Origin: Forficula auricularia
Taxonomy: Eukaryota; Arthropoda; Insecta; Dermaptera; Forficulidae
Length of the DNA: 64,000 bases
Direction of reading: 5' to 3'
Assembly: GCA_024734495.1 (NCBI GenBank)
Contig: JALMQS010000887.1
Coordinates: 2,203,986-2,267,985 of the forward strand
Position numbers and translations under genes: made by a program. The notes under the pieces are model-generated. The model was given only the letters and a program-made list of their open reading frames with translations, was not told the origin of the DNA and did no database searches. Shown in pieces: positions 1-64,000 of the stretch; position 1 is the stretch's first letter; each line of letters starts with the position of its first letter.

Positions 1-3000
1 TAAACGAGTTTTCAAATAGATCAATGAATATATTTTTTAATATGTATTCTTTGAGGTGGTAATGAAAGCCAGCCTTACAGTGAGCCAATTGGAGCCTTGA
101 AATCAAGCGTTAATTGATTTTTATAAAATTTTTAGATTTTGTATCCGGATACCAGGAGCCAACAGGAGTGTAATTTCTTCCCGCTAAATCAATTTTCATT
201 GACTTTTGTGATCAAAAATTTTGTCTCAAGAGTAGGTGAAATAAAAGAAATCAGTAAGCAGAAGTAGAATCGAGTTTCATTTCACGATTCATCGTTTCTT
301 TTCATATTGATTTTTAAACAATTTCTCCTACACGAGTTTTCGAATAGATCAATGAATATATTTTTTAATATGTATTCTTTGAGGTGGTAATGAAGCCAGC
401 CTTACAGTGAGCCAATTGGAGCCTTGAAATCAAGCGTTAATTGATTTTTATAAAATTTTTAGATTTTGTATCCGGATACCAGGAGCCAACAGGAGTGTAA
501 TTTCTTCCCGCTAAATCAATTTTCATTGACTTTTTGTGATCAAAAATTTTGTCTCAAGAGTAGGTGAAATAAAAGAAATCAGTAAGCAGAAGTAGAATCG
601 AGTTTCATTTCACGATTCATCGTTTCTTTTCATATTGATTTTTAAACAATTTCTCCTACACGAGTTTTCGAATAGATCAATGAATATATTTTTTTAATAT
701 GTATTCTTTGAGGTGGTAATGAAGCCAGCCTTACAGTGAGCCAATTGGAGCCTTGAAATCAAGCGTTAATTGATTTTTATAAAATTTTTAGATTTTGTAT
801 CCGGATACCAGGAGCCAACAGCAGTGTAATTTCTTCCCGCTAAATCAATTTTCATTGACTTTTTGTGATGAAAAATTTTGTCTCAAGAGTAGGTGAAATA
901 AAAGAAATCAGTAAGCAGAAGTAGAATCGAGTTTCATTTCACGATTCATCGTTTCTTTTCATATTGATTTTTAAACAATTTCTCCTACACGAGTTTTCGA
1001 ATAGATCAATGAATATATTTTTTTAATATGTATTCTTTGAGGTGGTAATGAAGCCAGCCTTACAGTGAGCCAATTGGAGCCTTGAAATCAAGCGTTAATT
1101 GATTTTTATAAAATTTTTAGATTTTGTATCCGGATACCAGGAGCCAACAGGAGTGTAATTTCTTCCCGCTAAATCAATTTTCATTGACTTTTTGTGATCA
1201 AAAATTTTGTCTCAAGAGTAGGTGAAATAAAAGAAATCAGTAAGCAGAAGTAGAATCGAGTTTCATTTCACGATTCATCGTTTCTTTTCATATTGATTTT
1301 TAAACAATTTCTCCTACACGAGTTTTCGAATAGATCAATGAATATATTTTTTTAATATGTATTCTTTGAGGTGGTAATGAAGCCAGCCTTACAGTGAGCC
1401 AATTGGAGCCTTGAAATCAAGCGTTAATTGATTTTTATAAAATTTTTAGATTTTGTATCCGGATACCAGGAGCCAACAGGAGTGTAATTTCTTCCCGCTA
1501 AATCAAATTTCATTGACTTTTTGTGATCAAAAATTTTGTCTCAAGAGTAGGTGAAATAAAAGAAATCAGTAAGCAGAAGTAGAATCGAGTTTCATTTCAC
1601 GATTCATCGTTTCTTTTCATATTGATTTTTAAACAATTTCTCCTAAACGAGTTTTCGAATAGATCAATGAATATATTTTTTTAATATGTATTCTTTGAGG
1701 TGGTAATGAAGCCAGCCTTACAGTGAGCCAATTGGAGCCTTGAAATCAAGCGTTAATTGATTTTTATAAAATTTTTAGATTTTGTATCCGGATACCAGGA
1801 GCCAACAGGAGTGTAATTTCTTCCCGCTAAATCAATTTTCATTGACTTTTTGTGATCAAAAATTTTGTCTCAAGAGTAGGTGAAATAAAAGAAATCAGTA
1901 AGCAGAAGTAGAATCGAGTTTCATTTCACGATTCATCGTTTCTTTTCATATTGATTTTTAAACAATTTCTCCTAAACGAGTTTTCAAATAGATCAATGAA
2001 TATATTTTTTTAATATGTATTCTTTGAGGTGGTAATGAAGCCAGCCTTACAGTGAGCCAATTGGAGCCTTGAAATCAAGCGTTAATTGATTTTTATAAAA
2101 TTTTTAGATTTTGTATCCGGATACCAGGAGCCAACAGGAGTGTAATTTCTTCCCGCTAAATCAATTTTCATTGACTTTTTGTGATCAAAAATTTTGTCTC
2201 AAGAGTAGGTGAAATAAAAGAAATCAGTAAGCAGAAGTAGAATCGAGTTTCATTTCACGATTCATCGTTTCTTTTCATATTGATTTTTAAACAATTTCTC
2301 CTACACGAGTTTTCGAATAGATCAATGAATATATTTTTTAATATGTATTCTTTGAGGTGGTAATGAAGCCAGCCTTACAGTGAGCCAATTGGAGCCTTGA
2401 AATCAAGCGTTAATTGATTTTTATAAAATTTTTAGATTTTGTATCCGGATACCAGGAGCCAACAGGAGTGTAATTTCTTCCCGCTAAATCAATTTTCATT
2501 GACTTTTTGTGATCAAAAATTTTGTCTCAAGAGTAGGTGAAATAAAAGAAATCAGTAAGCAGAAGTAGAATCGAGTTTCATTTCACGATTCATCGTTTCT
2601 TTTCATATTGATTTTTAAACAATTTCTCCTACACGAGTTTTCGAATAGATCAATGAATATATTTTTTTAATATGTATTCTTTGAGGTGGTAATGAAACCA
2701 GCCTTACAGTGAGCCAATTGGAGCCTTGAAATCAAGCGTTAATTGATTTTTATAAAATTTTTAGATTTTGTATCCGGATACCAGGAGCCAACAGGAGTGT
2801 AATTTCTTCCCGCTAAATCAATTTTCATTGACTTTTTGTGATCAAAAATTTTGTCTCAAGAGTAGGTGAAATAAAAGAAATCAGTAAGCAGAAGTAGAAT
2901 CGAGTTTCATTTCACGATTCATCGTTTCTTTTCATATTGATTTTTAAACAATTTCTCCTACACGAGTTTTCGAATAGATCAATGAATATATTTTTTTAAT

Positions 3001-6000
3001 ATGTAATCTTTGAGGTGGTAATGAAGCCAGCCTTACAGTGAGCCAATTGGAGCCTTGAAATCAAGCGTTAATTGATTTTTATAAAATTTTTAGATTTTGT
3101 ATCCGGATACCAGGAGCCAACAGGAGTGTAATTTCTTCCCGCTAAATCAATTTTCATTGACTTTTTGTGATGAAAAATTTTGTCTCAAGAGTAGGTGAAA
3201 TAAAAGAAATCAGTAAGCAGAAGTAGAATCGAGTTTCATTTCACGATTCATCGTTTCTTTTCATATTGATTTTTAAACAATTTCTCCTACACGAGTTTTC
3301 GAATAGATCAATGAATATATTTTTTTAATATGTATTCTTTGAGGTGGTAATGAAGCCAGCCTTACAGTGAGCCAATTGGAGCCTTGAAATCAAGCGTTAA
3401 TTGATTTTTATAAAATTTTTAGATTTTGTATCCGGATACCAGGAGCCAACAGGAGTGTAATTTCTTCCCGCTAAATCAATTTTCATTGACTTTTTGTGAT
3501 CAAAAATTTTGTCTCAAGAGTAGGTGAAATAAAAGAAATCAGTAAGCAGAAGTAGAATCGAGTTTCATTTCACGATTCATCGTTTCTTTTCATATTGATT
3601 TTTAAACAATTTCTCCTACACGAGTTTTCGAATAGATCAATGAATATATTTTTTTAATATGTATTCTTTGAGGTGGTAATGAAGCCAGCCTTACAGTGAG
3701 CCAATTGGAGCCTTGAAATCAAGCGTTAATTGATTTTTATAAAATTTTTAGATTTTGTATCCGGATACCAGGAGCCAACAGGAGTGTAATTTCTTCCCGC
3801 TAAATCAATTTTCATTGACTTTTTGTGATCAAAAATTTTGTCTCAAGAGTAGGTGAAATAAAAGAAATCAGTAAGCAGAAGTAGAATCGAGTTTCATTTC
3901 ACGATTCATCGTTTCTTTTCATATTGATTTTTAAACAATTTCTCCTAAACGAGTTTTCAAATAGATCAATGAATATATTTTTTTAATATGTATTCTTTGA
4001 GGTGGTAATGAAGCCAGCCTTACAGTGAGCCAATTGGAGCCTTGAAATCAAGCGTTAATTGATTTTTATAAAATTTTTAGATTTTGTATCCGGATACCAG
4101 GAGCCAACAGGAGTGTAATTTCTTCCCGCTAAATCAATTTTCATTGACTTTTTGTGATCAAAAATTTTGTCTCAAGAGTAGGTGAAATAAAAGAAATCAG
4201 TAAGCAGAAGTAGAATCGAGTTTCATTTCACGATTCATCGTTTCTTTTCATATTGATTTTTAAACAATTTCTCCTACACGAGTTTTCGAATAGATCAATG
4301 AATATATTTTTTAATATGTATTCTTTGAGGTGGTAATGAAGCCAGCCTTACAGTGAGCCAATTGGAGCCTTGAAATCAAGCGTTAATTGATTTTTATAAA
4401 ATTTTTAGATTTTGTATCCGGATACCAGGAGCCAACAGGAGTGTAATTTCTTCCCGCTAAATCAATTTTCATTGACTTTTTGTGATCAAAAATTTTGTCT
4501 CAAGAGTAGGTGAAATAAAAGAAATCAGTAAGCAGAAGTAGAATCGAGTTTCATTTCACGATTCATCGTTTCTTTTCATATTGATTTTTAAACAATTTCT
4601 CCTACACGAGTTTTCGAATAGATCAATGAATATATTTTTTTAATATGTATTCTTTGAGGTGGTAATGAAGCCAGCCTTACAGTGAGCCAATTGGAGCCTT
4701 GAAATCAAGCGTTAATTGATTTTTATAAAATTTTTAGATTTTGTATCCGGATACCAGGAGCCAACAGGAGTGTAATTTCTTCCCGCTAAATCAATTTTCA
4801 TTGACTTTTTGTGATCAAAAATTTTGTCTCAAGAGTAGGTGAAATAAAAGAAATCAGTAAGCAGAAGTAGAATCGAGTTTCATTTCACGATTCATCGTTT
4901 CTTTTCATATTGATTTTTAAACAATTTCTCCTACACGAGTTTTCGAATAGATCAATGAATATATTTTTTTAATATGTAATCTTTGAGGTGGTAATGAAGC
5001 CAGCCTTACAGTGAGCCAATTGGAGCCTTGAAATCAAGCGTTAATTGATTTTTATAAAATTTTTAGATTTTGTATCCGGATACCAGGAGCCAACAGCAGT
5101 GTAATTTCTTCCCGCTAAATCAATTTTCATTGACTTTTTGTGATGAAAAATTTTGTCTCAAGAGTAGGTGAAATAAAAGAAATCAGTAAGCAGAAGTAGA
5201 ATCGAGTTTCATTTCACGATTCATCGTTTCTTTTCATATTGATTTTTAAACAATTTCTCCTACACGAGTTTTCGAATAGATCAATGAATATATTTTTTTA
5301 ATATGTATTCTTTGAGGTGGTAATGAAGCCAGCCTTACAGTGAGCCAATTGGAGCCTTGAAATCAAGCGTTAATTGATTTTTATAAAATTTTTAGATTTT
5401 GTATCCGGATACCAGGAGCCAACAGGAGTGTAATTTCTTCCCGCTAAATCAATTTTCATTGACTTTTTGTGATCAAAAATTTTGTCTCAAGAGTAGGTGA
5501 AATAAAAGAAATCAGTAAGCAGAAGTAGAATCGAGTTTCATTTCACGATTCATCGTTTCTTTTCATATTGATTTTTAAACAATTTCTCCTACACGAGTTT
5601 TCGAATAGATCAATGAATATATTTTTTTAATATGTATTCTTTGAGGTGGTAATGAAGCCAGCCTTACAGTGAGCCAATTGGAGCCTTGAAATCAAGCGTT
5701 AATTGATTTTTATAAAATTTTTAGATTTTGTATCCGGATACCAGGAGCCAACAGGAGTGTAATTTCTTCCCGCTAAATCAATTTTCATTGACTTTTTGTG
5801 ATCAAAAATTTTGACTCAAGAGTAGGTGAAATAAAAGAAATCAGTAAGCAGAAGCATCAAGATCTAGAGACAGAAGTAAAAACACAATCTATTAAAGCCC
5901 TACGGATATCAGGTTGTCTTAATAGCACAATCTGGTCGAATAAGTTTTTAAGAACAGAAGCCAAGGTGCGAATATATAAAACTATGATAAGGCCAATATT

Positions 6001-7246
6001 GACGTACGCAGCCGAAACAAGGCCAGATACAGTTAAAACTAGGCAGATGTTGGAGACGGCTGAGATGAAGACCCTAAGAAGAATCCTTGGCGTATCGTTG
6101 TTTGATAAACAAAGAAGTGAAGACATCAGGGAAAAATGTGAAATACAAAAGATCGATGACTGGGTCAAATGTAGAAGAGCGAATTGGTATGCACACGTGG
6201 AAAGAATGAGCGAAGACCGAATTCTCAAGAAAATTTTAACGAACAAGCCAGCAGGGAAAAGAAGTAGAGGTCGACCTAAAAAACGCTGGCAGGACGAGTT
6301 AGGATAAACAGACCACAGGTCTATCAATAAGAAGAAGAAGAAGAAGTAAGCAGAAGTAGAATCGAGTTTCATTTCACGATTCATCGTTTCTTTTCATATT
6401 GATTTTTAAACAATTTCTCCTAAACGAGTTTTCAAATAGATCAATGAATATATTTTTTTAATATGTATTCTTTGAGGTGGTAATAAAGCCAGCCTTACAG
6501 TGAGCCAATTGGAGCCTTGAAATCAAGCGTTAATTGATTTTTATAAAATTTTTAGATTTTGTATCCGGATACCAGGAGCCAACAGGAGTGTAATTTCTTC
6601 CCGCTAAATCAATTTTCATTGACTTTTTGTGATCAAAAATTTTGTCTCAAGAGTAGGTGAAATAAAAGAAATCAGTAAGCAGAAGTAGAATCGAGTTTCA
6701 TTTCACGATTCATCGTTTCTTTTCATATTGATTTTTAAACAATTTCTCCTACACGAGTTTTCGAATAGATCAATGAATATATTTTTTAATATGTATTCTT
6801 TGAGGTGGTAATGAAGCCAGCCTTACAGTGAGCCAATTGGAGCCTTGAAATCAAGCGTTAATTGATTTTTATAAAATTTTTAGATTTTGTATCCGGATAC
6901 CAGGAGCCAACAGGAGTGTAATTTCTTCCCGCTAAATCAATTTTCATTGACTTTTTGTGATCAAAAATTTTGTCTCAAGAGTAGGTGAAATAAAAGAAAT
7001 CAGTAAGCAGAAGTAGAATCGAGTTTCATTTCACGATTCATCGTTTCTTTTCATATTGATTTTTAAACAATTTCTCCTACACGAGTTTTCGAATAGATCA
7101 ATGAATATATTTTTTTAATATGTATTCTTTGAGGTGGTAATGAAGCCAGCCTTACAGTGAGCCAATTGGAGCCTTGAAATCAAGCGTTAATTGATTTTTA
7201 TAAAATTTTTAGATTTTGTATCCGGATACCAGGAGCCAACAGGAGT
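1..7246. repeat. Satellite array, about 21 monomers of 328/329 bp, with a six-monomer higher-order repeat
   Basis: Near-identical monomers start at 1, 329, 657, 986, 1315, 1644, 1973, 2302, 2630, 2959, 3288, 3617, 3946, 4275, 4603, 4932, 5261, 5590, 6421, 6750 and 7078 (partial). Only scattered substitutions separate them. Monomers 2, 8, 14 and 20 are 328 bp with a six-T run where most others have seven. Monomers 1, 7, 13 and 19 carry AAACGAGTTTTCAAAT instead of the usual CACGAGTTTTCGAAT. Both markers recur every six monomers (about 1,973 bp). Every monomer holds the palindrome GTATCCGGATAC (first at 141-152). The array runs off the left edge. No coding function is seen. Confidence 0.97.
5855..6346 (+). 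mobile_element. 5'-truncated LINE (non-LTR retrotransposon) inserted in satellite monomer 18
   Basis: A 492-bp insertion splits one monomer. It is flanked by an exact 10-bp target duplication, TAAGCAGAAG, at 5845-5854 and 6347-6356. Monomer 18 is 831 bp instead of 329, a difference of 502 (492 + 10). The 3' end is an AAG-rich tail. Reading frame 5855-6307 encodes the C-terminal part of a LINE polyprotein, with the familiar strings YKTMIRPILTYAAETR, AEMKTLRRILGV and KRSRGRPKKRWQDEL. The open frame seems to begin upstream at a GTG (5798), but its first 19 codons are satellite DNA. The reverse transcriptase core and endonuclease are absent. The other monomers at the same higher-order position lack the insertion, so it came after amplification. 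Confidence 0.93.
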
Positions 7247-8027
7247 GCAATGTAAAAATATTTCAACTAATATCTATGATGTCCTTTAAAGTTAAATTCA
7301 TTTAATAATATTATATACTGGGTTGATTTTTGAAATAATTTCCATCTTTTTTCAAAAAAAGACACCCAAAAAGATACTTAAATCTTTGTTTTCACTGTAA
7401 AATCCATGGGTCCGTCACTGAAAACTTTTTTCAGTTTAGCAGGAATTTTCACTATTCCCTTTGAGTTGAAGGGAGTGAAAGATCTAGCTATAATAATTAT
7501 ATATGTTGCATGTCAGAGAGAGTTTTGTCTTAAGGGTTTGGCTACTGGCCCGGCAAGCTTAGTTAGCGCTTGGGTTCGATTCCTAAGGGGACGAACCTCT
7601 CTGATATGCAATGTAAAAATATTTCAACTAATATCTATGATGTCCTTTAAAGTTAAATTCATTTAATAATATTATATACTGGGTTGATTTTTGAAATAAT
7701 TTCCATCTTTTTTCAAAAAAAGACACCCAAAAAGATACTTAAATCTTTGTTTTCACTGTAAAATCCATGGGTCCGTCACTGAAAACTTTTTTCAGTTTAG
7801 CAGGAATTTTCACTATTCCCTTTGAGTTGAAGGGAGTGAAAGATCTAGCTATAATAATTATATATGTTGCATGTCAGAGAGAGTTTTGTCTTAAGTGTTT
7901 GGCTACTGGCCCGGCAAGCTTAGTTAGCGCTTGGGTTCGATTCCTAAGGGGACGAACCTCTCTGATATGCAATGTAAAAATATTTCAACTAATATCTATG
8001 ATGTCCTTTAAAGTTAAATTCATTTAA
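7246..8027. repeat. Second tandem repeat: two 361-bp units plus a short third start, with a tRNA-like segment
   Basis: The string GCAATGTAAAAATATTTCAA recurs at about 7246, 7607 and 7968, a period of 361 bp. The two full units are almost identical. Each ends with a tRNA-like piece containing GGGTTCGATTCC, which matches the Pol III B-box, inside a potential T-arm (about 7570-7595 and 7931-7956). The same tRNA-like family recurs at 14211-14390 and about 14925-14945. The 86-codon open frames at 7406 and 7767 are copies of one another and look like chance frames. Confidence 0.85.
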
Positions 8028-8028
8028 T

Positions 8029-8376
8029 AATAATACATTAGTTGATAGCAAAAGAAACATACCACAAAGAATTGAAAAAAATTAAAAAAAATTAAAACAA
8101 TTAGAAAAAATTAAAAAAATAAAAAAAAATTAAAAAAATTATTCTCTTGGAATCCTCCCCCCCCCCCCTTTTTTTTGTTCCAGAAATAAACAATACAACG
8201 TAATAAAAATTTTTTTTTAATTTTTTTTTATTATTACGTTGTATTGTGTATTTCTGGAACAAACAAAAAAAAAGGGGGGGGGGGGAGGATCTCCAAGGGA
8301 ATAATTTTTTTAATTTTTTTTAATTTTTTTCAATTCTTTGTGGTATGTTTCTTTTGCTATCAACTAATGTATTATT
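8029..8376. repeat. Long palindrome, arms about 165 bp, with C-run and G-run
   Basis: The left arm begins AATAATACATTAGTTG and the right arm ends with its complement CAACTAATGTATTATT. The arms are mostly A/T runs but include a C homopolymer near 8158-8168 that faces a G homopolymer near 8276-8284. The centre is near 8215. Looks like a foldback element. It lies 70 bp upstream of a hammerhead motif and may be part of the same element. Confidence 0.8.
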
Positions 8377-8445
8377 GTTTGTAATTGGTCCACGCGCATA
8401 CACTTGTATTATTTCGCTCTAAAAAATATAATCTGTGAATCAACA

Positions 8446-8498
8446 GGTGCTGAAGAAGGACTGTTCCGTCCGAAACCTTTGCAGCGCAAACGTACACC
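8446..8498 (+). ncRNA. Hammerhead ribozyme motif with all three stems visible
   Basis: Order seen: stem I 5' strand GGTG (8446-8449), core CTGAAGA (8450-8456), one extra A, stem II GGAC/GTCC with loop TGTTCC (8458-8471), GAAA (8472-8475), stem III hairpin with TTTGC/GCAAA around loop AGC, closing A-U at 15.1-16.1, H17 = A (8494), stem I 3' strand CACC (8495-8498). Predicted self-cleavage is between 8494 and 8495. This matches the CUGANGA ... GAAA ... UH consensus apart from the extra base after A9 and a C-C mismatch in stem III. It is the only copy here with a long closed stem III. Related motifs are known from Penelope-like retroelements. Confidence 0.8.
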
Positions 8499-8519
8499 AT
8501 ATTAAATACATAAAAAAAC

Positions 8520-10270
8520 TACACCAAATAGTTTTCTTCTAACCTAACATCTGTTATAAATTTTTCCGAAACACCTCAAATTACACACAAACTACAATTA
8601 TATACAAAACGGAAACCTGGCTTTAGGAACAGTGTGGACCTTCTATGAGTCTCCAATTACTATTTCAATAATTGTATTTGAATTAAATATAATTTCGTCG
8701 CCAGGACAATTTGTACAATTGCCTGTTATCAAAATATTTAATTTCTTAGGGTTGTTTTCGAAATATTAGCGAAAACAACTTTTTTTTCAATTTTTAAAAT
8801 TTAATTAATTAATGATCTTTATTATCCAATATAAAAAAAATACAACATGTTTTACAATTATAAAAAAACTTCGACCTCGAGGCCCGAAAGTCTCACCATC
8901 GAATGTCCATTATTTTTATTTTATTATACATTATTCTCACTCCTTATTATGGTAAGGGAAAAAATTGATAAAAAAAACCCCATATACTTTATTTTTAACA
9001 TAAAAAAAACAAAAAAAAAAACAAAAAAAAACAAAAAAAAACAAAATGAATGATGATGAAATGAATATCACTAAATGAGAAATGAAGTGTCACATCCGGT
9101 TTAGTTCGTTAATTAGAGGGTTGAGACTTGATTGTGCATTATTTTAGAATTTTTTAACACTATTTTCTAGGTTTTCTTTTAGAGAAGTCATGTTTAGCCT
9201 GATTCTTATTATATGGTTGTTGATTCCTGGAGGAGGAATGGTCATTTTCTTAATGTTTTTGACTGGACCCTTTCCAAATCGTTGAGCCTGGTTTTGGAGG
9301 CGAAGGGGAGCCATGCAGGGGCAGCGTATCCCATGACTGGCCGAACAACCATTTTGTATAGAGTCAACTTTTCATTCAGAGGAAGCAGGCTGCCAGGCCT
9401 AATCAAAAGGCCAAATGATTTTTGCTGCCAGGATCAATTTTTAAAAAAATTTCTATCGATAAATGGAGAATTTCTCCCGAAAAGTCTAGTTTCAAAATAA
9501 ACGTTCCGAGATAGAAAATTTGTGTATGATAGTGCAGCAAGGTCTGAGATCTCCCAGAATGATGAATAATTTAAATTAAAATAATTAATAAACATAAGAC
9601 GAAGGTATTTTAGTCTGAATGAATAAACAAAACAAAAGAGAAACAGAGAGTGGTTCAAGATAAGCTAAGGGGACAAACAAAGAAGGGGACCCTTAAGGAA
9701 TTTTGCCATCTGAGAGGCAACTAACTTAGAAGTCAGCAAGAAATTAAATCTGTAATTGCTCATGATAAAATCATAATCTCATTTGATTCTGTGTGTGAGT
9801 AAAAATTATAAAGTTAATCGATAGTTTAATTAAAAATATTAAAGGTTTATTTAAAAATAAATATTAAATAATTAAAGGACGGAATAACCAATCGACTTGA
9901 TTGGGGAATAATGGAATTGAAATAATTATCGGAAAAGAGGTTTTTTATCTAATTAGATTTTTCTTCTTATTAAAAACAAGGACTATAGATGAATAAGGAC
10001 ACTCGATGGTGGAGAAGTAATCTCCGGAATCGAAGCAAAAAATACAATGTATACATTAATTAATGTAAAAAAATTGGTTTAATAAAATTTATAAAAAAAA
10101 AAAAAATATTTAATAATTAAAAAGTTCAAGCAGAAACCAATGATTATAAAGTATCTATTCACTTAAAAAAAATTTCACTTTTGGCTATTTATGTTTTTAC
10201 TAGTAAAAAGTCGATTAATTTTTTTACTTTAACTTATAATACACAATATTCTTCCAAAACTTGAGTGATT
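8520..10270. other. AT-rich stretch without a recognised gene
   Basis: Low-complexity A/T with a (C-A-rich) homopolymer block near 9000-9045. A 95-codon open frame at 9213-9500 shows no recognised domain, has no visible splice context and is not called. Nothing else recognised. Confidence 0.5.
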
Positions 10271-10365
10271 TATGTAGAATATAATTTTTATTTTTTTCGG
10301 TTTATTTAGTCACACAAATTTAACAAATTGAGTAATTTCAGTTAATTAACACTATTTATTTCATA

Positions 10366-10420
10366 GATTTACTAGACAGTTTCGGTCAGCACTGGTAGAC
10401 CATTTTAAGTAGTACTCATT
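10366..10420 (-). ncRNA. Degenerate hammerhead-like motif (left arm)
   Basis: Read on the minus strand, stem II GGTC/GACC and GAAAC are intact. The core that should read CTGAAGA is CTTAAAA, so activity is unlikely. Sister of the better copy at 11485-11535. Confidence 0.5.
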
Positions 10421-10423
10421 ATA

Positions 10424-11302
10424 TTGAGCGCGTGCGAAGTTTGTGAGTAAAAGTCACACAGCGATTAGACAAACAAAAATCTTTATTCAATCAATGATAT
10501 ATTCTCCATCGTTTTCTATAATCTTTTTCCAACGTTCTGGCAGCAGACGGATGCCTCGATCATAAAAACTGCGCGGTTTAGATTCGAAGCCGTTTTTTAA
10601 GACCTTCAAAGAGACAAAGTTTTTTCCATTTAAATAATTTTGCAATGAACGGAACAAGTGATAGTCAGATGGTGCGATATCAGGAGAATACGGTGGATGC
10701 GTTAGGGCATCCCATTTCAGGCTCTTCAGCTTGCTCAGCGTCTTTTTCGAAACGTGTGGTCTGGCGTTGTCCTGATGAAAGATGACTCCCTTGCGATTTG
10801 ACAAAATCGGACGTTTCTTTTTGATTTCTCGATTCAAATTGGTTAATTGGCGACAGTACTTGTCCGAATCAATCGTTTCGCCAGCAGGGAGAAGCTCAAA
10901 ATAGATTATGCCCTTGCAATCCCACCAAACTGAGAGCATCTCCTTCATCGACTTCAAGGTTAAATTCTCCGCGCCGAAATTTAGCAAACCATTTTTCCAA
11001 AGTTCGTTTAGCTGGTGCTTGATCCTGATAAACATCTTGAATGTTTTTCGCGGCTGCGGCAACGTTTATTCCCTTCCGAAACTCGTAAAGCATAACATGC
11101 CGTAAATGCACTTTATCGATATTCATTTTTAAAGTGATATTTATCGAAGCAGTTTGTATGAAAACAAATGATTTTTTTAAATAAAGCTGAAGACGTCACC
11201 TTTCCAAGGATATATAATATGTAGGAGTAGGCATTAATGACAACACGTTACGACGCTCATAACTCCATCTATTAAAACTCCGCACGAACTTTTGCACGCA
11301 CC
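10424..11302 (-). mobile_element. Internally deleted mariner transposon
   Basis: The right terminus read inward is GGTGCGTGCAAAAGTTCGTG and the left terminus is GCGCGTGCGAAGTTTGTG, mariner-like inverted repeats flanked by TA. The element is about 880 bp, against about 1.3 kb for a full mariner. It lies inside the left arm of a hammerhead-bearing palindrome: the arm sequence resumes right after it (TATTGTAAAATG), so the mariner is the younger insertion. Confidence 0.88.
10487..11126 (-). pseudogene. Mariner transposase pseudogene, first catalytic Asp region deleted
   Basis: Minus strand. The N-terminal frame from the ATG at 11126 begins MNIDKVHLRHVMLYEFRKG and carries the helix-turn-helix part, ending near GEFNLEV. 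The C-terminal frame, ending at 10487, has KEMLSVWWDCKGIIYFELLP, the second catalytic Asp in HQDNARPH, the third in SPDIAPSDYHLF (the mariner D34D pattern), and a normal C-terminus (LPERWKKIIENDGEYI). About 130 residues, including the first catalytic Asp, are missing, and the two halves are in different frames, joined near 10935-10965. The DNA-cutting transposase would be inactive. Full-length mariner transposases are about 345 residues. Identification is firm at family level; the subfamily is not determined. Confidence 0.92.
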
Positions 11303-11484
11303 TATTATATTGTAAAATGTTCAATGTTTCTTTGAGGAAAAGATGTTGGAAACCAAATTTTTTTATAAGATTCTTCCAAAACTTAAGTGATTTATGTAGA
11401 AATTCAATTTTATGAATTTTACGGTTTATTTAGTCACATAACATCTTTTTCTCAAAGAAATATGGACATTTTACAATATATGAT

Positions 11485-11535
11485 GAGTACTACTGAAGAT
11501 GGTCTACCAGTGGTGACCGAAATGTCTAGCAAATC
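11485..11535 (+). ncRNA. Hammerhead-like motif (right arm, CTGAAGA/GGTC family)
   Basis: Core CTGAAGA (11493-11499), extra T, stem II GGTC/GACC (11501-11504, 11515-11518), GAAA (11519-11522), then TGTC. Stem III has lost one base compared with sister copies (CTGT) and stem I is only partly paired. Probably a decayed member. Confidence 0.6.
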
Positions 11536-11688
11536 TATGAAATACATAGTGTTAATTAACTGAAATAATTACTCTATTTGTTTAATTTGTGTGACTAAAT
11601 AAACCCTAAAATGTATAAAATTATAATAGACAATATTATATTAGATGCAGGAGGAGGTATCAGCCAAAGATGGAATCACTGAGTTCAA

Positions 11689-11760
11689 TAAAACACCTTT
11701 AATAAAACGTTTCGGCCTGAATTTATTTGGCCATCTTCAGTTAATTAGGAGTTCTAGTAA
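11689..11760 (-). ncRNA. Hammerhead-like motif, GGCC stem II family
   Basis: Minus strand: CTGAAGA, extra T, stem II GGCC/GGCC around an 11-nt A/T-rich loop, GAAA, palindromic stem III ACGT, H17 = T. Stem I pairs only with mismatches and a bulge. Core and stem II are complete. Single copy with no inverted partner in the window. Confidence 0.62.
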
Positions 11761-11829
11761 TTAAATAAAAAACACATAATTTTATAATTAATAATAATAA
11801 TAATAATAAACTGTGACGGATCGTTGCTA

Positions 11830-12780
11830 AACTTTATCCAAATTCATTTGAAATATTAATATGTTTATTCCTTTATTATTAATCAGATTTCACTAATGCT
11901 ATTTGCAGTTCATGTTGACTTTAATTCAAAAACTATGATCGATTCTTATTTAAAAGTCGAGGAATAACCATTCTACATTCGATTTTTGACATTTCGGTTA
12001 TTATTGGTAACCATTGGTGAAGACATGGAGGAATCGTCTTAAAATCAAAAATAGCAATCGATTCTCATCTAATACTTGAGGAATAACAATTCTACATTCG
12101 ATTTTTGACGCTTCGGTTATTATTGGTAACCATTGCTGAAGACATGGAGGAATCGGCTTAAAATCAAAAATAACAATCGATTATTATCTAATACAAGAGA
12201 TTCCTCTGTGTCTTCAGCAATGGTTACCAATAAAAACCGAAACGTCAAAAATTCAATATAGAATGATTATTCCTCAAGTACTAAATCAGAATCAATCACT
12301 ATTTTTGATTTTAAAGTTGCTATGGTTACTTATAAAATTGCCTCCCAAATGTTTATCATTTCACAGCGAGAAGCCTAACCATTCTTACTTAAGCAAGTTT
12401 AAATGAGCTATATTACGGATCAAATTAATAAATTTTAAAGTTTTTTTTTAAATTTTTGGTAAAATAAGGAATTTAAAAAAAGTACTATTTTACTCTAGAG
12501 TAAAGTACTTTAAAATATACTTTTACTAAAAACTTATTTAACCTTTTTTGTTGTCCCCAAGATACTTAATTAGGATATTAAATTTCATCAAAATTCGTTA
12601 ATTCATTTTCAAGATATTTAAAAAAAACTAAAAAAGTACCCAAATAAAGTACTAATGTTTGTCGGCCGATATGTACCAAAAACTAATCAGCGCTTCATTT
12701 TGTTAAAAGAATGGTAGGTTTTAAATTTCATTTCAATCGGTGCAACGGTGTGGAAAAATTCGTGGACGAAAAAAACGATA
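11830..12780. repeat. Dispersed repeat shared with 27500-28690
   Basis: Two blocks match the other locus in the same order: about 11840-11950 (ATTTGAAATATTAATAT ... ATTATTAATCAGAT) matches 27520-27620, and about 12430-12780 (TTTTACTCTAGAGTAAAGTA, then CTAATCAGCGCTT) matches 28390-28690. The second locus has about 750 bp of other DNA between the blocks. No coding potential recognised. Confidence 0.65.
11935..12320. repeat. About 120-bp repeat: two direct copies and one inverted copy
   Basis: Units start near 11935 and 12056 and share GAGGAATAAC, TTCTACATTCGATTTTTGA, GGTTATTATTGGTAACCATT and GAAGACATGGAGGAATCG. A third copy at about 12190-12320 is inverted. It includes GAAACGTC and a GGTT/AACC stem, but has no CUGANGA core, so it is not called a hammerhead. 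Confidence 0.75.
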
Positions 12781-12949
12781 ACATCCATCCATCCATCTCC
12801 ACGCACTACCAAAAAAAATGGTACTTTTTGGCCTCTCGACGAGACCCCAGGTAATTTTTGGCAAAATCGTCACGTGCTAAAATTCAACCTAATTGAATAC
12901 TACAATTTGTGACCTTAATTGAGTCCATGGGTTCCGTAGTCTTTACCTG

Positions 12950-13210
12950 AGGACCCTTTGAAGTCCCGCTTGGCCCGCGACCGATTACAATACTTTACCC
13001 ATGCTTCGCATTGGATAAAGTAAAAAAATCGAATTATAAATAGTGGAAGTGGCCTAGTTCGAATTATAGAACGTTCTCTCCTCGACTTGTTACGAAAAGG
13101 ATTTCCAGTTATCGAGCATATCAAAATACACAGTATTTTTTTCTATTTACCGAAGATAACAGCTGAAGAGTTTGAATTATCGAAAAATTCGAATTATCGA
13201 ATCCCGAGGG
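12950..13210. mobile_element. Fragment of a pogo/Tigger-like non-autonomous element
   Basis: About 13040-13205 matches the right part of the complete element at 17373-17816 (GTGGAAGTGGCCTAGTTCGA, AGAACGTTCTCTCC, AACAGCTGAAGAGTTTGAAT). The left terminus is missing, so it is truncated. Confidence 0.65.
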
Positions 13211-13224
13211 GACATGACCCTCCT

Positions 13225-13800
13225 ACAATATAAACATATCACCTCAAATTTGGATACACACGTTTCGAGAAAAGTTATCAAAGAAAAACGTTCAAAAATT
13301 CCTGCCTGACTGTTTGTCCGTGTGTCTGTCCTCAAAAAGTTACTTACTAATTGGCATAAAAACGGCTGGAGATATTATAAAATTTTGTATGGTAATCAGA
13401 TGTCTTCTAACTTAAAATCTAAGCTATAGAATATTTTAATATTTTGACTCCAAAAGGGGGTTTCGGGGGGTTTTCAGGGGGTTAATAATGGAAATTATAA
13501 AATAAAATCTATGGCTATTAAACTCTACGGCAAATTCTGTCATTAGCGAAATTGTAGAGGATGTGATTTCTGACAACTTTAATTTAAAAAAAATCCCAAA
13601 AACCCACCCAGAAGGGGGGGGGGGAGTCAAAAAATGAAAAATCTACCCCTTCAACCAAAGTCAACCAAAATTTGTAACATAATCTGTAGGCCCCCAGAAG
13701 ACTAGAAATGCAAAAGCTAACCACCCAAAATGGCGGAGGAGGGTCAAAAAATGAAAATTGCAAGCTTTTGGACCAAACTCAACTAACACTGCTCGAAACA
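13225..13800. repeat. Dispersed repeat with element-X-type minisatellite motifs
   Basis: The stretch around GTTATCAAAGAAAAACGTTC and the following cytosine/thymine-rich block resemble 46970-47110 and 47860-47960. From about 13615 the DNA carries the GTCAAAAAATGAAAAT and CCCAGAAGACTAGAAATGC motifs found inside element X. No gene. Confidence 0.55.
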
Positions 13801-13855
13801 CCTAAAACCTTAATAAATTGGATAATGGATTGTATCTAAGTGTCTGAGATTGGCT

Positions 13856-13991
13856 CGTGATCCCGGCTTATTTCCTTCTACTCTGTTCTCTTCACGATGG
13901 ATGGGCCATCCCACACAGGCCTTTAGGGGATGCACCTTCTGGTGTATCTCCTTCTCACATCAATATCATAAAAAAAAAAAAAAAAAAAATT
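13856..13991 (+). mobile_element. LINE 3' end with poly(A)
   Basis: The segment TTCACGATGGATGGGCC ... GGCCTTTAGGG ... GTGTATCTCCTTCTCACAT followed by an A run matches the 3' untranslated end of the LINE at 50826-51610 on the other strand. A heavily 5'-truncated retrocopy. A 30-bp piece of the same end is at about 18980-19012 on the minus strand. Confidence 0.78.
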
Positions 13992-14009
13992 CTGTTCCCC
14001 CCAGTAAGA

Positions 14010-15110
14010 TGCCCGCCGAAGGAGGCCTTTGCAGCTAGTATTTATTATAATCGGCTTGCGCGACGTCGACGTGTTTTTTTTAATTTTAAAAGCCACTAAT
14101 AGTTCAAGACAAATACAATTTATTGAAATTAGGAAATTTAAATTATTATTACAAACATGAATTTAGGTCATTTATCAAAGATTTTAATAGATATGTTTAT
14201 ATTGCATGTAGGAAGGTCTTGTCCCCTCGGGAGTCGAACCCAAGCACTAGTAAGCTTTCCGGGCAACTAGTCAGACCCTTGAGATCATTGCATGTTTGGA
14301 AGTGATGGTCTCAAGTGTCTGACTAGTTGCCCGGAAAGCTTACTAGTGCTTGGGTTCGACTCCCGAGGGGATAGGACCTTCCTATATAAACATATCTATT
14401 AAAATCTTTGATAAATGACCTAAATTCATGTTCGTAATAATAATTGATTATACATCACAAGTTGATTTTGAGAAAAAATTCAATCTTTCTTTCTCAAATA
14501 GATACTCCTTTCCTTATTAAATTATTATTATTTTAAAACCCAGTGCGGAGTCCCAGGGGACGTAGCGCCCTGGTCAGCAAGAGGCCCGTCAAAAAATGAA
14601 AATTCTACTCCTTCAACAGAGATCAACCAAAATTTGTATACATAATCTGCAGGCCCCCAGAAGACTAGACATGAAACAACTAACCAGCCAAAATGGAGGA
14701 GGGGGGGGTCAAAAAGTTAAAATTGCAAAAATAAATAATGGAACCAAACCCAACTAATCCTGTCGCCGCTGGAAAGATGCCCACCGAAGGCGGGCTTCGC
14801 AGCTAGTGGGATTGCGCGACGTCGTCGTAATTTTAAAACCAATTAATAGTTAATGACAAATAAAATTTATTAAAATTAAGAAATTAGGAAATTTAAATTA
14901 TTATGCAAGGAAATGAGTGGTTGGGTTCAACTCCCGAGGGGACAAGACACTCCTACATGCATATATAAACATATCTATTATTAAAATCTTTGATTTGACC
15001 TAAATTCATTTTCATTAATTAAATTATTATTTCAAAACCCAGTTCGGAGTCCCAGGGGACGTAGCTCACTGGCCGACAAGATGCCCGCCCAAGACGGGCT
15101 TCGCATCTGG
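14010..15110 (+). mobile_element. Head-to-tail series of Helitron 3' ends
   Basis: Three Helitron-type 3' ends follow one another: hairpin CCCGCCGAAGGAGGCC ending CTAG at 14038; hairpin CCACCGAAGGCGGGC ending CTAG at 14806; hairpin CCCGCCCAAGACGGGC ending CTGG at 15110. Each is followed by T, as expected for insertion between A and T. Just after the first two ends comes a shared 5'-side block TTGCGCGACGTCG. So two short non-autonomous copies (about 14039-14806 and 14807-15110) sit directly behind an older end. No Rep/helicase coding sequence. Terminal hairpin plus CTRR is established for Helitrons. Confidence 0.8.
14136..14437. repeat. Palindrome with tRNA-like arms (B-box, T-arm)
   Basis: Arms of about 130 bp (left about 14136-14275, right about 14308-14437) share GAATTTAGGTCA, TTTGATAAATGACC and GACTAGTTGCCCGGAAAGC. 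Each arm holds TTGGGTTCGACTCCCGA, a good T-arm with a B-box GGTTCGACTCC, left on the minus and right on the plus strand. No full cloverleaf is seen. It lies inside the second Helitron copy. Confidence 0.8.
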
Positions 15111-15954
15111 TTATCTATAATGCAATCACTTTTATAGAAATAATCAATAAATATTTGAAAGCTTCACGATGATAATAATAATAATAATAATAATAACAGT
15201 AGAATTGATGTGAATTGATTGTTCTTTATGCGTGTTTACGCATCGTATCTGTATTTCTATTTTATCGTCTTATTGTAGAAGACAGAAGGGAGATTCATGA
15301 TATGATTTGAATGAAACGATACATTTACCATAATAATAATAAATGCAAGTTTATATATTGAGGAAGGGAAAGAAATTATTTCAAGGATAAGATCTTGAAA
15401 GCCTTTAGAGTCTCTCTATTAAGTAATCCATGAACAGGGAATTATAAACCTCTGACTAAGCGCCCAAGACCTGGCTGGCTGGCTGGCTGGATACAGGCAG
15501 CAATTTGATTGGTCGACAGAGGCTGGACTTGAAAAAGAAATCTACAAAAAATTGTTTTTCACCAAAAATTAATCACGTTTTATTGTATTATTTATTCCTG
15601 TTCAATAAATAATTTGAATTAATTATGTGTGATTTTACTAAAATTTCAACTTTTAATAAAATTAATTACAAAAATAAAAGCTTCAACACCTTCATTACTA
15701 ATTAATCACGATTGGATTAGATTTAAAGTAATAATTAAATCACTAGTTTTTCTGGAAATCAATGTGAACCTTAATAAATATCGGAGAGAAAAGTGAAAGC
15801 TATCTCAAGACTCGATATGTAAATTTTTGTTAGGGTGCTGTTTTAGCTAGAAAGTTGAAACTTCTCAGAGACGTGTAGTTTATTAACCCAAACTTGACTA
15901 AAAATTTCATCTAATATGGTCTCAATTTAAAAAATTGATTATTTTGATTTTCCC
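15111..15954. other. AT-rich stretch with microsatellites
   Basis: Contains an (AAT)n run near 15172-15196, a (GGCT)n run near 15474-15491, and at about 15580-15700 a remnant of the retroelement family (TTATGTGTGATTTTA, TTCAATAAATAAT) that has lost its hammerhead segment. No gene. Confidence 0.55.
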
Positions 15955-17255
15955 TTTTTTACTTTACCATACAGGGTATGGTCAAGTATTGTAATCGTGC
16001 ATGAAAAAAGTGGTTTTTTTCCTTCTTTTTTTCGAAATATCTCAAAAACGGCTGAAACTATTTTGGTTAAAAAAAATTGAGCTAAACCAGGGCATCTCGT
16101 TCTACAAAAAAAGCTCTAATAAGTGAACATCGAAAAAATTATATTTTTTGATATAATAATTGTTTTGTCAAAATGTCTGTTAGTTAGTCTGTGCGTTACC
16201 AAATTTTTGTGGACGAGCTAGCTCAAAAACTAGTGTGAATATCAAAACCAAATTCCACACGTAGTTTTGGTCCATTGAGATTAAGAGGTGATTAGATTTT
16301 GGTGCATATCGACCCAAAATTAAGGGGGTGGAAGGGGGTTAAAAATTAAAAGATCTAGGCCGTTTGAGCAAACTCAACCAATTTTTATACATAATCAGTG
16401 GAACCCCAGAAGTCTAAAAATCCAAAAATTAACCGCCCAAAATGGTGAGGGGGTGGGGGGGTGTAGGGTCAAAAAATGAAAATCTTGGCCATTTGCAAAC
16501 TCAACCATACATAATCAGTGGACCCCCAGAGTCTAAAAATCCTAAACTAACAGCCCAAAATGGGGGTGAGGGTGGGGTGTAGGGTCAAAAAATGAAAATC
16601 TTGGCCATTGCCAAACCCAACCATACATAATCAGTGGACCCCCAGAAGTCTAAAAATCCTAAGCTAACAGCCCAAAATGGGGATGGAACCCCAGAAGTCT
16701 AAAAATCCAAAAATTAACCGCCCAAAATGGTGAGGGGGGGGGAGGGTCAAAAAATGAAAATCTTGGCCATTTACCAAACTCAACCATACATAATCAGTGG
16801 ACCCCCAGAAGTCTAAAAATCCTAAAACTAACAGCCCAAAATGGGGGTGGGGGTGTAAAATGAAAATCTTGGCCATTTACCAAACTTAACCAATTTTTTT
16901 TATACATAATCAGTGGACCCCCAGAAGTCTAAAAATCCAAAAATTAACCGCCCAAAATGGTGAGGGGGGGGTGTAGGGTCAAAAAATGAAAATCTTGGCC
17001 ATTTACCAAACTCAACCATACATAATCAGTGGACCCACAGAAGTCTAAAAATCCTAAAACTAACAGCTCAAAATGGGGGTGGGGGTGTAAAATGAAAATC
17101 TTGGCCATTTATCAAACTTAACCAAATTTTGTATACATAATCAGTGGGACACCAGAAGTATAAAAATGCAAAAACTAACCCCCTCCCCCCTACATGATTA
17201 TAAATAATTTTATGGGCCAGGTTGTATGGTAATGTCAAGTGGTTGGCCACATCAG
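15955..17255 (+). mobile_element. Element X copy 1, longest copy with internal minisatellite
   Basis: The left end is ACTTTACCATACAGGGTATG, itself a near palindrome. The right end TTGTATGGTAATGTCAAGTGG is a near inverse of the left (ACTTTACCATACA). Conserved inside: CGAAATATCTCAAAAACGGC, GTCTGTGCGTTACCAAATTT, GGTGCATATCGACCCAAA. Other copies are at 26150-26815, 30168-30772, 40050-40735 and 55725-56805. No transposase. Probably a non-autonomous DNA element; its superfamily is unknown to me. Confidence 0.75.
16320..17190. repeat. Minisatellite, about 117-bp unit, seven copies
   Basis: AATCAGTGG recurs at about 16393, 16512, 16629, 16791, 16908, 17024 and 17139. Each unit runs GGGTCAAAAAATGAAAATCT, a CAAACTCAACC stretch, CCCCAGAAGTCTAAAAATCC and AACCGCCCAAAATGG followed by a G run. 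The gap of 162 contains a partial extra unit. The open frames over it are by-products of the repeat. Confidence 0.9.
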
Positions 17256-17372
17256 AACACGTCAGCTTATTTCAACTAGGGGTTCTAAAATGAAAGTAAT
17301 TTTTTTGGAAAAAACAAAATAACCTGGATAAGTGTGAATTACGCTCGCGTATCGGAGCTTCCTTGCCTAATA

Positions 17373-17816
17373 CAGTCGACTCTCGATAATTCGAAATTAC
17401 AAGAAAAATTCGAATTATCGAGACTTCAAATTATCAAGAGGAAAGAAAATAAATTCGAATTATTAAGAGTTTTTATTATATTTTTGAAAATATGTATGAG
17501 CTTACATAGATTTTATATATAGCCTCAAGTAAAAAAGTAAAAATAATGAAAACGACAAAAAAGAACAAAAAAATTACATATGTATTAACATTGCAATAGA
17601 TAATAACATACCTAATTAAACAAATTAAGAATAGTTTTTTGCTAGGAAAAATTCGAATTGTAAAGAGGGGAAGTGGCCTAGTTCGAATTATAGAACGTTC
17701 TCTCCCCCTCTTGTTACGAAACGGATTTCGAGTTATTGAGAGTATCAAAATACACAGCATTTTTTTGATTTACCGAAGTTAACAGCTGAAGAGTTCGAAT
17801 TATCGAGGTTCGACTG
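17373..17816. mobile_element. Pogo/Tigger-like MITE with TA target duplication
   Basis: 444 bp flanked by TA (17371-17372, 17817-17818). Termini: left CAGTCGACTCTCGATAATTC, right read inward CAGTCGAACCTCGATAATTC. The form CAGT-GAACCTCGATAATTCG is typical of pogo/Tigger elements. No transposase coding. Internal TTCGAATTAT motifs repeat the terminal sequence. Confidence 0.82.
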
Positions 17817-17877
17817 TATTTATATTATTCACTGTTACATCACTCATTCACTCGTATCAATATTAAATTTAATAGAA

Positions 17878-18950
17878 GGAATCGCAGGGAATTGGATAAA
17901 TTAAAACAGAGAGATTTAATTAAGTGAGCCAGACGTTTTGTCAATTTATTTGGACTTCCTCAGTGGCTCATTTTATCACTCTTTGTCAAAAAGAGTTTTT
18001 TCTAAAAGTCAAAACATCATTAATCTTTTTTTAACAGATTCATGGCTCACAATTACCTCGGAAACGACTTTTGATTAAACTAAAATTTTTCGTTGTTTCG
18101 TCGTTTTTGACCAAGAGTGATAAAAAAAAATTTTTTAAGAAAAAAATAAAACCGACTTCAAAAAAATTAAATGCAACAAATAAAATACACTAAAAGGTAT
18201 AAAATAATTATTATCTTATTTAGTTACAACATAAACTACGAAATATTAACATGACATTACTTTTTGAAGTCGGTGCCAAACATATAGCTTTTATGAATCG
18301 CACTCGACGGATCTTACTTAGTACGTTTGGTGGGTACGCTCGCTTATAGGTATAGTTTGTTTGGCACCGACTTCAAAAAGTAATTTCATGTTAATATTTC
18401 GTCGTTTAGTTGTAACTAAATAAGATAATAATTATTTTATACCTTTTAGTGTATTTTATTTGTTGCATTTAATTTTTTGAAGTCGGTTTTATTTTTTTCT
18501 TAAAAATTATTTTTATTTTTCTCTTTTTAGTGATGTTATTAATAGTGATCATATCATCAGAACTTGACCAAATTAATAGTAGTGCCATCCCTAAGATACC
18601 CCCTTTCCAATAAAAAAAGAATCATCGAAATCGGTTCATAAACAAAGAAGTTAGGCCTGAACAAACCTAACAAAAAAGGTCTAATACCTATGAAAAAAAT
18701 GGGACCAATCGGACGGTAGACTGAACCCAATGCAAATTTTTTTTTCAAAATCGGTTCACAATTGGCGGAGATATGAGGTAACATAGGCACAAAAAAAAAA
18801 AAAAAAATTCAGTTGAGAACCTCCTCCTTTTTTGAAGTCGGTTAATAAGCCACGGAGAAAGTCAAAATAAATTGACAAAACGTCTGGCCCACTTAATAAA
18901 AGCTCTGTGTTTTAATTTATCCAATTCCCTGCGATTCTCTATATTAAATT
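17878..18950. mobile_element. Hammerhead-family palindrome split by a GAAGTCGGT element
   Basis: Outer arms share AATTGGATAAATTAAAAC / TTTAATTTATCCAATT and the GTGGGCCAGACGTTT segment. The same family is at 59560-60395 and 62765-63165. The inner part is interrupted at about 18120-18843 by another repeat. The hammerhead-like motifs are decayed here: left (minus, 17923-17970) has AAAA for GAAA, right (plus, 18843-18895) has CGGAGAA for CTGAGGA. Confidence 0.75.
18120..18843 (-). mobile_element. GAAGTCGGT element, copy 1
   Basis: Right terminus (minus start) AACCGACTTCAAAAAAGGAG at 18843 inward; body with conserved ACCGATTTTG, CAATCGGACGG-type and GAAATCGGTTCATAAACAAA motifs; then a palindromic block (about 18152-18495) holding further GAAGTCGGT motifs around a central CGACGGATCTTACTTAGTAC segment. 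Copies at 28769-29490, 44030-44410 and 53214-54180. No coding sequence. Such repeats are widespread in insects; the class is not clear to me. Confidence 0.78.
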
Positions 18951-19831
18951 TTTATTATTATTATTATTATTTTTTTTAATGAAATTGATGTGAGAAGGAG
19001 TTACACCAAGAAAAGAGGAAAATTAATACCTATACCTAACTTCTACAAGTTTTCCTATTTAGTTTAAGAGCTACAATGCTGTGCAAATCAGACTGACAGA
19101 CAGACTCTGGCGACATTAATGGGGTCTCATACGGTTGTTGTACGGAGCCCATAAAAACAAAAGAATCCTGAGCGTCTCAGAAGGAACTTTCTACAATTTT
19201 CAGTTTTTGCGTTAGTTGAAAAATGTGTATCTAAATCCTGACACATACCAATTCTGTCAGATAATATAAAACAATAATCTAAAAAATAATTTTCATAATC
19301 ATCAACCTGAACACGAATATTCCAACAATAATAGATATTTTATTCACATAATATTTTTGGCATCTATGTGTATATCTGGATCACTTTTCATTTCTCAAGA
19401 GCTTTCAATGCATTTGCATTTGTAATGTTTATTTCATGAAATGTTATAAATAAACGTGAAATAAATAATGCACTCAAATTTCATTAAAATAAAGCTAAGA
19501 ATTCAAATTCAAAATCATATCTTCATTCAGCGTTTCTTAAACCATGGGTGGCGACCCCATTTTGGGTTGAGTTAACTAAATTTTGGGGTCGCGAAACATA
19601 TGGCAACAATGACAATGAAACAATGAACAATGAAAAAATTAGCGGCAAAAAATTAATTCTAAAAAATTAAAGTATAATAAATTCCAGGTATATCTGTTAT
19701 TGATTAAATTGTTATATTGTATTATTATAGATCAGAGGTGGCCACAACGTGGATCGCGAGCCGCATGCGGCTCTTCAGTCAATCTCGTACGGCTCTTGAA
19801 CCCTCTTGAATAATACTGATTTTGAAAAGTA

Positions 19832-20416
19832 CGGGTTAGGGTCATCCCAGGTAACAATTCGATATGCCTCAGAATATTCTAAGAAGATTTAAATGTCCTT
19901 AGAATATCCTTAGAATATTCTTAGGATATTGTGGTTACCTGGGATAAAGATCTACCACATTTTGAAGAGATATAAAAAATGAAAGAAGTTAACTAGAAAG
20001 AAACTGAATATATTTTTGAAAACAACATAAAATATATATTTTTTTAATGTATTTTAAACATTATCAGACAAAGGGGGGGGTCAAAAATGAAAATTCTAGC
20101 CCTTTCGACCAAACTCAACCAAATTTTGTATACATATTCTGTGGACCTCCAGAAAGGCTAGAAATTCAAAAACTAACCACCAAAAATGAAAATTCTAGCC
20201 CTATCGACTAAACTATGTATACAAAATTTGGTTAGTTTTTGCATTTCAAGCCTTCTGGGGATCCACAGGAATATGTACCCCCTTTTATCTGATAATATTT
20301 AAAATACATTAAAAAAAAATTTCATTTATTTTCTTTTCAAAAATATATTTAGTTTTTTTCGAATTAAATTTTTTCATTTTTTTATATCTCTTCAAAATGT
20401 GTTATGCCCCACCCTG
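19832..20416. mobile_element. TA-flanked foldback MITE (CAGGGTGGGGCAT type), copy A
   Basis: Flanked by TA at 19830-19831 and 20417-20418. The empty site can be read in the sister hAT copy (AAAAGTATAATAATTAAAT at about 20994). Right end read inward CAGGGTGGGGCATAAC; the left end is degraded and split by another insertion (19846-19943). Arms carry CACATTTTGAAGAGATATAA and its inverse. Copy B is at 41950-42462. Confidence 0.85.
19846..19943. mobile_element. 98-bp MITE with CCCAGGTAAC termini
   Basis: Starts CCCAGGTAACAA and ends GGTTACCTGGG, a 10-bp perfect inverted repeat with internal AGAATATTCTAAG palindromes. It lies between CAT and ATAAAG of the surrounding MITE, whose copy B reads GGGGCATAAAG, so it is an insertion in it, possibly with a 2-bp AT duplication. 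Confidence 0.8.
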
Positions 20417-20891
20417 TATAATAATTAAATTGAAAAAATAATAATACAAAAAGTTAAATTAATTTGTAATGTTTAGGATCAAGTATAGTAGAGCAAAATA
20501 TATATATGTTACTTCATTTAGTATTTTATAAAATAAAAAATGTGTCTTTTTTTAATCAAAGCATTAATTAATCTCCAAACAATGTGGCTCCTTTTGAAAC
20601 AGTTTTATAAATTTGCGGATCCCAAAGTTAAGGTTAGTGGCCATCCCACTGTTATTATGATGGTACATATTTATGAGAAAAGACGTTCTCAGTATTGGGA
20701 TTATAAAATAAAAATTTATGTCAAATTTTAAAAATGTTGAAGTTCGGTGTAATTATTCATTTAATAACAAGTAGATCCATCGCATTATATTTAGATTTAA
20801 TAATTGTATTGTAGGTATGTTTACTAAAGATTCGTTTCAAAATAAATTTATTTATGAATTACTAGTAAAAATGATGCTTTATACTATATAT

Positions 20892-21626
20892 CAGGGGTGG
20901 CCAAAACGTGGCTCGCGAGCCGCATGCGGCTCTTCAGTCAATCTCGGTGGCTCTTGAACCCTCATGAATAATACTGATTTTAAAAAGTATAATAATTAAA
21001 TTAAAAATTGAATAATGGCGAGCTTCCTGATGATGTATCTTGGTACTGTTTAGTGAGATGGCTATCGGTAAGCAGTGTTCAATTACTTGATCCAATTAAA
21101 CAGTTTATGCAAGAAAAAGAAAATTTTTTCCCTAAATTTGATGACCCCCCAAAGGTTGTTAGATTTGGCTTTATTTTTCCCTGAACTTGATGGTTGTTAG
21201 ATTTGGCTTTTTTATTTACCGATGTGGTTCAGCATTTACAAACGCTAAACATACCATTACAAGGAAGAGAAAAACTTATTTCTGATTTAGCGCAGAGTGT
21301 ATTTAGCTTTCATAGCAAATTAAGACTCTTTCGAAAAGACCTTGAAGCTAAGACATTCGCTCACTTCAAATGATTGAAGAAAATTATTGAAAGCCACCCT
21401 GATGTTCAGGTGGAAACAGAAGATTATTTGTGCAAAATATCTGGTCTTGCTGAAGAAATAAATGACAGATTTAATGATTTGAGAACACTCAAACCTTCAA
21501 TTTATAAAATAAAAAAATGTGTCTCATTTTTAATAAACCATTAATTAATCTCCAAACAATGTGGCTCGCTTTGAAACAGTTTTATAAATTTGCGGCTCCT
21601 AAAGTAAAGGTTACTGGCCACCCCTG
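20892..21626 (+). mobile_element. hAT transposon with exact 8-bp target duplication
   Basis: 12-bp terminal inverted repeats CAGGGGTGGCCA / TGGCCACCCCTG, flanked on both sides by CTATATAT (20884-20891 and 21627-21634). An 8-bp duplication and CAGGGGTGGCC-type ends are hallmarks of hAT. 735 bp, internally deleted, with a transposase remnant. The exact flank suggests a fairly recent insertion. Confidence 0.93.
21020..21505 (+). pseudogene. hAT transposase remnant (GTF2IRD2/ZBED-like lineage)
   Basis: Plus-strand frames read ELPDDVSWYCLVRWLSVSSV, then after a duplicated stretch with frame breaks (about 21130-21215), LFTDVVQHLQTLN, GREKLISDLAQSVFSFHSK, LRLFRKDLEAKTFAHFK, a stop at 21372, and ISGLAEEINDRFNDLRTLK. 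The spacing and VRWLS ... LQGREKLISDL ... LRLF pattern match the middle of hAT transposases of the kind domesticated as GTF2IRD2 and ZBED genes. The N-terminal zinc finger, the catalytic core residues beyond this part and the C-terminal dimerisation region are missing. Inactive. Confidence 0.82.
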
Positions 21627-21930
21627 CTATATATTATCTATATAATATTAGGTCGCGAAAAATTTCTGTGAAATTGGGTTCGCGAATGTAAAAAAGTTTA
21701 AGAAGCGCTGATTTTGTTAAAAAAATCATAAAATTTAATAAAAAATACTTTTCATTTGTAAATTTCTATGGAATTTTATATTATCTATAACAAGCTGTGA
21801 AGCTTATCAAGATTTTTAATACAGCCCTCTAATCATTTTCAAAACTAAACATAATGATGAATTTAAAGAAAAGACTAAAGATATAGGTGCGTATTTATTA
21901 ATTAAATTAGAAATGAATAGATAAACTTAC

Positions 21931-22006
21931 TCGGATGCTGGAATCTCAGCCGATGGACCTGCAGGTCTCCAGAGCCCATACTGTCTCTCTGGTGCCTGGA
22001 CGCAAA
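21931..22006 (-). CDS. Candidate internal exon of an unidentified gene (76 bp)
   Basis: Minus strand. The upstream acceptor reads TTTTATTGTTTTAG and the downstream donor is GTAAGT, both close to consensus. The exon is clearly richer in G+C than its AT-rich surroundings. One frame is open through the exon (2 + 24 codons + 2), entering in phase 1 and leaving in phase 2; another frame is also open but gives a less plausible peptide. The called frame includes APERQYGLWRPAGPSAEIP. I do not recognise the protein. The exon is not similar to any repeat in the window. If real, this places most of the window in introns of a minus-strand gene. It could still be a chance match, since no second confirmed exon is linked to it. 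Confidence 0.55.
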
Positions 22007-22029
22007 CTAAAACAATAAAATAGAAATTA

Positions 22030-24100
22030 TTATTAAATAAAATACAGTTAGCCGATTACTCTTATCACGTTTCTTTAGTCCGTAGTCGATTTATCAAAAA
22101 ACGAATTAATATAAAAAGTTCACAAATCACTTTCCATGAATTGTCTTATTCGCGAAGGGTCAACTCGACAATTTCTATCATCTAGATAAGCTATTTAATA
22201 TATTTTAATTTGCATTTGAAATAAAATAAATAAACGGAGTTTTGATGGAAAGTCAGCCAGAGGATGATGAAAAGTACAAGTTCTGAATAAAATAATTTGT
22301 ATAAAGAAATTTATAATTTTTCTAAAAAAGATTGATCTTTTTGTTTTTGTAACTCTATATATTTATATAAATAAAAAAAAATTGTATTTTATAAAGAATA
22401 AACATAGGGGGCATAAGAATTTTAGAAAGGCTTAGATGGGGCTGCACTAATAATAGCTAATGACATATAAAATTTAATAAAATTAGAAAATTTAAATTTT
22501 ATTTTAAAACCCACTGCGGAGCAAGATGTCCGCCGAAGGCGGGCTTCGCTCCTAACATATATACTTATAAACTAAAAGCATTTTAAAAAGTATATTTCAT
22601 ACAGAGTTAAAAGAGTATATTTTCGTTTGAATATCTCAAAAAATATAACTTTTTAACCCTCTCTTCGAAGGAGTAGTTGATGATAAGGGCAGACCCTTTA
22701 TCAACTTGCTTGAGAATTTATAGAAAAAATAAATTATTAATTTTCAAAAAACTAAACGCATTTTAAATACTAAGTATATATAGGGAGTCCGAGGTTACGT
22801 GAGTCCAAACTTTCTTAATATTAAACTTATTACAGTAAAAGTACTAAGTATATATAATATATATCTACTCAGTGGCGAACGGTGACATTTCAACCAGGGA
22901 ATGCTGTCCAAAAAATAACTCTAAAACTTTTAAAAGTTAGTTGTTTTTTGCTCCTTTTTGTGAAATTCATCGATAAACGCAGAATGTTATTTTGTTATTT
23001 TTCAAATTTTACATTTTATTTTTTTATGACACGATATGAAAATACTATTGACGTTTGGAAATTTCAGGGATGCCCAGCATCCACACCCACAACATCCACG
23101 CCACTGATAATATTATAGCAAAAAAATACCGATAAAAACTTTATTAAAAAGTATATCATTTTTTTATTTTATTTATTTATTTATTTTGGACTGAAGAACA
23201 GCCTATTGAAAGTGTACTTGTACTTGACACTTGTCGTTGACTTGGCCCATTAATTAAGTACACAATTTGAACTGCTTGCACTTCAGAAATATCCATTTTT
23301 TATCTTTCTATCAATTATGCTTGATTCAAAATGATTCATTTTATTGATAGAATTTGATCTTTTTATTAAAACTTTATTTAAATGTAAAGTGATATTGAGG
23401 AAGTATGATAAATAATTTGTAATTCTATCTTTTAATTTTATTTTACTTATTTTTCTTATAATATTCAAAAAATTTCAATTCAAATCTATTGAAAATGTTA
23501 GTTTAAGTGTTAATAGAACAAATTACATATATGGTTATTTGTAAAAATTTTAAAAATAATTTGCTATTTCGATTTTTTGCACCGCATTGAAAATATTATT
23601 TTGAAAACAATTTTAATATAAGTTGGTCAATTACGGTTTTTACAACTATAATCGCCTTAAAAACCATATATTTTACTTATTTAATTATCTTTGTACTTTC
23701 AATAATGACAAAGCTAGAAATAGTATACAAATATATGTTGAAAACCCTGTATAGTATAGTATTTAGAGTTATATAAATCTTTTCTCTCTCTTATGAATAT
23801 TTCGCCAATAACGAAAATTAAATAATTGACGTAAATCTTGAAGGGCAATTAAAATATTAACAAGTTGTTAACGAAACGTAAAAACTATTGCATTCCTATT
23901 AAATATAATTAAATAGCTATAAGATAGAAAATATATTTGTATGGCAAGGTCAACAAAAAGGACTCGCAACTTGATACCTTCTTAAGGTTTTTTGCTCGGT
24001 TTTTGTCTATATATATATTTTTTTTAATTTAAAACAAAAATATGGTTCTCGGTAAAAGACGAATTTTCTTACATCATTTTGGTCGATTTATCATCTTATA
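22030..24100. other. AT-rich, mostly unassigned; one Helitron 3' end at about 22450-22555
   Basis: At 22528-22555 the plus strand has hairpin CCGCCGAAGGCGGGC followed by CTAA, a Helitron-type 3' end with the same upstream block as the 14-kb series. The rest is A/T-rich with no splice-flanked open frame. An open frame at 22882-23118 has no recognised domain and is not called. Confidence 0.5.
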
Positions 24101-24600
24101 TAAAACCAACTGCGAATCCCACCTTCGGCAGACATCTTGCTGGCCAGGGTACTATTAAAAATAATAATTTAAATTTCCTAATATTAATGAATTTTATTTG
24201 TCATGAACTATTAGTAGATTTTATGTAGAATCGGTTTCTCGAAAACGGCTCTAACGATTTCGCTAAAAATTGGTGTACTTATCTCATGAGTTATTAGTCG
24301 TGTATAAATTTTAATCCGATTTAAATAAAAGAAGGGTGTAAGTGTCATGTTGCAAAATTAATATTTTAATCGATCACATCTCGTCTTCGAAAAGTCACAT
24401 AGAGCATTGAAATTTGAAATTTAAGCTATTTAGAGGCAAAAAGTTACCGAGCATCGCTCGGTGCTCCAGGCACTAATAATTTAAATTTCCTAATTTTAAT
24501 GAATTTTATTTGTCATGAAGTATTAGTGGGTTTTAAAATTTAAAAAAATCACGTCGACGTCGTCGCGCAAGCCGATTATAATAAGTACCTATAAATAGAT
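24100..24600 (+). mobile_element. Nested Helitron-like fragments
   Basis: A block TAATTTAAATTTCCTAAT ... TTTTATTTGTCATGAA occurs twice (about 24163 and 24475), flanking a segment that ends with hairpin ACCGAGCATCGCTCGGT (24446-24462) and CACTAA. This hairpin family also ends the elements at 48853 and 57502. So one Helitron-like element seems to lie in another whose 5'-side block GCGCAAGCC appears at about 24570. Confidence 0.6.
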
Positions 24601-24737
24601 AGATGTGTAGGTAATATAAATTCTTTTAAAAATAATTTATAATTCGGAAAAAATAATGCTTACAAGCAATTATAATAATTAGAAATAACAAACTAGAGTA
24701 AAAAAGAAAACAATTAAACAACGTGATAAATCATACG

Positions 24738-24789
24738 ACCAATCGCAACGTTTCGATAATTTATTGTACCTTCATCAGGCTCTTGATCA
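24738..24789 (-). ncRNA. Hammerhead ribozyme motif, left arm
   Basis: Minus strand: stem I GATCAAGAGC paired with GCGATTGGTC (tandem G-A mismatches inside), core CTGATGA, extra A, stem II GGTA/TATC (G-C, G-U, U-A, A-U), GAAA, palindromic ACGT stem III, H17 = T. The stem II bases differ from the right arm but still pair. Confidence 0.8.
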
Positions 24790-24873
24790 AATTATTTCCA
24801 AACACTTTGTTATTCAATTTTGTCTTGCCATTTTGAATACAAAATTGAATAACACAGTGTTTGAAAATAATTT

Positions 24874-24925
24874 GATCAAGAGCCTGATGAAGCTACAATA
24901 AATTAGCGAAACGTTGCGATTGGTC
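24874..24925 (+). ncRNA. Hammerhead ribozyme motif, right arm
   Basis: Stem I GATCAAGAGC (24874-24883) pairs with GCGATTGGTC (24916-24925). Core CTGATGA (24884-24890), extra A (24891), stem II GCTA/TAGC (24892-24895, 24904-24907), GAAA (24908-24911), then CGT and U17 (24915). Cleavage is predicted at 24915/24916. Stem III (ACGT) is too short to close alone and is self-complementary, as in hammerheads that act as dimers. Confidence 0.82.
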
Positions 24926-25490
24926 GTATGATTTATCACGTTGTTTAATTGTTTTATTTTCATATCTAACACTGATTATGGAACTGAGCAATAATAATAT
25001 GTAGCTTTTATAAGGACCTTGTATAACTCTTGACACGAACAAGTCTTGAAAAAGTTTTCCCTTTTTCCTCTATTTAGAGCCTAGACGAAAAAAACTCAGA
25101 GCAAAGATTTAGATTTAAGAAATGAGTCTGAGTTTTTAAGCAACACAGTCAGCATCCGTTTGTATTTGTATTTGTTCTTAAGGCCCTCCCAATGATTAAT
25201 CATCAAATAAGTTCCTGTTTGATCACTCCTACGTCTAATACTAATAATAATTGAGCCGGGTAGTAAACAAGGATATTTCAAATCAGGGCCATTCATTCAG
25301 ACACAACTGGAGTAGATATAGAATTGCAAAGAAGAAAGGAAGCGTTATCGCTCAAGATCGGAGCGAACCAGGTGGTTTAATCATTCGGTTCACTTATTCT
25401 TATACATCAACGAGGATCAGTATTCTGTCATGTCAATTTCAAATAGATAATCTTGACACTATTATGGAAAATATTTATTAAACTTATATT

Positions 25491-25772
25491 CTTCTTAGAC
25501 TGCCATACCCGAAACGGGTGTCGGCGCCTCTCCACATTTACCTGTGCTGAGTGTGTTTAGTTGTTTTACACAGATATACAGGACCTACTTTTTAACGCCG
25601 GTTCCGAACGGCTAATTTGGAGAGGTTACTTGGCAATTATACTCTTGGTAGGTTGCCATTACTTTCCAAGAGGAGGCGACTGCAAATATCTATCTGCCAA
25701 GACTCGGCCTCGAACCAGCAATTTTCGAGTCAGCGACCCAACACTCTAGCCACTGACTCACAGTCGCCTCAA
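25491..25772 (-). mobile_element. tRNA-derived SINE with 11-bp target duplication
   Basis: Flanked by identical AAACTTATATT at 25480-25490 and 25773-25783. Read on the minus strand the 5' part has a Pol III A-box-like TGGCTAGAGTG and, about 36 nt later, a B-box GGTTCGAGGCC, in a tRNA-like head that begins GAGGCGACTGTGAGTCAGTG. The body is 282 bp and ends TCTAAGAAG. No protein. Open frames over it are incidental. Confidence 0.88.
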
Positions 25773-26149
25773 AAACTTATATTACAATTAGATATATCAA
25801 TTTTTCAGAGGAAAATTAACAATAATAAGTGATGATTAACTATATCAATAGAGACGTTTCGCTGTTCAGGCCATACAAAGAAACAAATACATTCAAAATA
25901 CTTATACCCTCTTAAATTACCCAGATTGGTGCTATCTCCTTTTTGCAGCAAAACCCTTCAATTGATAAATTTTAAGTTTTATCTTATTTAATTTATATCT
26001 ACAGCTCTGACAAAAGGATTGTCAGTGATGAACTTACTGGCTTCGGGGAAAATTTTAGAGGCACTATATGTTTCGAGGCGAGAAAATTTTATAGAGACTG
26101 CAAAATTTAAAGAACGTTTAAAATTTAAAATAAGCTGAATTGTTCTGAT

Positions 26150-26815
26150 GTGGCCATCCACTTGACTTTACCATACAACCTGGCCCCTAAAATTATTTAT
26201 AATCATGTAGGGGGGGTTAGTTTTTGCATTTTTATACTTCTGGGGTCACACTGATTATGTATACAAAATTTGTTTGAGTTTGGAAAATGGCCAAGATTTT
26301 CTTTTTTGACCCTACACCCCCCCCATTTCGGGGGATTAGTTTTTGCATTTTTAGACTTCTGGGGGTCCACTGATTATGTATACATAATTTGGTTGAGTTT
26401 GCTCAAATAGCCTAAATTTTTAATTTTTAACCCCCCTCCACGTCCCCTTAATTTTGGGTCGATATGCACCAAAATCTAATCAGCTCTTAATCTCAATGGA
26501 CCAAAACTACGTGTGAAATTTGGTTTTAATATTCACACTAGTTTTTGAGCTAGCTCGTCCACAAAAATTTGGTAACGCACAGACTAACTGACAAGACTAA
26601 CAGACATTTTGACAAAACAATTATTATCTCGAAAAATATAATTTTTTCAATGTTCACTTATTAGGGCTTTTTTGTAGAGCGAAATGCCATGGTTTTGCTC
26701 AATTTTTTTAATCAAAATAGTTTAAGCTGTTTTTGAGATTTTTCAAAAAAAAGATGGAAAAAACGCACTTTTTCATGTACGATTACAATACTTGGCCATA
26801 CCCTGTAAAAAATGA
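26150..26815 (-). mobile_element. Element X copy 2
   Basis: Begins with CCACTTGACTTTACCATACA (the right end, inverted) and ends TACTTGGCCATACCCTGTA. Two minisatellite units are present. Internal GTTACCAAATTTTTGTGGAC is conserved in inverse. Confidence 0.75.
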
Positions 26816-26829
26816 TTTTGACACAATGA

Positions 26830-27500
26830 ACTGTCGTGGTTACTTTTATGATAACGCAAGTAATATGTCAGATATATATGCATGACTTCAGACACGATTA
26901 GATTTTAGATGTTTGATTTATAATAATTACTAATATAAAGCAAAAATAAAAGCGTCATATCGGACGGGCCATGTCGAACCTAAATCCGCCACTGGACATT
27001 TTATTGACAGTAATTAGTTTCTGTTTTATTTAATAGTTCACGATAAAGTTAGAACAATCTCTATATACTCTTTGTAGAATGTATATGTGAAAACACAAAT
27101 GTTCAGAAATAATTGAAATGTTTGAGATTATGATGAAAAGCACGTGACATGGAACAATTCTCGAATGCGCTTTCTGTCTCCAGCCTTGGTAATTAATTAA
27201 ACAATTAGGTATCTGTTGGATGAAGATAATGAATCATGTTCTATCTCTATTGCATCGTAGTGGTTAATGGGAATTCAACAAAGTATTATTCTTACTTTGT
27301 TCATTTTTTAATGTGTGTACAAGAAACATAAATTACAAATATCCATTGAATTCTACAGGTGTGCCTGCCTCTATTTACGAACGTTCGTCATTACCAACTG
27401 ATAAACACAATCGTCTAGATAATATTCACGCAATTTCTGTATGAAAAACAGAGGGCTTCTGCCACTAGTTATAAATTTGAATAATAATATGTTGATTTTT
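26830..27500. other. Unassigned AT-rich stretch
   Basis: No repeat partner recognised in the window. The segment 27140-27195 is open in one frame and followed by GTAATT, but lacks a convincing acceptor, so no exon is called. Confidence 0.4.
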
Positions 27501-28690
27501 AAAAAGGAAATCAATGAATCATTTGAAATATTAATATATTTCTTTCTTTATTATTAATCAGATATCACTGGCTATTTGAAGTCCACGTTGACTTAAAGTC
27601 AAAAATAACGATCTTATCTCTAAGATTCCGACTCGCACTTGCCCAGGGGATTTTCTGACTATCAGTATTTTTGAATCTGAAGTTCTGAAGCAATGAGTAG
27701 GTAAATCCGAAAATAAATTCCCTTCTTTGTTTTCAAAATAAGAACATTTTTAGTAGCAGAACCCACTTTTTTCTACCTTTTAAAGACTTTGGCTTAAAGG
27801 ATAAAACTCAATTCCTTGTGTCCGAGAAGATTTTAAAAATAGCAAGACAAACAAAATAGCGATTGATATAACCAGGGCCCCCCCCCCCCAATTTATTAGG
27901 GATAGATCGTAAGACTGCATAGGCGAAAAGGAAGTATCATTCGGGTTGAGTATGTACTGGTGTTACTAAGGGATTAGCAGGAATGAAATTATCAGGGGGA
28001 TTTTTGCTCACTTGAAGTTTAAGGGGCGAAGGCCCGAAGGTGGTTTACAAGACCATTATTTTAACTTAAATTACTTAAACAAGCTTAATGTTTACTCAAC
28101 TAACGGTTTTGGGATTGGTAAGTTGAGGAGGTCTAGTAGGGACAATGATGGTGGCTTCCTAACGTAAACATTTATTAACCACTTTGTTGAGCTTGAAGTT
28201 TACAAAAACAGCCAGACCACGTCTACAAAATGTCAATACCAAGCGGCTGCCTCAAATCCAAAATGATGGATTAGTCTAAAATGCCCCAAAATAGTTCGGG
28301 TTAAACATACTTCGAGAAAGGTAGTCCCTACAATCGTGGATAAGCAGATGGAAATATTACGTTTCATTTTTGTAGTTTTGACCATGGGCTATATTAAAGC
28401 GACCAAATGAATAAATTTTAAAGAATTAAAAAAAAACAAACTATTTTACTCTAGAGTAAAGTATTTTAAAATATAATTTTACTTAAAAACTTTATATAAG
28501 CTTTTTTTGTGTGTCTCAAGATTCATAATTAGAATATTAAATTTCATCAAACTTGGTCAAGTCATACTGAGAATAAAGTACTAATGTTTGTGGGCTGATA
28601 TGTACCAAAAACTAATCAGCGCTTTATTTTGTTAAAATAATGGTAGGTTTTCAATTTAATTTCAATCGGTTGAACGGTGTGGAACATAAA
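27500..28690. repeat. Second locus of the 11830-12780 repeat
   Basis: Its ends (about 27520-27620 and 28390-28690) match the earlier locus. The 750 bp between them (with a C run near 27878) have no partner in the window and no recognised gene. Confidence 0.6.
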
Positions 28691-28768
28691 GTCACATTCA
28701 TATGTGTGATAAGGCTAGCCATGTTGTTCGATAGGGTTTCTTTTTTTCAGCAGACACACAATAATTAT

Positions 28769-29490
28769 CTGCTTTTTAACCGACTTCAAAAAAGGAGGAG
28801 GTTCTCTATTCGACTGATTTTTTTTTTTTTGTGCCTATGTTACCTCATATCTCCGCCAATTGTCAACCGATTTTGAAAATTTTTTTTGCATTGGGTCCAG
28901 TCTAGCTTCCGATTGGTCCCATTTTTTTTCGATTTTTTTCCATAGGTATTAGACCTTTTTTATTAGGTTTGTTTAGACCTAACCTCTTTGTTTATGAACC
29001 GATTTCGATGGTTCTTTTTTTATCCGAAAGGGGGTGTCTTAGGGATGGTGTCATATTAATTTGGTCAAGTTCTGATGATATGATCACTATTAATGACATC
29101 ACTAAAAAGAGAAAAATAAAAATAATTTTTAAGAAAAAAATAAAAACCGACTTCAAAAAATTAAATGCAACAAATAAAATACACTAAAAGGTATAAAATA
29201 ATTATTATCTTATTTAGTTACAACTAAACGACGAAATATTAACATGAAATTACTTTTTGAAGTTGGTGCCAAATATATACCTTTTATGAATCGCACTCGA
29301 CGGATCTTACTTAGTACGTTTGGCGGGTATGCTCGCTTATAGGTATAGTTTGTTTGGCACCGACTTCAAAAAGTAATTTCATGTTAATATTTCGTCGTTT
29401 AGTTGTAACTAAATAAGATAATAATTATTTTATACCTTTTAGTGTATTTTATTTGTTGCATTTAATTTTTTGAAGTCGGTTTTTATTTTT
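28769..29490 (+). mobile_element. GAAGTCGGT element, copy 2 (most complete)
   Basis: Starts AACCGACTTCAAAAAAGGAG, ends GAAGTCGGTTTTTA. Body about 28800-29140, then the palindromic block (about 29145-29485) with CGACGGATCTTACTTAGTAC at the centre. Uninterrupted, so useful as reference for copies 1, 3 and 4. Confidence 0.82.
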
Positions 29491-29696
29491 TCTTAAAAAA
29501 TATTTTTATATGAGAATAAGGTTTCTTTTTTTACAACAGGCTTATAATTATTAACACTTTACTAGCTGCTTTTGAGAATAGGGTTTTTTCAGTTGGTATC
29601 CAATGATTGCTAGCGATGTTTACAATACTCACACATTATATTTTTTAATATAAATGTGAAATCTTAAGCTGACGGTGGTGCTGAGGATTCTAATAG

Positions 29697-30165
29697 GTGT
29701 TAAATAAAAACAAAAGCTTCTTTTTCATCAACTTTTAATTCAAATGATGGTTTAAATCAAGGTAAAATAACCAGTAGTGGGCCTGTACCTGTAGTGGGCC
29801 AGATGCAAGAAAAGTGCAAAAATTAGCTCATCCAACTTTGAAAAATAGCCCTATATACAGCCCATGGATTGAGCTATATATATAGCGCAATTTTTCAAAG
29901 TTGGATAAGCTAATTTTTGCACGTTTCTTGCATCTGACTCACTACAGGTACAGGCCCACTGCAGGGCTTTTATCTTAATCTAAATACTTCGGAAACTTTA
30001 CAGTATTCCTTCTTCAGTGGACTTTGGACACATATTGTATTTTGTTTAAAGGTCCAGAGAAGAAGGAATACTGTAAAGCTTTCGGATATATTTGGATTAA
30101 TTTATAGCACTATTTGAATTTAAACTAGCTGAAAAAGAAGCTTTTGTTTTTATTTAATTTCATTC
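29697..30165. mobile_element. Palindromic element with nested CAGTAGTGGGCC MITE
   Basis: Outer arms AATAAAAACAAAAGCTTCTT and AAGAAGCTTTTGTTTTTATT. Inner element 29775-29962 has inverted ends (CAGTAGTGGGCCTGTACCTG / CAGGTACAGGCCCACTGCAG). The outer element holds hammerhead-like debris at about 29985-30080 (CTGAAGAAGGA ... TCCGAA), too decayed to call. Confidence 0.7.
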
Positions 30166-30167
30166 AA

Positions 30168-30772
30168 TTTTTATACTTCTGGGGTCCCACTGATATGTAT
30201 ACAAAATTTGGTTGAGTTTGGTAAATGGCCAAAATTTTCATTTTTTGACCCTACCCCATTTTGGGCGGTTAGTTTTTGCATTTTTAGACTTCTGGAGGTC
30301 CACTGATTATGTATACAAAATTTGGTTGGGTTTGCTCAAACGGCCTAGATTTTTAATTTTTAACCCCCCCCCCCCCATCCATCCCCCTTAATTTCGGGTC
30401 GATATGCACCAAAATCTAATCAGCTCTTAATCTCAATGGAAAAAACTACGTGTGAAATTTGGTTTCGATATTCACACTAGTTTTTGAGCTAGCTCGTCCA
30501 CAAAAATTTGGTAACGCACAGACTAACGGACAACCAACCAAACAACCAGACAGACTAACAAACATTTTGACAAAACAATTATTATCTCAAAAAATATAAT
30601 TTTTTCGATGTTCACTTATTAGGGCTTTTTTGTAGAGCGAAATGCCATGGTTTCGCTCAATTCTTTTTAATCGAAATAGTTTCAGCCGTTTTTGAGATAT
30701 TTCGAAAAAAAATCCACTTTTTTCATGCACAATTACAATACTTGACTATACCCGGTATGGTAAAGTAAAAAA
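30168..30772 (-). mobile_element. Element X copy 3, right end missing
   Basis: Starts inside the minisatellite (TTCTGGGGTCCCACTGA) and runs to the left terminus in inverse (TACCCGGTATGGTAAAGTA). Internal conserved blocks present. Confidence 0.72.
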
Positions 30773-30779
30773 ATAGAAA

Positions 30780-32885
30780 TTGGATTCACCACCCTGGCCG
30801 CCCGGTGAGCTTTGGTTCTTCGTGCGTGGGGTGTAATAAATAAATCGAGATAAAAAAATACTTGATTTTATTTTTCCTATAAAATAAAAAACTAAAATCA
30901 TCTGTTTTTTTATTTTATGATTTCTATTAAGATTTGCTCTCATTTCATTCAGCTCTAGTTAATTTTTTTCCGCGTCTGAAATGACGTCATTGACGTTCAA
31001 ATATTTTAATTATCAGGTATTGAGGCGCCTATTCGCTATCTCGCCTAAGGGATCGAGAATCACAAGGTCTCTTATTTAACTTTTTTTTTTGAATAATTTT
31101 TTTTTCAATATTTAAAAAAATATTGTATGTGTTTTAAGAGGAACGATCGCGAATATGATCACTCTCAATTCAAAATAGACAAGGTTTTTCGACTATAGAT
31201 AGCTAGCTAGTGAGATGAAATTTGAAGGTTGGTGATAAACTGAACACGTGTTCATTTAGGTATTTCAGTAGGCATCTATGTCAAATAAATAATATTATTA
31301 TACTAGCTTCAAGCGACCGCCTTCGGCGGGTCTTTTACTAGCCAGGGGGCTTCGCCCCCTGGACCCCCACGTGGCTGTTTTATTAATGTTTTAAACACGT
31401 GTAAAGAACACTTTCATATATCAACTCTTGTGAATTAATTGTAATATGTAGATTGTATGAAAGAGAGACAATATATATCTCTTTATGAATGAATTTAAAA
31501 AATTTATTTTTCCAGCAGAAGACAATATTTTATTGTCCCCTTCTGCTACTCAATTATTCGGCAAAAAGAACCTTTCAACTTGAATTAAAATAAAGTTTTT
31601 GTCTTGTAAAAATTCAATAAATAAGGTAAAAATCGTCATTTGGGGAGAATTATCCAATTAAAAAATTAAAAATAATAAACTTTTATAGTTTATTATTAGA
31701 TTATAGAAAATTTAGGTTTAATTAGGCTCAAAATAGGTTTTTAATAATATCAATAGGCTGAAATTTCCTAGATTTCAAAACAATATAACAATGGGTTTTC
31801 AAATGATTTTGTTTTCTTTAAAGAATTCTACGGGCTAATTGAATTTTGGTTTTAATCTTTAAAATATATTTTTAAAGAAATTCCAAAATCTAATTAATTC
31901 CTTTCAGTTAGTTTAGTTAGTATAGTTTCAATAATCCTTTATAATTAACTTTGAAATAAGTAAATAATATTGAAATGAATGAATGAGCTCGAATACAAAA
32001 GCCAAAAGGCTTAGTTCAAATATTTTTTATCTATATATATATATAATCAAAAGCTTGGCTGAAACTTTTTTATTTTTTTCTACCCCATTAAAGACGGTTT
32101 TCAGAATTTTTTTCAAATTTTTTCACCTAACCCAAAAGAAGTTAGGAATTTTTGAAAAAATAGCTTTTTTTAAATAACCATAACTTTTTCAAAAATTTAG
32201 TTATCATGACGATTTTTTTTTAATTTTTGGTTTTAAATGTACTTTAAAAAAATAGATAGTTTTCTTAAATATTTGTTGCAGTATTAAATTCTTCTTCAAC
32301 GATAATGTGGTTAGAGCTATTGAGAATGAATGACACTCAAAAATCTGACAAACAGGGCCGCCAACACATGTTTAGTTTGCTAGTTTAGTTATTTTATTGT
32401 TTGGAATGCTATGTTGGCTAACCTGAATTTTTTTTTAGTTTTTCCTGAATTTTTCAATTTTCCGGGCAAATTTTCTAATTTTTTTTTACGTATTAACCTG
32501 AATTGGACTATTACGAACATTTAAAAAAAAATTAGCCAAATCGGTCCAGGCATTTGAGAGATCTGCGCTTACAAAGAAACAGAAATTCATTTTTATTATA
32601 TAGATGTTGAAGATTTCGAACAATATATATATGATTTTTAAATTTTTAGTATTTTTAAAATTTCCCAAATTACTTATAAAATTTGAAAGGTAATTTTCAA
32701 ATAATTATATTTAATAGAAAACATTTAATTACAAACAGGGATTAAGCTTCACAAAAAATCCTTTCATAACAAACATCATAGAAATTATATTTTAAAAGAT
32801 ATATTAAATTAAAATAGGAGTTTTAGTGAAATCACACATAATTAATTATAATCATATATTGAACACTAATAAACAATATAATAAA
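30780..32885. other. AT-rich stretch; Helitron 3' end at about 31303-31365 (minus)
   Basis: On the minus strand CCGCCGAAGGCGG followed by TCGCTTGAAGCTAG ends at 31303, next to T: a Helitron-type 3' end, preceded by the G/C-rich hairpin CCAGGGGGCGAAGCCCCCTGG. Near 31510-31600 lies an arm fragment of the family at 33390-33829 (CAGCAGAAGACAAT). No gene seen in the rest. Confidence 0.55.
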
Positions 32886-32887
32886 AC

Positions 32888-32930
32888 TACGACGTTTCGA
32901 TCGACTTATTCTGCGATCGTTCTCAAGTAT
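32888..32930 (-). ncRNA. Hammerhead variant with U3/A8 core
   Basis: Minus strand: stem I TAC/GTA, core TTGAGAA, extra C, stem II GATCG/CGATC with loop CAGAATAAGT, GAAA, ACGT stem III, H17 = C. Relative to CUGANGA both C3 and G8 are changed (U3, A8). Same double change in the copies at 40841, 40911, 46430 and 61861. Confidence 0.62.
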
Positions 32931-33461
32931 GAACACCCACTCCGATTTTCGGAAATTATTTTTCATATCGAGGAATATAATAGTAAATGATAATTAATAA
33001 AATAATTTATAATCATTTACGAAAGAACCAACTCACTAAATTTTGGGCTCATTAGCATTTAGTCATAAATCTCATTTTAAATATGGGGACTCTTCTAGCA
33101 CAAATAGCTTTCTAGTATGTTTATTTGAAAATTTTAGATTTTAAATTAATTTTTGAATTCCTAGGTATTTATTTAACGCCTAAGCTAAGCAATTAGTGAC
33201 CTCCATTGGATCTCTTTGGACAATCAGAGAGATCACGGCGTCGCACATTGGGACGAGTAGAATCTATATAGAAAACTCGTGACCAAAATTTGAAATTTCT
33301 ATAACGACTTTAAAATGTTATACAAACTTGCTTTTTTGGACTTTAAAGTATTTCATACTCAGTTTGCGAGCGATTTCAAAAGATTTTACTAATAACATTT
33401 TAATATTGAAGGAGACAATAAAAGAGTGTGTCTTCTGCTGGAATTATAAATTTGATTTATA

Positions 33462-33512
33462 ACGAGACTATAGTTTCGAGGGTTTTGCCCTCTTCATCAA
33501 GTCTATTACAAT
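33462..33512 (-). ncRNA. Hammerhead-like motif, left arm
   Basis: Minus strand: CTTGATGA (one T more than the right arm's CTGATGA), stem II GAGGG/CCCTC, GAAA, ACTATAGT, C17. The inserted T probably weakens the core. Confidence 0.6.
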
Positions 33513-33670
33513 TGATTCACAGGAATTAATGTATGAATGGAAGTGAGATTTACACGTGTCTGGGCAAATTATGATTTTCAATTATGAAACAAGTATAAAC
33601 GGAAAATCATAATTTGCCCAGACACTTGTAAAACACACTTTCCATTCATACATTAATTCCTGTGAATCAA

Positions 33671-33725
33671 TTGTAATAGACTGATGAAGAGGGCAAAAAT
33701 CCTCGAAACTATAGTCTCGGTATAA
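33671..33725 (+). ncRNA. Hammerhead ribozyme motif, right arm
   Basis: Core CTGATGA (33681-33687), extra A, stem II GAGG/CCTC, GAAA (33705-33708), self-complementary 8-nt stem III ACTATAGT, C17 (33716), then TC pairing with GA before the core. A longer palindromic stem III than the ACGT families. Confidence 0.75.
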
Positions 33726-34424
33726 ATAAAATTTATAATTCCAGCAGAAGACACACTCTTTATTGTCTCCTTCAATATATAAAAATTCTGCTACCCTCGG
33801 CAAAAAACCTTCAATTTAACATTTTAATAAATCTGTTCAAAAGGTGAGCACTTAAATAGGTAATATGAAGATTGAAGATAATTAGATGTTTTTAAATCTT
33901 TTGTTACTCAATTCTAATGGTGTTCTTTTGTAAATATTATATAGTAAATGCTCTATTTCCAGAAGATTAAAAAAAATATATAATATAAATATTTTCAGAT
34001 AATCAGGTAGTTTATTTCCGGATTTACCTTTTACATCTCGATAAATTTTCACAAATACAACAATTAAAAAAATGTACCGAATTGACTTTACATAAATTGT
34101 TGTAAGGTACCTAGATGTGAAAGAAATTCCCAAAAATCTCATCCGTCCACGTCCGACTCGAAAGTATATTCATATTTGAGCAAGCGGCTCCAAATTTTGG
34201 GATGTTTTAAAACTTTTGAGTGGCTTCTTAAAATTTTTTAATCGAGCTTATTTTTGGTGAGCATTTTAAAAACATGTTAAATTATAATATTTTCAAGGGA
34301 GATAAAAAAATAAAGAATTATTCTTTTTTTTGGGCCACCTTAATTTATAGTACTAATAGGTATAGTTCAAATTAAGGATTCACTTTATTTGGACTCCAGA
34401 AGTAGAGTTTAATATTATAAGTAG

Positions 34425-34935
34425 AAAAATAAAGTATTTAATTAAATAAATAATGAATAAAATAAAGAATTTAATTAAATAAATAATGAATAAAATAAAG
34501 TATATAATTAAATAAATAATGAATAAAATAAAGTATATAATTAAATAAATAATGAATAAAATAAAGTATTTAATTAAATAAATAAAGAATAAAATAAAGT
34601 ATTTAATTAAATAAATAATGAATAAAATAAAGTATTTAACTAAATAAATAATGAATAAAATAAAGTATTTAATTAAATAAATAATGAATAAAATAAAGTA
34701 TTTAATTAAATAAATAATGAATAAAATAAAGTATTTAATTAAATAAATAATGAATAAAATAAAGAATTTAATTAGATAAATAATGAATAAAATAAAGTAT
34801 TTAATTAATCAAATAACGAATAAAATAAAGTATTTAATTAAATAAATAATGAATAAAATAAAGTATTTAAAATTAAATAATAATAATTAGAATAAAATAA
34901 AGTATTTAATTAAATAAATAATGAATAATTAAATT
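34425..34935. repeat. 33-bp AT-only minisatellite, about 15 copies
   Basis: Unit AATTAAATAAATAATGAATA + AAATAAAGTATTT with few substitutions (for example GTATAT and GAATTT variants). The period of 33 is clear from 34441 and 34474 onward. Almost no C. Confidence 0.93.
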
Positions 34936-35279
34936 AAAGTTACTGTTCGCTAAGATGGGAACGTTACGTGTGCTAAATATGATTATTTTATGATCACTCC
35001 TAAATAAGTGACCCATGTCCAGAAATCTACCCATTTCGGCTCACTGTGCGTCGTCGCGGTCGTCGTTTAACGCTTTATAACAGTAGATTTCTCAGTCTTA
35101 TATTTAAGAATCACAAATGTTTCAAACTTTGCAACCCTTTGATTATAAAATCTGTAAAAATTCACGTAAATAGCTCATTGTGAGTATTATTGAGAGAAAT
35201 TGTCCTTTGTCACTATAAAATATTTATTTAGAGAAAGTGGTGTAGGTTTTAGGTGAAACATGATATTAATTAATAAAGT

Positions 35280-35450
35280 AAAGGGTGTGTAGTTTCACAG
35301 TGAATGAAATAAAACTCAAAGAGGTTTATACAAACCCAATATATTTCGGATTATTAGTCCATCATTAGGAGTTTACAGATAACTATATTGGATTTGTATA
35401 AACCTCTTTGAGTTTTATTTCATTCACTGTGAAACTAGACCCTTTACTTT
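35280..35450. mobile_element. Palindromic element with one hammerhead-like motif
   Basis: Arms GTAGTTTCACAGTGAATGAA and TTCATTCACTGTGAAACTAG, with GTTTATACAAACCCAATATA and its inverse inside. Confidence 0.75.
35330..35376 (-). ncRNA. Hammerhead-like motif with CTAATGA core
   Basis: Minus strand: stem I GTAAACTC/GGGTTTGT pairs well (with G-U), core CTAATGA (G5 changed to A), extra T, stem II GGA/TCC, GAAA, palindromic ATATAT stem III, H17 = T. The helices argue for a real ancestor; the G5 change argues against activity. Confidence 0.5.
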
Positions 35451-36292
35451 ATTAAATAACATATTTAATTTGGATGATGACAGTTAATAAAATTCACAAC
35501 TCTAATTCCACTAGCATTTGTTGTTTTGAATAACTTGACTTCTTTAGTCTTTTATCTAATCATTCACTGCATCATATTCTGTAAGAAGAGAGACTAAAAG
35601 TAATCGAGTTTCATTCACACTTTTCAACACCCACTATCTCCTGTGATGTAAGCCAAAGGATTGCTAGCAACGCAGCAAATAAATATTAACCTAGGTCAGA
35701 TATCACTGCCAGAACAAGAGATTAATATAATAAAAATAAAGTATTTTTCAATGTGTGATGCAATCAAATGAATAATTAAATTAAATAGTCATCAGCTACT
35801 CTTGGCAAAATTCTATTTTAATTTTATTATAAATAAATATCAAAGTTGATATCCCTAACGAGAGAAGAAGCGTCCGATGGTATAATAAATAGGTCTATAA
35901 ACAAATCACTACCTAGTATTTTCTATAGAATATATATATTTAATTATTATATCCTTCGGTTCTTAAAAGTAAATAAATTTCTTTTATTATTAATAAAATT
36001 TATTTTTATTACATAGAAATAGAAATATTTCACCTTCTTTATAAGATATAATGATAGTAAATTATATTTATATAAAAATCATTAATATTAAAATAATCGA
36101 TAAAATGTGACCAAAGTAATACTAGTGAGTGCATGAATTTACTGGCAAATAGAATTTTGTGTCAACGGTGTTTGAGTGAAAATGGTTAACGAAGAGGTAG
36201 ACCACACAACTATTTGGCTAAATTGACCAGATGTTTTACAATGGAATATGGGACATTAATCTGTATCTATATAATTATTTTTTTATGATATA

Positions 36293-37476
36293 CAGGGTGT
36301 CCCGTATTACAAAGATAAACCGTGAACAATGGATAGGGCAATTTACGATGGTCCTGAAATTAAAAAGTTTTTTAATAAAAGTCTCATTGTTTTCGGCTTA
36401 TGAGCATTTTTTTGAAAATAGTGAAAATCGCTACCCTGCCTTAAATATCGAGATGCTATGGCTACAAATTTGCATATTTTATTACTATAATTTTTGTTAC
36501 GCAATCCTGAATAATCCTGCTATTTGCCAAAATTCAAAATAAAACAATAAATATTATACTTTTGGAGAAAAAAAAATATTTTTGCCAGACTTTTGTTTTA
36601 AAAAATTTTCATCAGCAAATTTTGAATCATCTTTAGTGTAAAAAAAAGTCTAGTAAACTAGCCTGACAAGATATTGAAAAAATTAGCCTAATTTGTCAAG
36701 ATTTCAAAATAGTACAACACTTTGTACTTACTTCTTATAAAAAAATATTGATATTTTTTTGACAAAATTAGCTAATTTAAAAACATATTTTGATAGTGTT
36801 TTTTTATTTAATATGTTAATCAATTATGTCGCATCTTAATTGAACTAATCTTTGGCTATTATAGACATTAATATTATAATACCTATTAATAATATGCCCA
36901 TTAATATCCAAAGATTATTTCAATTAAGATGCGACATAATTGATTAAAATATTAAATAAAAAAACATTATCAAAATATGTTTTTAAATTAGCTAATTTTG
37001 CCAAAAAAATATCAATATTTTTTTCTAAAAAAGTAAGTACAAAGTGCTCTACCATTTTGAAATCTTGTCAAAATAGGCCAATTTTTTAAATAACTATCCA
37101 GGCTAGTTTACTAGACTTTTTTACATTAAAACATGATTCAAAGTTAGCTGATGAAAAATTTTTAAAACATAAGTAAGTCCGGCAAAAATATTTTTTTTCA
37201 CCAAAAGTATAGTACTTATGGTTTTATTTTGAATTCTGGTCAATAGCAGGATTATTCAGGATTGAGTAAAAAAATTAGAATTCCTAATAAAATATGTAAA
37301 TTTGTAGCCACAGCATCTTGATATTTAAGGCAGAGGTAGCGATTTTCACCAATTTCAAAAAAATGCCTATAAGACGAAAAATATGAGACTTTTATTTAAA
37401 AAAAATTATGTCCAGGACCGTCGTAAATTGCCCTATCCCCTGTTTACGGTTTATCGTTGTGATACGGGACGCCCTG
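36293..37476. mobile_element. 1.18-kb foldback element with TA target duplication
   Basis: Ends CAGGGTGTCCCGTATTACAA and its near inverse (TTGTGATACGGGACGCCCTG), flanked by TA at 36291-36292 and 37477-37478. The arms are about 550 bp each and match over nearly all their length; the centre is near 36885. Non-coding. The 103-codon open frame at its left arm is a chance frame. Confidence 0.9.
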
Positions 37477-37478
37477 TA

Positions 37479-38041
37479 TATATATTGTAAGCTATAATTG
37501 AATAAGAGCAGTCATAGATAAAATTAAAACATCAACATTACAATTAAAGATATAATCACTCGTACTATTCCGATGAAATATGAACTTTTTCAATAATTCA
37601 TAATTTTGTGATATGTTGTTACAAAATTCCTCACAAGTATTGGAGTAATTGCATTTTAATTTCAATATAGCCTTCAACGTTTCCAAGCACAGTCCTGTCA
37701 TTTAATAGCAATATCTCGAATAATAGGATCCCCTGATATTTAGACAACTATATTAGCAGATCAGATAAGGGTATGACTACGTTGAAAAAAGCCATTTCCC
37801 CATTTTATTTTTGGCTATATTCAAATTTTAGTATAAAACCATTTTTAAAGGATTTCTATTTCACGTATTCTCATATAAACGAAAATATTTTATAAACTGA
37901 TATATTGTATCAACTAATTAATTGATTTTAATTAGGTTGCCATGGCAACAATAATGAAATTATTATTATTGATATAGAAAATAAACAAAGATGTTCTTCG
38001 TTCTAACTAATATATATGTAGTTCATAATTTATTTATAATT
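37479..38041. other. Unassigned stretch
   Basis: A 69-codon minus-strand open frame (37492-37701) has no recognised motif or splice signals. No repeat partner seen. Confidence 0.4.
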
Positions 38042-38518
38042 CAGTGGAACGCGAAAACGCTTAACATGGAAAATCGGTTAACACGAAATAATAATGCAGT
38101 TCCGACAAAATACTAGGTATTTTCATACTTTTTTCTTTTAACACGAAATAAAAATCGCTTAACACGAAAAGATTTCGCTTCTCGGGATGAACAAAATATG
38201 TTATTTTCCAAAATTTCAATAAATATTTATTTGTTTTTATAAAATAATTTAAAATTACATACACATATTAAAGTTTATTTATATTCATTTTATTGTACCT
38301 ACATAAGTATGTACAAAATGTAAATACGTAATTTCAAATGTAGTGTATCTAATGACCTACCCTAATAAATGTAATTTTGGTATATATATATATTTTTTTT
38401 AATTATATATTTTAAGTGACTTAATTTTTTTAAATTATTTTTAAATTGAAAGGTTTTTTTAGTCACAAACCAATAAAAGACAATAATTTCAATTAATTAT
38501 TACTATTTATTTTATTGA

Positions 38519-38567
38519 TTCACCAAACAGTTTCGGTCACCACTGGTTGACCATCTTCAGTAGTGAA
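38519..38567 (-). ncRNA. Hammerhead ribozyme motif
   Basis: Minus strand: stem I TTCACTA/TGGTGAA (7 pairs), core CTGAAGA, extra T, stem II GGTC/GACC, GAAA, 5-nt ACTGT stem III (self-complementary except a central T-T), H17 = T. Confidence 0.76.
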
Positions 38568-38621
38568 TTTCGTTCAATTTTGTTTATGTATACAAAGTGA
38601 CAATTTCCAGATCTTGAACGA

Positions 38622-38672
38622 AATTTACTACTGAAGATGGTCAACCAGTGGGGACCGAAACTATTAGGTGAA
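38622..38672 (+). ncRNA. Hammerhead motif, right arm partner
   Basis: Core CTGAAGA (38631-38637), extra T, stem II GGTC/GACC, GAAA (38657-38660), then CTATT and stem I strand AGGTGAA pairing with TTTACTA. Stem III is decayed relative to the left arm. Confidence 0.66.
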
Positions 38673-38802
38673 TCAATAAAATAAATAATAATAATTAACT
38701 GAAATAAGATTGGAGTAATTTTTGGAGACGGACTGATAAGTGAATTAAGTGGGGAGGCAGTCCAAAAAAGAAGAAGATAATTTACACTATCTTTTTATTA
38801 AT

Positions 38803-38846
38803 AAAACCGACGTTTCGGAGGCTATTCCCTCCTTCTTCAGGGTTTT
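38803..38846 (-). ncRNA. Hammerhead ribozyme motif (best ACGT dimer type)
   Basis: Minus strand: stem I AAAACC/GGTTTT perfect (6 bp), core CTGAAGA, extra A, stem II GGAGG/CCTCC perfect, loop GAATAG, GAAA, ACGT stem III, C17. Cleavage is predicted between C17 (38809) and G1.1 (38808). Confidence 0.82.
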
Positions 38847-38861
38847 GTTCACTGACTTTTC

Positions 38862-38905
38862 AAAACTCTGAAGAAGGATGGAATAGCCTCCGAAACGTCG
38901 GTTTA
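38862..38905 (+). ncRNA. Hammerhead motif, partner arm
   Basis: CTGAAGA (38868-38874), extra A, stem II reduced to GGA/TCC by a T substitution, GAAA, ACGT, C17, stem I AAACT/GGTTT with one wobble. Slightly decayed compared with the left arm. Confidence 0.75.
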
Positions 38906-39139
38906 TAATAAAAAGATAGTGTAAATTATCCTCTTCTTTTTTGGACTGCCTCATCGATATCCACTTAATTAACTGAAATTATTGTCTTTTATTAGTTTGT
39001 GACTAAAAAAACCTTTCAAATTAAAAATAATATTTTTTTTGTATGCAATGCAATATGTTTAACACGAAATTCTCTTATCACGAAGAAATGTTTCGGTTCC
39101 CTCAGTTTCGTGTTAAGCGATTTTCACAGTATATTGAAT

Positions 39140-40050
39140 ATTAAAACTTATATCATAAACAGATGATATTTTTTTTTGTTACTTTAAACTCTTGTTATTT
39201 TCGACAAAATATTTTAATTTTTAATTATATGTTGTTACGGCTATTCATTTTGTTTTCATATATAAGTCTGCATAAAAAAAGTATCTGGATTTCTATATTT
39301 AGATCAACAAGTAAATCAACTAAAGTTATAAAAGAAAAAAAAGTTGAGTGAACGCCCATGTTAGCAAGGTAAGCAGATCCAAAATGGATTCAGCAAAGAA
39401 GAATCGCTCTCCATAGGGGTCCTGCGTCCCCTGGTCCCCTGTCCTGCCTATCATTTCGATTGCTAACAAGCAAGATGACTCGACAAGAGCCCCGCCTTGT
39501 ACTTGCCTACCATATATTCACGCTGCGATTTAAACTAGAGCATATATTTATTATGGATGTAGTTTATTTATGCTGTTTAAAAAAATGTTGTTCTAAATAA
39601 ATTAGAAATAAAATTTAAATTCACGTAAATTTGCACCAATCGGAGTAATAATTATTGGTTAACATAATTTGTTATTCTTGATTAAAACAGTCAAATCTAA
39701 TTAATGTCGTAGTGCTGATTACTAATCTAGTAATAGCAATTAAATACTACCCCTACTTTCTATGATTCATTATTATACCTAAAGGTACGAATATATTCAA
39801 AATTAAAAATAAATTATTTATTTTATTTTTCCTCATTAGGTAACCTCACCAACTTAACCTATTAAAATTTTAAAAATGTTTCACTATAAACCTACACCGC
39901 ATTTCCTAAGTTGTACAAATATCGCTTAAAAATATAAACTTTATTGATCATTCACACGGCCATTTTAAAATGAATTAAATTAAAAAAAAAACAGCTTTAT
40001 TCTATTTATAAGCTTTTCATTACAATGATATCCTATAACAATTTTATTTA
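39140..40050. other. Unassigned stretch
   Basis: 39355-39540 is less AT-rich and has no repeat partner in the window, but no open frame with splice signals was found. The rest is A/T-rich. Confidence 0.4.
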
Positions 40051-40735
40051 CTTTGCCATACAGGGTATGGTCAAGTATTGTAATCGTGCATGAAAAAAAA
40101 TGTTGTTTTTTTTTGCGTTCGTTTGTACGAAATATCTCAAAAACGGCTGAAACTTTTTTGATCAAATAAATTTGGCGAAACTATGGCATTTCGGTCTACA
40201 AAAAAGTTCTAATAAGTAGACATCGAAAAAATTATATTTTTCGAGATAACAACTGTTTTGTCAAAATGTCTGATTAGTCTGTGCGTTACCAAATTTTTTT
40301 AGACAAGCTAGCTCAAAAAATAGTGTGAATATCAAAACCAAATTTCACATGTAGTTTTGGTCAATTAAGATTAAGAGCTGATTAGATTTTGGTGCATATC
40401 GACCCAAAAAAATTAAAATTATAATATTTTCAAACTAAAAAAACTAGAAAAATTAAATATACCTACTTATAAAATGAACCTACATATAACAAAAATATTT
40501 TTTATCTGGCGCCCAAATTGGGGGGGGGGGGGGGGGCAAAAAATAAAAATCTAGGCCATGTGAGCAAACTCAACCAAATTTGGTATACATAATCAGAACA
40601 CTAAAAATTCAAAAAGAAACAGTCCTAAATTGGGGCGGAGAAGAGGGGGGGGGGGGTAAAAAGAAAATCTAGGCCATTGTACCAAACTCAACCAGAAGTG
40701 TATGGTAAAGTCAAGTGGATGGCCACATCAGAACG
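40050..40735 (+). mobile_element. Element X copy 4, with long G runs
   Basis: Left end ACTTTGCCATACAGGGTATG, right end GTATGGTAAAGTCAAGTGGA. Conserved GTGCGTTACCAAATTTTTT inside. The minisatellite is reduced to two units with G homopolymers near 40519-40537 and 40646-40655. Confidence 0.78.
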
Positions 40736-40840
40736 TGTCAATTTTTTGTGATTGATTTGATTTAGAGTTAAAATTTTATTAAAATCACACATAATTAATT
40801 ATAATTATTTATTGAACACGAATAAATAATACAATAAAAC

Positions 40841-40884
40841 TACGAAGTTTCAATTGACTTATTCTGGGATCGTTGTCAAGTCAG
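40841..40884 (-). ncRNA. Hammerhead variant, left arm, decayed
   Basis: Minus strand: TTGACAA core (U3, N7 = C, A8), extra C, GATC, later AATT before GAAAC, so stem II is weakened. Confidence 0.5.
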
Positions 40885-40910
40885 TTAGCCTAAAATCGAA
40901 GTGGGTAGTC

Positions 40911-40954
40911 GTACTTGAGAATGATCGCAAAATAAGCCGATCGAAACGTCGTAC
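40911..40954 (+). ncRNA. Hammerhead variant with U3/A8 core, best copy
   Basis: Stem I GTAC/GTAC (40911-40914, 40951-40954), core TTGAGAA (40915-40921), extra T, stem II GATCG/CGATC (40923-40927, 40938-40942), GAAA (40943-40946), ACGT, C17 (40950). All helices pair; C3 and G8 are replaced together by U and A. Confidence 0.68.
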
Positions 40955-41059
40955 TTTTATTGTATTATTTATTTGTGTTCAATAAATAATTATAATTAAT
41001 TATGTGTGATTTTAATAAAATGTCAACTTTTAATAAAATTAACCACAAAAATAAAAACT

Positions 41060-41945
41060 TCAACAGCTTCATTACGGATAAATATAATTTGAATATAAAT
41101 TTTTTTAAAGATAAATCAATTTTACAATTCGCTAATTATTATAATTTACCGATTACAAGGCTAATTGGATTATATTGAAACAAATCCGTTTGAAAAATGA
41201 GCAATTTTTACGAAAGCGAATGGGCTGAGGTGCATTTGACGCTGACCTAATGGAGTGGACTAGTTTTCCAGCGCATTTCTAAGCAAGGTCGTCTCGGTAT
41301 TATAAAAATCAATTAAAGGAACTGAAGAGAGAGCGAGAGGCTGGTGGGGGCGATTACAACAGGGAAAATTCTGACACCAGTCTATCTATTTATAGTCGAA
41401 ACACAAGAAATTCGTGTAAAAAGGAAAAACCTCTCTGTAAGATGATAATTGCCTTGGATCTTCTTGTCGAAGAGAATGCACACGTGATCCGATGGGTGCA
41501 GATTCTATTAGGTTTTATATATATAGGCATATCTGAGTGTGGATGTGGTCAGCTCTGAATGTCAAGGGTATTATTATATGGTGGCGAAAATGTTGCTGGA
41601 TTCCCGCCAACAGGTCTCTTTTCTTCCTTAGGATCGGGTTATCTGTCTGAAATGGGATTTCGGATTATGAGGGCTGTTTTTTCAATTTATAATTAAGATG
41701 CATATAGAGCTACCGGCATGTTATTAGCACTTTGCACGAAATGAAATATTTCCCCCAAATTTTTCGTTAGTACTATTGTATAACATTAAACCATGGCGTT
41801 TTGGTGCATTGAGATAAGAGCTGAATAGATTTTAGTTAAAATCGGACCCAAAATTAAGGGAAGAGGGGGGGGATTTGAAAATTAAAATTTTAAGATTGGG
41901 TGGATTAGTTTTTGAACTTTTAGTCTTCTGGCTCCATTGATTATG
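41060..41945. other. Single-copy-looking stretch
   Basis: 41175-41640 has no repeat partner in the window and is less AT-rich than the surroundings. No convincing exon. From 41760 the DNA again resembles element-X interior. Confidence 0.4.
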
Positions 41946-41949
41946 TATA

Positions 41950-42462
41950 CAGGGTGGGGCATAAAGATATACACATTTTGAAGAGGTATAAAAAATGAAA
42001 AAATTAACTAGAAAAAAAAACTGAATATATTTTTGAAAAGAACACAAAATAATTTTTTTTTTAAATATATTTTTAACATTATATCAGACGAAAGGGGGGA
42101 TCAAAAATGAAAATTATAGTCCTTTCGACCAAACTCAACCAAATTTTGTATACATAGTTTGGTCGAAATTGTTAGAATTTTCATTCTTGACCCCTCCCCA
42201 TTTTGGGTAGTTAGTTTTTGAATTTCTAGCCTTCTGGAGGTCCACAGAGAATTTGTATACAAAATTTGGTTGAGTTTGGTCGAAAGGACTAGAATTTTCA
42301 TTTTTGACCCCCCCCCCCCCTTTCGTCTGATATAATGTTTGGAACACATTAAAAAAAAAATTATTTTATGTTCTTTTCAAAAATATATTCAGTTTTTTTC
42401 TAGTTAAATTTTTCATTTTTTATACCTCTTCAAAATGTGGAAGAGCTTTATGCACCATCCTG
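41950..42462. mobile_element. TA-flanked foldback MITE, copy B
   Basis: Ends CAGGGTGGGGCATAAAG and CTTTATGCACCATCCTG, flanked by TA. Arms with CACATTTTGAAGAGGTATAA; the centre near 42160 contains inverted element-X motifs (CCAAACTCAACCAAATTTTG). Intact counterpart of copy A at 19832-20416. Confidence 0.87.
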
Positions 42463-42789
42463 TATAACATTAAACCATGGCGTTTAGGTCTACAAAAAAG
42501 CCCTAATAAGTGAACATCAAAAAAATTATATTTTTCAAAATATTAGTTTTTTTGTAAAAATGTCTGTTAGAACGTTAGTGCGTGGGTGCGTTACCAAATT
42601 TTTGTGTACGCTCAAAAACTAGTGTGAACGAAATTTCATATATAGTTTTGGTGCATTGAGATTAAGAGCTGATTAGATTTTATTTAAATTCGGACCCAAA
42701 ATTAAGGGGAAGTGGGTTAAAAATTAAGATTTTAAGATTAGGCGGTTAGTTTTTGCACTTTTAGTCTTCTGGTGTGGTATGTACATGTT

Positions 42790-43200
42790 GAAGTAAAAGC
42801 CCGTTTTTTAGTAAGAACGGGTTCTTACTAGTTAAGCCCGTTTCACCGAATACCTTTGTGGCAACTAGAGTTTACTGATATTAATTGAGTTTGGTTCAAA
42901 GCTCTAGAAACTTCATTTTTGACCTTCCGCCTCATATTGGAGGTTTATTTTTAAAAATTTTTAAACGAAAATGTCAAAAATTATATCCTCTAGAACTTTG
43001 CTTCTAATTTTTTACATTTTTGTTTAAATCTTTTTTAAAATAAACACCCAAAATGAGACGGAAGGTCAAAAATGAAGATTCTAGACTTTTGGACGAAACT
43101 CAACCAACATCAGTAAACTCTATTTGCCACAAAGATATGAAATGAGTTTTAACTAGTAAAAACGCGTTCTTAATAAAAACGAATTTTTACTGAAACATAT
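42790..43200. repeat. Palindrome, arms about 180 bp
   Basis: Outer TTTTTAGTAAGAACGGGTTC faces GCGTTCTTAATAAAAACGAA; inner GTTTACTGAT-type and TTTTGACCTTCCGCCTCAT face their inverses. The centre is near 42995. Unclassified foldback. Confidence 0.7.
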
Positions 43201-43669
43201 ACAATATTTGGCTGAGTTTGGTCCAAGGTCCTAAATTTTCATTTTTTTCAGTTTATTTTATTTAATAACTCTAATGAATTTTCGGAAAATACCTAGTAAT
43301 TTCTTGAACACTTCAACAACTTATTCCAATAAAATATCATTATAAACCCAACCATCAAACACAATTACCATAAACGGGTGGTTGTCATTGAACAAGTCAC
43401 GTGGATGAGAAAAACTATAAATGAAAAATAATATAATAAAATAAAACATTTAAAAAGTATTTTTAAAGAAAAAAAATAAACTTGGAAAAAATAGTAATAA
43501 TAAATTAACTGAGAAGTTTTAATTTTTTATTTTTTGTTTTCACTAATTATAACTTTTACCCAGAAACAACTTACTAATTGATGTAAGTATAGATTTATAA
43601 TATTTTCCAATTAATAAATCAATAATTTTTAAATCATTTTCAGGAGAAAATATTAGTCTGTTAGCTTAT

Positions 43670-43860
43670 GATTATGACTTAAGGGGGCGGGGGTGTTTAA
43701 AAATTAAAATTATAAGATTTTCCAAACTAAAAAAAAAAACAAGAAAAATGATATATATTTTAAAATGAACTTACAATAACAAAAATTTGAGGGGCGGGGG
43801 AGTCCAAAAATTAAAATTTAGGCCCTTGGACTAAACTCAACCAAATATTGAGCCGCGATT
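43670..43860. repeat. Element-X-like minisatellite fragment
   Basis: Contains GGGGGCGGGGG runs, AAAATTAAAATT and CTAAACTCAACCAAAT. No termini seen. Confidence 0.5.
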
Positions 43861-44029
43861 GGAATTAGGTGTAATTTGGAATTATTTGGAATTACTTTGG
43901 AATTCATTAGATAATCTATTGTCTTCTACTTGGAAATGAAAGTGGAAGTGGAAGTAGGTGTACATGATTTTAGGTCACGGTTCACCCCTCGATTGAACCT
44001 ATACATAATCAATGAGTTCTTATTATTTT

Positions 44030-44410
44030 ATTTGTTGCATTTAATTTTTTTGAAGTAGGTTTTTTTAAATTATTTTTCTCTTTTTAGTGATGTTAAGAAT
44101 AGTCACATTTGAACTTGACCAAATTAATATGAAACCACCCCTAAGCCACCCACTTTCCAATAAAAGAAGAATAATTGAAATCGGTCCATAAACAAAGAAG
44201 TTATGCGTGAACATGTGAACATACATAACAAAAAACGTCCAATACCAATGAAATTTATACGGGACCAATCGGGAACTATAGATACTGAAACCAATGCAAA
44301 AAAATCATCGAAATCGGTCCTTCTTGGTAAAGAGAAATCGATGCACAAACACAAAAAAAAGACATTCCGTTGAATTGATAACCTCCTCCTTTTTTGAAGT
44401 CGGTTAAAAA
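44030..44410 (-). mobile_element. GAAGTCGGT element, copy 3, lacking the palindromic block
   Basis: From AACCGACTTCAAAAAAGGAG (minus, 44406 inward) through the body to a single GAAGTAGGT near 44050. The large palindrome present in copies 1, 2 and 4 is absent. Confidence 0.75.
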
Positions 44411-44429
44411 TGCACGTTTTTTTTGTACC

Positions 44430-46285
44430 CAATTTCCCCAAAATCTAGCAAATTTTTAAAATGTGGCAACACCGATCGGCGGCTCTATGTTATATTTTGA
44501 CTCTTTAAAAGAAGCATGATGTTGATATTTTGAAGAAAAATTAAATATCTCATATTTTAGTGCTAGGGGGTTCCTCAGAAATAAATATAAATGCTATAGG
44601 GTTCCTCGCTCTACAAAAGGTTGAGAAACACTGCCATGGGTAAACAATTATTTTTATAGAGAAATGTTTGCGGAATTTAACAGAACAAAGTCACATTGAT
44701 ACATAGATAAATACATACATATATACATACATACAGGTGAAGCTAATATAAAGCGAGTAAAAATGGGAAATAATTTAAAAATTTTTTTAGTTTTTTGTAT
44801 TAATTTTTATTTTCAATATATGGAGGATATTCGAACATGTTCTCAGAAATGATTTTCTAAATGAACCCGTGGACGGCCCTTTTATAGTCCGACTTTAAGT
44901 CGTGTTATCGATTCTTGCAATAAATAGATTTCGACCAAATCGAATGGATTTTTTTGTTTGCCTATCGGTGGTATTTTCAATAGCCGTCGTTTAATAACTG
45001 ACGGTTTAGCCTTGCAGCCGCGCTGGAATGCAACCAACAGCAATCTCCGTCACAGTTTTAGTCACAACAGTCATCTCTGGTGACGATACGATAACAGCAA
45101 AAATAAATAGCATGAAAAAAAACAACCTGAGATGAAACGAAGAGGAAAAAAAGAAACACGCGGGATATTCTGTTATCGCCTGGTGATCCGTTATCGGCAA
45201 CAACATAACCGTTCGATACCATCACCGTTGCATCTCCAGGCCATTTACAATTAAAGAGGATTATTTAACACACTACTAATGAATAATCAGAATAGCAATC
45301 GGATTGGCCTTGATAGTGACTTTTGACCAGAAAGAGATAGATGCAAGGCTGCAAAACAAATGTTCTTTTACAAAAGAGCAACTATTAATAAATAAAATAA
45401 GGAAAATGTGGTCTATCTAAAGAACAAATCAATATTCCGAAATTACTTTAATTGGAAATGATTAATAACCTTCGAATGGATAATGTCATTTTTACTTTAT
45501 TTATTGTTTTATTGTTGTTTAATGTTTTAAGTACTTACTAATTAGTTTTTTTATAGGGATGCTAGAAAATACAATACAACAAAATATATAAATATAATTT
45601 ATAGAATGTTTGAGGTAATTTGAAGGATTTAAAATCATTGAAGGAAAAAACAATAAAGTTATTCAGAGATTTAGGCTTTACTATTAGTAATGAAGCTATT
45701 GAAGCCAGGGGTGGATCTATGGTATATACCTCTGGGCTTTTTCGGCTGGAGCCCAGGGCTCTGTGGATATAAAGGGCCCCAGCCCCTATTGATAACAATG
45801 GACAATATTGCGAATTCTAAAATATTGTCGCAAATTGTTATAGATATTTTTAACGTTGCCAATCACTAGGTGTGAAGCGGTCCGCTCTTTCTCTATTATG
45901 TCGTATATAGAAAACAAATATAGGACAACATTGTCGAACAATCGACTAAATTATTTATCAGTTCTTTCCATAAATTGTGATTTTGCAAAGGACTTACAAT
46001 AGGATGAGCAAATAATGGAATTTGCAGCGCATAAATGCAGAAAGGTTGCTTTATAATTTATATAACATAACTATACATAACATATTAATTTCTTTTGCAA
46101 AATGTCTTACAGTTGCTGTTTGTGTATCTAAGTCTTAATAAATAAGTAAAGTATTTTATTGTCCTAATTTTTTTCTATACCGTATACATCATTATAGAAA
46201 ACAATTTTTTGACAAAATGGCAATTAGTTTGTTTAATTAGGTAGACCCTCAAGTAGTGTTAGCCCAAGGTCCTCATTTACGGTCT
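44430..46285. other. Mostly single-copy-looking stretch
   Basis: 44860-45310 has no repeat partner here and is less AT-rich than the surroundings; no convincing exon. 45705-45790 has hAT-like ends (CAGGGGTGGATCTA ... CCCAGCCCCT). Confidence 0.4.
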
Positions 46286-46289
46286 GCCC

Positions 46290-46560
46290 CTGATTGATGA
46301 AGCTTTTATTTTTGTGATTAATTTGATTAAAATTAAATTAATTATTTATAATGAACAGGAACAAATAATACAATAAAACTACGACGTTTCGATCGTCTAA
46401 TTATCAAGTATGAGCATCCACTCCAATCTTTCATACTTGAAAACGATCACAGAATAAGTCGATCGATACGTCATAGTTTTATTGTATTATTATTCGTGTT
46501 CAATAAATAATTATAATTAATTATGTGTGATTTTAATAAAAATTCAAATTTTAGTATTTA
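46290..46560. mobile_element. U3/A8-family palindrome, decayed hammerheads
   Basis: Left motif (minus, about 46378-46415) has lost part of stem II. Right motif (plus, about 46430-46480) reads TTGAAAA, GATC/GATC and GATA for GAAA. Arms are otherwise typical of the family. Confidence 0.7.
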
Positions 46561-46796
46561 CTAGTTAACTTGATTCATCATTAGAGACCGGATTTTTAAG
46601 CAGTACAAAACCTCTAAAATATTTAGCGATATAGTCCAAATATGGAATTATTTTTTATAAGATTTTTCAAAACTTAAATGACGACTTTGTTTAATTTAAA
46701 TTTTATAAATTAACGTTTTGTAAGAATCTTAGAAAAAATTGGGTTTCCAACATCTTTTCCTCAAAGAAACATAGAACATTTAACAATGTATGATTA

Positions 46797-46850
46797 GTAC
46801 CTACTACTGAAGAAGATCAACCAGAGACGACCGAAACTGTCTGGTAAATC
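46797..46850 (+). ncRNA. Hammerhead-like motif (CTGAAGA/GGTC family)
   Basis: Core CTGAAGA (46807-46813), extra A, stem II GATC/GACC with one mismatch, GAAA, CTGTC, GGTAAATC. It lies in a single arm (about 46620-46920) of the family at 38450. Confidence 0.58.
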
Positions 46851-46969
46851 GATCAAATAAATAATGATAATCGATTAAAATTACTATTTATTTATTTTAT
46901 GTGACTTTTATTTTATAATTTTTATTATTGAACCCACAAAATCACCCGAATGGGGTCAAAATATCAAAT

Positions 46970-47960
46970 TATTTTATATCTCAGATTTTAAGTTAGAAGA
47001 GATCTGATCCAAATACAAAATTTCATAAGAATATCTCCAGCTATTTTTATGCCCACTGGACACAAAAGAGCCCGGACGGACAGACATGAATATTGTTAAA
47101 GGTGTTTTCTTTGATAACTTTGCTTGAAACGTGTACAATGTACATCCAAATGGGGCGATTTGGGTCATTGTACAGACAAAATCTTAATATATATACAGTG
47201 TGTCAATTTGAAAACTTCCCACCCCTAGTATCGCTAAACTGGCAAATTATTTCAAAAATCGCTTAGACACGTCAAATTTGTATTCGAGGGGAAGAATTTT
47301 GACGATTTTATTCTTGTACATTAATTTTGTTAATCATTTGCAAAATAAATGTACAAGAATAAAAACGCGTTCTAATTTGTTTGTGGTTTACGTTAATCTA
47401 GTTGGTATGATGCTACTTTATCTGTAAAAATTGATTTATTAAAACAACGTACCACCGTCAAAACCTGTTTTAATAAGAATTTATAAGTTTAATGTATCAC
47501 ACAAATAATTACAAAAATTAAATTTTGCAATATTCACAGACGCCTAACTTGGCAACGCAGCATTCAAATTTTAAAAATAGCACACCAAAATGTAGAGAAT
47601 AAAAAGCCCTTCAAAATGATGTCTCACTCGACCTCTTTCCCATTTAAGATTTTGGGGCGTGAAGGGGGCGATCTAATTTATATGTCAATATTCTTCCCCC
47701 TCGAATACAAATTTGACGTGTCTCAGCGATTTTTGAAATAATTTGCCAGTTTAGCGATACTAGGGGTGGGAAGTTTTCAAATTGACACACTGTATATATA
47801 TTAAGGTTTTGTCTGTACAATGCTCCAAGTCGCCCCTTTTGGATGTACATTGTACACGTTTCAAGCAAAGAAAACACCTTCAACAAAATTCCTGCCTGTC
47901 TGTCTGCACAAATTTTCCTCACAATTGACATTAAAAACGTCTGGAGGTATTTTTATGATT
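46970..47960. repeat. Palindrome with a MITE inserted at its centre
   Basis: Arms: about 47080-47195 and 47793-47910, sharing AAAGGTGTTTTCTTTG, GAAACGTGTACAATGTACAT and TGTACAGACAAAATCTTAAT in inverse. Removing the inner MITE leaves an almost loop-free palindrome centred on TATATA. Confidence 0.85.
47196..47792. mobile_element. 597-bp MITE with TA target duplication and long inverted repeats
   Basis: Ends CAGTGTGTCAATTTGAAAAC and its inverse, about 100 bp of inverted repeat, flanked by TA. Internal part A/T-rich and non-coding. Confidence 0.88.
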
Positions 47961-48274
47961 CGGTGAACTTGAATAAGTATTATTAATTAAAATATTTTAT
48001 TAAGAATCCCATTCGTTGGGGTAGTTATAATGCAATTACTGAGAAAATTGTTCTAAAGTAAAGTCCATTTGACAAAAATCTCTCCGATTGCTTTGGCTTT
48101 TGTTAATTTACATATATTAATTCGCAATCACACACTTGTCATCTGGAATTTTTCAATTACAATTCCATTAACCCTATCTTATATGCTATACCCACTTTTC
48201 AATTTTATTTCAAGAGAAGAGAAAAAAATAAATATAAATAAAAAAATCTAAGAAAATTTAATTCGTTTTCATAC

Positions 48275-48313
48275 CTGAGTTCTCGCTCAGTCTCTCTCAG
48301 TCTGTGTTTCTGT
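48275..48313 (-). CDS. Low-confidence candidate microexon (39 bp)
   Basis: Minus strand: acceptor CCATTAAACAG, exon, donor GTATGA. One frame is open and reads QKHRLRETEREL. Entry is in phase 2 and exit in phase 2, which does not join directly to the exon at 21931-22006 (phase 1 entry), so further exons would be needed. The short length and CT-rich sequence make chance likely. Confidence 0.25.
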
Positions 48314-48852
48314 CTGTTTAATGGAACAAAAAGAAATGGTGAATGGCTATTAAAATAAAAACGCAATATACTTGCTAAACACAATTAAAGAAAAAATAAT
48401 TACATCTTGTTGTTGGGATGTTACTAAATAAAAGTACATTGAAAACCTAATTTAGTTGCTAATGACTATTTCCATGTATTATCATTTTATTTAGGAGTCA
48501 ATAAAGAGAATACCTTTTTTTATTTTTTTATTTACAATTTTTAATAATAAAAAAAATATATATGTTTAATGCTAGTATGATTGAATAGCTTTTCTTAATC
48601 TTACAGGTAGGTATAATAGGAATTTTAAACGAAAATCGGATAAATATTAATTAAAATATGTAATGGGCGACTAAGGCTGCATTCAGGGGCGTATATAGGG
48701 GGTTAGGGGGTCTGGACCCCCCTTAGCATACGCGGGAAAAAAATATTCTCGGAATATTAACCTTTTGTATCCGTCACAGATGGAACGGAAACTCCCTGCC
48801 ACAAAATGTATATGTGCATACTTATTTAATAAATTGTTCTCTTTTTATTTTA

Positions 48853-49649
48853 AGTACCTGGAGCCACCGAGCGATGCACGGTAACCCCTGACCCCACCCC
48901 TCTCGAAACCACACACCTCGCCCCCACCAATGCACCCCCACTTCGACCCACCCCACCCCAACCGCGCCTCCCACCCCCGGATCCCACACAACTGCACCCC
49001 ATCTCCTGCATCTCCCACATCCACCCCACCCCGCACCCAGTTTTTGCGTTTCTAGCTTTCTAGTGGTTCACATATATATTATGTGTATATTTGTTTGCTC
49101 GTACACCAATTTCCCCACATTCGTTCATATTGATAAACATTATAAAAAAATAAATAGGAAAAAAATAATAAAAAAATAATCGTATAGGATCTGAAATAAA
49201 AACATAAAATTAAATAAGATTTGTTTCCAAGTTATATAAAAAAAAAGCCACTTGAACCACTTTATTTGTAAATACACCTGTTTTGTTATGATTTAGACAC
49301 CTGTTAATTAAAAACAAACAAAAATTCCTAATTTTAATATAATATATTAATATTTTCTATAACCTATTAGTGGGTTTTATAATTAAAAATCCAATTAAAA
49401 ATAAAAGATAATTGAAAAAAATGTAAACAAACTTTTTTATTGAGATTTTCATCTGTCAATAATTACTTTAATTAAGAAAAGATCAGTTAAGATTAAATTT
49501 GTCGAGGTCCAGACCTAGCCAGATCGCTTTCTCATCCTCAAAACTTGTTAATAGAATTTGTTTCATCAAAATCGGTAAAGCCGTTTTCAAAATATAACAA
49601 TGATACAAATATATATATAAACAATTTTTGCTCGTTTAATAAGAGTAGA
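48853..49649 (-). mobile_element. Non-autonomous Helitron, copy A
   Basis: 5' end (minus) TCTACTCTTATTAAACGAGC at 49649; 3' hairpin ACCGTGC/GCTCGGT near 48865-48885 and terminus at about 48853. It shares its 5' half (GACCTCGACAAATTT, AGTAATTATTGACAGATG) with copy B at 57502-58319. No Rep/helicase. The 3' half is replaced by a C-rich block. Confidence 0.75.
48888..49040. repeat. C-rich, G-poor block
   Basis: About 150 bp rich in CCCC and CCACCC runs, very unlike its surroundings. The minus strand has many GGGG and GGGTGGGG tracts, so G-quadruplex formation is plausible. Absent from Helitron copy B. Confidence 0.85.
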
Positions 49650-49659
49650 TATATTATTT

Positions 49660-50425
49660 TAAAAATAAATAAATTGCTTGATATTACTCAAGGGTGATAA
49701 GGGCGGTACCGGAGGGTCATCCGAGCCCAACCCCCCCGATCTTAAACAAATGGAATAAAATGAAGATTTGATGACTTCAACATCTGACTCTGTCCAAGAT
49801 AAGTGTTTCTACAACAAATAATATCCCGGCGAATCCTGAGGAAGATTTAAAATAAATCGAAACATTGACTTCAGAGATATTTTTCTTTATTCTGGCTGCC
49901 TGAACCCTTTAATCTGATATAATTTAATTACAGCCACATTAATTTCACTTAATCAATGAATATCACTTTCATTCATAAAAAATAAATCAATGAGGTTGTC
50001 CTCTGCTTGATGCGAATAAACACACAGCGTCGAATCGTTACATTTTCAAATTGTCTCGATGAACGCCTAGGAGGTAGGCAAGCGGCAATAATATTGAATT
50101 CAGTTGAATTTATTTTTTCTTTTACTCTATGTGTTTAATAATGGCTGAATGACGAAGGTAGTGGCGGGATTTCAGAAGAAAATGTTTATTAATTTCATGA
50201 TCATCGATGTTTTATTTTATTCGTTTCAATTTAATGACGTATAACAAAATATTACAAGCAAGAATAGCACAAACTTCTTAAAATTTAAAATTTTTTAAAT
50301 GAGATCAGTCACCTCTTTGCGTTGTCCCAGATCGATATCAAATTTTGTACTCATTATTTTCTTACCAAGTGTCAAAATTTATTTATCCAAATCTAACATT
50401 AACATTATCTAGAGAATTAAGTATA
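49660..50425. other. AT-rich stretch with one hammerhead-like motif
   Basis: No gene. 49830-49885 (plus) has CTGAGGA (49836-49842), extra A, stem II GATTT/AAATC, GAAAC, H17 = T, with partial stem I (TC/GA plus mismatches) and no palindromic partner. Confidence 0.5.
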
Positions 50426-50429
50426 TTAG

Positions 50430-50825
50430 CAGGTTTTTAGACGGGAAAGTAGCAAATCAAACAATTCTCATCGATTATAGCGACGTTTCGCCAATTTTAT
50501 TTCGGCTTCATCAGGCGTCTCAATGATTATAATTTAATTATAAGATATAACAGATATGCAAATATTTCTGAATTAACTCAATTGTTCCAGATTCTTTTTA
50601 TAGTATATTTTGACTAATTCTTTTGTCTTTAGCTCTCTATATATGGCCTGAACAATTATTTAATTTATATATAAGAAAGCTTTAAATGACTGGATTATTA
50701 TAATATTATATTTTTAAAGCTTTCTTATATATAAATTAAATAATTGTTCAGGCCATATATAGAGAGCCAATGACAAAAGAATTAGTCAATACTGTAAAAA
50801 GAATCAGGGACAATTGAGTATTTTT
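50430..50825. mobile_element. Hammerhead palindrome truncated by a LINE
   Basis: Arms: CAATTGTTCCAGATTCTTTT (left) and AAAAGAATCAGGGACAATTG (right), with GAACAATTATTTAATTTATA around the centre (about 50690). The right arm stops at 50820 where the LINE 3' end begins, so the second hammerhead is missing. Confidence 0.82.
50475..50520 (-). ncRNA. Hammerhead ribozyme motif
   Basis: Minus strand: stem I GC/GC (short), core CTGATGA, extra A, stem II GCC/GGC around an 11-nt loop, GAAA, ACGT stem III, C17. Confidence 0.68.
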
Positions 50826-51610
50826 TATGATAATGATGAGGAAGGAGTTACACCAAAAAGGTGCAACCCTAAAGGCCTGGCTTGGCCCCTCCATCGTGAA
50901 AAGAAGAAGAAAGAATTTTATGGGTTGGGCGGGGGTCGAAGGTATCTGTGGATACGGGTCTTAAATAGCTGAAGGTTATAAGTCGCAGGAAAGATGGTGG
51001 CAGGGAGCGAGTTCCAGTCTCTGGAGGTCATAGGGATAAAAGAGTTGGCGAAAGCGCTTGTTCGACTTTTATCCAATTTGACAGCGAAGGGGTGCTGAGC
51101 GTTTGAAAACCGCGTGTTTCTCGTAAAGAGGGCATTAGGGGGGATAAGTGATTTCAGCTCGACTGAACAGACACCGTGATAGTATCTGTAGTACGGGAAA
51201 GGGCAGAAACGGTTCTTCGGTGAGCCAGGGAGTCGAGTGAGTTGGTTAAAGCCGGGTCTCCTATTAGTTTAATGGCTCGCTTCTGAATTGCATCCAGTGT
51301 AGCAAGAGAATGCTTGGAGGCACCCTCCACAGATGAGAGCCATATTCGAGACAGGGACGAATTTGAGCCTTATACAGTATAAGAAGTTGACTGAGAGTAT
51401 AAGCTCTAGACCTAAATAGGAGACCAAGCTTGCGCGCTGCAGCTTTAGCAGTGGTTGAGATATGGTCATTCCATGAAAGGTTAGACCCTAGAGTTACGCC
51501 TAGCATTGAAATTTTATCCCTGAATTCTAGAGAGTTTGAGTCGAATGATATGTTAGTTAATTCAACAATAGTACAGCAAACCTCAATCACAACAATAGCG
51601 TTCCTAGACC
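50826..51610 (-). pseudogene. LINE 3' fragment: reverse-transcriptase C-terminal region and 3' UTR
   Basis: Minus strand. Frame 51590 down to about 51300 reads KISMLGVTLGSNLSWNDHIS, AARKLGLLFRSRAYTL and LLILYKAQIRPCLEYGSHLW, typical of the region after the catalytic core of Jockey/CR1-type LINEs. Lower down, with frame breaks, SLAHRRTVSAL and RDWNSLPATIFPATYNLQLF continue the family to about 50935. The 3' UTR (TTCACGATGGAGGGGCC) ends at 50826 in CATTATCAT with A/T tail. The 5' part and active site are missing. It landed in the right arm of a hammerhead palindrome. Confidence 0.88.
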
Positions 51611-51979
51611 CGACTTAACTTTGAGAATAACTATTAATAAATATTCAAAAACCAAACCAGGCCCCTATTTTGTTTTCATTCAAAGAAATGACAACAAGGG
51701 AAGAAAATTAACCCCATTAAAGTGGGCAAGTTAGGCGTCGGGTAAATTTTTAACAAAAATCTGCACATTTTAATAAGTTGAATCTCAAGTTACAAAGAAA
51801 AGGAAAACAGTTTTACAATTATTAGAAGAAGTCATTACATTTAGAAAGCAGGAATTAAGAGTGATTTTGGAAGACATTACCAAAGATTTTGGAAAATTTA
51901 AGAACTTATAGATTGAGTTAAAATCAAGAAATTATAGATTCAACGCAAAATATTCGCTGAAATCATTAATTTTATTTTA

Positions 51980-52990
51980 ATTTCGTTTTCAAACAGATTT
52001 CAAGATTTTAGAAAACATCAGGAGCACGCTGAATTGTTGTGATTTAAAATTAATAGAAATCAAAACTTTTCCTCGGATATCTATTGCAGATCTATAAATG
52101 GAGATTCTTGGAATTCGGAATAAAAGTATCTGGATGCAAAAACTTCAGGAAATGGTAGCATGGGTTGTAAAAAATGAGACAAAACTATGGAGGAAACACC
52201 ACAGGACATTATATTTAAATGCTGGAACTTTTCCAGCTAATTATTCAAATGCCAGGAGATTAGTTTTTGGGATTTTGACCTTATTTGGATCCACATACAA
52301 TTGTGAACAATTTTTATCTACTATGAACTATATACATTAAAAACAAACATAGAAGCAGACTTAAAAAATTAAAATGCATCAAGTACAATCGAAATTTGAC
52401 TAAATTGGCAAATAAAATAAATACAAGTCCAAAAATTGAATTAACTGTGAAATTAATATTTAAATAAATAATTGTAATATTAATTAAATAATACTTTGTT
52501 GTATTTACATTTGCATTAATAAAATAAAAATTCAAAAAATGTCTTTTTATTTCTTATACCCACAAAAAACAAAATTTATTATATTATATATAAAGATAAA
52601 AGTAAATAAATATTTTATGAGTTATTAATTTACTATGAGTCAAGTTTTCAAGGTCATTTGTTTCATGTTACAAATTAAAAAAAAATAATTAAATTTTTTT
52701 CTACATATATATTTCCCTCTTTTATAATTTTTAACGTGAAACAAGTGACCTTGAAAACCCAACTTATAGTAAATTAATAACTCATAAAATATTTATTTAC
52801 TTTTATCTTTATTAAGATAGTTCACCTTGCGCCAACACCACAATCTTTATTAATTATTAAAATCTATATAAAATGTGTTTGTAAATACTGAAATAATTAC
52901 AAAATTAAAATTGCGGCTCCCTAAATTTTATTTTTTGTACGTTATTTGTTGAAATGGCTCTTCGTTTTCGAAAGGTTCCCGACCCCTAGG
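51980..52990 (+). pseudogene. hAT transposase C-terminal remnant and right end
   Basis: FRFQDFRKHQEHAELL followed by a stop, then from 52098 an 80-codon frame with NAGTFPANYSNARRLVFGIL and TLFGSTYNCEQFLSTMNYI, the hAT C-terminal dimerisation motif. A stop at 52338 is followed by KNKHR-type remnants. The right end may be TTCCCGACCCCTAG (about 52977-52990), like hAT termini; the left end was not found. 52560-52830 is a later palindrome. Different hAT lineage copy from 20892. Confidence 0.75.
52590..52822. repeat. Palindrome, arms about 95 bp
   Basis: AAAGTAAATAAATATTTTAT ... TTTTCAAGGTCA faces TGACCTTGAAAA ... ATAAAATATTTATTTACTTT. The centre is near 52705. Lies inside the hAT remnant. Confidence 0.8.
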
Positions 52991-53213
52991 GTAGACTGAT
53001 ACACAGGGATCTGCCCCAATACAAAACAATATATGAAAAATATCACTATTGTGAATCGGAATAAGATCAAAATTGAATTTAATTCCTGTGACTATGGAAA
53101 TAATCTCATCTAGGAAAAACTTTAATGGACAACTTTTACTGTGACTAAAAATTAGAAAAAAACTAGCAGTCAGGATGGAAAATATAGATATTTATTTCAT
53201 CATGCTAATTTTT

Positions 53214-54180
53214 AACCGACTTCAAAAAAGGAGGAGGTTCTCAATTCGACTGAATTTTTTTTGTGTGTCTATGTTACCTGATATCTTCGTCAATTGTGAA
53301 CCGATTTTGATGATTTTTTTGCATTGGGTTCAGTCTAGTTTCCGATTGGTCCCGTTTTTTTTTCATTGGTATTAGACCTTTTTTGATATGTTTGTTCAGG
53401 CATAACTTCTTTGTTTATGAACCGATTTTAATCATTCTTTTTTTATTGGAAAGAGGGTACCTTAGGGGTGGTACCATATTAATTTGGTCAAGTTCTGATG
53501 ATATGATCAATGACGAAGTAACGTAAATATCCAATTCTTATGACCAAATAATCGAAATTATAATAAATAAAATCTTTTATAAAAAAAATCTTAAAACATT
53601 CATTTAAAACCCGAAAACGTTTCAAGAGAATTTCTATATTTATGAATTGAATTTTATTAACATTTTCTGATTCATTCGCCCGACGCTTTCTCTTACGAAT
53701 ATGCATGCAAGGTATTATATTAAGTCACTATTAATAACATCACTAAAAAGAGAAAATAAAAATAATTTTTATAAAAAATAAAAATAAAACCGACTTCAAA
53801 AAAATTAAATGCAACAAATAAAATAATAATAACTCAAAAATCAAATAAAATACACTAAAGGGTATAAAATAATTATCTAATTTAGTTACAACTAAACGAC
53901 GAAATATTAACATGAAATTACTTTTTGAAGTCGGTGCCAAACATATACATTTTATGAATCGCACTTGACGGATCTTACTTAGTATGTTTGGCGGGTACGC
54001 TCGCTTATAGGTATAGTTTGTTTGACACCGACTTCAAAAAGTAATTTCATGTTAATATTTCATCGTTTAGTTGTAACTAAATTAGATAATTATTTTATAC
54101 CTTTTAGTGTATTTTATTTGATTTTTGAATTATTATTATTTCATTTGTTGCATTTAATTTTTTGAAGTCGGTTTTATTTT
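53214..54180 (+). mobile_element. GAAGTCGGT element, copy 4, with an insertion
   Basis: Starts ACCGACTTCAAAAAAGGAGG. About 218 bp of foreign DNA sits at about 53510-53727 between GATATGATCA and TCACTATTAATAACATC, which are contiguous in copy 2; TCA is repeated at both junctions. The palindromic block follows (53790-54175); both arms carry the same extra TTTTGA-TTATTATTAT segment not seen in copies 1 and 2. Confidence 0.8.
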
Positions 54181-54199
54181 TTTTCATAAAAATTATTGA

Positions 54200-55085
54200 C
54201 TTTAATTTTTTTGAAATCGAATATAATGTATAAAAAGACATTTCAGAGATCTCTAATAAAGTGTTATATAATATCCACTTAATATTCAATCTACTCAGAT
54301 AATCCTCTTCTGAATCTGTTGTCGAGTGTCTAATTAATCCCATCCCATCCACTAATCGATACGAGGAAACACTTTCCTCCATTTGAACAAAAAATTAATT
54401 TAAAATACGAATAAAAATTCGAAATTCTCACAAAAAATTCACTGAACTATCTTCAAGTTAAAAAATGCCTCACTAAGGATTTTTTTTTAATAGAGATATT
54501 ATGCATTATGAAGATTATTCTAGAAAATGATGAACACATGCCATAAATAATAATTAAATAACAAAATTATTATAATATATTTGTAAAATTATAATAATGC
54601 ATATGGAAAATATGTCGTTTTAATAAAGATTGATGATTATTAGGTATTTATTTTTTCATTTTTGCTAGGAAAAATATCAAATTTATCTTCTATAACAAGT
54701 AGAAAAGAAAAAAAATCAGGCATAAATTAAGATATAGGATATTAATTGATGAGTTCTTCATTAATTAAATGAGGATGTTTGTGGATAATATATGAATAAA
54801 TATAGTAAATTAAAAAAAAAAATGAAGGACATTATGAAATAGTCACTTCTTAAATATAAATAACTATGGGTTTAAGGCGAGAAATAGACGACACACTACT
54901 GGAGAAATTCAAGAAGATATAGACGAGGGACCAGAAAAAGATTGAAAAAACCGGTGCAAGAAACCAAAAACCCATATGTGTTAAGGTTATATGAACTATT
55001 ATAATATTTTATTCGAAAATGTATATATCAGTGTATTTAATGTACTATTATTTTGAATACTTATTAATAAAAAATTAATAATAAA
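54200..55085. other. Unassigned AT-rich stretch
   Basis: No repeat partner recognised. A 92-codon minus-strand frame (54104-54382) overlaps the neighbouring element and is not called. Confidence 0.4.
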
Positions 55086-55094
55086 TAATCTTAT

Positions 55095-55690
55095 CTTATT
55101 ATATTAAACGAGCAAATCTTGTATATATATATTGAAATTCACGGGTTAGGTGGGGGGGGAGTTTGCGATCGTGATCGACGTCGTCCCATCTTCGGCTAAG
55201 TTGTTTTTGATGGGTTTTTTGTTAATTGAAATAATTATTCACAGGTGGTTGTCTCGATAAAAATGTATATTTACATTTTTATTCAATTTCTTTAATTATT
55301 AATTGGTTTTTTTAATTATAAATTCCACTAATAGATCATTACAAATATTATTGTTATATATATATATAAAATTTAAGCAATTTATTTGATTAAAAATCGA
55401 ATTTTAAATCCCACAAACATATTCTTCTAAATTAGAATTTTGCAATTTAATTGATGAACTCAAAAATTGTTATTTAATTAAAAAAAAATTATACGGTATT
55501 TATTTATATAAATTATTAAAAGGGAATTGTAATTATATAGATTCTTATTGACGCAATCACCTGTGAATAATTATTTGAAAATACAAAAAACCCATCAAAA
55601 ACAACTTAGCCGAAGATGAGACCGTGAGAGATCGAATTGTCAACCCAAAAACCCCCTTACACGTGAATTTTATCCAAATCGTTAGAGCCG
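55095..55690. mobile_element. Helitron-like 5' end followed by a large palindrome
   Basis: ATTAAACGAGCAAATCTTG near 55104 resembles the Helitron 5' end of copies A and B. Then arms at about 55134-55270 and 55545-55680 match in inverse: AATTCACGGGTTAG / TTCACGTG, CTTCGGCTAAGTTGTTTTTG and its inverse, AATAATTATTCACAGGTG and its inverse. Confidence 0.65.
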
Positions 55691-55724
55691 TTTTCGAGAA
55701 ACCGATTCTATATCTATATATTTA

Positions 55725-56805
55725 TAGTACATAATCAGTGCGACCCAAGAAGTCTAAAAATGCAAAAACTAACCGCCCAAAATTGGTGGGGGGAGGGGGG
55801 GGAGGGTCAAAAAATGAAAATATAAGCCCTTGTTCTAAACTCAACCAAATTTTGTATACATAATCAGTGGGACCCCAGAAGTCTAAAAATGCAAAAACTA
55901 ACCGCCGAAAATGGGTGGGGGGGGGGTCAAAAAATGAAAATATAGGCTCTTGTTCCAAACTCAACCAAATTTTGTATACATAATCAGTGGGCACACAGTA
56001 ATCTAAAAATGCAAAAACTAACCCCCCTACATGATTATAAATAATTTTATTAAATATTAAATACAAGCTTTCGTGCGTGCCTTCGGCACGCCCTCGAAGC
56101 TCGGCCCTCCGGGCTGAGTGCCCTGGCGGGCGGCGTCTCAGTCCAAAAATTTTATTCCTCTTAAAAACCACACTCCAAATGTATACCTGTAAACTCCCGA
56201 AAATACATACTCTCTTAAAAGTTTCGCCTCATTTTCGTCCTGACACAGCTACAGAAATGAGAATCTAGATATAAATCTGGGAGTATTTCTTATTTCTATT
56301 ATCTACAGCATTGTAATATTTTTTGTTTGGAAATATGTAGATTTATTTAAATAAGTGGGCTCGTGTGAGGAGGAGAATTATATTATATCATTTTTTTAAA
56401 TTTGGGATCGATAATCGATATAAGGCTCCAAATATTTAAAAGAGATCAGGTGTTGTTTGTATGACAGGCTGCTCCAGTATTGAAATGAGAAACTCGGGCG
56501 TGCGCTCTCTCTCGCAAAGAAAAGCAAATTGAATATTTAATTTTTGAGTGGTGAGGGGGGCGGGGAAGAGGAATAATTATCAATATATTTAATGTTTCTT
56601 AATTTAAAATCAATTGGAGTGTTTCATTTCAAAATTCGAGTCCAAATTACGATTATATTTCAAATTTGCCGCAAATATGCCGACGCCGCTCCCTGTCGGC
56701 GGCATTACGTCAGCGTTGCGGCAAATTAATCTGGACTAATCTATATAGTATAAGTGAGAGGCCAGATTGTATGGTAAAGTCAAGTGGATGGCCACATCAG
56801 AACAC
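55725..56805 (+). mobile_element. Element X copy 5, 5' truncated and interrupted
   Basis: Two minisatellite units (about 55730-56035), then CATGATTATAAATAATTTTAT as in copy 1. The remaining right end AGATTGTATGGTAAAGTCAA appears only at 56762. The 56050-56757 insert starts with GC-rich hairpins (GCGTGCCTTCGGCACGC, CTCGGCCCTCCGGGCTGAG) resembling a Helitron 3' end on the minus strand. Confidence 0.7.
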
Positions 56806-56809
56806 GTCA

Positions 56810-57410
56810 GCTCATTTTTATTTCACATAAAATTTTTATTTAAAAAATTTGTTCTAATCGTTAATAAGATTGTAATGTAAGTAAATATAACGATTGTGAA
56901 AACTAATATCGCTTGTTCCATTGAGTTTTAATGTGGGAATCGGTTGTTTAACTGGCCGGCCGTTGTTTCCTAGGCTTGTTCACTTCACTTGTGATTGCTT
57001 CTACAGGTTTCAAAGTTAATTGAACCTGCACTCTTGGAGATGTTACTTTGTGGCTAATCCAGTTCAACACTCTCCAACTATGCGCTATAAAGAATGAGGT
57101 GAATGAGGTGTAACAAATTGTGCCACTCGAAACTGAAGAATTTCAAATCCCTATGTATTCAATTCAATGGGAATAAATGACAGCTCAATTGGCCATTTGA
57201 GCAATAAAAAAATCAGGCGTGACTTAAACACCATACATTTATGTCCCTATCTAATATTTATATAATTTTATTTCTTTTCTACACAACATAATATATATGT
57301 GAATACACGAATTCATTTTTTTTATGGACTGACTTTCATTCAATTCTGAGTTTCAAATGTATCAGGCTGTCTCTGGGGAAAATAATTTTTTTAAAAGATG
57401 ATATTTTAAT
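56810..57410. other. Unassigned stretch
   Basis: No repeat partner or convincing exon recognised. Confidence 0.4.
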
Positions 57411-57501
57411 AAAATCACACATAATTAATTATAATTATTTATTGAACACGAATAAATAATACAATAAAACTACGACTTTTCGTGTTCACTAAATAATTAT
57501 A

Positions 57502-58319
57502 AGTACCTGGAACCACCGAGCGATGCTCGGTAACTATTTACTTCAGTAAAAACCTATATATTATATATTTTATTTTTTATTTAAATTATTTTTAAATTGA
57601 AAGGTTTTTTTAGTCACAAGCTAATAAAATTATTTTCTTTTATTAGTTTGTGACTAAAAAAACCTTTCAATTTAAAAATTAAGTCACTGAAAAGATTTTT
57701 ATTTAAAATTCTGATAAAAAGGTCGATTTGTATTTAAGCTTTTTGTGTTTAATGTCCCGAAATAAAAAAATTCTCATTTGGGTTCACGGGTCAAATTTTG
57801 AAAAAAATGGAAAAACGATTTCGAGATATATCATCAATTAATTTATGTTCCAAAATTGAATGCTAAAACTTTAAAAACAGAACACTAAAACTTTCAATAT
57901 ATAATAAATAATAATTATGAGAAGCCAATTAAATAAAAAAACAAATGTATTTTTAAAATTTCCTAATTTTAATATATAATAATATTTGTTATAACCTATT
58001 AGTGGGTTTTAAAATTAAAAAACCAATTAATTAAACAATAATTGAAAAAAATGTAAACAAACGATTTTATTGAGATTTTCATCTATCAATAATTACTTTA
58101 ATTAAGAAAAAATCAATTAAGATGAAATTTGTCGAGGTCCAGACCTAGCCAGATCGTTTTCTCATCCTCAAAACTTGTTAATAGAATTGGTTTCATCAAA
58201 ATCGGTAGGGCCGTTTTCAAAATAGAACTAAGATACAAATATACAAACAAATATATATATATACATATATATATATAAATAAATATATATACATTTTTTG
58301 CTCGTTTAATAAGAGTAGA
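57502..58319 (-). mobile_element. Non-autonomous Helitron, copy B
   Basis: 5' end (minus) TCTACTCTTATTAAACGAGC at 58319, 3' hairpin ACCGAGCATCGCTCGGT near 57514-57532. A short palindrome at 57588-57678 (AGGTTTTTTTAGTCACAA) is the outer arm pair of the 38450 family, so this copy carries an insertion. It appears inserted into a U3/A8-family hammerhead element, pieces of which flank it (57410-57500 and 58320-58400). Confidence 0.75.
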
Positions 58320-58434
58320 TTAATTATGTGTGATTTTAATAAAAATTCAACTCTTAAAAAAATTAATCACAAAAATTAAAGCTTCAACAGCTTCATTACT
58401 GATAAATTATTAAATTGAAAGTTTTTTGTGCCAA

Positions 58435-58500
58435 GGGTAGCAGAATTTTTATACATTGAAGGAGACAATAAAAGAGTGTGTCTTCTGCTGGAATTATTAT
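58435..58500. mobile_element. Arm fragment of the 33390-33829 palindrome family
   Basis: GGGTAGCAGAATTTTTATA, GAAGGAGACAATAAAAGAGT and TCTTCTGCTGGAATTAT match the outer arm. The hammerhead part is absent. Confidence 0.75.
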
Positions 58501-58743
58501 TTATTTATTATTTGAATGTGTCTGTCATCTGATTGGCCATCCCACTGGCCCCAAGGTGAATTTTAAGGTTTTACCCTTTGTCAACGTTTAAAAAGAGTTT
58601 ACCAACCGACATGCAACTGGCGCTTACTCAGCACAAGTGCTGGTAAAATTTCACCTACCCCTATTGTTCTTATGGGGTTAGGCTCGGACGCTGTGAGAGG
58701 GGAATTCAACCTGGCCCAAATTTACTCTTCTTTTGTTCATTTA

Positions 58744-58924
58744 GGGCCGGTTGTATGTCGAAAAGTAAATGCTTTTTACCACTAACACAGGGTAGACGGT
58801 AAATGGACGATTGGGATAGCCAATCAGATGCCAGGTACTGATTGTGCCATTCCAGTGGCTCCATTTACCATCTACCGTTGTGTTAGTGGTAAAAAGCATT
58901 TACTTTGTGACATACAACCGGCCC
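58744..58924. mobile_element. PIF/Harbinger-type MITE, 181 bp
   Basis: Ends GGGCCGGTTGTATGTC and GACATACAACCGGCCC, flanked by TTA on both sides (58741-58743, 58925-58927). TTA/TWA duplication is the Harbinger signature. The long inverted arms contain ACCACTAACAC. Inserted at the end of a LINE reading frame. Confidence 0.88.
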
Positions 58925-58927
58925 TTA

Positions 58928-59156
58928 ATCGTTAGGAATCTTCTTACTATATAGCAGGTCTGTAAAACGACAGCCTTTTGCACGAGAGGTGAATTTCGTC
59001 TGATATCCCTAAAGATCTGATGTTCTTTTTCAAGTTGTTGCTGGACACTCCCTCCACAGACATCACAATCGGAATAATTTTCACCTTATTGAGCTTCCAC
59101 AGTCGCTTCAGCTCGAACGCAAGTTTTTGGTATTTGGAGATCTTTTCCCGCTCTGT
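58928..59156 (-). pseudogene. LINE C-terminal fragment
   Basis: Minus strand from 59156: EREKISKYQKLAFELKRLWK, then KVKIIPIVMSVEGVSSNNLK and SLGISDEIHLSCKR, then a frame break after which VVLQTCYIVRRFLTIK follows in another frame. This pattern (short helix, PIV-S--GV, L-TC-IVRRFL) is a common C-terminus of LINE polyproteins. The stop at 58947-58949 in the first frame is due to the shift. The MITE at 58744-58924 is inserted at the end of the second frame. Confidence 0.8.
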
Positions 59157-59619
59157 TTATGCGTTATGCGTATTATTATTATTACTTTATTTCATGGGCT
59201 GTTCATAAATCTTGCATTTATATACGGATGGAAATTGGATCATTTTGAAATCAAAGTATATATCACAGGCCTCAGCAAGAGTACATTGTTCTCGAAAGTC
59301 ATATTCTCCATTTTTTACAACTAATGTACAGATACATTATGCGAATTATTGTATTTCTAAAAAAATGTGTTGTTTTTTAAATGACTTTGTGTGTGTGTAT
59401 ATTATATCTATGAATGTAATATGGCTAAGATCTTAGGCAGGTGCCCATCCCCATTTTCTTGTAGTATCGCCCCTCAGTTTCATGAAAAGTTACCCCCCCC
59501 CTTCCGTGTACATTGTATTTTATTCACTTCTAATGGATTAGATGAGGTTTTTATTATTATTACCGTAACAGGAATAGTAGGGAATAGAATAAAATTGAAA
59601 ACACAGAGTTTTTATTTAA

Positions 59620-59665
59620 TGGGCCAGACGTTTCGTCAATTTATTTTGACTTCCTCAATAGCCCA
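59620..59665 (-). ncRNA. Hammerhead-like motif, TTGAGGA core
   Basis: Minus strand: stem I TGGGCTA/TGGCCCA, core TTGAGGA (C3 changed to U), extra A, stem II GTC/GAC, GAAA, ACGT, C17. Confidence 0.62.
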
Positions 59666-59892
59666 TTTTATCACTCTTTGTCAACAAAACAATTTCACAA
59701 TAAAACAAAACATCATTAATCTTTCTTTAACAAATTGTTGGCTCAAATTAATTAACAATCTTAGAAGCGACTTTTCTTTAACAATTCCGCTTCCAAGATT
59801 GTTGATTAATTTGACCCAATAATTTGTTAAAGAAAGATTAATGATAATATTTGTTTTATAGTGAAATTGTTTTTTGACAAAGAGTGATAAAA

Positions 59893-59938
59893 TGGGCTAT
59901 TGAGGAAGTCAAAATAAATTGACGAAACGTCTGGCCCA
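59893..59938 (+). ncRNA. Hammerhead-like motif, partner arm
   Basis: Stem I TGGGCTA (59893-59899) with TGGCCCA (59932-59938); core TTGAGGA; stem II GTC/GAC; GAAA (59924-59927); C17 at 59931. The same C3U change is in both arms. Confidence 0.64.
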
Positions 59939-59945
59939 TTTACAT

Positions 59946-60358
59946 GTACGGGTGTGAAACCTGGACAATTAGAAAAGCGGAGAGAAAGAGATTAGAGGCT
60001 TTCGAAATTGTGGTGCTACAGAAGAATGATGAATATCAAATGGATGGATAAAATTACAAATGAAGAAGTTCTTGGAAGAATCGGAGAAAGAAGAACCTTG
60101 TGGAAGAGTCTGAAGAAGAGAAGAGGTCAGATGATGGGGCACACACTGAGACATGGGGGACTGCTTAGGGATATCTTGGAGTGGGAGGTGGGAAAGAAAA
60201 GGGGAAGGGAAGACCCAGATTAGAATATTTCAACCAAATAATTGGGGATATGAGATGCCAGACATTTAGAGAGGTCAAACAGCTGGCGTGGGGACAGAGT
60301 CGAGTGGAGACGGATTGTTGCATCAAACCAGTCTTAGGACTGTATACTCAATGATGAT
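59946..60358 (+). pseudogene. LINE C-terminal fragment in three frames
   Basis: Frames read YGCETWTIRKAERKRLEAFE, then RRMMNIKWMDKITNEEVLGR, GQMMGHTLRHGGLLRDIL, then RPRLEYFNQIIGDMRCQTFR. This is the typical tail of an endonuclease/reverse-transcriptase LINE, broken by frameshifts. The 3' end is a TGA repeat (CAATGATGATGAT). 5' truncated. It replaces a few bases of the host arm. Confidence 0.85.
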
Positions 60359-60399
60359 GATCTCTGTTTTTAATTTTATCTAATTCCCTACTATTCCTA

Positions 60400-61735
60400 T
60401 TACAAATTTACTATGGATACGAATGATACAACATTATTACGTATTAACTTTTATTTGAGTTATTAACTTGACCATTTTTATTTTTAGCGTATTTCTAATG
60501 CTAATTTTGAAACAATTTTTAACCCCCCCTCCCCAGAAATTTCAATGACGAACTCTGCGTCGAGTATGGTATATAATAAAAAAAATCATAATTTTTCTGG
60601 TAACTGGTCCAAATGAAAGAGATGATTGTGGAATATATAATACAAAAACACATAATCCATACTCCCTATCTTTCTTTTTAAAGAAATAAATGGAAAGGAA
60701 ATCTCCATTGAATCATCATCAGCTAATCACATTATCTAAAATGAAAATGTGACACTTCTTTTTCATTAAAGGCTACTTTTGAAATTTCTTTTAATCTTTT
60801 CATGTCCGATATGGTCAGTGAATAAATAAATAAATGTAGGTTACCGAGCGGTGGTTAGTAATAGTTTTTTTTTTTTAGAAATCGCTTCCGCACGCAGACA
60901 GACCTCTCCAGGTGGGTGGCAAGTGTCAATTGATCAATTGACCACCTGTTTGTTGTTTGTTCTGATTCAGAAGTCGCGACCAGCGATTACGACCCACCCG
61001 TGGAACAATTGGGCGGCCTTCGCTATTCAATTTTTTGGACATTTTTGTCATGGTATATTAAGACCGAATTGATTTTTAAGCAGGTTGTAGAGTCCATTTG
61101 AACTGGTTTGGCCTTCGATTTTAATGTGCAAACTGCGATCATCATAAATTCGTTTAAACACAAGTGTGTGTGTGTGTTGTTTTTCGCCCTACACACAATT
61201 TTTCATGCCAGTATCAATTATCCAATTTAATTATTTTATTTTTCGAAAAAAAAACATCAAAAACTCTCAATTGAAATATAAATAATAAAATTTATTTTGA
61301 AATTTCAAAAGTGAAAAATCTTACCTTTTACTAGAGGGAATAAATATTGGAAAGTTTTTTCTACTTCAAGCTTAGCAAGTCCAGAGAATAATGTCAATTT
61401 AAAATCGAAATTTTTAAATCTTATCAACGAACATATAGTAGTTAAAGGGAATGTCAGAAGAGCTGCCTCTCCATTGGGTATCAGGTTCAAGTGTCAGAAA
61501 CTGTTAACAATAGTCCGGATTTCGACACTTGGGTGCTATTTCTGAGAGGACAACTGTCCTTCTAACCATAAACTTGAATTTATATGATGTGAAATCGTTG
61601 TTAATCTTTGAAAATTTCAATTTTAAATCGGCAATTAAGATTTTTAAATATAAAATCATATATTTCGCTTTTTAAAAAATATTTTTTACTAAAATATACT
61701 GTTAAACATTTTGATGAAAAAAAGATGAATTTTAA
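60400..61735. other. Mostly unassigned; GT microsatellite
   Basis: 60885-61035 has no repeat partner and is less AT-rich than its surroundings; a T-run plus AG precedes it at about 60879 but no clear donor-bounded exon results. (GT)n near 61164-61177. 61440-61500 has a block (ATGTCAGAAGAGCTG) weakly repeated at 62420 and 62615. Confidence 0.4.
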
Positions 61736-61739
61736 ACAT

Positions 61740-61920
61740 TTATTATTATTAATGAAGCTGTTGAAGCTTCTATTTTTGTGATTGATTTGATTTAGAGTTG
61801 AAAATCACACATACTTAATTAGTTATAAATTATTTATTGAACACGAATAAATAATAAAACTACGACGTTTCGATCGACTTATTCTACGATCGTTCTCAAG
61901 TATAAGCACCCACTTTGATT
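61740..61920. mobile_element. Single arm of the U3/A8 hammerhead family
   Basis: AATGAAGCTGTTGAAGC, TTTGTGATTGATTTGATTT, TTTATTGAACACGAATAAAT then the hammerhead at 61861-61903. No inverted partner follows. Confidence 0.78.
61861..61903 (-). ncRNA. Hammerhead variant with U3/A8 core
   Basis: Minus strand: TAC, TTGAGAA, extra C, GATCG/CGATC with loop TAGAATAAGT, GAAA, ACGT, C17, GTA. Nearly identical to 32888-32930, with no loss in helices. Confidence 0.62.
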
Positions 61921-62760
61921 TTAGGTTAACTGATTTATTATTTATTAGTTATTTTTTTATTTCAATTTCAATAAAGATCCCCGTATGGAAATAAATAGAT
62001 TTTCGAAATATGTTTTTTATATATTTTTAGAAAATTTATTAAAAATATAAAATTTTTGTGTTAAATTTATAAAAAGTTTATGTTTTCTATATATTCTTAA
62101 AATATAATAATTTTTATGTCGCTCTAGTATAAATTTTTTTTATGTTTTAAGTATGTTTCAAAGATATGTTCTGAATGTGATATAAATTTTATATGTTTTA
62201 AAAATACCTATAATTATTATGTTCTCAGAATATAAACAAATCTATTCTATTTATTTGCATGAGGGTCAAAAATTCTTATTGTAGAAACTAGCAGAGTTGT
62301 TGGTTTTTATATATGTAATAGAAAATCAAAAGGCAAGAAATCATAACAACTTATGGTTACTTATGGTACTGTTGGTGTCATCTATTAAATTCGATGGAAT
62401 TGAATATTTTTTATTATATGTCAGAGGGGTTGTTTTTCACCCTCGGTAATCGAATCCTGAGTGCCAGTAACAGCAATCCGGGCTACCTGGCTCACTTTAT
62501 GATTTCTTGTAAATTTGAATCTATTACCATCGGCAAATTAATATCTTTCATAGAAAATCAAAAAATTTTGTATTCTGCTGAAGATTATCTAAGAAAAAGA
62601 TGAATTTCTTTACATGTCAGAAGTGCTATTGCTGTCGCCTTCTTAGTACCTAATCGATCCAAAGTGACATAAATAGAGTTTCCATTCTGACATATACTAG
62701 TAAAGCAACGTATCTAACATCTCATTTAATGTTACATCATTCGTATCCATAGTAAATTTA
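61921..62760. other. Unassigned AT-rich stretch
   Basis: A 69-codon plus-strand frame (62394-62603) has no recognised motif. No gene called. Confidence 0.4.
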
Positions 62761-62775
62761 TAAAAGAAGTCGTAA

Positions 62776-62822
62776 GTGGGCCGGACGTTTCGTCAATTTA
62801 TTTTGACTTCCTCAGTGGCTCA
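62776..62822 (-). ncRNA. Hammerhead ribozyme motif, left arm
   Basis: Minus strand: stem I TGAGCC(A)/(C)GGCCCA with one A-C, core CTGAGGA, extra A, stem II GTC/GAC, GAAA, ACGT, C17. Confidence 0.74.
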
Positions 62823-63067
62823 TTTTATCACTCTTTGTCAAAAACAGTTTTTCTATAAGACAAAACATCATTAATCTTTCTTTAGCATATTCTTGGCTCA
62901 CAATATCACTAATCTTGGAAACGACATTTTCGGCAACTATTGGACACAAATTGTTAAAGAAAAAGTCGTTTCTCAAGATTATATTATTGTGAGCCAAGAA
63001 TATGCTAAAGAAAGATTAATGATGTTTTTGTCTTATAGAAAAACTGTTTTTGACAAAAAGTGATAAA

Positions 63068-63115
63068 ATGAGTCACTGAGGAAGTCAAAATAAATTGACG
63101 AAACGTCTGGCCCAC
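63068..63115 (+). ncRNA. Hammerhead ribozyme motif, right arm
   Basis: Stem I TGAGTCA/TGGCCCA (with G-U and A-C), core CTGAGGA (63076-63082), extra A, stem II GTC/GAC around a 10-nt loop, GAAA (63100-63103), ACGT, C17 (63107). Confidence 0.75.
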
Positions 63116-63165
63116 TTAATAAAAACTCTGTGTTTTAATTTATACAATTCCCTACTATTCCTTTT

Positions 63166-64000
63166 ATATCTCATATAATCTTCGGCAATGAATACCTTCT
63201 TTGAATTTCTCTTATTCACTAAAAATCTTATTATTATGACATATAATAAATTATTTTTCTTCTTTTATGTGTGTGTTTTCATCCCCCAAACCTTTCCATG
63301 CCATGTCATTATGTATTATCGATTATCCAGATTTAATTATTTAATTTTTCTGGAAAAACACAGAAAACTCGATTAAATATTCCATTTTAACAGGACTTTT
63401 TAATAAGAATGATGATGAGGGTGGGAAGTGGGATCCGTTCCCAAAACCCGCTATCGTGGGAGACCTGATTAAAAAAATATCCCGGTCACGTCAATTCGAG
63501 AAAAAATTCCTTCGATTTAATTAATTTTTCAATCAAATTTTGCAAATATTATAATCTTTTGTGTAGCGCATTTATTTAAATATATATTTTATAATGAGAT
63601 GGATTCGGGGTAGAATAGCGGACTACTGTAGTCTTCGCACACAAAATTAGACACGTAGGTTAATTATATACACTCATAAATATATTTATATGAACGCTCG
63701 TCTGATTTATAAACCACCCGATTTTATTCACACACTAGATCACGATTTCTCCATCATTAAGATTGGCTACCTAATTTTGCAAAAACAGGCCGTAAGAAAA
63801 AAGAAGAGAAAAATACCCGTCGTTCATCATGTTGGACGATATTTAAACAAATTTAAGTAGATCTAAATTATCACTAGAATCTTTCTATTTGCCTTAGAGC
63901 AGTATTCTCTAACCTTTTTATACCTACTCGAGACCACCTAAATATTATTATTATTATTTTTTTAATAATAATTTTAATAATTTTATTTATTGATATTTAG
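63166..64000. other. Unassigned AT-rich right edge
   Basis: No repeat partner, transposon end or exon recognised. Confidence 0.4.

Follow-up and report, generated by a model that had tools for sequence, protein, structure and literature searches.

The 64,000-nucleotide stretch of Forficula auricularia contig JALMQS010000887.1 analysed here (the window) contains 22 hammerhead-like sites in 10 families (A–J), comprising 20 tabulated sites and two decayed family A copies recovered with a covariance model (Table 1). These are probably minimal type I, dimer-acting hammerheads of the kind associated with Penelope-like elements (PLEs), located mostly in the pseudo-LTRs (pLTRs) of short, ORF-less Penelope-like copies. 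This kind of ribozyme is already known, and the sites are additional PLE-type hammerheads, diverse within one place. CUGANGA and GAAA are both intact at 15 of the 22 sites, with the core damaged at 10409, 35368, 33500, 59900, 59658, 17963, and 18853. The first-pass annotation had counted more than 20 sites in at least nine families, a tally that holds, and the stems it quoted (e.g. AAAACC/GGTTTT and TTCACTA/TGGTGAA) were located in the sequence, the quoted pair GATCAAGAGC/GCGATTGGTC being matched at 8 of 10 positions.

Table 1. Elements, ribozymes, and flanking repeats of the ten families, in window coordinates.
Feature	Position (strand)	Remarks
A copy 1, element	17872–18942	oldest copy; unrelated palindrome nested inside
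A copy 1, decayed ribozymes	17922–17973 (-), 18843–18894 (+)	located by covariance model
A copy 1, flanking repeat	17860 and 18941	11 bp; left repeat a few bases off arm end
A copy 2, element	59566–59943	palindrome 59618–59940 plus left tail of ~50 nt
A copy 2, ribozymes	59617–59668 (-), 59890–59941 (+)	core UUGAGGA in both
A copy 3, element	62773–63167	palindrome 62773–63118 plus tail to about 63167; left boundary uncertain
A copy 3, ribozymes	62774–62825 (-), 63066–63117 (+)	
B, element split by mariner copy	10280–11625	ribozymes 10365–10419 (-, damaged core), 11483–11536 (+)
B, element split by element C	38434–39031	ribozymes 38516–38570 (-), 38621–38675 (+)
B, single ribozyme	46797–46851 (+)	
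C, element within B	38706–38966	ribozymes 38799–38850 (-), 38858–38909 (+)
C, flanking repeat	38693 and 38967	13 bp (14 bp counting one overlapping base)
D, palindrome	24702–24960	ribozymes 24737–24788 (-), 24874–24925 (+)
E, element	33406–33816	41-nt right tail; ribozymes 33456–33510 (-, damaged core), 33671–33726 (+)
E, stem III		self-complementary ACUAUAGU
E, flanking repeat	33393 and 33817	13 bp
F, palindrome	35263–35462	left-arm ribozyme relic 35328–35378 (-), core CUAAUGA; right arm without core
G, hammerhead	8440–8504 (+)	true stem III hairpin; outside palindromes
H, ribozyme	11696–11750 (-)	outside detected palindromes
I, ribozyme-like site, weak	49826–49876 (+)	ACAU replaces ACGU; model E 0.064; outside detected palindromes
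J, ribozyme, weak stem I	50472–50524 (-)	adjoins, but is not inside, palindrome 50576–50819

The ribozymes depart from the usual form at two points. One extra A or U precedes stem II, and stem III is mostly cut down to a loop-less self-complementary ACGU, this or another short run being found in all tabulated families except G, which alone has a long stem III hairpin (8450). The short stem III described in the first-pass annotation is in most families a loop-less, dimer-type self-complementary run and not a hairpin. Such a stem III has been reported for PLE hammerheads in the available parts of PMC6155905, PMC7761336, and PMC6466107. An Rfam scan of the window revealed no hammerhead with the gathering threshold, nor with the cutoff relaxed to E ≤ 10, probably because of this unusual form; a standard RNA-family scan of the window thus overlooks these densely placed PLE-type hammerheads. 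Matches to Rfam miRNA families on both palindrome strands fell below their own gathering scores and were rejected.

To set the motif against chance, 200 dinucleotide shuffles were made in 2-kb blocks. The combination of (C/U)UGANGA, stem II, and GAAA was observed 17 times against a shuffled mean of 0.685 (maximum 4). With stem III/H17 added there were 14 matches against a mean of 0.03, and with stem I also required 11 against none in any shuffle, some of the stem III alternatives having been picked after the sites were seen. When strands were swapped between the 10 families, stems I and II paired far better within families than across them. The observed pairing value was reached by 4 of 3,628,800 permutations for stem II and by 14 of 3,628,800 for stem I, where four families (B, E, F, and G) are favored because their stem III lengths were set by hand. 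The native strand was the best partner in nine of 10 families for stem II and in six of 10 for stem I, which is weak in family J and one family E copy. The covariation of stems I and II between families of dissimilar sequence, claimed in the first-pass annotation, is borne out by these permutations. In predicted single-strand folds the native stem I was present at only 12 of the 22 sites. A MAFFT alignment of 19 sites lost stem register and was left out of the pairing analysis.

A covariance model built from families A, C, and D, with the other families held out, recovered J (E = 8.5e-7), H (2.9e-5), and E (7.4e-4); I (0.064), B (0.25), and G (3.7) were not significant and F was absent from the matches, all of these E-values being rough. 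The covariance search that had been proposed for these sites was accordingly productive with the custom model but not with the Rfam models. Both stems were borne by seven of eight linear-core matches here versus one of 120 in IMG/VR stretches, so the latter were rejected as relatives and treated as chance; two of them (L001 and L016) have a strong stem II. Taken together, the motif excess over shuffles and the cross-family stem pairing support the original reading of the sites as hammerhead-type RNAs.

Six families (A–F) have a ribozyme within a palindrome. In five of these (A–E) the ribozymes are paired and face outward, F retaining one relic only, and families G–J are not in detected palindromes. 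The outer overhangs of the palindromes are unequal in E (0 and 41 nt), C (48 and 14), and A copy 2 (48 and 3); a one-sided tail is absent from D and F and uncertain in A copy 3. Flanking duplications of 11–14 bp were found in three of eight elements, namely E (13 bp), C (13–14 bp), and A copy 1 (11 bp), and not in A copies 2 and 3, B, D, or F. In a control, 18 of 3984 random pairs shared at least 11 bp, and the figure of 5e-6 is indicative only, because the element bounds were set after the flanking repeats had been seen. Among the 25 palindromes examined, one without a hammerhead (57588–57679) is AT-rich and has a 12-bp shared flanking word.

On this arrangement, each palindrome is probably a pair of pLTRs fused head to head, their 5' ends meeting in the middle and the ribozymes lying toward the outer 3' ends. 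Head-to-head inverted pLTRs are the arrangement of endonuclease-bearing PLEs, and solo pLTRs without further PLE sequence are also described, according to the available part of PMC3846280; the earlier view of palindromic, reverse transcriptase-less elements as out of the ordinary in a PLE setting is weakened by these inverted and solo pLTRs. The PLE context that had been suggested for the hammerheads gains support from the diminished stem III and the head-to-head outward pairs. Target-primed reverse transcription, initiated at an internal RNA site downstream of the ribozyme, probably made such palindromes; the PLE enzyme cuts and extends both strands, with an internal start of reverse transcription, in the portion of PMC11167929 available. 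Whether between two sense copies in one transcript or between two transcripts that meet, pairing of the self-complementary ACGU runs would complete stem III and permit cleavage after H17.

With four families placed outside palindromes and a PLE reverse transcriptase missing from the ORFs and motifs scanned, PLE parentage is an inference, as are dimeric cleavage and any life-cycle role. Neither a PLE reverse transcriptase nor a GIY-YIG domain was identified in the window when 10 of its 19 ORFs of at least 95 aa were compared with Pfam and a crude motif scan was made. The silence of Pfam is weak, because Pfam also missed a LINE-type ORF at 5792–6307. The named relatives of this ORF are in Diorhabda, Dendroctonus, and Diabrotica (beetles), with one in a moth, and its best match is 95% identical. 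In the open-access literature searched, nothing was found on PLE hammerheads in beetles or under "diminished stem III", nor any figure for hammerhead density per 55-kb stretch.

Chance, with AT-rich palindromic DNA raising the number of matches, would account for the many palindromes that yield hairpin-like matches and for the absence of an Rfam hammerhead, and single weak sites (I, J, and F) could be of this origin. The shuffles, the strand swapping, the held-out model search, and the IMG/VR control all argue against it, as does family G, which alone had no equal in 400 shuffles; chance has a negligible probability and is ruled out for the sites taken together, though not for each weak one. 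Another alternative is that the elements are DNA transposons of foldback or MITE type that carry the motif in their inverted repeats and whose palindromes were moved by a transposase, as might be suggested by the many window palindromes without a hammerhead (25 palindromes examined) and by the palindrome that the three family A copies have in common as a unit. The flanking repeats of DNA transposons are usually 2–11 bp, whereas those here are 11–14 bp. Moreover, E, C, and one A copy have one-sided tails, the ribozyme covaries across sequence-unrelated families, and the sole transposase found, that of mariner, by eye splits a B element rather than serving it, which makes this origin improbable.

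The elements could also be metazoan non-LTR retrozymes, small non-autonomous elements whose type I hammerheads process them into circular RNA. They are indeed short, AT-rich, and ORF-less with type I hammerheads, and insects are among the retrozyme hosts reported in the available text of PMC7229834. Retrozymes are, however, direct tandem repeats of ~150–450 bp, whereas the pairs here are inverted, self-comparison of the window revealed no direct tandem repetition of the motif, and stem III is minimal rather than canonical in most families; we regard this explanation as very improbable. On the preferred reading, as Penelope-like copies, an outward-pointing hammerhead pair can mark some palindromic orphan repeats as PLE debris.

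The hexamer AAUAAA lies in loop II in five of the 10 families, beginning 16–22 nt before the scissile bond, and 7–14 nt after it in three further families. A family being counted if any copy has the hexamer (four of five copies in B, one of two in E), AAUAAA is near the ribozyme in eight of 10 families. The exact loop-AAUAAA pattern occurs six times in the window; prokaryote contigs contain it once and IMG/VR not at all. The p-values for this regularity are indicative only, because the hexamer was spotted post hoc and the 10 families may share deep ancestry. It is possible, if rather unlikely, that loop II serves the element as its poly(A) signal, such that polyadenylation and self-cleavage compete over the same few bases in a switch choosing between messenger and transposition template. 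Self-cleavage would then remove or hide the poly(A) signal, giving RNA without a tail, and a poly(A) tail added close to the cut would cost stem I its 3' strand and inactivate the ribozyme. In the accessible part of PMC6155905 polyadenylation is mentioned solely for the Clec2 hammerhead, and the role of PLE hammerheads is called unknown in reviews, as relayed in part of PMC7761336. If the loop II hexamer is functional, this role becomes testable by RNA 3' end sequencing.

An extra core nucleotide, between A9 and stem II, was reportedly described for a viroid hammerhead by De la Pena and Flores in 2001; the families here share the one extra nucleotide, although that ribozyme belongs to a viroid and not a retroelement. 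Small PLE hammerhead variants are said to have been described by Cervera and de la Pena in 2014 and by Lunse, Weinberg and Breaker in 2017. As described in available parts of citing papers (PMC6155905; PMC7761336; PMC6466107), these variants resemble the present sites in type I topology and an intact core, in the reduced stem III and the dimeric action proposed for it, and in the link to pLTRs. The present set differs in its palindromic ORF-less copies and in having 10 families in one window, and perhaps also in the AAUAAA that five families carry in loop II. Thousands of minimal type I hammerheads outside recognizable PLEs are dispersed in many metazoan genomes, in the portion of PMC7761336 available. 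Metazoan retrozymes, too, are short and non-autonomous and carry type I hammerheads, but they are direct tandem repeats rather than inverted pairs, in the text available from PMC7229834. Penelope of the rotifer Adineta vaga shares the head-to-head inverted pLTRs, and its optional one-sided tail and short target duplications (8–10 bp there versus 11–14 bp here) have possible counterparts in three of the present elements each; it mostly keeps an ORF between the pLTRs, which the copies here lack, and the hammerhead is unmentioned in the available section of its text (PMC3846280).

In the parts of PMC11167929 available, the Anolis PLE hammerhead shows no cleavage without its protein, and its mutants leave in vitro insertion unaffected, with no reads ending at the cut site. 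The ORF of this element, Poseidon PAc, begins at stem II, whereas by eye no long frame runs through the motif here; the motif as a PAc-like ORF start was rejected, ATG frames ending by eye within ~13 codons in B, D, E, H, and J. The two systems are nevertheless alike in having a hammerhead with stems I and II in a pLTR and, as proposed here, reverse transcription begun inside the RNA (PMC11167929, in part).

The window holds 22 hammerhead sites, which separate by sequence into ten families (A–J); 20 were obtained from descriptor scans with hand-set registers, and a covariance model contributed two further decayed copies. A strict core search gave 17 matches, some lacking stems. With (C/U)UGANGA, a stem II with three or more Watson-Crick pairs, and GAAA required, 17 sites were found compared with a mean of 0.685 and a maximum of 4 in 200 block shuffles. 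Requiring stem III and H17, the residue preceding the predicted bond, left 14 sites versus 0.03, some stem III alternatives having been picked with the data already in view, and adding stem I left 11 versus 0. The family G type, with a true stem III hairpin, had no equal in 400 shuffles. Both stems accompanied 7 of 8 linear-core matches in the window versus 1 of 120 in IMG/VR stretches, whose base composition differs from that of the window; this single case, on contig L001, has a 4-bp stem II and a partial stem I. The first-pass annotation had described a swarm of more than twenty sites in at least nine families, which these counts, far above shuffle expectation, bear out. The set of sites is real, and its kind is already known.

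Covariation of stems I and II, also proposed from the first reading, was upheld by swapping strands across families. Stem II scored 3.68 of 4 within families and 1.70 when swapped, with 4 of 3,628,800 permutations reaching the observed value; stem I scored 4.49 of 7 versus 2.62 (14 of 3,628,800), a test that favours B, E, F, and G, where stem III lengths were set by hand. The native partner ranked best in nine of ten families for stem II and six of ten for stem I. Several pair types occur across the ten families at each of stem II positions 2–4; at position 1 every family has G-C. A covariance model based on eight A, C, and D sequences recovered held-out families J (E-value 8.5e-7), H (2.9e-5), and E (7.4e-4) at 35.1, 29.5, and 24.4 bits, above the maximum of 21.6 bits in the IMG/VR control (80 of the 120 stretches). 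Families I (0.064; 17.3 bits) and B (0.25; 15.1 bits) fell under that maximum, G had an E-value of 3.7, and F was unrecovered in this search of the window.

Each of the 20 tabulated sites has one additional nucleotide, A or U, separating A9 from stem II. Stem III consists in most families of a short loop-less run, commonly ACGU, which cannot self-close but can pair with the ACGU of a second copy; the run is ACUGU with decayed forms in B, ACAU in I, AUAUAU in F, and ACUAUAGU in E, which could alternatively fold into a hairpin of two pairs closing a UAUA loop. Such runs represent the diminished stem III of Penelope-like element (PLE) hammerheads, described in passages of PMC6155905, PMC7761336, and PMC6466107 as minimal versions without helix III that may work as dimers. 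Rfam models returned no hammerhead in the window in gathering-level or permissive searches, for which the diminished stem III is one likely cause. Of the 22 sites, 21 have the native stem II in their predicted single-strand folds, and 12 have the native stem I.

A regularity spotted post hoc is AAUAAA, the canonical poly(A) hexamer, which lies in loop II starting 13 nt after C3 in families A, D, H, and J and 15 nt after it in I, although the stems of these five differ. B, C, and E each have at least one copy with AAUAAA 7–14 nt past the predicted bond, G has AUUAAA 6 nt past it, and F has neither. The hexamer occurs between C3 and +60 in 8 of 10 families; it is present in the upstream 60 nt in 1 of 10, and its reverse complement lies between C3 and +60 in 4 of 10. 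The background rate is 3.7% per 16-nt stretch; among 16-nt G..C hairpins in the window the hexamer is present in 11 of 248, a count that includes some hammerhead sites. The exact loop pattern was found six times in the 64 kb, never in IMG/VR, and once in prokaryote genome contigs, collections that test chance only, because they are not animal genomes. Possible readings of the loop hexamer are a poly(A) signal within the ribozyme, a loop making a tertiary contact, and shared descent.

Features of the window and observations on them
Feature	Position	Strand	Observation
ORF	5792-6307		RT-bearing proteins and named beetle proteins among its relatives
Palindrome	8138-8305		Arms with long C/G runs, just upstream of site G; matches miRNA families below their gathering scores
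Family B element	10280-11625		Interrupted by mariner copy, apparently at TA (by eye)
Mariner transposase ORFs	10487-11062, 10896-11192	minus	PF01359 and HTH_48 domains
Loop II AAUAAA examples	24884-24912, 63076-63104
tRNA-model match	28016-28080		35.3 bits (permissive Rfam search); missing from gathering-level Rfam run and ARAGORN; possibly a tRNA-derived repeat
Family F	35263-35462		Second arm begins near predicted cleavage bond (by eye; single case)
Palindrome, 1.2 kb	36288-37481		No hammerhead; ends start ACAGGGTGTCCCG
Palindrome end	41946-42466		ACAGGGTG end, similar to that of 36288-37481

The window is AT-rich (GC 23–35% per 2-kb step), with abundant decayed mobile elements and many palindromes, 25 of which were taken up for flanking-repeat comparison. 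In families A–E paired ribozymes face outward from the palindrome centre, F has a single ribozyme relic in one arm, and G–J lie outside palindromes detected by self-comparison of the window. Hammerhead-bearing palindromes are 82–93% self-complementary over their length. The position of the second arm of F would fit 5' truncation of one template near the predicted cleavage bond. E, C, and the second A copy have outer overhangs of different length (0 and 41 nt, 48 and 14 nt, and 48 and 3 nt, respectively); those of D (3 and 0) and F (0 and 0) are near equal. Three of eight elements have flanking repeats: E (13 bp), C (13–14 bp), which is nested in a B element, and the first A copy (11 bp, lying a few bases away from the end of the arm). 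Among 3984 pairs of 40-nt stretches drawn at random, 18 shared a match of at least 11 bp; the other five elements match over 4–8 bp, within the chance range.

Pfam, applied to 10 of 19 ORFs of at least 95 aa, and a crude motif scan of the window detected no PLE ORF. Passages of PMC11167929 on an Anolis PLE report that its hammerhead requires protein for cleavage, is dispensable for insertion in vitro, and has no reads at the cut site; cleavage by the ribozymes here, and any role for them, are accordingly putative. The same passages describe reverse transcription that begins inside the RNA, with the enzyme cutting and extending both DNA strands; a one-sided tail would fit such a start. To the known hammerheads the present analysis adds ten families within 55 kb, a dimer-type stem III, the loop II hexamer as a testable lead, and a reading of the palindromes as pairs of PLE pseudo-LTRs (pLTRs). 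In the portion of PMC3846280 on rotifer Penelope elements, pLTRs of ∼200 bp are inverted head-to-head, with an optional tail of 31 bp on one side only and target duplications of 8–10 bp. The palindromes appear to resemble these elements in their paired inverted arms and, in some copies, perhaps in one-sided tails and flanking repeats.
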